Source: Mesostigma viride
Lineage: Eukaryota; Streptophyta; Mesostigmatophyceae; Mesostigmatales; Mesostigmataceae
Assembly: GCA_009746045.1 (NCBI GenBank)
Contig: RPFO01000156.1
Span: forward strand, 259,278 to 323,277
Direction: 5' to 3'
DNA length: 64,000 nucleotides
In this document: positions 1 through 64,000 of the stretch, in pieces
Position numbering within the stretch: the stretch's first letter is position 1
Layout of the letters: each line of letters opens with the position of its first letter
Translations under genes and position numbers: made by a program
Notes under the pieces: generated by a model
Databases searched by the model: none
Told to the model about the DNA's origin: nothing
What the model saw: only the letters and a program-made list of their open reading frames with translations

Positions 1-288
1 CTCCCTCCCTCCCTCCTCCCTCCTCCCTCCCTCCCTCCCTCCTCCCTCCCTCCCTCCCTCCCTCCTCCCTCCCTCCTCCTCCTCCCTCCCTCCCTCCCTC
101 CCCTCCCTCCCTCCCTCCTCCCCTCCTCCCTCCTCCCTCCCTCCTCCCCTCCCTCCCTCCCTCCTCCCTCCTCCCTCCCCCTCCCTCCTCCCTCCCTCCT
201 CCCTCCCTCCTCCCTCCTCCCTCCCTCCCTCCCTCCCTCCCTCCCTCCCTCCCTCCCTCCCCCCCCCTCCCTCCCTCCCCCCCTCCCT
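1..288. repeat. CTCCCT/CTCCT simple-sequence tract
   Basis: Almost pure polypyrimidine built from CTCC/CTCCCT units, running off the left edge of the window. It abuts the left inverted-repeat arm exactly as the GGGA tract at 61408-62096 abuts the right arm, so the tract is part of the inverted structure. Confidence 0.97.
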
Positions 289-1306
289 CGTTCATACACC
301 CGTTCATTCATGCATGCAGCCGCTCATCATTAACACGCCTCCGTTGGGAAACTCACGGGGTATGAACTATGAAACGGGCGGTAAGAAAGGAAGAAGGAGC
401 CGCCTCCCCAACATGCCGCCCGGCAAAGGCAGCGATGGGCCGTCCAGGAGGGAAACACTGCGCTTTGCCTTGTACGCCGGGGTTGCGCAGGCGACGTGCG
501 GGCACTGTCGCGTGTAAATTTGCCTGCCCGCCCCAGTCCTTCTCGGAACGCCTCCCCAGAGCATGCCGTCATGGTAAGAGCTCTTTTCGCCCGTCGCCGG
601 AAGCTTAAACCACAAGAATACGCCGGTTAATGACCAGAAAATGGGGGGTTGTCGACGTTATAAACCAGTAGCTGTGGTTTTTCCCGCACCCCGAGCACAC
701 TCCGGACGGGGCCAGCAAGCCCCGCCCGCAGGATAAACACCGGGCGATGTTGCTGCGCCCAAGCGAAGTCATATAGCTGCAAGAAAAGACGTAAAAGCGA
801 TTAAAAGCACGACATGCAGTGTTGCCCCTGTCAGCGCTCCTATAATTCTCACTTTTTCGCGGAAGGGGCGTAAAAATCGGAAACGCAAAATTAAGGGAAA
901 TCCTACGCTGGGTTTCTTTGAAATGATGTAAGGAACTGGTAGAACGTGTTCGCTTCCACCGTCAAGTAGTTTGGGCAACGAGACCTTACCTTAAAGATGC
1001 ACGGGGCTGGTCGGACGGCGAGCAAAAACTGCGCCAACTGCGTGCTTGTCCTCGTTCACACCCAATACAGCAGCGTTTCGCGAGTTTTTTTGTGAATATT
1101 ATTTTTCCCTATGATAATGCCGTTCGAACAAGCGAAATCCGGTACACAATGGCTTCGTATTCCGTGAGCAATAAATTTTCAGCTACCATAGCCGTGCACA
1201 CCGAATTTCAGTCAACATTGCACGCGCGCACCGAATTTCGTCAACTTCCGCGCGGGAATTACCGGGGAACCTACCGGCGCTGCGCCGGATTGATGTGCGT
1301 GAGATG
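289..1306 (+). repeat. Left arm of ~1 kb inverted repeat
   Basis: This block recurs in reverse complement at about 60400-61407. The outer ~650 bp (about 300-950) are close to identical apart from small indels. For example, both arms carry the same 58-codon open stretch (769-940 on the minus strand here, 60752-60925 on the plus strand there) with only a few residue differences. The part at 950-1085 has diverged, and similarity resumes at 1085-1306. No transposase or other recognisable protein is encoded. It could be two copies of a dispersed repeat in opposite orientation or the end of a larger element; the left boundary lies in the simple repeat. Confidence 0.85.
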
Positions 1307-2410
1307 CAAAGTCCGCATCGCTGGTACCGGAAATTCCGACCAACACCGGGCACTGTACAGTTCTACAAATCAAACGCTTCTCTGCCTTTTAACCATCGAA
1401 TGTGCAATCGATCTAGAACCGTCTCCGCGACACTGATTCCGCGACTGAAGTTTCCGTCACGTCCTTGACATGTTGTCGTACAATACTACACATCAACTGG
1501 TACTTTCCGTCACCCTTGACATGTTGTCGTACAATACTACACATTTACGCCAATAGAAACTCGCCTCAAAAAAAAATCTCAATGGAGGCATGTGCCTAGC
1601 TCTTATTTAATTTGAAGGTACCTCTTAAGTAATTAATCTCGCCCCCCCGCCCTCGGACAATTTGACAATTTGACAAAAAGAGCCAATTTTACCCCGACTA
1701 GGTTGTCCCCAGTTCTCAAATTGTGTCATAGTTGTCACTTTTTTCATTCAAGGGCGCCGCGAGCCCGGGCGAGCCCTATCTTACGGACTACCAGTATGGG
1801 CTACCTGCGGACTGCTTGAAGCGGTGTCGCCGGGCCGCTACAAGTTCTGTAACTTACCAAATTCGAACCCCATTGCCGCCGCGCCATTTTCTAGTTCTGT
1901 TCGTACATGGCTTGCGTTGCAGCGGGTTCATCGATGAGCATCGACGCTCATCGACGGTGCAATCCGACGGCGGAGAATAAGTTTGCCACAGCGCACAGCG
2001 CGGCGCAACGGCCGGCTCTTTTCCATGTACAGCGTACGTGAGATGCAAAGTCCGCATCGCTGATCGACCGGAAATTCGATCCGCGATCCAACTCCGTCGT
2101 ACAGTACTACCAATTAACCGCACTGCCTTTTGACGGCCGTCGAATGCGCGATCGACCTAGAAAAGTCTCCGCGACACTTCCGCCACATCAGTACTTTCCG
2201 TCACCCTTGCAACATGTTGTCGTACAATACTACACATTGACACCAATAGAAACTCGCCTCGATCCAAAAATATATCTTGAGTAGAGGCATGCCTCTAAAT
2301 ATTTAATTTCAAGGTACCTCTTAATTAATATCAGATATCTCGGCCCCCGTCCTCTGAGAATTAATGTGACAGTTGACAAAAAGAAGCCAACTTTACCCCG
2401 ACTCAATCAT
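1299..2410. repeat. Diverged direct-repeat pair (1299-1712 and 2035-2407)
   Basis: Two ~400 bp blocks share the same order of landmarks: GTGAGATGCAAAGTCCGCATC, then CTCCGCGACACT, CATGTTGTCGTACAATACTA, CCAATAGAAACTCGCCTC, GGTACCTCTTAA and a final GACAAAAAG...TTTACCCCGACT. The first copy also contains a short internal duplication of the CATGTTGTCGTACAATACTA segment (1467-1545). Old tandem or dispersed duplication of non-coding repeat; no protein seen. The 1713-2034 spacer holds nothing recognisable. Confidence 0.8.
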
Positions 2411-2693
2411 GTGCATATGGAAGCATACGGAGATATCGAGCCAGAACATTCAATATCTGTGCATGCATGGGCATGCTCGAAGCTAGGCTGGGAATCATGC
2501 ATGTACGCATTTATATATTTTATTTGTTTAAAATTTTGTCCACTAACTATTTGGATATAAACACCTGCATGTAACGTTGCGCCATAAACTATAGGCGGAA
2601 TCCAATCAACTCATAAAAAGCACGAGCCACGAGCCACGAGCCACGAGCCACGAGCCACGAGCCACGAGGTAGCCATGGCTGTCGGAGCTCATA
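2411..2693. repeat. AT-rich spacer with (CCACGAG)n
   Basis: AT-rich sequence without genes, ending in seven 7-bp units of CCACGAG (about 2622-2668) followed by GTAGCCATGGCTG. The same unit plus GTAGCCATGGCTG occurs at 60352-60385 beside the right inverted-repeat arm. Confidence 0.8.
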
Positions 2694-3611
2694 ACTTTCA
2701 CGTTTGAGCGCCGAATTCAGCTGTGAATATCACAATCGCTTCGTCTTTCTAAGACGCACATGCTGATATAATTTTCCGACGCTATTACGCAATATACGAT
2801 GAGCAAACGCCTCTCGACGCAACGCAGCCTGGCGGCTGCGCTTAGCAATGAAAATACGTCTGCAGCCCCGGCTGCAGCTTCGCCAACCGGCCCAGAAGGC
2901 AGCGGCGCCACTAGCCAAGCTCTAGTGCTCGCCCAGCCTCCCGGGCTTGCCTCGCCATCTGCCTCGCCTGAACCCAAGCGCAGTCGCTCTGCTGAGCCGC
3001 CCTGGGAAGAGACCTCCTTTGACGTCAACAGCTCCGACTTCTGGCAACGCAGCCCCACTTGGTTCATGGAAGACGTGTTTTACGGCAATCACGCCTCGCT
3101 TCTAGCCCTGTGCGTGTACCTCACGTCCCACAACCGTGGCCGCTGGCCTGGTGACGGCAAGCTTGTCGACCCCGCCGAGGCTCTCCCCATCATTCACCGC
3201 ATGCCTCGCCCCAGGCTTCAACGCTTCGCCCTCTGCTCCCTTGTTGGACGCTCCGAATCCGAGATCTGGGCTCCCAAACCGCCCCCCTTCCCCTCCGAAG
3301 CCTCCATCCGCACCCTCCTCAAGGAAGCTTTCGAGCAGCACGTGACCCCTCTTGCCGCAGATGTGGCGGCACTTGGCGGCACGCTGGCTGCTGAGCTCCC
3401 CACCATCCCCACCGCCACCGCCACCCTCCTCGCCTCCACCCCCCCCCCCCTCCGCCTCCACCGACTCCATCACCGCCCAGCTCCGCGACATCGACCAGCG
3501 CCTCAAGGATAATGCAATCGCTATCGAGGTCTTGCAGAACACAGCAGGCCTCACCGCCCAGGCAGTGAAGGACATTGCCGCCAAGCCAGCCCCGGCTGGC
3601 CTGGCCGGCGA
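2694..3611 (+). mobile_element. ORF1-like reading frame of a retroelement, interrupted
   Basis: An ATG at 2799 opens a frame of about 237 codons that starts MSKRLSTQRSL and is rich in Ala, Pro and Ser. It shifts frame at a poly-C run near 3440; the continuation reads as a charged heptad-like stretch (STDSITAQLRDIDQRL...) consistent with a coiled coil. The frame is then cut at 3612 by repeat A1. The first ~145 bp recur at 63853-64000 (about 85-90% identical), so this is a repetitive element and not a single-copy gene. An N-terminal ORF1/gag-like protein is the likely identity, from position beside LINE sequence and composition only; no RRM or zinc knuckle is visible in this part. Confidence 0.6.
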
Positions 3612-4651
3612 TGTCACGTCCGTGATCATTTACGTCCGTGCACTCAAGAAGTTACGCGGTTCGGAATCGTTACCGACGTTTGGTTGGTTCCGATTCAGTA
3701 GGCCGCAGGCTTTGTTCCTTGGGCCGGTGTGGAGCGCCGCGCCGGAAAGGCCTGAATTTCTAGAGTGACAGTCTTAGGTGACCTGACTTAGGTTCAGGCG
3801 CAAGACTTTGGGGCGCAAAGCCTTGGTGGCTTGCGCAATATTCCGGTGCGTGACATTTGGCAGTTATGAATCTTTTGTATTGTTCAGACGGAATGATGTT
3901 CAGTCCATCTGACAAAGCTAGATACGCAGATCGTAGTGTGCGGTGTGCTGGCTCGCACGTGGTTGTCGAACAGACTTGCTCTGCATTTTGCTGGCAGTCT
4001 AACTGCACGTCAGGCGGCTTGCTGGCAAATGCGACAGCGCATGGATGCCGGGATTTTTGGAGGTATTTAGGAGCAGCGCAGCGGCCATGGTGGTCGTTGT
4101 TCGCTCGTTTCTCTCCCTCACAACTAGTTTGTTGTCTTCATGGGGTTAAACTTCTCGAACAGCCCGGAGCAGCCCCCGTGAGTGGTTGCATGTCGTTGCC
4201 ATGACGATGGTTGATAAGATTGACAATGGTTTGATCCGGTTGGGATGTTGTTGGCATTGTGGACGAGAAACGTTCTGCTGACCCGGGAACAGTCCCGGGA
4301 AAGGGCCGGTTCGTCGTTGGCCAGTGTGCCAGTAACTGGGACATGAGCGCAGAGTCACACAGTTGATATAGATTATGACGTAAGTAAACACTGTTGCGCC
4401 ACAGTGGCGTCATGGTCGGTCTGTGGTGATTTCGATGGGTCTCAAGGATATGTAGTTACTCTTACAGTTGCGGCAGCACAACTCGGCATTCATTGTAATT
4501 TGTCAAATGTTATGGAATGAATGGTTTGGGCATTGCTTTCATCATAAAGCATTATTGCAATCTTCATAATATAAATATCGGCTGGCTGCGCTGCCTGTCA
4601 TGAAGGTGGTGGTGCCGTCAAGGACCACACCTATCATTTCCACATTATTTA
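3612..4651. repeat. Repeat A, copy 1 (1040 bp)
   Basis: Starts TGTCACGTCCGTGATC and ends CCACATTATTTA. Copy 2 at 5053-6100 is identical except for an 8 bp indel near 3659/5101 and one T/C change (3885/5334) in what I compared, so the duplication is very recent. It has small reading frames on both strands, none recognisable, and lacks convincing terminal inverted repeats, TG...CA ends, a primer-binding site or a polypurine tract. A1 interrupts the upstream ORF1-like frame. Confidence 0.95.
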
Positions 4652-5052
4652 AACGAGCGAACAACCCTTGGCGGGTTCAGTTCGGACAGCCTGAGCCGGA
4701 GATATACCCAAGCTGCTTGCAGAATCAAGCACTTGGAAGAGGATTAAGCTTATCCTTTAAAAAGCTATGAAGAGGATTAGGCTTATCCTTGAAAAAGCCA
4801 TGAAGAGGATTATGCTTATCCTTGAAAAAGCACTGAAGAGGTTATTGCTTAGCCTATTTGAAAAGCATGTGTGGTCCTGTCGTGGGAATTTTTTTTTCCC
4901 TATGTGATCCTCTTTTTGACTTTTTGGCTCTTCATTTTTTCGAGCTAAAAAGTGGGGGGGAATATAGTGGATCACACACAAGAGTACTCTATTGCTATGG
5001 ATATGCCTTCCAAGTGATAGGCTAGGATATAATGGCACGCAAACGCGACAGC
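4652..5052. other. Spacer between the two A repeats
   Basis: About 400 bp. Four imperfect copies of a ~32 bp unit (GAAGAGGATTA-GCTTATCCTTGAAAAAGC) run from about 4733 to 4870; the AGGATTA...TTATCCT core is a small palindrome, giving a hairpin ladder. The last 93 bp (4960-5052) are the 5' leader and first six codons of the L1-type ORF1 that resumes after A2. Confidence 0.85.
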
Positions 5053-6100
5053 TGTCACGTCCGTGATCATTTACGTCCGTGCACTCAAGAAGTTACGCGG
5101 TTGCCGTAATCGGAATCGTTACCGACGTTTGGTTGGTTCCGATTCAGTAGGCCGCAGGCTTTGTTCCTTGGGCCGGTGTGGAGCGCCGCGCCGGAAAGGC
5201 CTGAATTTCTAGAGTGACAGTCTTAGGTGACCTGACTTAGGTTCAGGCGCAAGACTTTGGGGCGCAAAGCCTTGGTGGCTTGCGCAATATTCCGGTGCGT
5301 GACATTTGGCAGTTATGAATCTTTTGTATTGTCCAGACGGAATGATGTTCAGTCCATCTGACAAAGCTAGATACGCAGATCGTAGTGTGCGGTGTGCTGG
5401 CTCGCACGTGGTTGTCGAACAGACTTGCTCTGCATTTTGCTGGCAGTCTAACTGCACGTCAGGCGGCTTGCTGGCAAATGCGACAGCGCATGGATGCCGG
5501 GATTTTTGGAGGTATTTAGGAGCAGCGCAGCGGCCATGGTGGTCGTTGTTCGCTCGTTTCTCTCCCTCACAACTAGTTTGTTGTCTTCATGGGGTTAAAC
5601 TTCTCGAACAGCCCGGAGCAGCCCCCGTGAGTGGTTGCATGTCGTTGCCATGACGATGGTTGATAAGATTGACAATGGTTTGATCCGGTTGGGATGTTGT
5701 TGGCATTGTGGACGAGAAACGTTCTGCTGACCCGGGAACAGTCCCGGGAAAGGGCCGGTTCGTCGTTGGCCAGTGTGCCAGTAACTGGGACATGAGCGCA
5801 GAGTCACACAGTTGATATAGATTATGACGTAAGTAAACACTGTTGCGCCACAGTGGCGTCATGGTCGGTCTGTGGTGATTTCGATGGGTCTCAAGGATAT
5901 GTAGTTACTCTTACAGTTGCGGCAGCACAACTCGGCATTCATTGTAATTTGTCAAATGTTATGGAATGAATGGTTTGGGCATTGCTTTCATCATAAAGCA
6001 TTATTGCAATCTTCATAATATAAATATCGGCTGGCTGCGCTGCCTGTCATGAAGGTGGTGGTGCCGTCAAGGACCACACCTATCATTTCCACATTATTTA
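5053..6100. repeat. Repeat A, copy 2 (1048 bp), inside the start of ORF1
   Basis: Near-identical to copy 1. It sits just after the sixth codon of the L1-type ORF1, and the 93 bp immediately upstream (4960-5052) are repeated immediately downstream (6100-6192), where ORF1 then continues uninterrupted. Copy 2 is therefore flanked by a 93 bp direct duplication of its target. Confidence 0.93.
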
Positions 6101-6170
6101 ATATAGTGGATCACACACAAGAGTACTCTATTGCTATGGATATGCCTTCCAAGTGATAGGCTAGGATATA

Positions 6171-6763
6171 ATGGCACGCAAACGCGACAGCGATGCTCCT
6201 CCCATCACGACCTGGGCGGACATGCTTAAGCAACATACCACCTCCACCACCTCCGCCGTCGCAGCCCAGCTCCAGCGGCAGACGCTTGACCTCCGCGAGG
6301 AGGCCGAGCTCGCCAAGCGCAGCCTCAACGTCATTGTCAAGAATCTCAAGATGGAGGAAGGTGAGAATTCCGAGAAGCTTGCGCGTGCTTTTGAGAGAGA
6401 AATCCTTGATCGCATGGGCCTTACTGGTGAGATCGAGCTGGCCGCCCACCGCCTTCCCCGCGCGCGGGGTAAGGCCGGGCCGCCCCCGCTCCTTCTCACC
6501 TTTAAGACTCCGGCGGATCGACAAGATTTCTTTTCTCAGACGCCGCAAGCGGCTCGAGAAGACTCTCTTCACCCTTGACGACGACTTGACCCTGGCACAG
6601 CAACAACGGCGACGGGAGCTATGGCCGACCTACCTCCAGCTCCGGCAGACCAAGGCGGGCCAGCCGGTGTACTGGAAGGGGGCGGCCATCTACGTCGGCC
6701 ACAAGCCCTGGCAAGCGACCCCCTCGACCACCGCGGCCCCAGCAACTCCAGCCCCAGCCTAGG
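6171..6763 (+). pseudogene. L1-type LINE ORF1 protein, one frameshift
   Basis: Nucleic-acid-chaperone ORF1p of an L1-type non-LTR retrotransposon, which coats the element RNA. From the ATG at 6171 it has an N-terminal polar segment and an RRM-like domain carrying NVIVKNL (residues ~52-58) with the downstream PLLLTFKTPADRQDFF strand. After a shift near 6538 into the +1 frame comes the typical C-terminal domain (LTLAQQQRRRELWPTYLQLR, then a strand ending YWKGAAIYVG) and a stop at 6761-6763. The RRM followed by this C-terminal domain is the layout known for plant and algal L1 ORF1p. The single frameshift may be an assembly error or decay. No ORF2 follows; the next 1.1 kb is non-coding. Confidence 0.85.
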
Positions 6764-7886
6764 GGAATACAGCAGTAGTGTAGAATAGTTAGACAGTGGT
6801 CTTGTACATGCCCGCCTACTACAGGCACTATACCAGCTGAGGCCTAGCCTTTTTAGTCATGTACATGTGTGCCTATGCTGAGCCACACTCCAGATGATCA
6901 CCTAGCTTTATTTAATTATGCAGTGCCCATGCAGGGAGTAACTCCCTGCTGAGCAGCCATGCCCTAGCTTTTTGTATAGCTATGCTGATCTTCCCCCCCA
7001 TGACAGGCTCCCCCTTCGCTGGGCATAGCTTGAAGATCATGGGGATGCAAGTGCCCTGGTGCACCTAGAGCAAGGGTCCTTTACATCCCCACCCTTGCAG
7101 GAAGTAGCTTAGGATGTATGATAGGCCATATGCCCCCCTCTCAAGGGCTATGTGCTACATATACTCCCAACGGAGTTATGTTACAATTCAATTCAATTCA
7201 ATTCATAAAAAGCAATTAGACAGAAAATCATACGTTTTCCAATTACATGTATTTACAAGGGGGGGGGAGTCGGAAATTCCTGCATGTCAACAGGTCAACA
7301 GGGTACATGACGTTGCTCACTAGTAACATTCCACGGCGTTGAAAAGTGGCCTTGGCAGCATAACTGTGATAGATCCCTGTCTGCTTCGACGCATGAGAAG
7401 ACGATGACATGGCCATAAGCGCATTGGCTGATTTCGATAGTACCGGCTACGCCCCCTTCTACTAAAAGAAGGATTCAGCCGTGTTCAGCCCGTCTCACGG
7501 TGCGAGACTGAACAAGTCTCGCGTGCAGACACGTGTGTAGTACTCCTACACACAGATCTCGAGTGATTTATCTAGTACCAAATCCGAAAGGCTTGCATCA
7601 CTCCCCGGACAGGAGAACTTTTGCGGATGACTGTAGGTGTAAGTTGGCGATGCCATGGTAACCGGAGACGTCCGTCCTATAGTCAGCAAAATTGGTGCGA
7701 GAGGTCCCCAGTTCGATTCCGGTCGGATTCATTTGCAGATCGCGTTTTTCCGCGTTTTCCGCGGCCCGGTACTGAACGCAAATGGTTTTCACCTTTGCGG
7801 AGTGCCTGATCAAATAAGCGCATCGTCGGCACATGGATGGATCAACAACATGGCCGCATACCTATCAGGTGCAACCTTGCAAAAGC
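6764..7886. other. Intergenic; LINE 3' remnant and A/T repeats
   Basis: No gene recognised. Directly after ORF1 there is non-coding sequence, then at 7189-7204 an (AATTC)n run and an AT-rich stretch that could be an old retroelement tail. A tRNA-like stretch at 7669-7731 is listed separately. The 3' end of the FAM151-like gene (minus strand) borders the region at 7887. Confidence 0.6.
7640..7740 (+). repeat. tRNA-derived SINE-like fragment
   Basis: Contains CTATAGTCAGCAAAATTGGTG (resembling a pol III A box/D arm), then GAGAGGTCCC and AGTTCGATTCCGG (a good B box/T arm). TCCGTCC (7669) and GGTCGGA (7725) could pair as an acceptor stem with one mismatch, but the spacing (~63 nt) leaves no room for an anticodon arm, so this is not a tRNA gene. 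A second, diverged copy with CTATAGTC, GAGGTCCC and TTTGAATCC lies on the minus strand at about 30430-30500. Confidence 0.4.
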
Positions 7887-10800
7887 TTACAATATAAGAG
7901 GTATGGCTTTGCCATTCTCGGGATCCAACACGTCAAAGAAGTATGATGACCGGCTGACATACGCCTCCAACCATCGCATTTCAAAATCCTGCACAGCCCT
8001 GTGCGGTCGGTTTGTGACCGTCAGAGTCCATCTACGCTCTTGCTGGGCAAGGAAATCCTTCAATACCGTGCGGTAAGACTGGGGAAGGAGGCACAAGTCC
8101 ACGTTAAGCGTGACAGCCCCCTGCACAAGTATGACCGACACAACATTCACAAGTAACACAACAAAGGAACACACCAAGGATGAGATTGAGTTCAACAGAC
8201 TATGCCCAGCGGATCAGCCGGAAACAACTGTACAAGAAACCGGTTCATCTGAACTATATCCCGCCACTCGAAGCCAGCCACCAGGAAAGGTCGGTAACAC
8301 GATACGGGCTGGTTATGAACATTTCCAGGTAATCGGTGGCTAATTACATGCTACGGTGTCCAGTCATAGCACATGCAGCTGCTGCCTCCGTCAGTGACAG
8401 TTCGTCGACAGAGGAATCCCAAGGTGCTTCCAAGAAACCTCGCTGTCTAAGGAATCCAATTGTAATGACTGACCTGATATGGCTGAAGCTGGGATAAAAT
8501 AAGAATTATAGCCCTCCTTTAGCCCAGCCCGGCCACCATCCACTCTATCTGCGGGCTAATGCTCTGTGACCTCCCTCTGGGGGCTTGCCAATGGTACCCT
8601 TATGGATCAACCCCCGCTGCCCCGCGAATTATCATCTTGAACACCCCCTTCTCCATCCAACCATGATTCACCCATCAATATTTTCCCACCCACCCACCCA
8701 CCCACCCACCCACCCACCCACCCACCCACCCACCCACCCACCCACCCACCCACCCACCCACCCGCCCGCCCGCCCGCCCGCCCGCCCGCCGCCCGCCCGC
8801 CGCCCGCCGCGCGCCCCGCCCGCCCGCCCGCCCGCCCGCCGCCCGCCCGCCCGCCCGCCCGCCCGCCGCCGCCCGCCCGCCGCCGCCCGCCGCCCGCCCG
8901 CCCGCCCGCCCGCCGCCCGCCCGCCCGCCCGCCCACCCACTCACCCACCCACCCACCCACCCACCCCCACCCACCCACATCCCAGTCCTCATTGTCCACA
9001 TTTTTAAAATGCACATCCACCTGCCCATGCCCGTGCTAGCTATAATTCAAAATGATGCTTCTCCAAGCTCTCGCTCTAAATGAAATATTCAAGTATTTAC
9101 CCACCTCCCAGTTCCCATCCTCCCTGTCACAGGACTAAACATCCACCCACCTCCCAGCTCCCGTCCTAAAACAAAATGTCAAGTTTCACCCACCTCCCAG
9201 CCCCCGTCCTACTAAATAGATTTCAAGTTTCACCCACCTCCCAGCCCCCGTCCTACTAAATAGATTTCAAGTTTCACCCACCTCCCAGTTGCCGTCCTCG
9301 ATAAGCAGCACCAGGTCTGACAGCATCTGCGTCGTGTACATGGGGGGCGGCCTGGGCAGTGGCTTGTGCAGTGCCACCTCGTGCTTCCCGTGGCCGCGGC
9401 CTTGCTTCCGGTGTGTGGGGATAGCGACTTCCGGGGCCGGGGGAGGGTTTGCGAGCGCGACGTCGCAGTCCACGTTCCACCCCACCGAGAGGATGCTGGC
9501 ATTGGCCAGAGGGCGAGGGATGCCAGGAGTAGAAGGAGAGAGGGACAGGTGAGTGACAGGCGATGGGTGTAATTTTATGTCTGTTTATGCGGAAAACCCA
9601 ATACGAGCCCAAACACGACAATGCTAATTCAATGACATGAGGGAGAGAGGTGGCAGGTGGGTGGCAGGCGCCACGAGCGGATTTTCTACGTCAGTGTAGG
9701 CAAGTGCGACATGGAACAAACACAGTCGACGACTGCTAGTCCTCCATGACTGGTGAGGCAGCTGGCGTATAAAAGGCAAAGCCAAGACATTACAACTAAC
9801 AATAACGTGACACAGGGGGCACAATCAGGCTACGCAAGAAAGTACACTGGGAACGGTTACAACTTTGTCCAGAACACAACGGCCGTTGCCGAGTGTGAAA
9901 AGGGCTATTGTCGACACTATTCAAGTTACTACACTTTGCCGTTGTTCTCACACATCGAAATTGTTTCAACGACATCACCAAAAGTTCGGGCCGCTGATGG
10001 CTACGGGTGCCAGCTGTCAAGTAATAGTTTGGCGTACTAGGCTGCACATGATTCCTAGCTAGCCACGTACGCGTGCCAGCTGTCAAGCAAGCACGTACGC
10101 GTGGGGGTATATCCCGCGGCAGGCCTGGATAAAGTCCTCGGCCGCTTGGCGTGATGTGAAAGGACCGTGGGTGCCGCCGGGCCCGACCGCTCTGCGTGGT
10201 TGGACGCGGGGGGTGGGGTTGAGGTGAGAAAACCAAGAAGAACATTGTCGAGAAAACCAAGAAGAACATGCGCACTAGGTGAGTTGACATGCATGCTGGG
10301 TAAAATAATGCTGCGTGTTCATGCTGGGTAACCGTATTTGGGCACCTTATCGCAAGCCAACTAACAAGGGGTTGCTTTGCAAAGCCGTAGGGTAATCGTG
10401 CAAGGCAAGCCAACAGGACTCCAAGCCTTACAGGTCACCCGCAATCCATGTGCACGAATACTAACCCACAAAACCCATGTCACCCTATCCATAACAAGCC
10501 CCAAAACAACCCGTAATCCAAACCACGCGTCGGCGTGCAGGAACAATCACCCCCCAAACCAGTGCGGCATCACGGCCGACATCCCGTTCATACCAACTAA
10601 TGCCATCAAACCATCAAGTGGCCACCCACATGTCGGCGTGCAGGAAGACGGGCGCGGCCAGCAGCTTGAACTCGCGCTGGAGCGCCAGATGGCGCAGAGT
10701 GGGCTGCAGGGTCGCCATGTGGCGGTAGCGCAGCTTGATGGCCTTGGGGCCCGCTTGCACCTGGCAGCCGGCACACGGGGCAGCGAAGAGGACCGCGATG

Positions 10801-13800
10801 ACGACAAGGAAGAGGGGTGTGGACAAGGGGGGGGGGGGGGGGAGGGAACAAGGAGGGCGGTGGACAAGGCGTGTGTGGAACAACAAATCGGGGTGTGGAG
10901 GAGGGCAAGGAAGAGGATGAAGGCCAGCGGAGGACACTGCGGTGAGGGCAGCAAAGACAATATGGGCATACAGGAGGAGAGGAAGAGGGGGAACATGCCA
11001 CCTCTCAACTTAGCGTGCGCGTGTTATGGCACATGGTAGCATTGGGAATGCCCCCGCGCCCTGACATATGCATGCTCACGCCTGCATGCGACCCAAATTT
11101 GTTCCTAAAGAACCAAAAACGAGAAAGCAGGGTGAAACACTGTTTCGCATGGCTGGGTTAATTAATTAATTAGTTAACAAATTAGCACGTAGACTGCGTC
11201 ACACGTGGGCACTAACAAATTCAAGCCTATACACAACGAGAAGGAGGTAGGGCTGGGTTGGGCAGCTGCGTTGTCATCCTGGGCTCGCACACATCTAGGC
11301 CAGCAAGAGCGGCACGGATGGCAGCACGCAAACAGAGAGGCCGGGGGAGACGGGCCAGCGACTGATCATGTCGATACAGCGATTGATCAAGTAGGTCTGT
11401 TTCTCGCGAGCTACAGCAAGACATACACAATCATGTGGCACGATTTTGTACTTGCAAGCGTGACTATGGTCCCTCAGGTCCTTTTGTCAATGAGTGACAG
11501 TGCGCGTTTTGGCCACAACTGCACCTGCTTATACATACGTGAGAGATACAGTCTCGAGCAGTCTTCTTTGGCAAGACAAGAAGCGGAAGCCACTGGCCCT
11601 CTTCCAAATGGGGGGTGGGGGTGGGAGGGGGGGGGGGCAAGAAGACGGGTTGATTTTATAAACCAAACCTTGCACCCCACGTGTAATGGTCAGTGGTCAC
11701 ATCAACGCTGTGGCAAGCCATGAACATCGCACCTTTGAGCATGCCAGTTGCGATAATGTTGAAGAGCATCTCGCACCTTCTCTAGGAACTCATGGAAGGA
11801 GAGGTCGGACTCCTCATTCGGCTCCTGCCCCATCATGATATGACCCTGCAGGATGGGTAGCATGCGCAAGCAGGGATCCCACACAAATGTAATAAGATAG
11901 ATATAGCATGATGAGCAGGCATTCCATACGTAGACGGCCAGGTGTGCAGGCCCGAGCAAGCAGAGCATTCCCAACATCTTCTGCTTAAATGCCATGAAGA
12001 GAAAGTGGCTGGAAAGACAGGCAGATGGCTTTGCAAGCAATGGGTGCGGTCCTGTGCTGGGACAGAGCAGTATCGAAAACCGTGACGGTGACAGCATCGA
12101 AAACCATGACGGTGACGATGAAGGAGACGGTGACGGCGACAAGGGAAGAAGAGATCGGTAATGATCGCAACGAACGCTTTAGTCATCTATAACCACGGTG
12201 ACTGTACATCGGAGTAGGCCACGTTATTGTACCTTCACGCAGGGCGGCACATGCTGACGTAGGGCAACACATGCTGCACCTTCATGGATGTCATGGATTA
12301 CTATACGTTGACGTAAGCGACATGCACCAACGCAATAATGACATACCATTACGTAGGACACATGCACCAATGAATGCTGTACCTTGAAGTATGCCACGTG
12401 CGCCTCTATTCCGTGCACCGACATGTTGCGGAGCGCCGATGCGAGACTGTGTTGGTTGTAGATGCCGCGCTGCCACACCATCTGCCCACGCCATCATTCC
12501 ATAGCACGCGACCGCGTTCACATATCCATAAGACATGAGGCAACGAGCGCAGGCCATAAATTTGGAGAATCTGGACCATAGTAGCTGGAGCCTCCTGTCA
12601 TCTTATCCGTGTTTGTCGAGTCAACACTCACAGTAGCTGGAAATTTTCAGGATGATGGAAATGGGTGGAGGTGGAAAGGTGTAGCTGTGTACATTAACAT
12701 CATGGTCGGCTAATGGTCAGAGCGAACCTAGACGGTGTAGCTCAAAAGCATTCAGATATGTTCATAGCAGTCCGGGTGGGTGGTCAGAGGAAACAGTTGC
12801 AGGAGAGAGTTGGAATTGAGGGCGAGTACTTAGAGCAATTTAGGGCCAGGTATGGCGTAGGGGCAGCACATCAGATGCGCAAAGTCCAGTGTTCCAGGGT
12901 AGCCCAGGTGGGCAGTGGCACTATCAAGTGGCAGTGTGCGGTTGCAGTTAACAGTACGTACTTGAGTATGACGCACCAGCGCTGCAGAATGCAGATGCAA
13001 CCCACTTACGCCAAACGGGGCTAGTCCTGATGAGCAACTGCGATCATAAATAGGGGCAAGAACTATTGAGCACAGTTCAGCACAGCCAAGAAAGTAATTC
13101 AAGCCTGCAAGATAGCTAACTGTACAATGACAGGGGGGGAGGGCGGGGGGGGGGGGGGAGAGTAATTCTAATCGTAGTAGCAGGTTATCACCTGTGCCGG
13201 GAACTCCAGCTGGAAGGCGGACAAAAGTTCTGAGATCTCAGACTTGGGCTCGGGCAGCGTTTCCTTGTCCAGCTGGAGGATGGCGATGACGAGGCCCCCC
13301 ACCAGCACGATCCCCGCCAATAGCGCGACGACGTACATGAGGTTGCCGGCGATGCAGCAGGCGACGCGCCCCACGGTGGAGGCACCGGCCTGCGAGCACC
13401 ACATTATGCAAGTACCCGCCACCGTACACAATACCACGTATTGGTTCCATTGGTGAGACCGGCTAGCGCCAGGGCATACCCTGTTGATCCGATTAGGTGT
13501 AAGCAGTGAAAAAGATGCTGATGGCAGGTTCCTGATGTTGACCCTCACTTTTTTGCTTTTTAAATGCGAGTGTTGACCCATCACCGTGTACGGCCTTTGC
13601 AAGACTCGGGAATCTAATTTAGGACCATAAGTAGCGCTGCTCGGCCGTCCGGAAGCGACTAGTATAACCCAAATATGTGATTCTGATGCACCATGAGATG
13701 CATGATAAGTGCAGTTTTATTGTCGAAGTAACTATAACCTTAATGAAATTCTAGAGCAGGAATGGCATCGTGAGACATTGGAATGAGACACATGAAACGG

Positions 13801-14680
13801 GTAATGTTAGAGTAAAATGAATTACCTTTATACGAGAAAGCTTCGAGGTTCCCTGCATTAGGCCCGTCATTTGACCTAGATGTTTTCTGGCAGCGTGAAG
13901 AAGTCGAGCACTAGCAAACTGGCAGCCCTCGAAAGTCATACAATTTCTGGGTTCAAGCGCCCACTTCATGGAAAACATTTCGGTCTTCAAACGACACAAT
14001 TAATTCAGATGAGTGAAAGATACTCGTATCGTAAAAGAGACTGATAAAGTTAAATCAAGCCGTGCCCACTAAGTGAGCCTGCAAAGCAGTGTAGATGCCC
14101 TCCCCTTTCAAGGCATACCCACAAAAAAAACAGGGAAATGGATGTTTGCCCAGTTTGCCAAGAAAATGGAGATATCTACAGTGCCTTGATGATTGTGGCA
14201 AACGAGACAACTTTTTGAGGAGGTAATAATTCGCAATTCTAGTGGCGAACTGGCGATGTCTGCCAGTCCGTCACGCGTAAGGTGTTGGTTTATTCCCGTC
14301 TGCAACAGGTCTGCAAGAGAAAACTAATTTCTTTCTTGCGCGGGTTGCCAAATTAGGTACCCGTATACGGCCACGGTTGTAGACTCGGAATGCCTCACAT
14401 CAGATGTAAGGATCTGTCTGTTTGAACAATCTCCTTTTGAGGCCAATATTATCTGATACTTAAATCTACAAGCAAATGATAGGTTTAATGGTTTATACTC
14501 GTAATCAGGGAAGGCAGTAGACAGGCGCTTCCGACTGACTAGCTGGTCCAGGCCGAGTTCAAATTCAAGCAAAACGGTCATGGTAGGCAGGTCCGCTGGC
14601 TGTTCGCAACAGGACGCCAAGGGCGGAGGCAAAAAGCAAAGCAATGGCAAATAAGGAGGCGCACGAAAGATGGTTTTCAT
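7887..14680 (-). CDS. FAM151: FAM151/menorin-family (DUF2181) membrane protein, 10 exons
   Basis: Exons on the minus strand: 14680-14399, 14299-14180, 13984-13826, 13389-13192, 12481-12383, 11845-11777, 10760-10630, 10191-10099, 9495-9282, 8120-7887 (1599 nt, 532 aa; phase closes). Exon 4 encodes a transmembrane helix (about residues 206-227). Then come family landmarks in order: GIYNQHSLASAL, GIEAHVAYFKG, a segment SDLSFHEFLEKV, IKLRYRHMATLQPTL, PVFLHADI, GPGG...AAEDFIQACRGIYPHAILSVGW, MYTTQMLSDLVLL and a last exon with TLNVDLCLL...RRWTLTVTN. These match the FAM151/menorin glycerophosphodiesterase-like fold; in animals menorin guides neurites, so the role here is unknown. Acidic family residues look replaced (IEAHV where IEADV is usual, KLRYR for KLDFK, HADI for NADI), hinting at lost metal binding. 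Exons 1-3, which carry a signal-like start, are the least certain. Confidence 0.85.
8689..8970. repeat. (CCCA)n/(CCCG)n tract
   Basis: About 70 bp of CCCA units, ~170 bp of CCCG/CCG units, then CCCA again, all inside the last FAM151-like intron. The complementary strand is G-run rich and could form G-quadruplexes. Long apparent reading frames here are repeat artefacts. Confidence 0.95.
9060..9281 (-). repeat. 44-bp minisatellite seeded from the exon 9 donor site
   Basis: On the minus strand exon 9 ends GGCAACTGGGAG and the intron begins gtgggtgaaac. The motif [GGACGG..CTGGGAG|gtgggt] recurs about every 44 bp (plus-strand CACCCACCTCCCAG near 9275, 9231, 9187, 9143, 9098), with growing divergence away from the exon. 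Each copy keeps the exon-end bases and a GTGGGT donor. Confidence 0.92.
11155..11245 (-). mobile_element. LINE 3' tail fragment
   Basis: Read on the minus strand it ends with a near-palindrome close to CACGTGACGCAGTCACGTG followed by (TTAA)n. It shares this tail with 17866-17950, 35111-35150 and the LINE end at 60146-60199, and the preceding bases (CTCGTTGTGTATAGG) with 17866-17950. A 5'-truncated insertion inside a FAM151-like intron. Confidence 0.65.
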
Positions 14681-14920
14681 GGCAACTAAGCTCTGCGACA
14701 CGATAGCTAGAGGTGTGTTGCAGGGGCATAGAGTTTTGAATTGAAATACCTCCTTAATGCTTTAAATGCAGGACTCCGCGTAATGGCAGGTTCGACGAAA
14801 TCGTGGGGAAATTGAACGAGATGCAAGCCCTGCTGAAACCGAGACGGGCTTGGGCATTTGCTTGCGCATACTTCGTCACAGCCTCCTGCGGTCTTCTTTA
14901 AGCCGGCGTTTCGACAGGCA
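14681..14920. promoter_or_regulatory. Short divergent intergenic region
   Basis: About 240 bp between the proposed starts of the FAM151-like gene (minus) and the coiled-coil gene (plus). No TATA box stands out. It would have to carry both promoters if both start codons are right; either gene could have further upstream non-coding exons. Confidence 0.4.
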
Positions 14921-17900
14921 ATGGCGCATTCAGGCTACCAGATCCGCGCACTGCACCGTGATTATCAGACGGCGTATGTAGTCTGACATACGAGATAGCA
15001 GCGTAAGATGGGGCATTACATGCAGGCGACAGAGGCTTCTGCCAGCCTTGCAGAGGCTGTGGCGTCAAGGGAGAAGGCACTATTTTTGCTACAAGATGAG
15101 CAAAGGAAACGGGAGCAGAGCAACGATATGCTCGAAGCCGTGTCTGCTTTTTACAAATGGCGATTGTACAATGTGCGTGGCTCATTTAGAAAGCAGCTTG
15201 CTGGCATTCTTTTGAAGATCGAGGAGGAGGGAGCTCGAGCGGAGGAAGTGAAGCTTAAGGCTCGGGCATTGGAAGAAAAAAATGGCCGGCTTGAGGCGGA
15301 GCTTCACAACTGCCAAGAAGAACTCCAAGTCGCCACTCTGGAGGCGGCAGAGGCTAGGCGAGAGAGCGAGTCCGCGACGGCCCAGCTGCGAGGAGTCGAG
15401 GCCATTTTGCTAGAAGCCGAGAGCAAAACCTTGCAAGTCATGTCTGACAAGGACGCGCTAGCGTCAGAGCTGGAGAATCTGACCGCATCGTTTACCCGTA
15501 GCCAGGTACTCGCGGAAACTGACAAGGCGGTACTGACCGAGAAAGTGGAGGACTTGCAGAGGCAGAGGGTGGAGGGCATGGCCGAGCTGAAACGCCTTCT
15601 GACCCAGGTACAGGCGCTGCTCTGGTGACGGATGCCTGCTTGGAATTGAATAGGGTTTCGGGAATTACCGTCGAGCAGACCCACAATGCCTGCAGCAACT
15701 TGCACTGTTGTGAATTGCCAGGAAATGGCTTCGTGTCAAGCTTCGTTTGGGAAGCTGGGCTGCTAAGTAAGAATTACACCTTTATGTACGCTGAGCTGTG
15801 CATGGCGTCGGCACACATAGTTGCCTTCTGTAGTAATTCGGTATCCGCAGTTTTACCGTAAATTAATCGGGTAGTCGCTTTGGCACCTTCGTTGCTCACC
15901 AGCTAGTCGCCTGACAGTAAACACCTTATATCTCACAGATAGAGGGATTGTATCTGTTCCTAAACACCTGCATTTCTGACCTTGGCGAATTACGCTCCAC
16001 AGCCAGGCTTCGCTACGACAAGAATTGAAAATCTGAGTCCTCAAAAACCGCCACCACTACCACCACCACCACCACCACCACCACCACCACCACCACCACA
16101 CCACCACCACCACCACCACCACCACCACCACCACCACCACCACCACCACCACCACCACCACCACCACCACCACCACCACCACCACCACCACCACCACCGC
16201 CGCCGCCGCCGCCGCCACCACCACCACCACCACCACCACCACCACCATCACCACCACCACCACTACCCCCCCCGCCCCCTCCTCCTCCTCCTCCTCCTCC
16301 TCCTCCTCCTCTTCTTCTTCTTCTTCTTCTTCTTCTTCTTCTTCTTCTTCTTCTTCTTCTTCTTCTTCTTCTTCTTCTTCTTCTTCTTCTTCTTCTTCTT
16401 CTTCTTCTTCTTCTTCTTCTTCTTCTTCTTCTTCTTCTTCTTCTTCTTCTTCTTCTTCTGTGTCGTTCCAAAACCAGTCTTCTCATTCTTGCCCATTCTT
16501 GGGTAAGACCTCGTCTCTCGGCTTTCATGGGCCCCCATCATGTGCCCCCCACTAGGCTTTGGCCGACAACAGGGTAGGTGCCAGGGTTGAGAGCTCCGAC
16601 GTGATTGGATTTTGCATGTTCGTTCCCTCATATTCCTATTCGAGTCATCCGTCCATTCGTGTCATCCTTGGGGTGTCACCCCACCCATCTCGCCCCCTTG
16701 TGCCGCGTTTGCTGTGCTTGCCAATCTCTGTGATGTCGCCTCACCCATCTTGCCTATTTGCCGCCCATCTCTCTCCCGCCGGGCACTTTTTTACTATATG
16801 TTTTCCTGGATGCCCCACCCATCTTGCCTGTTTCAACGCACCTCTCGCCCCCCACCTGCCTTTTTTTTCCTATTATGTGTCCGATCCCAGGACAATACCT
16901 GGATGCCCCACCCATCTTGTTCTCTCAGCGTCCCCCTCGCCCCCCACCTTCCGCCTTTCTATACGTGTCCTGTCTTCCGTGCGACCCTGCCCCTCTTGTC
17001 CCCACCCGCCAGCTGGCAATCAAAGACGAGGCGCACGTGAAGCTGTCCGAAGACTACGACAAGGTCAAGGCCAAGCTGTGCTGCCTCGCAGAGCAGCTGG
17101 CGGCGGCCAAGGCCGAGACTGTGGCGCTGGCGGGCAAGCACCGCGAGGAGAACGAGCGCGTGCTGGCGGACGTGAGGGAGACGCGGAGCAGGTTGCAGGC
17201 CAAGGAGGTGGGTCACACGGGCTTGCAGCGTTGCAAGCCAAGGTGGTTTTGTACAGGCTTCAGGCCAAGGAGGTGGGTTGATACAGGCCAAGGAGGTGGG
17301 TTGATACAGGCCAAGGAGGTGGGTTGATACAGGCCAAGTAGGTGGGTTGATACAGGCCAAGGAGGTGGGTTGATACAGGCCAATGAGGTGGGTTGATACA
17401 GGCCAAGGAGGTGGGTTGATACAGGCCAAGGGGATGGGTTGATGCAGGCCAAGGGGATGGGTTCGTACAGGCCAAGGAGGTGGGTTGATACAGGCCAAGG
17501 AGGTGGGTTGATACAGGCCAAGGAGGTGGGTTGATACAGGCCAAGGAGGTGGGTTGATACAGGCCAAGGAGGTGGGTTGGTACAGGCCAAGGAGGTGGGT
17601 TGATACAGGCCAAGGGGATGGGTTGATACAGGCCAAGGGGATGGGTTGGTACAGGCTTGAAGCCAAGGTGGTTGTACAGGCTACTAGCAAAGGAGTTGGG
17701 TTTGTACGGGCTACAGGTCAACGAGATGCATCTGTACAAGCCAAGGAGGTGTGTTTGTACAGGCTGCAGGCCCAGGGGACGGGTTGATGCGGTCTTAGCA
17801 AAACAACAGATGTGGACTTATGAGGCTTGTCCTCCTGCTTCATCCCGCTTCACCCCACATAAATCAAATAATTAAATTAATTAATCCACACGTAACTGCG

Positions 17901-20900
17901 TCACGTGGGTGCCAGTACAGAGTAAAGGAACCTTCAACCCCTATACACAACGAAAAGGAGGGAGGGCGCCCTAGCTTCTCTCACTGCCAAAAGTGGGCGG
18001 GCCACAGAGGGCTCTATCCACAGCATGGTGCCGGGGCGCAACACCCCATATACGCCCATACTATCCCCCTTCTCTGGGTGTTTTCCTGCCCTATCCTGCT
18101 TGTACTCACCTTATTGCGCCTAATTGTCTCGACTTAGTCATCTCATCTGACCCTTATCCCCCCCATCTGTTACCCTTACCCCCTACCTATTACCCTTACC
18201 TACTCCCTTTACCCACCATTCCTCACCCAGGTGGAGGCGACGGCGCTGGCCACGCGCGCGGCAGCATTAGAGACGGAGCGCGACGCGTTGCGTGCCGACA
18301 AGGCGGAGGGCCGTCACGCGCTGGCCACCGCGCAGGGTGAGGCGCGCGACGCCCGCACTATGCTGGTGGAGGCGCAGCGCCAGCTGGCAGCGGCCAGGGA
18401 CGAGGCGCAGGCGGCCGCGGCCGCGGCGGCCAGGGACATGGCGGTGTGTTTCTGGAATGTATCATGCTTCTCCTGTAGGGGGCGGCTTCCGATCCTCTAG
18501 TCGATTTAGACTTTGATACTAGACACCCAACAGCATAATATGTAGAGGTTGCCTCGCGGGCCACAATTGGGACCAAGCGGTTTAGATTTGTGGTCACGAG
18601 TGCCAACTGGTCGTCACAAGGGCCAGCAGCCCGAGTTGGGACAAGCGCTCCGAGGTTGCGCTTGTCCCACTTAGGGGACAAGCCGCAACAGTATGCTGTC
18701 TGTGCCAGTGATCGTGCATGGCCGACTTCTGTGGCAGCCAGGCCTGCTCTGTGTGTCTTCCCAACTATGCCATCGGGCACATCTGCTGTGGCGTGGCGCA
18801 CTGTGCCGTGCGCCAAGTGCCAGAAAAAAGGTCTTCAGGATGTGTGACAAGGCGCGACCAACGTTTGCATGCGACGTGCCCCCCACTGCCGCTTGCATGC
18901 ATGGCTGTGCAAGCCGACAGTCATGCTGTGAAACCCAGATTTCCCCCTTTGGGTTTTGCTTGAGTAATGTTGCCTGGCGCTGTGCCTTATGAATATATAT
19001 GGCACTATCGATATGCGGCATGTACCGTGTGAGGTGTGGCAGGTGATCAAGGATGATCATGGCGTAGCAACAGCCAACCTTAACGTATGTGGTTTGGCCA
19101 TCCATCACCAAGCTCTGGCTGTATATGTGGCCTGTCTTGTGGCGTGTGTCGTGCGCCAGGCATTATAGGACGGCTATGTCATAATGTGTGACACGGCATG
19201 AGCATGTTTCTCATGATGTGTGGTGAAGTACGTAGTGTGCCGTGCGCCAGTCCCTCAAGGACGACATCGCATAGCGCTGCCCAATCTCTCTCAATGTTTG
19301 TGAATAACGTGCCGTGCCTGTCCGTGCCACGTGACGTCCGCCAGGCGCTAAAGGACGACATGGCGCGCATGCGGGAGGCCAGCGCGGATGAGCAGGCGCG
19401 CGTGCTCATGGCGCGGGTGGATGAGCTGATGGGACAGTTGGCGCAGGAGCGCGAGGCGAGGGGCGCGGTGGAGAGGGACCTGCAGGCCCACGTGAGTTGT
19501 GACACAGCTGTGTTCTTGCTCGGCGTTCTGGTGGGTGTTTTCTTGTGGATGGTCTTGATGAATGATTCTTGTTAGATGATTCTTATTAGATGTTTCTTGT
19601 TCTATGATTCTTGTAAGACGATTCTTGTTCGGCCGGTGAGCCCACTGTGCCATCAGCATCGCCACATGTGTGTGCTAGCCATAGCTCTGTGCCACTTCAG
19701 ACGTAGCTGCCAATTTTTGTGGACGGGAGGCCAGCGCGGCTCCGGGGTGCTGGAAAACCAATTTTACAGTTATCACCCTGTGTATCGTTTTTTTTCCCCT
19801 TTCTATGGCAGTATCGTTTCATGGACATTATATATCGCTATACTATTGTTATACGCGTGTAGGGATATCATAATTGTTATATATGAAGCTACCACGTTTT
19901 TTAGAGCGGAGCTGAGCGTGGTTCTACCATGCTGCACCAGAAGAGCGGAAGGTTTGTGTGGGTTGCCTCGCGCAGCGGAAGCATACTGTACTAGACCCGC
20001 TGGTCACTATAATGGTCACTACAACGCTTGGGCGGTTGCCTTGCGCAGCGGAAGCAGGGCTAACGTGTTAAGGTGTAGTGTAATGATGAGCTGCATTGTC
20101 AGCGAGCGCCATTCTTGTCATTGCTGCACGTACATTGCCACTATGTTCTTCATACCTGAGCTGGAAGCAGATGGGCAGGTTGGCACGGTTGCGCTGTGCG
20201 TAATGCATCGAAGCAAGTTTGAGAGTGCTTGTCACACAGTGCTAAATTGCTGTATGCGAAGCGATACAGCAAGTTAAGGGGTGGCCACATGGGCACTTAG
20301 AAAATTTCTTGTCTCACCATCCTTATAACCAATGAACCATGCGAGACATTAATTCCCCTAGGATAGAATTGTCGGAGCATTAGCACACTATGCATCTGCA
20401 TCAGCATCTGCTGCGACGTTCCTCTCCCATGCATCTGCTGCTTTCTTTGTACTTTCCAGCTGTGTGCTCACTTGCTTGTCATGGCTGTGGTCGTGTGTTG
20501 GTTACTGGCATATCGTGACCAGATCGCATCCGCCCAGCACAACGACGCCCGCGTCAACATATCCCTGGCGTCGCGTGGGCGCAGGCCGACCCGCCAGGTG
20601 CATCTCGTGCCTGTATTCACTGCCACCTATGCACTACTCAATAAAGTGTGGGCGTACTCCAGGAGCGCTGCTAGTAGACCCACTCGCGTGTATCTAGATC
20701 TGATACAGCAGGTAGCCCGTGTGCTCTTAGTCGGGGGATTCCGAAGACTTTGGCTGTTACCCCGGTTGGATGCACGCCAGCTGTCCTCCTTTTGCTTGCG
20801 GATGCTGCCGTTCTGAATGAGGACGGGCTCATGCATCATTCTACAGAAGGATTACTTGAACGACCCCGTCATCACCTTCTGACCTGGTACCCCGTTTCTT

Positions 20901-23900
20901 ATACCCCATACCTTATGCCTCATATCTTGTACCCCATATATAATACCCCATATCTTGTTCCCCATATCTTGGACCCCATATCTTATATCGCATAGCTTGG
21001 AACCCATGTCGTATACCCCATTTGCTATACCCCATATCTTATATCCCATATCTTGGACCCCATATCTTGTACCCCATCCCTTAAATGCCCCATATCTTGG
21101 ACCCCATATATAATACCCCATATCTTGGACCCCATATCTTGGACCCCATATGTTGGACCCAATATCTTGGACCCCATATGTTATACCCCAGAGACGTACG
21201 GCAGAGGATGACGAAGTGGCGGACGACGAAGACGCTGCGCGCGGCGGCGCTGGTTTGGACGCGGAGCAAGCGCGGTGGGCGCTGCTGGAGCGCTCTTTCT
21301 TGCGCTGGCGCCTGGGCGCCACCCTGGAGCGGTGGAGGGAGCCCGTGATCGCGGCGCGGGGGGCGACAGCCGCGGTGGAGATGTGGAGGCAAGGGGGCGA
21401 GGACGAGCGGGGTGACGTCGCGAGCATGCGGCAGCAAGCAGCGGTAAGGAATAACTGAATAGGGAGTAAGTGAATAGGAGTAAGGAGACATGCACAAGCT
21501 TTTCCATCTAATGTACAATGTTATTTTTCCCTCCTTTACCTTTCTCTTCCTTTTCCAGGTTCCATTTTTTGGTCAATGACCCATGACGGACTACATTACT
21601 CGAAAAACTTGGCTGACTAGTTACTCCTTGTGACACAAAGGACCGCCAACGACAGCAAAAGGACCGTCCTCAGGACTGCTTGCCCATCTGCCGACGTGTG
21701 TTGACACAAAAGACAGCCCTCAGGGAATGTTTGCCCATCTACCCACGTGGCTTTGCACCAAGGACAGTCCTCAGGAATGCTTGCCCATCTGCCCACGTGG
21801 TTTAACACCAAGGATAGTCCTCAGGAATGCTTGCCCATCTACCCACGTGCTTTGACACCAAGGACAGTCCTCAGGCATGCTTGCCCATCTGCCCACGTGG
21901 TTTAACACCAAGGACAGTCCTCAGGCATGCTTGCCCATCTACCCACGTGGTTTAACACCAAGGACAGTCCTCAGGCATGCTTGCCCATCTGCCCACTGGC
22001 CTTGGTCATCACCGGTGAATTTCACCTGTGATCATCACCTTTTCTGTTTGCCTTCCCTTTTCACACAGCCATGGTCTTGTATCCGCCCTGTCTCGCCACA
22101 AAGATGAGGATCCCCGGCAGCACATTGCTGGATTCATTCTGTCCTACAAGAGCTCCCTCGATTTGGCCGCATGAATGCCACCCATATATGCTATCTAAGG
22201 CACCGTAGCTAGCTGCCCTGGCAACATCTGGGTTCATGGTCTGCCTTATTGCCCCCCTTGTGTCCCTCTTTTCTTTTTGCATTTTTGCACAGAAATCGCA
22301 GCAGAAGATCGACGTGCTGCTCGCCTGGATGCCTGCACCTGTCACTGCGCCCCGCGCCGCACCCACCGCACTAGAGGCCTGCCTTGCCTCGGTGGGCGGC
22401 GCCGCCACCTTCCCCCATGCGGCCTCCTCGGGAAAGCGCCTTCTGCTGGCGCTCACGTGGCTGCGCTGGTGGCGGGGTCGTGCTGCGGGGGTGTGGGCGA
22501 GGGAGCGGTGGGCCATCTTGGTGGGCCGAGCGGTGCAGCAGGTGTGTGTGATGGATTTGTTGATGTAGTAAGGCCACCCATAGCATTCCTAAGTGGGACG
22601 AGCGGTGCAGCAGGTGTGTGAGATGGCTTTGATGTAGTGACTAGTGAGGCATTCCTCGTGGGCCTTGCTGCGCAGCAGGTGGCTGACAGGAATTCCACGT
22701 ACTGAAGCCACTCATATTATATATTGGTGTTAGCATCAGCTTGGGTATGGGGAGATATCCAGTTGTCAATGTCCGGGCTGGTAGACGTGGATGTGGGTGC
22801 TGGGTGATGGGTTTACTGGCAAATCACGGTCTGTTGAAGGAGGGGCTGTGATGTGCGAATGTTTATTTTGTGGCGCTGAGGCAGCTTCATGGATGCCACA
22901 GGTCTTCAGTCACCAGCTACTCATGCGTGCGTGATAAAAAGCTCATTATTCTTGTTGGCTGCTACATCCATTGCCACCTGATCACAACAGCAGCCCTGTT
23001 CCTACAACTGCAGTTACCATTCTACCGTATGTTGTAATCAGAGAGAAATTACGTTCATGGACACTTTTAAAGATATGTCGGGTGCCACGTCAATGTGTTT
23101 GATCTCTTACACCCTGATTACTGCTGGCAAAGAAAGTTAAACCTGTCTACCGGAGAGAGGGTGAATTGCTCTTTTAGAAAATGTGCCTCCCCCAACAGAG
23201 ATGGCCCCCCACACAGAGCAGGCCTAGGGCTGGAGAAAGGGCGCAGGGGTAACTGCAGCCATAGACCCATCTACCTGAAAACCTACATGTTATAATGTCA
23301 TACTGGTGTTTTAAGGTCCATACCCCCTTAGTTCTGCGCATGAGAAGGACGCGGGCATGTGGGTCTGCTTCCCGCCCAAGACCCGTGTACCTGGAAAAAC
23401 TTGCATTCTGTCCTTATTTTTTTCCTTACATTCACACGTCCTCGTTTCCCCGCAGGAGAAGGACGCGGGCACGTGGGGCCGCTTCCAGCCGTCGTACCTG
23501 ATCGGCGCGGCGCACGCGCGCGACCGGGCGGCCAAGGCCCGCGCGTTCATGGCCAGGCCCGCACGGCCGGTATCGGACGCCAGGGTGAAGGCTGTGGCGT
23601 TTGGCGCGTGGCGTTCGGCGGCACGGGTCAAGAATGCGTGGGATGCCGTGCAGGCGGCCGCGCGGCACGCCGACCGCATCAGTGCGGCGCTCCCCTGGTG
23701 GTGGGTGCCAAATATACATCATGCATGGCTGCATGTGTGGACCCATGGTGCATCCCTGTATGCCCGTGTCTGCATGCACACGCGTATGCGCTTGGTTGGG
23801 TGGCTGGGTGGGTGGATGGATGGGTGGGTGGGTGGGTGGGCGGGCGGGCGGGCGGGCGGGCGGGCGGGCGGGCGGGCGGCGGGCGGGCGGGCGGGCGGGC

Positions 23901-26870
23901 GGGCGGCCGCGCAGGCGGTTGGCCAGTGTGGGTGGAGTTGTGGGTGTGCATGGTGAGTGTTCCTGCTTGCTTTTGCCCGTGTCAGTGTGTATGCATGGCT
24001 GTGCTTGTCTGTGTGTGTTTGCACACACAGGGTGGTTGTCGGGGGGGGATCCTGGGCAGTTGCGTCTGAGCGATGAATCCTTGCTCGCCTGCACTCTGGG
24101 TGGTGGGAGGTAGCTAACGGTATACAACTATAGACTCTGGGTGGAGCACATGGCCTTTGGTGGCTTGCTGCCCTGACGAGCGTTGCGTTGCATCGGCCAC
24201 TCAATAGCCCATGATGCCTTGTTGTTTCCCGCCATGTTTGATGTCAACGGTGGTACGGCCTTGCACGGCAGAACAGAAATCGTGCTCGGTGGGAGCACAA
24301 GCGACCAACATCTCACCACCAGGGCGCCACCAGATCAAAGTCGATATTCCCCCGGCCGTTTGCTCGACCCCTAGTGCCCCACCACTTGTTGTTCCTCCCT
24401 TGTGATGACTGATGAGCTTCTCGTGGCGCCTCCCTTGTGCGTACGGCTTCGCAAGGCAGCCTCCTATTTAGGAAGGGATGGGGCTTGCGACAGTGTTGCT
24501 TTATCCCGTAGTGCCCCACCCCTTGGTGCTAATGTATCTGACCTTATGCTCCCCCCCCATGCGCCCCGCCCCTTTCGCCCCGCCCCTTTCGCCCCGCCCC
24601 TTGTGCCACGCCCTTGGCTCTGTTGCCCTGTTGCCCTGCCCCTTGGTCTGTGCAGGATCAACCACGTGGAGCAGCGGCGGCGCTTTGAGCGCTGCTTCCT
24701 GCGCTGGCGCCTGTACACGCTCGGCTGCCGCTACCGCCACCCGCCCCACGCCCACCGCCGCTCCTACTCCTGGGACAGGGGGCGCGAGCTGGGCCGCGAG
24801 CGGGGCGTTAGCAAGCGCTCCCGGTCCCACTCGCTGTCGCGGCATCGCGCAGCATGGGACGAGGCCACATCGAGCATGACCAGCAGCGACACCAGCGGCA
24901 GCTCGGACAGTGGGGGTTACTCCCCAAGGGGGGGCAGCGCACGCAGGGACCCTCGGGGTCGCCCCGTGGCCAGGTCCAAATACCACCGAGTCGCCAAGTC
25001 GGGCCAGAGCACACCGGGCAAGGACGCATCGGCTTCGGCGGCGCTGGAGCGTAGCCTCAAGGACCTGCAGGTGAAGTGGTGTGCATACTAACCTGCGGAG
25101 GAGTGGTGTGTGTAGTAAGCTGCAGGTGAGGTGCCGTGTGGAATAGCTTGCAGTCGTGTGGCGTGGGCGGTAACCTGCAGTAAAGTGATGCGCATGTAGT
25201 TCTTTTTTCATCCTTTTTTTTTGTATCCATGGGCCCTCCCATATCGTTTCCTCGCTCAATGTTTCGGACTCTGGACCGTACTTGCTAGCTTACAGTGTCA
25301 TGTTACCTCCAAAACCCCTTGGGAAATATTGCAGGGCTTGCAGCAGCTCCCTGCGGTCACAAACCCGTGTGGCTTCTTACATGCATGTGCTCGTCTGAGG
25401 AGAGCCATCTGTGTGTTTCGCCAGCTCAAAAGGTTGTTGCTTGCAAGGATTTTCATGGAACTTTCTATGGCCTGTTGCAGATGAGCTGTTGCAGGGCCGT
25501 GCACTATCTGGCATGTTATAGTACATGCCTGGGATTCTAGATTTGGTTAGGGTTGCCCTTTGCTTAAAAGGGGTAGGATTTCTTTTTTCAAGGCCTGATG
25601 GCTGAACCCCTGCCTATGCACCACACGGTTGCCCCTTGCCACCCTGCAGGCATCCATGGCGGGAGAACTCCACGCACTGCGTAAGCAGCTCACCGAGACG
25701 CAGCAAAAGGCGCCGCGGCTAAAGAAAGCCGTCAAGAAGCCCAAGAAGAAGAAGAAGATGGTCAAGAAAAGCATGAGCCAGCGGCCCCGCTCGGCGCCAC
25801 CCGGTTTCGCCCCCCAGCTGGAGCACACGGTGGCCCAGGGGGTAGACCTGCTCCACAGGATCCAGCAGGACATACGATCGTTAGACAGGGCGCCCGGTGT
25901 CACCTACATCATGCCACCAGGAGGCAGGGAAGACGCAGCCCCAGCATCCACCGTGCCGGCCAGCAATGGCACTGCGGCAGCCCCAGCAAATGGGGGTCAA
26001 CCAGCCCAGTCGGACTTTTTACGTGACAGGCAGCAGCAGTCAGCGGCTACCCCGGATGCGCCAGCTTCCAACCATCATGACGCGCCCGCTAGTCTGCAGC
26101 CGGGCAGCAAAGGAAGGGCTTTGAGCGCCCAGCCTCGCGCGAGAGCCGTGTCAGGTGGCCCTGCGACGCTCGGCGCAACAGGCAGGGACATGGGAAGAGC
26201 TTCTGCATCCTCCCAGGTGAGCCACCTGCTCCCCAAGCCGGGGGACCCTGAGGCCATCGCCGCGGTGGCCCGCGCGGCGTCAAGGGGTATTTATATCCGC
26301 CCATCTTCGTCGGGCCAGGGTGGCCGTGCTGTGCTGCCACTGCCCCAGCGGCGTGCACCCCCCCCTTCAGGGGGGCACACTTTGAGCCCTATCCTGGAGG
26401 AACGATCCCAGGCAAGAGATGATTCGATCGAACGCAGCGGCAACATGGCCATCCCTGATGCCCGTCTGGGCGATCCTGGCTTGCCGGTCTGGCAGAAGAA
26501 GGCAGGGGGTGCAGAGCGGGAGGGAACGGGGGCAAATGCCAGCGGCTATGCAGATGGTGCCGAAGACAGGCCGCGACCTGGTTTGAGCGTGAGAGCGGAG
26601 CCGCCACTAGAGAGCGGGTACTCTCCAGGCCAAGGAGAGCCTGCGGTATGGCTGCCTGCACAACGCATCCCCAGGGTTGCCCTGCTGCCCAGGTCTAGGG
26701 CTGCTGGTGGCAAGCAGTGCGGCTGTGGCAGCGTTCATGCGGAAGGTGCGGTTCGTACGTGCATCGGGGCGCATTTTGCGAGCAGGCTGGCGGACGCCCT
26801 CACGCAGAGCAGTGATCCTTTTAGGCCGCAGAGAGTGGTTAACAACAGATCTGGGTACAGGTCTGGATGA
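14921..26870 (+). CDS. Coiled-coil protein with Sfi1-like F-x-x-W-R segments
   Basis: Core exons: 15008-15607, 17013-17207, 18231-18443, 19345-19491, 20523-20597, 21192-21443, 22293-22541, 23456-23700, 24656-25070, 25650-26870 (3612 nt, 1203 aa; phase closes, mostly phase 0). The first four encode long Glu/Ala/Leu coiled coil. Later exons carry segments like FYKWRLYN (exon 1), LLERSFLRWRLGATLERW (exon 6), LLLALTWLRWWRG (exon 7), VAFGAWRSAAR (exon 8) and FERCFLRWRLYT (exon 9), reminiscent of the centrin-binding repeat of Sfi1-type centrosome proteins. The last exon begins with a lysine-rich run (KKPKKKKKMVKK) and is otherwise low-complexity. An alternative start at 14921 (MAHSGYQIRAL) would need a 48 nt intron ending at 15025. 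A centrosomal or basal-body role is inference; the gene structure is well supported, the 25-codon exon at 20523 and the end of the last exon less so. Confidence 0.78.
16050..16460. repeat. Compound triplet tract (CCA)n-(CCG)n-(CCT)n-(CTT)n
   Basis: About 410 bp of triplet repeats in the first large intron of the coiled-coil gene: CCA/CAC (16050-16264), a short CCG block inside it, CCT (16275-16311), then about 49 uninterrupted CTT units (16312-16459). The apparent poly-His, poly-Phe and poly-Lys frames are artefacts. Confidence 0.98.
17208..17660 (+). repeat. 23-bp minisatellite copied from an exon end plus donor
   Basis: The exon ends CAGGCCAAGGAG and the intron begins gtgggt. From 17266 the unit CAGGCCAAGGAGGTGGGTTGATA repeats about 17 times with few changes, followed to 17790 by longer degenerate units (GTACAGGCTxCAGGCCAAGGAG...). 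Every unit therefore contains a copy of the exon end and a potential 5' splice site. Confidence 0.95.
17866..17950 (-). mobile_element. LINE 3' tail fragment
   Basis: Minus-strand tail with a hairpin close to CACGTGACGCAGTTACGTG and an AATTAATTAAT run, preceded by CGTTGTGTATAGGGG as in the copy at 11155-11245. Lies in an intron of the coiled-coil gene. Confidence 0.65.
19030..19344 (+). repeat. ~100-bp ladder of decayed 3' splice site + exon-start copies
   Basis: The real acceptor/exon start (19335-19366: GTCCGCCAG then GCGCTAAAGGACGACATGGC) has earlier look-alikes at 19242 (GTGCGCCAGTCCCTCAAGGACGACATCGC), 19149 (GTGCGCCAGGCATTATAGGACGGC) and 19040 (GGCAGGTGATCAAGGATGATCATGGC). Spacing is about 95-110 bp and similarity falls with distance. 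Confidence 0.8.
20880..21190. repeat. Minisatellite of CCCCATATCTTGGA-type units
   Basis: About 20 units of roughly 10-21 bp (CCCCATATCTTGGAC / CCCCATATCTTATAC) fill the end of an intron right up to the acceptor of the exon at 21192. Confidence 0.95.
21640..22005. repeat. ~58-bp minisatellite
   Basis: Six or seven units containing CACCAAGGACAGTCCTCAGG, CATGCTTGCCCATCTG and CCCACGTGGTTTAA, in an intron of the coiled-coil gene. No clear match to the flanking exon ends. Confidence 0.95.
22515..22700 (+). repeat. Exon-end/donor duplication, three copies
   Basis: The exon end GTGGGCCGAGCGGTGCAGCAG with donor gtgtgtg (22521-22548) is followed by GTGGGACGAGCGGTGCAGCAG+gtgtgtgag (near 22593) and a more decayed GTGGGCCTTGCTGCGCAGCAG+gtggctg (near 22659), spaced about 70 bp. 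Confidence 0.9.
23230..23455 (+). repeat. Decayed copies of an acceptor/exon start
   Basis: Upstream of the exon starting at 23456 (GAGAAGGACGCGGGCACGTGG) the intron carries GAGAAGGACGCGGGCATGTGG at 23342 and a weaker GAGAAAGGGCGCAGGGG near 23234, about 110 bp apart. The segment after each copy (ACCTGGAAAAACTTGCATT / ACCTGAAAACCTACATGTT) is also shared. Confidence 0.85.
23796..23912. repeat. (TGGG)n/(CGGG)n tract
   Basis: Pure G-run tetranucleotide repeats starting ~100 bp into an intron of the coiled-coil gene; potential G-quadruplex on the transcribed RNA. Confidence 0.97.
25061..25200 (+). repeat. Exon-end/donor duplications (CTGCAG+gtgaagtg)
   Basis: The exon ends ACCTGCAG before gtgaagtggtgtgcatactaac. 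The motif ACCTGCGGAGGAGTGGTGTG, GCTGCAGGTGAGGTGCCGTG, GCTTGCAGTCGTGTGGCGTG and ACCTGCAGTAAAGTGATGCG follows at ~30-37 bp intervals. Confidence 0.85.
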
Positions 26871-27995
26871 TAGTGCATGCTACTGCAACTTCTTCTAGAT
26901 AAATAGCTCTACCAGTCACGGGGTATGTACACTGATGGCCCCAGGCAACTAGTGCACAGGGTTGCTTTGATCTGAATAGCTCCGTCAATCCTGATCGCTG
27001 CTAGCCGAGCACCAATTGTTCCTGGGTCGATTAACATCCTAACTTGTATTGCAGATCTAGCTGAATTGTTGCCAAACAACTGAGCCTGTGAGCCAAGACG
27101 GCCATGTTATTGGACATTGGGGGCAGTGGGTGCATATTAAATGCATTTATAAGCACCGTGCCCCAGCTTCATGAACAATCGATGCTGATGTCTTATATGA
27201 ATTGAGGGAATACATTTAAAATTAAGTTACCATGCTGGGTGCAGACGCATGCATGGACATGGTCCCTGTCGTGCATATAAAATTATCCTCAAATGGTGCA
27301 TGCAAAGTAAAATGCAGCATAACACGCATGTGATCCAGTACATGCATGACTGACATATTCATCTGGAAATCTGATTCTGATTCTGGCCGTTGCAGTGTTC
27401 TATACCCGGCCAGGGACTGGCGTGTGGTCACCTGATAGCTGCCCAGGGATGTAAGTGGAACCCGTCAAACAGCCCTCATTAATTTGCATGCCATGCAGCT
27501 TTAGTGCTGCTTACCGGCAGTAACACCCTGACGATGCCTGTGGAATAGGCAGGGATGACCAGGGTGCCCGAGCATGCTCCTGGATGATTGGAGGTATGCC
27601 ATGCCATGCTCCCACGCCCAGGACTGCGAGTGGCATGCAGACATGAAGTTTGATGCACAACCACCACCCTAAGCAGGTACTTTTGAACCCTGAACCATGC
27701 CCTGTCCGTGGGAAGACACCACCTGTCACCCCGCTCGATGCCTTGTCATCCTCGCCATTCCCACCCTAACAAATAAGGGCAGAAAGATTAGCTCACGCCG
27801 CAGCAGCCACGTGCACCCCTTAGCCCTTCATCATCATCACATGGGCAGCCATCCCTTGTCACAATGTCAAACGCCATCGTTAGCAGCAGGGCAGTTTTGC
27901 ATCTCTCCTCCAGCAAAAAGCTTCCCTCCCTCCCTCCGCAGCACGTCTGCCATTTCTACTCCCACCGAGAGTCCTCCGTCCCTCCCTCCTCGACT
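26871..27995. other. Convergent intergenic region, nothing recognised
   Basis: Lies between the 3' ends of the coiled-coil gene (plus) and the gamma carbonic anhydrase (minus). AT-richer than the exons; no gene, RNA or repeat recognised. The short frames here lack family resemblance. Confidence 0.6.
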
Positions 27996-30900
27996 TCAGT
28001 CCCTCCGCGGTGCAATGGGCACCTCCTTGGTGTACGGCTCCACCGCAGGCACATCCTCAGGGGTCAGCGCCCGCAGCTCGCGCTCGAGCTTGTCCGCCTC
28101 GATCTCCTCAAACGACTTGGCGGTCTCCTCAGCGTGCTCCTCCGCAAGCTCTGCGTACTTCTCCGCGCTCGTCGCGATGAACTTCTTCTCTGCATCCGTC
28201 ACGTCGCGCTTGAACTTGGCGGGGTTGCCCAGCCACACCTGGCCGAAAGAAATGGGTGGGTTGAAGCCAGGGGACGTGGTTGTTGGTAGCATGTTAAGAC
28301 AGACACAGGTGCAAACATGTGTCAGTATGCGGAAGGAAAGCGTAGGCCAAAGGGATGGGTTAAACCTGCTTTTTTTTTTTTTTTGGCGTGCAAGGAATAT
28401 AAATGAGATAACAAGGTACATGTGTGCAGATGAATATGTACGTGAATATATGGGGGCACACATAGCCGGTGGGTACATCGATTGGCACGCAACCCAAGCA
28501 AGCACAGTGGTGGAGACAAGAAGAGGGGTTGCCCAGCCACACCTGGCAGGTAGAGGGTGAGGCTATGGCCAAGTCCATGGGGGCATGCACACGAACTAGA
28601 ATCGCGAGGCATTGGGAATGCTAGCTACAAACGCAGGTAGGCGAGCATGATTCCCAGTGGAAGGGGCAACCGGGGTGAACAACAGTTACCAACCAACCTA
28701 AACCAGGGTAGGGTAGGCATCCAACACCAACCAGCGAGCACAATCATATGCGTGGGTTGGCACTGTTGTCCCTCCCATCACGCTCATGCCGGCGTCCTAC
28801 AGACAGCTGCGCTGCGATGAAAGCATGCGTAGAAGCGCTCAAGTCATCCGGCTGCATATCTTAAATAGAAACCGGAACACAAGCCCCCAAGCCTAACAAA
28901 ACCCAAACCCTCACGACCCTACTCTACCAGCAGTGTACCCTACTCTACTAGTGTGTTCTACCCTACTCCAGCCCATCTTGGTCTAGTTTGCCACCCAGGC
29001 TCCCCACCCTTGTGTTTGCTAGCCCCATTTTAATCCGCACCTAAGGCGTAAGTAAATGCGCTCATATCATGCCTGGCACACATAGCAACCGCCATCTTCC
29101 CACCAGGCATCCACGAGAACAGATATTAGCATGATACTATATACTCACGTTACTATACTATTTACTTACGTGACTGTACTATTTACTTATGTTACTATAC
29201 TCTATACTAACGTTACTATACTATTTACTTATGTGACATACTACATACTTACGTTACTATACTATGTACACACTATTTACTTACGTGAGTACACTATATA
29301 TACTAATGATAGACAGGAAAACTGCCTGTGCCACCCTTGTGCAACATGGTACCCATAGCTTCCTCTGCCCTTTACAACGGGCATCATTATACTTAACCAA
29401 ACACCTATTTAACAAACAAAAGGCAATCTTTATCATTATGATCATAATCACTTCAGATTCAAATTGCAAACACGTGCCTTTGGGGGGAAGTTAGGGCACG
29501 TACTGAACTACGTCATATACTAGGTAGAATACTGTACTGTACTACGGCATGTACTAGGTAGTAGTACATGCCTTATGCACTGTACTTGTATTCGCCATGT
29601 GCGATGGCTGCACATACCTGCCCTGCCCCTATAAGACCTTGGTCCCCACTACTGCGCGCACACAGTTTACCAGTCATTGTATCAAACAACAGGTTGAACA
29701 ACACAGCAAGGTGCCACCCAGGACGCACCTGCCCCTGGGGGATCTTGGTCCCCGCCAGCACGACGGAGCCTGCCCCCACGATGGACCCTGACGCGACGTG
29801 GGCCCCGTCCATGATGGTCGCGCCCATGCCCACAAAGCAGTTGTCCTCGAGGGTACACGCGTGGAGCACCGCGTTGTGGCCTGGGGGGAAGAGAGGGAGG
29901 GGTGAAAGGGGGGAGAAATGGGGGGGTGAGAGGTAAGAAAAGATGTGAGATGCACCTTGTGTATGCGAGGGCCAAAGGTGGACGTACAAGGGTGAATGGT
30001 AAGGCCGAAAAGAGAGGGCAAAAGAAAAGGGCGAGAGGAAAGGGAAACAGGATAGGGCGAAAGGGAAGGGCAAAAGGTGGAAGTACAAGGTAAGGCAAAA
30101 GGTAAGGGGTAGATGCCACAGGGGGGGGCAACCGTTTGAACAACTTATTGCCTAGTTGGGAAGGCAAGTCAAGGAACAGGTAGGGGCACATTCCGTTACG
30201 ATGGTTGGACAGCATATTCACAGACACCGGGGTGTGACAGCGGGCCGAATTCGGTATATTGGTTGGTCGATTTATTGGTATATCGGTATTAACCACTATA
30301 TACTGGCTGATGAAATCCCCATGGGCATGCAAACATGTGTGCAGCACATGCGCCACATTTTAACCATATCTACCAAGCAAGGAAAAGGAAACGAGGGCAA
30401 GTGGGGGGAAACTATGAAATATTGGTACATTACTAGGATTCAAACACGGGACCTCTATCACGGCTTCGCGACTATAGCCCAAGGGGTCTCCTGATCCAAA
30501 GGCATTTCAAACTATAGAACATTAGTGTAAAAGGCACTTTACAGAGAGCTGTGCTAGTGTGTCTGAAATTCCGCAGTGTATGCCAGTGGACCTAATCTAA
30601 CTGTGCTTGCCCCAGGGGTCGAACACGAGCAATATACAAATAATGGGTTCACCCCAAGATGATGGCACTGCCCAGAAACGCCCAGCCTGGCCTGTCCACT
30701 AAGTACATTTCCCATGAACCCAGCTGGCTTTCTAACCTTACTAGCTCTACTGTACCCTAAAGTCATGTTCATGGTCCACACTGGACGGAAAGTACCATCC
30801 AAGCCAAAACATTTTGCGCTCATTCCGGAGTCCCCATTGGCATAGGCTTTGACACTCATGCGTGCTGCCGATGCGGCTGGGTCACCATACACACCGCTAC

Positions 30901-31618
30901 AGGGGCCAAACATGGCAAGCATCAAGTAGCATCATAAGTGCTACGCACCGACTGTTACATTGTTTCCCACAATTGTGGGGAGGATCTGGCCGCCCAAGGA
31001 ATTCTTCGCCACGTGGACAATGGAGCCATCCTGAATGTTCGTGTTCGAGCCGATCCGGATGCTGTTTACGTCACCTGCGGTGTTCGACGACGCCACTTGC
31101 GCACATGAAGTCAGTCACGCGGGGATGGCGACGCAGTACATGCCGCCCAGAAGGACTTTATCGTGAAACTGAAGTAGCAAGAAGGAAGCGCGTACCTCGC
31201 AATACGACGTTGTACCAGATGGACGACTTGTTTCCAATGGAAACGTCCCCGATGACGGCGGCATTGGGAGCCACGAAGGCGTCCTTGGGAACCTTGGGCA
31301 CGTGGTCAAACAGGTTCATTATGGTCCGATGTCTATTGACTGGAAAGGGCCAACGCGCAAGGTGAAACACCAGGGGGGGACACATACCTATGTCATTCAT
31401 ACTGCAAATCAAATTCGGAATGAAATGACTGTCCAAATTACGATGCATGTAATAGGCGACGTGGTACGCGAATCTTTCAAACCACAACCAAGCATAAACT
31501 TACGCTGTTCCTTGAAGGCCCCATTCCCCTGTAGCCGACACCCTAGCCGGTCGAGCGCCTGCCCTGTTTCCCTAAACACCAACCCTACGCTATGGAGCAG
31601 GCGGCCAACTGAAGACAT
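27996..31618 (-). CDS. gammaCA: Gamma carbonic anhydrase-like subunit of mitochondrial complex I, 5 exons
   Basis: Minus-strand exons: 31618-31504, 31339-31196, 31074-30949, 29880-29729, 28238-27996 (780 nt, 259 aa; phase closes). In plants and most non-animal eukaryotes, gamma-CAs form a trimer on the matrix side of respiratory complex I. The start [13 protein letters not shown], then [16 protein letters not shown] and a basic NRHRT, matches the plant mitochondrial N-terminus. A left-handed beta-helix follows, with [25 protein letters not shown] and [10 protein letters not shown]. The three zinc-ligand histidines (VH of VHVAKN and the two in GHNAVLH) plus the Arg, Asp and Gln of the active site are all present, so it looks like an active-type, not a gamma-CA-like, subunit. 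The C-terminal helix (VWLGNPAKF through [15 protein letters not shown]) is also conserved. Full length for the family; very confident. Confidence 0.96.
28524..28553 (-). repeat. Intronic copy of the exon 5 acceptor and start
   Basis: On the minus strand GCCAG|GTGTGGCTGGGCAACCCC is present here, ~300 bp upstream of the genuine acceptor (28224-28242), sharing 23 consecutive bases. The frame soon diverges (WLGNPSS), so it is a decayed or decoy exon start. Confidence 0.85.
29130..29300. repeat. ~21-bp minisatellite (ACTTACGTTACTATACTATTT)
   Basis: About eight degenerate units inside intron 4 of the gamma-CA gene; AT-rich, unlike the surrounding GC-rich exons. Confidence 0.9.
30425..30510 (-). 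repeat. Second tRNA-derived SINE-like fragment
   Basis: Minus strand reads GGAGACCCC, CTATAGTCGCGAAGCC, GAGGTCCCGTGTTTGAATCC. Order and spacing match the fragment at 7640-7740 (GGAGAC, CTATAGTC, GAGAGGTCCC, GTTCGATTCC). Lies in gamma-CA intron 3. Confidence 0.4.
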
Positions 31619-32810
31619 GGTTGCCCAACCGGCCGGGCCAGGAACCTAAGCACACGGCTGCAATGCCGGCTCGCGCTTGCTCCGTGCGTGGATTTCTAGA
31701 GCGTCCGCTCAAAAAACGAGCCTGGCTGGGCACGGTATCCCCCTCGCTGCGTAATAAACAAGGCGAGAGACCAGCGTGCATGCCTTGCAACGCTGTGCCC
31801 TCTCAGCGTAGTGCAGCCATCGCGCATCATTCCTGCTGGCGCGGCGCGATTACCTGGAAGGTGCTTCAAAGCTCAAAATGCTCAGCAGTTGCGTAAGGTT
31901 ACCTAGACAAGAGCTTTTAAATTTACTGTAGAACTTCTCAAAATCTTTCCAAACAACTCCGGCAGCAATTCACCGGCGTGACGTCCGCAAGTAGGGAAAC
32001 CTGTTACCCACATCGATAGTTCGATACTGCGCCAGGCGCTGAGCCGCTGACCTGCGCTTGACAAGAGGGGTACAAGAGTGCTGACTGCTGAGTGCATCTC
32101 TGTCCTGGCTACTGTACAACAACAACATCAAGAGGGCAGACAGACAGCATGCAAGTTGTACACGTAATTATTTTGCTTGTATTTGGTTGTCCACTTGATT
32201 TTGGCAGTTGCGAAGCACCGGCTTGTCGTTCGCGCCAGTTCATACAAACCGCATGCAATTGCTGCCGAGTATTGGCAAACGACGCCATGGCGGCTTGATC
32301 GAGCTGTGAGCCTGTGACTGCCGTACGGATAATGAGAAACCGCACACCGAACTATACCGTGGTAGATAAGCCAGTGCATCTCACGGAGCTTTTGGCGTTT
32401 TCTAACGCAATCCTCATTCCTCGGCTACATGTATCTCCTTATTCACGCACCTCGACCTAATACATGTACCTCGTGACATCGCGTCGCTGCGCATATACGG
32501 ACATGCCTGCGCATGCCCAAATATGCATCGTAAAGCTTCATCATGCAGCTATACAATAAGCCGATCAGCTACCGTGCAAACCGGGGAATTCGACAAAGAC
32601 GAGCAACACAATCTGAAAGGAGTCTGTCCTTCGTCAGCGGCACTGAGAAGGACCATTTAAACTGCGTAACTGCCTGCCCACCCAGGCATCGATCAACCAC
32701 CCATTTCTGGATGGACGGATATCATAAGAAAACAACTGGATATTATTGCAAACCCGGAACTATCGCCGGCCACAAAGAACACAAATCATATTGTGGAGGC
32801 TGGAGCAGTA
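31619..32810. other. Intergenic, no gene recognised
   Basis: Upstream of the gamma-CA start. Mixed composition; holds the gamma-CA promoter by position. Reading frames of up to ~90 codons show no family resemblance. Confidence 0.55.
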
Positions 32811-33180
32811 GATCTAGACCTGCTTATTGCATGGCACGATACCAGCGTATTGCATGGCACAATGAATCCGGCTTATTGGAGCTAGACCAGTGTATTGCAT
32901 GGCACTATAAAGGCAGCTTATTGGAGCTAGACCAGCGTAATGCATGGCACGATAAACCCAGCGCATTGGAGCAAGACCAGCATATTGCATGGCACGATAT
33001 ACCCAGCTTATTAGAGCTAGACCAGCGTATTGCACGGCACGATAAACCCAGCTTATTGGAGCTAGACCAGCGTGTTGCATGGCACGATACATAACCAGCT
33101 TATTGGAGCTAGACCAGCGTATTGCGCTGATAATAAATAATTAATTATTGCAGCTAGACCAGTGTATTGCATGGCACGAT
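32811..33180. repeat. ~45-bp minisatellite (GAGCTAGACCAGCGTATTGCA...)
   Basis: About eight units of TTATTGGAGCTAGACCAGCG + TATTGCATGGCACGATAAACCCAG, ending directly at the TTAA-flanked element. Confidence 0.95.
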
Positions 33181-33191
33181 TAATTAATTAA

Positions 33192-35110
33192 GGGGACGGC
33201 CCCGGCGCGAATATTTTGGCGCCGAAAAATTCGCGGTACCCGTCCGTACCGTGAAAAAGTGGTGCACGGGGCGCGCACCCCTACCGGAGCTGGCCATGGC
33301 GACGTGCTTTCAGGCAGTAGAAAAAGATAGCTCGCGGAATGCAGAGAAACTGAGCGAATCTTAAAGACGATGAGTAAATGATATTACTTCGTAGCGGAGT
33401 TCGCGTTTTTTGCAGTGTCGATGATTTTATTGATGACCATCGCCACGGGGGTCCAATCTGATGTTTTCGTCGAGAGGAATAAATTAGAATGCACGCTGGC
33501 GGCGGTGATTGTCAGGTTTTATGGGCTTTACCTAGCGTCAAGGATGCGTTTAAATTCTTATTGGTAAAGCTTTAAAAAATGTGCTGGGTTTCGGCAAGAT
33601 TTCCGTCATGATCGGTAAGACACTCTCCAGGCTCGCGGGATGCGCGTCTTATTATTCCATGGAAGGTTGTTCTTTCTTGCGCCGCTGGGCGAAGGACAAT
33701 TCCGGTAATGGTACGATCGTGTGATCAACGTGACCCTATGAATGTTTCGCTTCCTTTATGGGTTATCAACGCAAGTTTTCGGCTTCTTTCCGTGCAGTTA
33801 GCGCCAGGTATAATGTCATTCCGTGCTGCGCGCATCGCCAGATTCCTGGCACCTTTCAGTGGTTTTTATGTACGTTGCATGGCTGGGACGTGTCAAAGCG
33901 TGACCGTGGCATATCGTCAAGTTGTCAGGGATTTGCTGAGTGGTTTCTTGGAAGGAGATCGCTAACAGCACTCAGTTTTGTGTGAATATTGACGCGCGGC
34001 CTTTCTTAGCAGAGGCTTCATTGTGGTTAGAGGCTCACAAGCTTTTAGTTTGTTTCTTGGCAAACAATTGCGCTGGAAAGAAAGGTGGCAGTGGTTTTTC
34101 TGAGGGGCATACTGCATGGGTGGAACTGCACGTAGGTAGGGGACGTTATCGTTGTCTTGTTGGCCTTTCTCCCACTAAAATGGGAGAGCCCTAATTCATA
34201 TGCTAGTGCGAGGCAAGGTAACCATGGTAAGAAGCCTTGGCAAGCAGCATGTATGATAATTCTGCTTTCTCTGTGGACTGTCTGTTGTTACCCTTGTTGG
34301 GCGATTAGTGGATACGGCTTTCTAGGGTGTGTTTGAGCTTGGTTTTGGATCGATGATGCCCACACCATAAACCTGGAATATGCTTTAGAAGTGTTGGCTA
34401 GGCATGTAGAGCTACCTGCCTCATTGTTGTGCACACACGCAACAGGTTACCCGTGTCGAGGTACGGCAAGGGCACATGACGTGCCCAGCCACCTCGATCC
34501 TTGTACATTGCATGTGGTCGAAGTGGGCATGGTCAGGAGCCTTTTGGATGGCATAGGAAGTGTTAGTGTGCTTAATACTCACTAATGCCTTCCTTAGCGT
34601 CTGCACAGGTGGCCAACTGCCGATTAAAATTAATAACTGCTACAGCTGAGCTCAGAATGCCACCAAACTTCAATGACAGTGCCTTCTATGGTCATGACAG
34701 AATTTGACTTGTGCTTTTCAGGCCTAAATGATGTGTTATGAGTGTGTATGGGGACGCCCCGCCTAAAAATGCGTATTTTTTAACCCAAAAATTAATAACT
34801 CATAGGGATGTGCTGATTTTGTTGATCCAATTAGGTAGAAACCATGTCCCATGACATTTTTATATGGGTTGTGCTTTTTTCATGCAACTGGTTCTCCCAC
34901 TGTTCTGGGCAAGATGTGCCCCGGACAGCGTTTTTTTCTATTTTTAGCACATAGCCGGTGTATGGCTGGGGGTAGTACCCCCAACAAGTGGTGGTATGCA
35001 TGCCCAAACATCATGTTTATGGTCCCCAAACATCATTCAGTGGTTGTCAGTTGCATTTCTGTAGTTATTAGGGGGCTTCAGTTTTGATACATTTCCATGG
35101 GACCCTCCCC
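33192..35110. mobile_element. Possible TTAA-flanked non-autonomous DNA element (~1.9 kb)
   Basis: Left end GGGGACGGCCCC preceded by TTAATTAATTAA; right end, read inward on the minus strand, GGGGAGGGTCCC preceded by TTAATTAATTAATTAA. The termini match 10 of 12 bases in inverted orientation next to TTAA, as for piggyBac-type target choice. Internal frames (up to ~85 codons at 33708-33965 and 33940-34194) resemble no transposase. The short inverted termini and the repetitive TTAA flanks make this provisional; it appears to have landed inside a retroelement's (TTAA)n tail. Confidence 0.45.
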
Positions 35111-35420
35111 TTAATTAATTAATTAGCACGTGACTGCATCACGTGGGTGCAATACAAGCCACTGTGCCTTAATTCAAGGTGAAGGGGTGGACGATGTCGT
35201 TGGTGGCAAGGCAGCCCTCGATCCTTCAAGGCAGGGACTTGGTAACCTAGTCCGCGCGCGCGGCCGAGGAGAGCGCTGCGGGCGGCGGGAGGCCGGGTCC
35301 AGCGACGCCGAGACACCTCTGCTGCATGCCACGTGCAACGCTAATATGTGCACGGTAGACAACCAGCCATACCCTTTTATCAAGGAGACAACCAGCCATA
35401 CCCTTTTATAGATAGCTTAG
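35111..35420 (-). mobile_element. LINE 3' tail fragment and flank
   Basis: (TTAA)4 followed in the plus direction by GCACGTGACTGCATCACGTG, i.e. a minus-strand element ending in the CACGTGA..TCACGTG hairpin and a TTAA tail. Bases upstream of the hairpin differ from the other copies. A 27 bp tandem duplication (ACAACCAGCCATACCCTTTTAT) lies at 35358-35410. Confidence 0.6.
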
Positions 35421-35599
35421 CAATTGATGGCAGGGTAGAACGTAGCCATGCATGCCTGCGTGCCTATAGCCGAACCAGTAGCCAACAGACATCAGCCAGC
35501 CTAGCTATGCGCCTGTCCTAGCAAGTGCTGCTTGTTTGCTCGCGGCTCCATATAGCAATGGCAATGCCCACACTGGACATATTTCAATGCACAAGGCTA

Positions 35600-35785
35600 C
35601 ACATTTCCATCTCCATTCATATTCATCGTCCTAAAAGACTCGAAAACGCGGACAAGATAACGGCAGGCTAGCTCGAGCTACCATTAATTAATTAATTAGA
35701 CTCGTGCTCCCGTTGGGGAGTCGAGCTACCATGGTCCGGATTCTCTCGATTTCTGGCCTGCGCTGGTTGTCTCCTTGATATTGCA
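35600..35785. repeat. Dispersed SINE-like repeat B with a 37-bp tail insertion
   Basis: Shares CACATTTCCATCTCCATTCAT, GACTCGAAAACGCGGA and GATTTCTGGCCTGCGCTGGT with 44383-44510; the last part also with 57763-57815. Relative to the copy at 44383, it contains an extra (TTAA)n + CTCGTGCTCCCGTTGGGGAG block flanked by an 11 bp duplication, TCGAGCTACCA. Confidence 0.85.
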
Positions 35786-36702
35786 CCCACAGGGGCCCGA
35801 TGCCCTGGATCGTTTAGTTAGACGGGTCCGATCGAGCTAGCATCCTGTGGCGTGAGGGAAAGGGGGGGTCTCTGCCCCCCTACCCGATGTGCACATTCAG
35901 GGATTAAAAGCACTTAGGTGCTCCGTGACTTCCCAAAGGGAGCACGCATTTGAATTAACAACATTAATTAACAACGCCGAGACGTGGGCGGCTGTCTCGG
36001 GCTGAAGCGGTGGGGGGGGCGGGGCGTAGCCCCATGGCCCCCCGTCAAGGAAACATTGTGGGCCAACTAGCAGTCAAGGCTGACCGGCGCCGCACCATCC
36101 CCCGGGTGCTCCACAGCCCAAGATGGGCATCAATAAATAAATATTAATTGGGAATCATCATAGCTGAGCATGATCGAACTTCTGCGCAACGAGAGGATTC
36201 AGCCTTCAAGGTAAGGCCACAGTCTGCCTTGCATCAGAGTGCCTTCATCATGGTAACGGAAATTAACATCCCTCCTAACCCCTACCGGGGCTCCTTCATT
36301 CCCTTCACATAAGGACTTACTTTCCACGTCAGAATAATGAACAATCACATTCATCAGGAACCTTTGGGGTGCTGCCCTAGCTTCCAGTCCCCCTTGGGGT
36401 CTGGCACATTCCTTGCTGCTTGCAACCCGGCTGCCGCCAATAAACAACGCCTCTATCGCCGGCTCAGTGTGTCCGTGGCCCCTGGCCTAGACCGGCCATC
36501 ACCAGGCTTGCTTGCCAGGTCCTTCCAATCCCCAACATGCGTCGGACGGCAGCTTTCATGCCAGAACTGATGAAAACGAACAGTTCAGACAAGGGGTCGT
36601 CCTCACAAAGCCTAGTGTGCGAGTCCGGGTCACTATCATGGTCACTGTAATGGTCACCACTAGAATTGGCCCCGTCCAGACGAGGGGTCCCCCTAACAAA
36701 GT
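35786..36702. other. Intergenic, no gene recognised
   Basis: Downstream of the RNF25-like gene. Contains short TTAA runs at about 35955-35975 and 36130-36145 and a G-rich patch (35861-36030). No reading frame of interest. Confidence 0.55.
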
Positions 36703-37542
36703 CTAGTGCCCATTATGCAGTACAACTCCTACCTCTCCACCACCGCCGCCGCTGCCGCCTTCAACGATACGCACACCACCCTGCGCGCGGTCACTCCCCA
36801 CACTTCCCGTCTGGTGCTTTCGATTCCTGGGCTTCCGACGGCCAGGGGCTCCCTGCCCTGTTGGGTCCTCCCCACCTTCCCACCCAAGCTCATGGCCACT
36901 TCCACCATGACCCAAAACACCTTCCTTTTTCCCACTACCACCACCCGCAACCTGACTGCCACCCTGCCCTATAGCACCCCCACTCTTCCCGGCACCCTCC
37001 TGAGTGCCATCCCTGGCATGATCCCCCCACTTGCCACGTGGCACTACCGCACTGGAAGCAAGTTGCGCGGTATTCCCCCCATCCGTCACACTGCTGCCAT
37101 CTGCCACCCCGTGCGACATCTCCCGCGCCTCCGCTGTCGCGCCAGCGCCACTCAAACTGGCCAGGGGGCCACGATCAGGCCCCCTCTTCTTCGCACCCTG
37201 CGATGCTGGCGGAGGTGGACCCCTCCCTACACTAGCAACCGCAAAATCACTAACGACATCAGGAACCAACCCACCCTTCCCAGACGATGCCCTTGCCAGG
37301 CTTGCCTGCTGCTGCCCTTCCAAAGGCTGTGCTCCCTCTTCGGGTAGGGACATACCCCCCCGGCCCCGGCCCCTCCTTCCCCCCCTGGCCTGCCCACCAC
37401 CCGCCGCAGGAGGCACAACAACAGAAGCAGTGCTCTCTTTATTACCAGCCCGCGACCTATCCTGCGAGCCCATCCTACCACCCACCCCATTGTCGGTTGC
37501 ATGGGTGGTCACTCCATGAGACTCCGTGGGCACCCGCAACGC

Positions 37543-37573
<31 letters not shown>

Positions 37574-40500
37574 GCATCCCTACTGGCACCTGACACGCTC
37601 CCTTCCTCCCCACGGTGTCCCTGAGGCCCCGAGTCATGTCTGGGACGGGCGTGGCCGCCGACGCCCGCGCCCCTTCCATGCCCCCTGGCCCAACCCTGCC
37701 TGCCATCTGGCGCAGCGTGGGCGGGCATGGCGGGCGCTTGTTGCTGGTCACTGGTCGGCGCTCGGCTGGGCGTTGGGGCCACCGCATGTGACCCACTACT
37801 AGTTACGGCCACCGCACGTGACCCACTATCGGTCGCGGCCACAGCATGTGGCCCGTGATTCATCGCGGCATGTCGCCGCCCTCCTTCAAGTGCGTGGGGG
37901 TGGTGGGACGATGAGGGCCCAGGGGGATGGCTGGGCTGTGCGGCATCATGGGGGGTGGATGGTGCTGCCGGGTGAGGGTTTGCATGTCCCCTTCCACCTC
38001 CTCGTTGGGAGCCCCTGGCTGACCTGGCGCCGCTGGACTCCACAAATGGACCAGCATCCACCTGCCCCCCCCTGGGCCCTTATTCACAAACTGGCCCCTT
38101 TGCCCCTCATTCCTTTTTTGCCCCCCTTGGCCTTCTTTTCCCCCTTGCCTTCCTGGCCCTCCTTGCCCCTGGCCCCCTTGCTTTCTTTGCCCCCCTTGCC
38201 CTCCTTGCCTTTGGTGGCCTTGCTGCCTTTGCTGCCCTCCTTGCCCTCCTCCCCCCCCTGTTGTTCCCCTCTCCCACCAGCCCCCCCCCCCCCTGCCTCC
38301 CCCTCGGGCTCCACCACAAACACGGACGATGCACGCACGACACGGATGAGTGCGCCCCCCTCGGCCACCCCCCCACTGCTACTGTCCTGCACGATGATCG
38401 CGTCTCTCGCCAGCTGGCGCGCGTACAGCAACCGCATGGCCGCCTGCTGCGCCCTCAGGGCGTCCCTGGAGAAGAGGAGCGACCCGGCGGGCAGGTCCGA
38501 TATGCAGGCGCCGGAATAAGGGGAAGGCGATTGGGTGGAGGAGGAACCCTCTGGGACACGTAGGGAAGACGCGGCGTCGCGGCGATCAGCATAACGAGGG
38601 GCATTGCCAGCAGACTGAGGAGAGGGTGCTTTTGACGACGTATCTGCATTCCCGCTTCCTTCACTGCCGGCGGTATCGGAACCATTTTGAGAACGCTCGT
38701 CCATTGCGACATCGCCCAGGAATGCATCCTGCTTGACATGGTCGCGACGCGACGCCGAAATGCCTTCAACCCCGCTGGCCATTCCGCTAAGTCCGCTAAT
38801 TCCGCGAAGTCCATCCACCTGACCCTCCTGAGAAACTCCCTCCACCCCCTCCTTTGACCTCTCTCCCTCCAGCCCCTCCTGTCCCGTCTCTGAGTCGGCA
38901 ACCTTGGAGAAAAGAACCTTGTCGTCCCCGGTCCCTACATCCCTACTCGGTCCCTGTATCTGTGGCTGGTCTCGCGGCCGGCCACCACCTGTCCCTCCCT
39001 GTGCCTCCTCGCATGACCAGGAGCTGCAGGGTGCCCCAGGTCGCCCCAGCCACCCGCGCGCGTGCGCCAGCTCCTCAGGCTCCACCTCCGCACGGCACAC
39101 GGGGCAGAGCACGGGGAACTCCCTGTCAGGCCAGGGGTAGGCCGAGAGGTCCCTGGGAAGCTGGCACGGGTTAATGTCATCCACATGCACGCCTGCGGAG
39201 GTGATGCGTTCGATTGCCTCGGTTCGCAGCGTGGCCACGAGTGCACGCTGCTGGTCCGCCGCCATGCGCAGCAGCTGCTGGTGGTGGCTGATGGGGTTGG
39301 CGTGGAGGGATGGTGTTAGAGTGGGGGGGGGGGTGGCAGAGCATGCACGTGGGTTAGTGAAGGGGTGGCATGCCAGGTAGCACTTCTTGCTAGGTAAATG
39401 GCTTGCAAGGTACATGGCTAGAACGGTAAATGGCTGGCAAGGCAAATGGCTTGATAGTTAAGCTATTTGCAATAAGCATTTTACGGAATAGAGAAGTTCT
39501 GCATGAATGGCTTGCAAGGTAAATGGCTTGATAGGTAAGCTATTTGCAATGCGATCCCAGACCAGAAAACGCAGGACCCAAGCGCAGGAAGGCCAGCAAA
39601 CACAGTAAGCAGCGGCACGGCATTGCTGACATAAGCGTGAGTGGGTTTGGCAAGTGACAACCAATTGTTTAGTTACCCATTATGTAGGTTGCATCAACGT
39701 ACTGTGCTATCGACCACACATTATTTAGTTGCCCATTCTGTAGGTTGCATCAACGTACTGTGCTATCGACCACACATTATTTAGTTGCCCATTATGTAGG
39801 TTGCATCAACGTACTGTGCTATCGACCACACATTATTTAGTTGCCCATTATGTAGGTTGTAACACCGTACTGTGGAAGGCGTCGCCCTGCGAAGGGTACA
39901 CCCAGTACGGGATTCGCTGTCCTTGCCCTAGTACAGATCTGTCTAGCGATAAGTGCAGAGTTCCTTGAAAAAATAGCTCCAGGGTGTAACATCAACACCC
40001 TCAAGGGTGTGTGATCAGGGGCACCCGAGTAACAGGCCAGAGACTGCCCATTTGCTGCATATGTCGATAGCAAGACGGCACGGTCTGAACTACACGGATG
40101 CCATACCACCGACTCCCTAAGAGTGGTTACTAGCGGCTGCACCGTGCCAGCTCACGCACCTCTCCCGCGCCCGCTGCTGCTGCCAACACCACCACTGCGC
40201 AAAGCAGGGGTCGGCGTGTGCGCAGTGGAAACAGGCCGGCAGCTTGACTAGGTTGATGGGGGCAGCACACTCGGTGTTCGTTGCCACCCCCGCGGTGCCT
40301 TGGACATCAACAGTGGCATGGTCGCTGCCTTGCGAACCAGCGACGGAGGGCGCTAGGGGGAACAGGCAGAAGGGGCAGTCTCCCTCGGGCGCGTTCATGC
40401 TGGTCAGCTCATCGTGTGCGCGCTGGGCCAGGGGCAGCAGGAACTGCTGCCCGCCGGCACTCGCTGCAAACTCCTGCAGCGTGGCCAGCAGCCGCGACTG

Positions 40501-41369
40501 GCGCGCGTCACCCAGTCCGCGGGCGTGCAGGATGCGCACGTGCAGCGCCTGGGCAGGTGCACGGGGAGGAACAGGGAGGGTGGGAGAGGGGGTTGAATGT
40601 GAAAAGGCGACAAAGGGTGGGGAAGGGTGGGGAAAGGGGTGGGGAAAGGGGTGGGGAGAGGGTGGGAAAAAAGAGTGCGAAACAAGGGAGTCAGGGAATC
40701 TGGTTATTGGTAGAGTTGGTTACCAGTAGAGGTGATTATCAGTAGAGCAGGGGTTCTGGTTAACGGCCGAGTTTCAGAAAAAAAGAAGGTAGCTGTTGTC
40801 AAGAGATGCAAGAGAAAATTATTGGTTCACCCTGGATTCACCAGCGGAAGAGCACTGCCAGATATGCAGATCGCGTCCTTCGCAAATTGGAAAAAAAAGC
40901 TACTACGCGTACTAGGCTTCGCGAAAGCCACCCCCTTGGATAAGGGGTCGCTTTCCCAAGTTCTAGTGTGTCCCAGGCTTATCGATCGCATGTTGTGTCC
41001 AACGACGGGCGTGACATTGACAAGAAATGATTTCTTACATCTTCAGGGTACGCGGGGCCGATCGTGATTTCGATGGCCATCTTCACAAACTGCTGGGTGG
41101 CGTCGTCCGCGGCGTGAGGCTCCAGCTGCAAAATTGCGCGCAAGGGCGCGTGATGAACCTGCACATGCCAGGAGGGCAACGCGTTTATATCGGATGCCTG
41201 TTATGTCTCTCCTGATGACCAAACGTTGCCACCGATGATTAAAAGGGCGTCACTTGCATTGAATCCAGCGCGGGACTGTTGCGCTTACCTCGCATTTATC
41301 AGGCCAAATAGCTTGCAGTGCCTGCAACTCGTCAGATACATCGTCATCAAGCGCATTTTGTGCATCCAT
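36703..41369 (-). CDS. RNF25: RNF25-like RWD-RING E3 ubiquitin ligase with long disordered tail
   Basis: Minus-strand exons: 41369-41289, 41125-41039, 40548-40160, 39287-38339, 38061-36703 (2865 nt, 954 aa; phase closes). Exons 1-3 form an RWD domain: SDELQALQAIWPDK, MAIEITIGPAYPED and LHVRILHARGLGDARQ. The RING-H2 is split over exons 3 and 4: CPFCLFPL, a ~30-residue loop, CFHCAHADPC, then FPVLCPVCRAEVEPEEL. RWD followed by RING with this loop is the RNF25/AO7 layout; that ligase acts with UBE2D/E-type E2 enzymes and on stalled ribosomes in animals. From ~residue 260 onward the protein is Gly/Ser/Ala/Arg-rich and apparently disordered, far longer than in animals (about 460 aa total). The exon 4/5 junction (donor gtgcgtgc at 38338, acceptor at 38062) is my best fit; the G-rich stretch between could be coding or intron. 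Confidence 0.82.
39676..39862. repeat. ~58-bp minisatellite
   Basis: Three and a half near-identical units of CCCATTATGTAGGTTGCATC + AACGTACTGTGCTATCGACC + ACACATTATTTAGTTG in an intron of the RNF25-like gene. Confidence 0.96.
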
Positions 41370-42346
41370 GTTCGGTGAGGGCTACCGACTCAAGAATTCA
41401 CATATTTCAAGAAACCACCGGCCGGCTAGTTTATGCATTAATGCACGAGATCGATTGGTCGCATAAACTACACTGGTAGGCCGGCCTGGGAATATAAAAT
41501 ACCCCTCTCATCACTTGGCTAGCGGCCAACAAAAGGGTTCTTAGAAAAGAGACAATTCAGCGTTAGCGAGCATGCGCTGTTTAATAACCATATATTACAA
41601 TTGGGTATAGGTTGCCATGGTTTCAGGCCAGTAAAAAATCGCTTAATTACGCTCGCTTAAACAAGACCGCTGCGTACTGCTTGCTGACATGTGAGCCACC
41701 AGTTGAGCACGCTCGGTGCACTGCTCGTCATTTTCCCCAAACCCGCCAGCCTTCATGAACCGCCACGTGGTGAATGCCACAAAGACAACATTAAACAATT
41801 AATCCTTCTGCTGACCGCTGTACTCACCACATTGCCAATTTGCCACGCCAGTACAGTACAGTAGAAGCTCTCTACAGTAGAGTCTCTAGACAGATCTGGA
41901 GAGCAGAAAAGCCTGGTAGAAGATATTTTTGGACTACGTTCTCCGTCCTACCCAAGCACAGCCTGGATTCCATGGTCGACCTATAGAGGAACTGCAATGA
42001 AGTTCTAAGGGTCTACCAGGGTGATCCTGGCGAAGGCAGGACAACACTGCAACAGAAAACTGCTGCAGAAAACGCGTTTACCAGGAATGATCGTGTTGCT
42101 GAACGTTGCTGGCACCTCCCTGATTCACGAATGGACCGATGCAGATTGACTGGGAAAAAAACAGGATTATAGGATCTTCGGATGGAATATGGCAGCCAGG
42201 CACCGTGCCACCTAAGTCTCAATCTTGTCCTCTTGCACGCGGCCGCGGTGGTGCATTGCGACTGCAACAGAATTGCGAGGTCGCGTGTACTAGTTAAGGA
42301 TAGGTGACCCCTTTCTGCATCCCGCTTAGGCGGAAAGTCAGCAAAA
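41370..42346. promoter_or_regulatory. Divergent intergenic region between RNF25-like and PGM
   Basis: Head-to-head spacer of 977 bp. At 41419-41486 an imperfect palindrome (GGCCGGCTAGTTTATGC ... GCATAAACT...AGGCCGGCC) could form a hairpin. At 41862-41915 there are short overlapping repeats of CTCTCTACAGTAGAGTCTC. Promoters for both genes are expected here by position; no TATA box is obvious. Confidence 0.5.
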
Positions 42347-56916
<14,570 letters not shown>

Positions 56917-57937
56917 AGATCATTGGATGGCTATACTTGATGCCATTTGGGGAGGCCTGAGTGGAAGGTTTCCCTTGCATAAGTTTGTGCACTTTTCTTT
57001 TTTTGCTGGCAACAGGATCCACGTAATTCCAGGCTTCACAACGGTGGACATTCGTGGAATATACGGTAAACTTGTTGACTTTTCTCAGTTGTGTTCACAA
57101 TTAAATTAGTTCCATTCTTATTCATGCTGGCCATTCATTTCTTCACAATATATATGCCCCCGGCAAGTGTACGCTATGCGCAGTTAAGTGCCCAACTTTC
57201 AATGTATCGATTTTTGTAGGAGACAAAGTACCAATCAATCGACGCTGGACGCCACGCATCCTGTCCAGAATAGTTGTCTCAGTTCAAGCTTTATATTAAT
57301 TAAGTAATGAATTAAACTCGTGCTCCCGTTGGGGAGTCACGAAGCTTTACACACCTTGCCGATGATCGAAATTATAGTTATGCATTATTTCCTTGCATTA
57401 ATTTATTAATTAGTCTCGTGTCCCCGCATGTTCCTCGCATGCAACACATCTTGTTGTGCACTTGGGTTTGGTTGTTTGTGTTGGTCGTGGTGGTGGTGTG
57501 TGTGTATGTGTGTATGTGTGTTTTCCCTATCGACCTTTCTTGCTTCCCTCTGTCTCCCTCCATGCAGGTCTACCTCACTAGAGATAGCCACGCGGCTCCC
57601 GCGGCCTTCGCGTCTTTCCTTTCAGACAACTACCCTAGTCCTTCCACGGCGTTGGATCGCCATGCGTCCAGGCATAGTTATCTCACTTCATATAAGTTGC
57701 GACCATACACGTGTGCGCTTAGCATGCCCGGGCTGATCATTCATGACAGTAAAGGCTTGAGAGCTACCATGGTCAGGATTCTCCCGATTTCTGGCCTGCG
57801 CTGGTTGTCTCCTTGATAATGAACAGGTACAGCCCGAGAGCACGTACACAAACAATTCAACGTGCTCTGTAAAATGAATAAATTGCCAGCTAGACCCCTT
57901 TGTGTAACTGCGGAAGGCACCACCCCACCATTCCCAA
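56917..57937. other. Downstream of PGM: retroelement tails, no gene
   Basis: Holds two TTAA-type tails beside a CTCGTGCTCCCGTTGGGGAGT hairpin (57296-57345) and a related TTAATTAGTCTCGTGTCCCC (57405-57424), plus part of repeat B at 57763-57815. (GT)n-rich stretch at 57480-57520. No coding gene seen. Confidence 0.6.
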
Positions 57938-60024
57938 ATGTTCCCCCTTCACAATGGGGCGTGGCAAGGTTGTGCCCGCCTCAAAGCCGATTACCACTCG
58001 GCCATCCGGCAGGCGACCAAGGAGCAGGAGGACCTTCATGTCCGCGAGTACTTCGCCCACCTCAAGGACCAGCACGGCAAGTACGCCTGGACCCGCCTTC
58101 GTCACGCCCAACGGCCCGCCGGCGGCGAGCAGCCGGCGCCGCGGACGCTCTCTGGCTCACCGCAGCAGCAGCTCGACCAGTGGTATTCCTCCCAGTCCCG
58201 GCTGCTCGGCGCCCCCCCGCCGCCTCCGCCGCTTGGCCCTCTGGCGGCCGCACGCCTGGCAGTAGCACCGGCGGACGTCCCTGCGCCGCCCACGCCGCCC
58301 GCCGCTGAGCAGGACTACACGTACCCAGCCCTGACGAAACCCCTGGCCGACCCCAACGCGCTCCCGCCGTTCACCGAGCTCGAGCTGAGCACCGCCGCCA
58401 AGGCAACTCCGCTTCTATGCCGCCGTTGGACCTGACCAGCTCCCAGCCCCGGTGATTAAGCTGACGGCGCTCACGGGGTTCCTGCTTGACGTCTGCAACC
58501 GGATCCTGCTTGCCGACGCGCCGCCGATTCCTGAGTGGCAGCACAGCTACCGTATTATGCTGTACAAAAACAAAGGTTCCCCTGACGACCCCGCCAACTA
58601 CCGAGGAGTCTGCATCTAGAGCGCCGCACTTAAGTTGTTCATGCGCATGATCCAGTCAACCGCCTTCGTTCTGCTCTCGACTGTCACGTTGGGGAAAGTC
58701 AAATGGGCTTCCGTCCAGGGCGCAACACCGTCATGGCCATCTTCGTCGCGCGTCGCCTCTTCGAGGAAATCGCTCTCCTGCAACCTGGTGAGTTTCCCGC
58801 AATCTTGATCTTCGTCGACTTCATCAAGGCTTTTGATTCTGTCCTCTGGGACGCTCTATGGGCTGTACTTGCTCGCGCTCGCGTCCCCACTCCCCTGATT
58901 ACCGTCATCCGCACGCTGTATGAGGGGTCGACCACTTCGGTGCGCACTCATGCAACACGGCATTACCCCGCCATGCCCACTGCAGACCGGCGTCTGGCCG
59001 GGTTGCGTCCTGTCGCCGTACCTGTTTATTATTGTAGTGGATTATGTTATGCGCCAGGCACGTGCTCGCTTTGCTAGCATTGCAGGCCGTGCCCCTGGCC
59101 TAGCGATCACGAACGAGCTTGGGGAAGGGGGGCCGACTAACAAGCAGAATTTACTAGCTGACAGTCATTTATGCCGACGACATCACGCTCATCGAGAAGC
59201 CGGAGTCTGCCCAACTTTGGCTGGACTGCCTGGCGCTCGAGGCTCGGGCGGTTGGTCTAGAAATCAGCCCCAAAACGGAGGCCCTGGCCCTCGGCATGGC
59301 AGGGCCCCCACCCACACTCCGCCTCTTAGACGATGCCGAGGTCAACTACCCTCCTTCAGGCCGCTTCAAGCTGCTCGGCAGTTGGCTTCCCGACTGCGAG
59401 GACGACATGACGACACGGATCGGCATGGCGTGGGCGCACCTCCATGACCACCGCCGCGCTGGTGGAGCAACCCCGCCCTACCCCGGATCGTCAAGCGTGA
59501 CCTCTTCAAGGTCGTCATTCTGACGATCCTGACCTACGGCGCCGAGCTAGACGTGGACACTGATGCAGGAGCTGGAGCAACGACTCGACGGCGCCGTCAC
59601 CAAGATGCTGCGCAAGGCCCTTAACATCCCCTTTGGTTTGCACATTAGTAATGAGGATTTGTACGCTGATTTGCCCTATGTTTCCCACATTATTAGGCAC
59701 AGGCGCCTGGGCCTAGCCGGGCACCTGGCCGGGCTGGCCCGCACAGATCAGGTAGATACATCAGATAGACTAGCTGGCACCAAGCCCGCCCAGCCTGGGC
59801 GATATGTCCTCACCTGGCGTGCCCCCGGCCGCGCGCGGCAGGGCCGCCACCCGTGGACTTTTCGTGATAGACTCGGCATGGACATGTGCTACACTAGACG
59901 TGACGGGCTCACCCCCGGGCAGCCTCCTGGTTTGTCTGTAATATGGAGGCAGATGGTGCGCACGGATAGATGGCAAGTAGTGATGAAGGAGACCCCCCCA
60001 AGCCTGTGGGGGCTCCGCGTGTGA
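57938..60024 (+). pseudogene. Decayed LINE ORF2 (reverse transcriptase)
   Basis: Non-LTR retrotransposon reverse transcriptase broken by several frameshifts and a stop. In order: ORF2 linker (57938-58435); after a shift, ILYKNKG-type motif YKNKGSPDDPANYRGVCI ending in TAG (58618-58620); MGFRPGRNTVMAIF (58703 on); motif A FVDFIKAFDSV; after a shift near 58950, GVWPGCVLSPYLF; after another near 59165, the catalytic motif YADDITLIEK (59168-59197); and a C-terminal region ending at 60024 (PSLWGLRV). No apurinic endonuclease domain precedes it, so the copy is 5'-truncated. Both catalytic aspartate motifs survive, but the reading frame cannot yield a working enzyme. Confidence 0.92.
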
Positions 60025-60145
60025 CCAAGTATGGCATTCATAGCGATTCGGGCCGCGGTGCATGCCCACACCCCTGTAACTAGGACCTAGATAGCTTATA
60101 CCATCCATTCCATCCCATGTTCCCCTCCCGGCACTGAGGACTTAT

Positions 60146-60199
60146 GCTCACGTGACGCAGTCACGTGTCTATTAATTAATTATTAATTAATTAATTAAG
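60146..60199 (+). mobile_element. 3' terminus of the LINE: hairpin plus (TTAA)n tail
   Basis: CACGTGACGCAGTCACGTG (an almost perfect palindrome) followed by TCTATTAATTAATTATTAATT and further TTAA. It ends the reverse-transcriptase copy ~120 bp past its stop and defines a tetranucleotide-tailed LINE; the same end occurs in the fragments at 11155, 17866 and 35111. Confidence 0.8.
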
Positions 60200-60339
60200 G
60201 TTGTGTCCTGTCCAGCCAGCCTATATCTGTTGATTAATACTGCATGTCGTGGATCACGTCATGCCCCATGCAGGCCACGTGCTACACTTTACTGCACTTC
60301 GAGGGGCATTCGAGCCTGGCTTGGACATCTTTTCATGGC

Positions 60340-61407
60340 AATTGTCGCAAGCCACGAGCCACGAGCCACGAGGTAGCCATGGCTGACGGCGGAGCTCACA
60401 TCAGTCCGACGCCGCGCCTTGCGCACCCCGGTAATTCCCGCGCGAAATTTGACGAAATTCGGTGTGCCGTGCAATGTTGACTGAAATTCGGTGTGCACGG
60501 CTATGGTGACGCGAAAATTTATTGCGAGCTGATTACGCAACCATTTTGGACGTTATTTCGCTTGTTCGGACGGCAATTACATAAGGAAAATTATCGTACA
60601 TTAAAAAACCTGAAAAACAGTTTCTTTTTTTTCTGCAGCGAGGGCACGTGGGCAGCAGGCGGGCGTTTTGCACACCAACCGGCCCGACCCGTGTGTGTGC
60701 AAGGTAAAACACAGACAGGAAAAACATGCTCTCGTTGGTTATGGACACATTCTACCAGTTCCTAACATCATTTCAAAGAAACCCAGCGATGGATTTCCCT
60801 TAATTTTGCGTTTCCGATTTTTACGCCCCTTCCGCGAAAAAGTGAGAATTATAGGAGCGCTGACAGGGGCAACACTGCATGTCGTGCTTTTAATCGCTTT
60901 TACGTCTTTTCTTGCAGCTATATGACTTACCTTGGGCGCAGCAACATCGCCCGGTGTTTATCCTGCGGGCGGGGCTTGCTGGCCCCGTCCGGAGTGTGCT
61001 CGGGGTGCGGGAAAAACCACAGCTACTGGTTTATAACGTCGACAACCCCCCATTTTCTGGTCATTAACCGGCGTATTCTTGTTGTTTAAGCTTCCGGCGA
61101 CGGGCGAAAAGAGCTCTTACCATGACGGCATGCTCTGGGGAGGCGTTCCGAGAAGGACTGGGGCGGGCAGGCAAATTTACACGCGACAGTGCCCGCACGT
61201 CGCCTGCGCACCCCGGCGTACAAGGGAAAGCGCAGTGTTTCCCTCCTGGACGGCCCATCGCTGCCTTTGCCGCGGGGCGGCATGTTGGGGAGGCGGCTCC
61301 TTCTTCCTTTCTTACCGCCCGTTTCATAGTTCATACCCCGTGAGTTTCCCAACGGAGGCGTGTTAATGATGAGCGGCTGCATGCATGAATGAACGGGTGT
61401 ATGAATG
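60340..61407 (-). repeat. Right arm of ~1 kb inverted repeat
   Basis: Reverse complement of 289-1306, with the (CCACGAG)n/GTAGCCATGGCTG block at its inner edge. See the left arm for comparison. No function can be read from it. Confidence 0.85.
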
Positions 61408-62096
61408 AGGGAGGGGGGAGGGAGGGAGGGAGGGAGGGAGGGAGGGAGGGAGGGAGGGAGGGAGGGAGGGAGGGAGGGAGGGAGGGAGGGAGGGAGGGAG
61501 GGAGGGAGGGAGGGAGGGAGGGAGGGAGGGAGGGAGGGAGGAGGGAGGGAGGGAGGGAGGAGGGAGGGAGGGAGGGAGGAGGGAGGGAGGGAGGGAGGGA
61601 GGGAGGGAGGGAGGGAGGGAGGAGGGAGGAGGGAGGGAGGGAGGGAGGGAGGGAGGGAGGGAGGGAGGGAGGGAGGAGGGAGGGAGGAGGGAGGGAGGGA
61701 GGGAGGGAGGGAGGGAGGGAGGGAGGGAGGAGGGAGGGAGGGAGGGAGGGAGGGAGGGAGGGAGGAGGAGGGAGGGAGGGAGGGAGGGAGGGAGGGAGGG
61801 AGGGAGGGAGGGAGGGAGGGAGGGAGGGAGGGGGAGGGAGGGAGGGAGGAGGGAGGGAGGGAGGGAGGGAGGGAGGGGGAGGGAGGGAGGGAGGGAGGGA
61901 GGGAGGGAGGGAGGGAGGGAGGGAGGGAGGGAGGGAGGAGGGAGGGAGGGAGGGAGGGAGGGAGGGAGGGAGGGAGGGAGGGAGGGAGGGAGGGAGGGAG
62001 GAGGGAGGGAGGGAGGGAGGAGGGAGGGAGGGAGGGAGGGAGGGAGGGAGGGAGGAGGAGGGAGGGAGGGAGGGAGGGAGGGAGGGAGGGAGGGTA
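61408..62096. repeat. (GGGA)n homopurine tract, ~690 bp
   Basis: GAGG/GGGA units with occasional GGA, the reverse-complement counterpart of the tract at the left edge. All open frames across it are artefacts. Confidence 0.98.
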
Positions 62097-62376
<280 letters not shown>

Positions 62377-62490
62377 TACGTGTATGCATGGGTGGGTGGA
62401 TACATGTGTACGTGTGTGTGTGTGTGGGTGGGTGGGTAAGGGATCGACGTGTGTGTGTGTGTATGTGTGTGTGTGTGCTTCTCTGCTTAG

Positions 62491-62762
62491 GCGTTGGAGC
62501 ACACGCATGCACTGGAGGAAGGGGGTGATGAAAACCCAGACCAACTGTCGCACCCACGGTCCCCTCCACCTTCACCAAGCGTAAGGCCAAGCGTGCCATG
62601 GGGGTAGGGTAGCTGACGCAAGTCACCAACGTCAGGGTGCTCACCAGGCTGGTGGATGAGAAGATGGGGGGCAGGCCCCTGTCAGATGCAGAGAAGAAGA
62701 AAAGGAAAAGGATGCAGGGCCGTGAGAACGTGCCCCCGGGTGTGGCATTAGCCACTATATAG
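62491..62762 (+). other. Candidate terminal exon(s) of an unidentified gene or element
   Basis: After ...CTGCTTAG, a frame of 30 codons (62491-62580, [20 protein letters not shown]...) ends at a donor-like gtaagg. A second open stretch (about 62622-62762) reads [20 protein letters not shown] then [13 protein letters not shown] and ends in TAG. Basic KKKRKR looks like a nuclear-localisation signal. I could not join the two in phase with a plausible intron, so this is only a candidate. Confidence 0.2.
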
Positions 62763-62869
62763 CTAGCTAGCTGGCTAGAGCTTTGTTATTAATGCATTGT
62801 ACTATAGGCATGTGCCCCCAAGTATGCCTTCCTGCATTGTAAATATGATGCATAATGTAATGATGTGTT

Positions 62870-63690
62870 GTTTGGAACCTTCTGTACACCAAGGTGGAAT
62901 GATTGCCATGAAACCCTTGGAAGAACATAGAAAGCTGCTTTTTCTGTGGTATTTATGCTAGCATCTGTCACCAATTTGTTATCCAACCAGCCTGAAGCTT
63001 TGTGGGCAGGCTGCATGGGATGTGTTTCGAACATGTGCCAAGTTCCAGGTCCAACTGAGTTCATTTGATGTCATTATATATGCACATGTGTGATGAAACC
63101 CTTGAAAACCATGAAAAACTGCATTTTTGTGGTATTTATGCTAGCATTTGTCACCAGTTTGTCATCCAACCAGCCTGAAGCTTTGTGGGCAGGCTGCATG
63201 GGATGTGTTTCGAACATGTGCCAAGTCCCAGGTCCAACTGAGTTCATTTGATGTCATTATATATGCAAATGTGTGATGAAACCCTTGGAAAACCCTGAAA
63301 AACTGCATTTTTGTGGTGTTTATGCTAGCATCTGTCACCAATTTGTCATCCAACCAGCCTGAAACTTTGTGGGCATGCTGCATGGGATGTGTTTAGAACA
63401 TATGCAAAGTTCCACGCCCAACTGAGTTCATTTGGTGTCATTATATATGCATATGTGTGATGAAACCCTTGGAAAACCCTGAAAAACTGCATTTTGGGGG
63501 TATTTATGCTAGCATCTGTCACCATTTTGTGATCCAACCAGCCTGAAACTTTGTGGGCATGCTGCATGGGATGTGTTTATAACATGTGCAAAGTTCCAGG
63601 CCCAACTGAGTTCATTTGATGTCATTATATACGCATACATGCCAGAAAGTGCTGAAAATTCGGTATTTTTATGCTAGCAAATGTCACCAT
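62870..63690. repeat. ~184-bp satellite, four-plus units
   Basis: Units carry TGATGAAACCCTTGGAAAAC, TTTATGCTAGCATCTGTCAC, CATCCAACCAGCCTGAA, GGGCATGCTGCATGGGATGT and CAACTGAGTTCATTTGATGT. Period is about 184 bp with few differences between units; the array degrades after 63650. Confidence 0.95.
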
Positions 63691-63852
63691 GTTACCATGC
63701 TGCCGACTCCCAAAAAATTATTTGACCACATGCCACCATAAGATATCTGATTAGGCACCTTGGTGCCAAATTTGAGGCCAAACTAATCATTAGCCTATCC
63801 TAGAATAATTTTCAGGGTGGAAAAATGGCTTTTTGGAATGATGTGCTCATAA

Positions 63853-64000
63853 CCTTCACATTTGGGCACCAAATTCGGCTCTGACTATCACAATCGCCTC
63901 GTCTTTCTAAGACGCACACGCCGATATAGTTTTCCGAAGCTATTACACAATATATGATGAGCAAACGCTCCTCGACGCAACGCAGCCTGGCGGCTGTGCT
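63853..64000 (+). mobile_element. Start of a second copy of the ORF1-like element
   Basis: Matches 2694-2838 through the 5' leader (CACAATCGCCTCGTCTTTCTAAGACGCACA) and the first 14 codons from the ATG at 63957 (MSKRSSTQRSLAAV). Runs off the window. Confidence 0.9.

What the first reader, a model, noticed from the sequence alone, without database searches (positions are those of the whole stretch)
9060..56360. Introns repeatedly grow from copies of their own splice boundaries
At a dozen or more introns in four unrelated genes on both strands, the bases straddling an exon edge are duplicated into the adjacent intron. Donor-side cases: 9060-9281, 10000-10098, 17208-17660, 22515-22700, 25061-25200, 47184-47360, 49719-50625, 51508-52630, 54290-54545, 55184-55560, 56235-56360. 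Acceptor-side cases: 19030-19344, 23230-23455, 28524-28553, 45837-45888. Most copies keep a usable GT or AG and several exon codons. Copies nearest the exon are the most intact, and some ladders have a regular ~100-110 bp step. This looks like a recurrent mutational process, e.g. local re-replication or slippage anchored at exon-intron junctions, that lengthens introns and seeds minisatellites.
Basis: partly seen in the sequence, partly recalled or inferred. Interest (0 to 1): 0.85.

Follow-up and report, generated by a model that had tools for sequence, protein, structure and literature searches.

The report
Exon-edge copies inside algal introns
In this genome, probably a green alga's, the ends of exons with their splice sites are often copied into the neighbouring intron; this is a known kind of repeat, seen here far more often than in the few earlier examples, and it helps introns grow.

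Summary
Five gene models give 37 introns (one with a putative 3' end); PDB proteins reproduce all 19 introns of two genes. Donor windows have a same-strand copy in 16 of 37 introns, acceptors in 7 of 35, reverse-strand controls in none.

It extends beyond the window. Genes elsewhere in the genome give donors 41/116 and 19/56, acceptors 23/106 and 9/54, reverse controls 5/332.

A junction-anchored mutation is not established. Exon interiors are almost never copied (19/1282), but random intron windows are duplicated in 1236/4826, more often than acceptors. Near-perfect copies are not commoner at donors than inside introns.

I read it as local duplication across splice junctions, the 'mirages' known from amphioxus: the constrained exon part stays recognisable longest, and copies drift neutrally.

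One result resists that reading: 16 of 17 best-preserved donor copies (5 of 10 acceptors) lack similarity in the adjoining intron sequence, against 29-55% in neutral simulations. A junction-linked copying or conversion step stays open.

The parts
42347..56916 (+). phosphoglucomutase gene, 16 exons, 15 introns
   Evidence: complete ORF; PDB match E 2.5e-198; PDB 6sno spliced alignment reproduces all 15 introns
27996..31618 (-). mitochondrial-type gamma-carbonic anhydrase gene, 5 exons
   Evidence: complete ORF; PDB 6x89_G2 E 1.1e-93; 4/4 introns reproduced
15020..26870 (+). coiled-coil protein gene B (label by eye), 10 exons
   Evidence: complete ORF across 9 GT-AG introns
38084..41369 (-). gene D, RWD/RING-like by eye (not searched), 4 exons, no boundary copies
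   Evidence: complete ORF; donors 0/3, acceptors 0/3
9282..13389 (-). partial gene A, 6 exons; join of exons 5 and 6 out of frame, so that intron is uncertain
9088..9288 (-). donor copies of gene A exon 6 (44-nt array)
   Evidence: TRF; S 49, p 0.001
   Evidence: p 0.001
   Evidence: p 0.001
17225..17784 (+). donor copies of gene B exon 2 (23-nt array, 17 units by TRF)
19029..19270 (+). three acceptor copies of gene B exon 4
22593..22681 (+). two donor copies of gene B exon 7
23337..23376 (+). acceptor copy of gene B exon 8
25091..25195 (+). weak donor copies of gene B exon 9
   Evidence: p 0.002
28525..28547 (-). acceptor copy of carbonic-anhydrase exon 5, 23/23 identical
29622..29647 (-). 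donor copy of carbonic-anhydrase exon 4, GT lost
   Evidence: p 0.002
45838..45879 (+). acceptor copy of PGM exon 6
   Evidence: p 0.001
47298..47358 (+). donor copy of PGM exon 7: bases -54 to +7, core 97% identical, abrupt ends
   Evidence: p 0.001
49718..50588 (+). 46-nt minisatellite that begins at the donor of PGM exon 10; holds one exon base
51615..52662 (+). five donor copies of PGM exon 11 inside a 22-nt/112-nt compound array
54441..54543 (+). two donor copies of PGM exon 13
55287..55557 (+). donor copies of PGM exon 14, step about 105 nt between the two best
56314..56347 (+). donor copy of PGM exon 15

Best explanation
These are 'mirages': short local duplications that span an exon-intron boundary, in a genome whose introns duplicate locally at a high rate. 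A duplication that runs from the exon into the intron leaves the original exon edge in place, so the protein need not change, whereas one inside an exon is removed by selection. The original exon and splice signal are held constant by selection, so only the copy mutates and the exon part stays recognisable longer than an intron-intron copy. That helps explain a donor peak made mostly of diverged copies. The copies then decay neutrally; some grow into minisatellites, others remain as isolated exon-like blocks about 100 nt away. Shown: the copies, their spread over many genes, same-strand orientation, near-absence of exon-interior copies, and codon-position decay compatible with neutrality. Inferred: that splicing ignores the copies, the selection filter, and replication slippage or break repair as the molecular step.
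For: Same strand: reverse controls 0/72 and 5/332. Exon-interior windows 19/1282; intron-interior windows 1236/4826. True tandem repeats show no peak at the donor: 12-15 of 133 introns covered at the junction against 15-19 in the next 110 nt. Near-perfect copies are as frequent inside introns as at the donor (30-nt windows with score >=50 of 60: 4.5-8% throughout; 45-nt windows from score 60 up). Exon-part mismatches by codon position are 9.2, 6.5 and 12.5%, as expected if the copy drifts and the original changes mainly at third positions. Of 33 copies that keep GT, using it would shift the frame in 22 and meet a stop in 10, so they are not useful sites. In amphioxus, RT-PCR and Adh3 data suggested that such copies do not disturb splicing (PMC3087553 passages; PMC3902484 passage). 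Neutral simulations give copies that mostly run flush to the junction and a median distance of 97-149 nt (data 107).
Against: The neutral simulation does not give the sharp donor peak: data 0.36 at -20..+10 over an intron level of 0.14; simulations gave 0.10 over 0.08, 0.28 over 0.20 and 0.46 over 0.35. Nor does it give the loss of similarity just past the junction in well-preserved donor copies: 16 of 17 in the data, 29-55% in nine parameter sets. Isolated blocks with identity >=0.93 cover the donor in 7-9 of 133 introns but an interior site in 0-3. Between scores 24 and 54 donors still exceed intron interiors 1.9- to 3.5-fold. Eleven HSP70-like loci have 0/22 donor and 0/20 acceptor copies, against 41/94 donors in the other loci (p 3e-5), although some have duplicated intron interiors.
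Confidence: 0.6

Rival explanations
1. Junction-anchored copying. A step tied to transcription or splicing, such as template switching at an R-loop or re-copying of the exon edge, places an exon-edge block 50-80 nt into the intron, so the block ends at the splice junction.
For: Under strict scoring 36 of 57 donor copies end between -6 and +15 of the junction, and 21 of 30 acceptor copies reach no more than 14 nt into the intron. One donor copy (clpB, C113) is identical over the last 40 exon bases and loses GT at the second intron base. Of 17 well-preserved donor copies, 16 lack filler similarity.
Against: Under softer scoring only 21 of 57 donor copies end by +15, so part of the sharpness is decay. 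Near-perfect copies show no excess at junctions overall. Six of 10 well-preserved acceptor copies carry homologous filler, as tandem duplication predicts. The ~105-nt spacing also appears among interior repeats.
Confidence: 0.2
2. Tandem duplication followed by gene conversion from exon to copy. Conversion keeps the exon part of old copies fresh and stops where homology stops, at the junction.
For: Explains high exon identity next to unrelated or weakly related filler. Combined filler homology in well-preserved donors is weak but present (3 of 17 singly; Fisher 0.019). Copy-to-copy exon identity 0.77 against filler 0.65 in 27 exon edges, though copies were chosen for exon similarity.
Against: No direct evidence of conversion; 14 of 17 fillers show no detectable homology.
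Confidence: 0.15
3. Functional decoy or recursive splice sites kept by selection.
For: GT kept in 24 of 32 best exon-only copies and 33 of 41.
Against: GT is kept no better than the exon part (mean identity 0.91) and is lost in several of the best-preserved copies. Use of the copy would break the frame or meet a stop in 32 of 33. No RNA data.
Confidence: 0.04
4. Assembly artefact.
For: Some arrays are long and simple.
Against: Most copies in the table are diverged rather than identical, and they occur in many genes on contigs of which many exceed 1 Mb.
Confidence: 0.01

Closest known systems
'Mirages' in amphioxus (Adh3, globin, PGBD5, TnC genes); PMC3087553 and PMC3902484, passages seen. The first report, Nucl Acids Res 2002 (PMC117041), was not held.
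   Same: Minisatellite-like duplications spanning 5' or 3' splice boundaries; copies often carry GT or AG; reported units 10-72 bp (Adh3), 150-160 bp (globin), 60 and 108 bp (PGBD5).
   Different: There, single genes in one animal group; here 76 of 205 tested donors over 36 loci of a probable green alga, with isolated exon-edge blocks whose intron side shows little or no homology. Splicing and length variation were examined there, not here.
Intron gain by tandem duplication of AGGT segments (Rogers 1989; PMC4974935 passages)
   Same: Tandem duplication across or near splice signals.
   Different: Here existing introns acquire copies; no new intron position was shown.
Introners (PMC9860276; search listing only)
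   Same: Intron growth or birth by duplication.
   Different: The sequence between junction and copy is not shared among introns; the 30 best matches shown were all simple C/G-rich sequence.

Membership tests
amphioxus-type mirages | direct repeats that span an exon-intron boundary | tested here: met
amphioxus-type mirages | both 5' and 3' boundaries affected | tested here: met
   donors and acceptors
amphioxus-type mirages | many, not all, copies keep GT or AG | tested here: met
   GT in 24/32 best copies; AG in 10/17 best and 14/23 of all acceptor copies placed within 6 nt of the edge
amphioxus-type mirages | minisatellite-like tandem arrangement of whole units | tested here: inconclusive
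   arrays in part of the cases; isolated blocks without filler homology in others
amphioxus-type mirages | normal mRNA splicing despite the copies | not testable with these tools
   no RNA data; frames suggest the copies are not used
amphioxus-type mirages | length instability between alleles | not testable with these tools
   one assembly only
introners | same element inserted at many introns | tested here: not met
   fillers compared all against all: listed matches are simple sequence only
intron gain by AGGT tandem duplication | a new intron position absent in relatives | not tested
   no relatives held for this genome

The most novel reading that the evidence does not exclude
A process tied to splice junctions writes exon-edge blocks (15-60 exon bases, ending at the splice site) into the neighbouring intron some 50-80 nt away, on both sides of exons. 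Introns of this genome would then grow partly from a record of their own exon edges rather than by ordinary slippage.
Probability: 0.2. Interest if true: 0.82.

Novelty: new variant of a known kind. Interest (0 to 1): 0.5.

Why it matters
If a third of donors carry such copies, this genome is a natural laboratory for how introns lengthen, how splicing tolerates near-perfect decoy sites, and how new introns or exons could start. The earlier reports that I saw concern single genes in amphioxus. Eight literature searches listed no such report in an alga as far as titles and opening lines of abstracts show; most subscription papers are not held. Strain resequencing here could test directly whether duplication is drawn to splice junctions.

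Tried and rejected
Chance similarity: rejected by shuffles and reverse controls and, in the window, by swapped edges. Shared inserted element: fillers compared all against all; the 30 best matches shown were simple sequence. A short motif seen by eye in fillers (GGTCACTA) occurs 4 times on the + and once on the - strand of the window. Functional exon copies: codon-position pattern and frames argue against. A junction-specific ~105-nt spacing looked strong at first, but a later comparison with interior repeats was not significant. A purely neutral tandem model was simulated in three runs and fails on the peak and on filler loss. The first extension of copies was spoiled by self-alignment and redone. 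A first statistics script failed on output and was rerun; a BLAST step failed for missing files.

Rows dropped: acceptors of gene A introns 5 and 6; introns with an exon under 24 nt (131 to 125; none of 60); donor tests with splice score under 6 and acceptor tests under 4; targets under 150 nt; introns under 330 nt, under 300 nt, the second part of 95, 97, 99 and 105, under 200 nt; low-complexity windows and in the 'complex' counts. Searches cover the window and the first genome set only. Loci were chosen for having several exon-like matches; the bacterial-looking contig C2011 and many weaker or single matches (for example most FtsH-like ones) were not fetched.

Full report
Gene models. The window carries nuclear genes with GT-AG introns. 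I built exons by eye and checked that they splice to complete frames: phosphoglucomutase (42347-56916, +, 16 exons), gamma-carbonic anhydrase (31618-27996, -, 5 exons) and a coiled-coil gene (15020-26870, +, 10 exons), then an RWD/RING-like gene (41369-38084, -, 4 exons; the label is mine, by eye) and a partial gene at 13389-9282 (-) whose exon 5-6 join is out of frame. That makes 36 introns; a 37th, after the last exon of the partial gene, was given a putative 3' end. PDB searches identified PGM (E 2.5e-198) and a plant-type mitochondrial gamma-carbonic anhydrase (E 1.1e-93). A spliced aligner that I wrote, run with those PDB chains, returned exactly the same 15 and 4 introns. That the organism is a green alga is inference, not a tool result.

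The observation. For each exon edge I took 30 exon and 15 intron bases and scored the best local match in the rest of the intron against 1000 dinucleotide shuffles and against the edges of all other introns. Donors: 16 of 37 at p<=0.01 (0.4 expected); acceptors: 7 of 35; reverse complement: 0 of 37 and 0 of 35. The RWD/RING-like gene has none.

Is it only this window? The whole assembly (G000, 440 Mb, 2243 contigs) can be searched. With E. coli DnaK, GroEL, CarB, FtsH, IleS, GltB, EF-G and the window's PGM I located genes elsewhere, fetched part of the places found and aligned 24 loci (131 introns, 125 kept). Donors 41/116, acceptors 23/106, reverse controls 1/116 and 2/106. A second set, fetched afterwards as a replication (EF-G at C734, IleS at C1413, four ClpB loci, ValS; 60 introns), gave donors 19/56, acceptors 9/54, reverse controls 1/56 and 1/54. 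The phenomenon is therefore widespread. It is uneven: eleven HSP70-like loci gave 0/22 donors and 0/20 acceptors, while IleS at C1690 gave 13/19 and 6/16.

Is it special to junctions? Exon-interior windows: 1/73 and 0/84, 6/401 and 9/459, 1/117 and 2/148. Intron-interior windows: 112/483 and 120/483, 335/1276 and 341/1275, 167/656 and 161/653. Drawing one interior window per intron gives 5.6 expected against 16 observed donors of 33, 17.2 against 41 of 108, and 9.4 against 19 of 54. For acceptors it is 5.9 against 6 of 31, 15.6 against 21 of 99, and 7.7 against 9 of 51. With low-complexity windows removed the acceptor figures are 4.3 against 6 of 29, 11.7 against 21 of 96 (P 0.0006) and 5.2 against 9 of 51 (P 0.05). 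So intron DNA duplicates locally everywhere, donors stand out, and acceptors stand out little. Donors exceed acceptors (76/205 against 38/191, p 0.0002).

The shape of the donor peak (window and first genome set). In 30-nt windows the rate is 1-2% deep in the exon, 38% at -20..+10, and 11-20% from 0..+30 onward. Near-perfect matches (score >=50 of 60) stay at 4.5-8% from the junction into the intron. In 45-nt windows, as the score threshold rises from 24 to 60, the donor-to-interior ratio falls from 3.5 through 1.9 (at 54) to 1.2, and from 66 on it is below 1. Most of the peak is thus older, diverged copies. That is expected in part if the original exon and splice signal are constrained, because then only one side of the pair mutates.

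Where the simple account falls short. A neutral simulation of local duplication, deletion and substitution with a constrained exon gave too small and too broad a peak. It did give copies that mostly run flush to the junction (gap over 6 nt in 5/82, 14/118, 11/125 and 4/78; data 0/30) and median distances of 97-149 nt (data 107). It failed on one point: among donor copies whose last 25 exon bases are at least 88% identical, the 40 intron bases beyond the splice signal have identity at or below 0.66 in 12 of 13 cases and 4 of 4 in the replication, 16 of 17 together; for acceptors it is 4 of 8 and 1 of 2, which the simulations would allow. Simulations of donors gave 13/40, 15/52, 22/59 and 16/42, then 25/46, 12/22, 47/112, 74/165 and 19/40. 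A separate test found homologous filler in 3 of these 17 donors and in 6 of 10 well-preserved acceptors; among less well-preserved copies it was 9 of 25 donors and 1 of 12 acceptors. Repeats fall into tandem arrays, which show no donor peak, and isolated blocks, which do (23-24 of 133 introns at the junction against 5-12 inside; with identity >=0.93, 7-9 against 0-3). Under strict scoring 36 of 57 donor copies end between -6 and +15; under softer scoring 21 of 57. Examples with sharp ends are PGM intron 7, clpB intron 5 at C113, IleS donor intron 5 and IleS acceptor intron 4.

What the copies do. Nothing points to a use. GT is kept in 24 of 32 best exon-only copies, no better than the exon part itself. 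Use of the copy as donor would shift the frame in 22 of 33 and meet a stop in 10. Mismatches are spread over codon positions (35/382, 25/383, 49/393), with a mild excess at third positions (p 0.018). I conclude that copies are tolerated decoys that decay. That splicing ignores them is inferred from the frames and from the amphioxus reports, not measured.

Spacing. The nearest copy lies 95-115 nt from its original in 20 of 57 donors and 11 of 28 acceptors, but interior repeats also favour that range (16 of 68 tiles, some of which may be copy-to-copy distances), so the step is not shown to be special to junctions. For acceptors a lower limit is expected, since the true site needs its branch point and pyrimidine tract between copy and exon; that is inference.

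What is known. Duplicated splice boundaries are called mirages in amphioxus, where both boundaries are affected, units of 10-160 bp are reported, RT-PCR suggested normal splicing, and copies are unstable in length (PMC3087553, passages). [quoted passage not shown] The original 2002 paper was not held. The present case is the same kind of feature at a much higher incidence, with the isolated exon-edge blocks as the part I could not match to a description.

Verdict. Observation confirmed and extended to other genes of the genome.

Noticed in passing
window 3618-4670 and 5053-6100: Two nearly identical direct copies of about 1 kb flank a short segment, next to a coding-like stretch; looks like a long-terminal-repeat element (by eye).
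   Followed up: no
window 1-900 and 60400-62100: Long inverted similarity, including a CTCC/GAGG tract, at both ends of the window; likely members of one repeat family (by eye).
   Followed up: no
window 57960-60030: Decayed LINE-like reverse transcriptase region (by eye; no family search made).
   Followed up: no
window 62908-63635: 184-bp satellite, four copies, 93% matches.
   Followed up: no
G000 contig C2011: Intronless dnaK, groL, clpB, ftsH, fusA and tRNA-synthetase-like genes on one contig: looks like a bacterial contig within the assembly.
   Followed up: no
G000 contigs C602, C530, C980, C1153, C2103, C802: Repeated, often inverted, equal-scoring ORFs matching FtsH and a short EF-type GTPase: probably many copies or misassembled pieces of a plastid genome (interpretation recalled).
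   Followed up: no
L025-L036 except L027: Eleven HSP70-like loci with 0/22 donor and 0/20 acceptor copies, against 41/94 donors in other loci of the same call; reason unknown.
   Followed up: partly
G000:C313:about 10900-18300 (L009, L010): A second, divergent phosphoglucomutase gene with a different intron layout; donor copies in 3/9 or 2/9 with 600-nt targets.
   Followed up: partly
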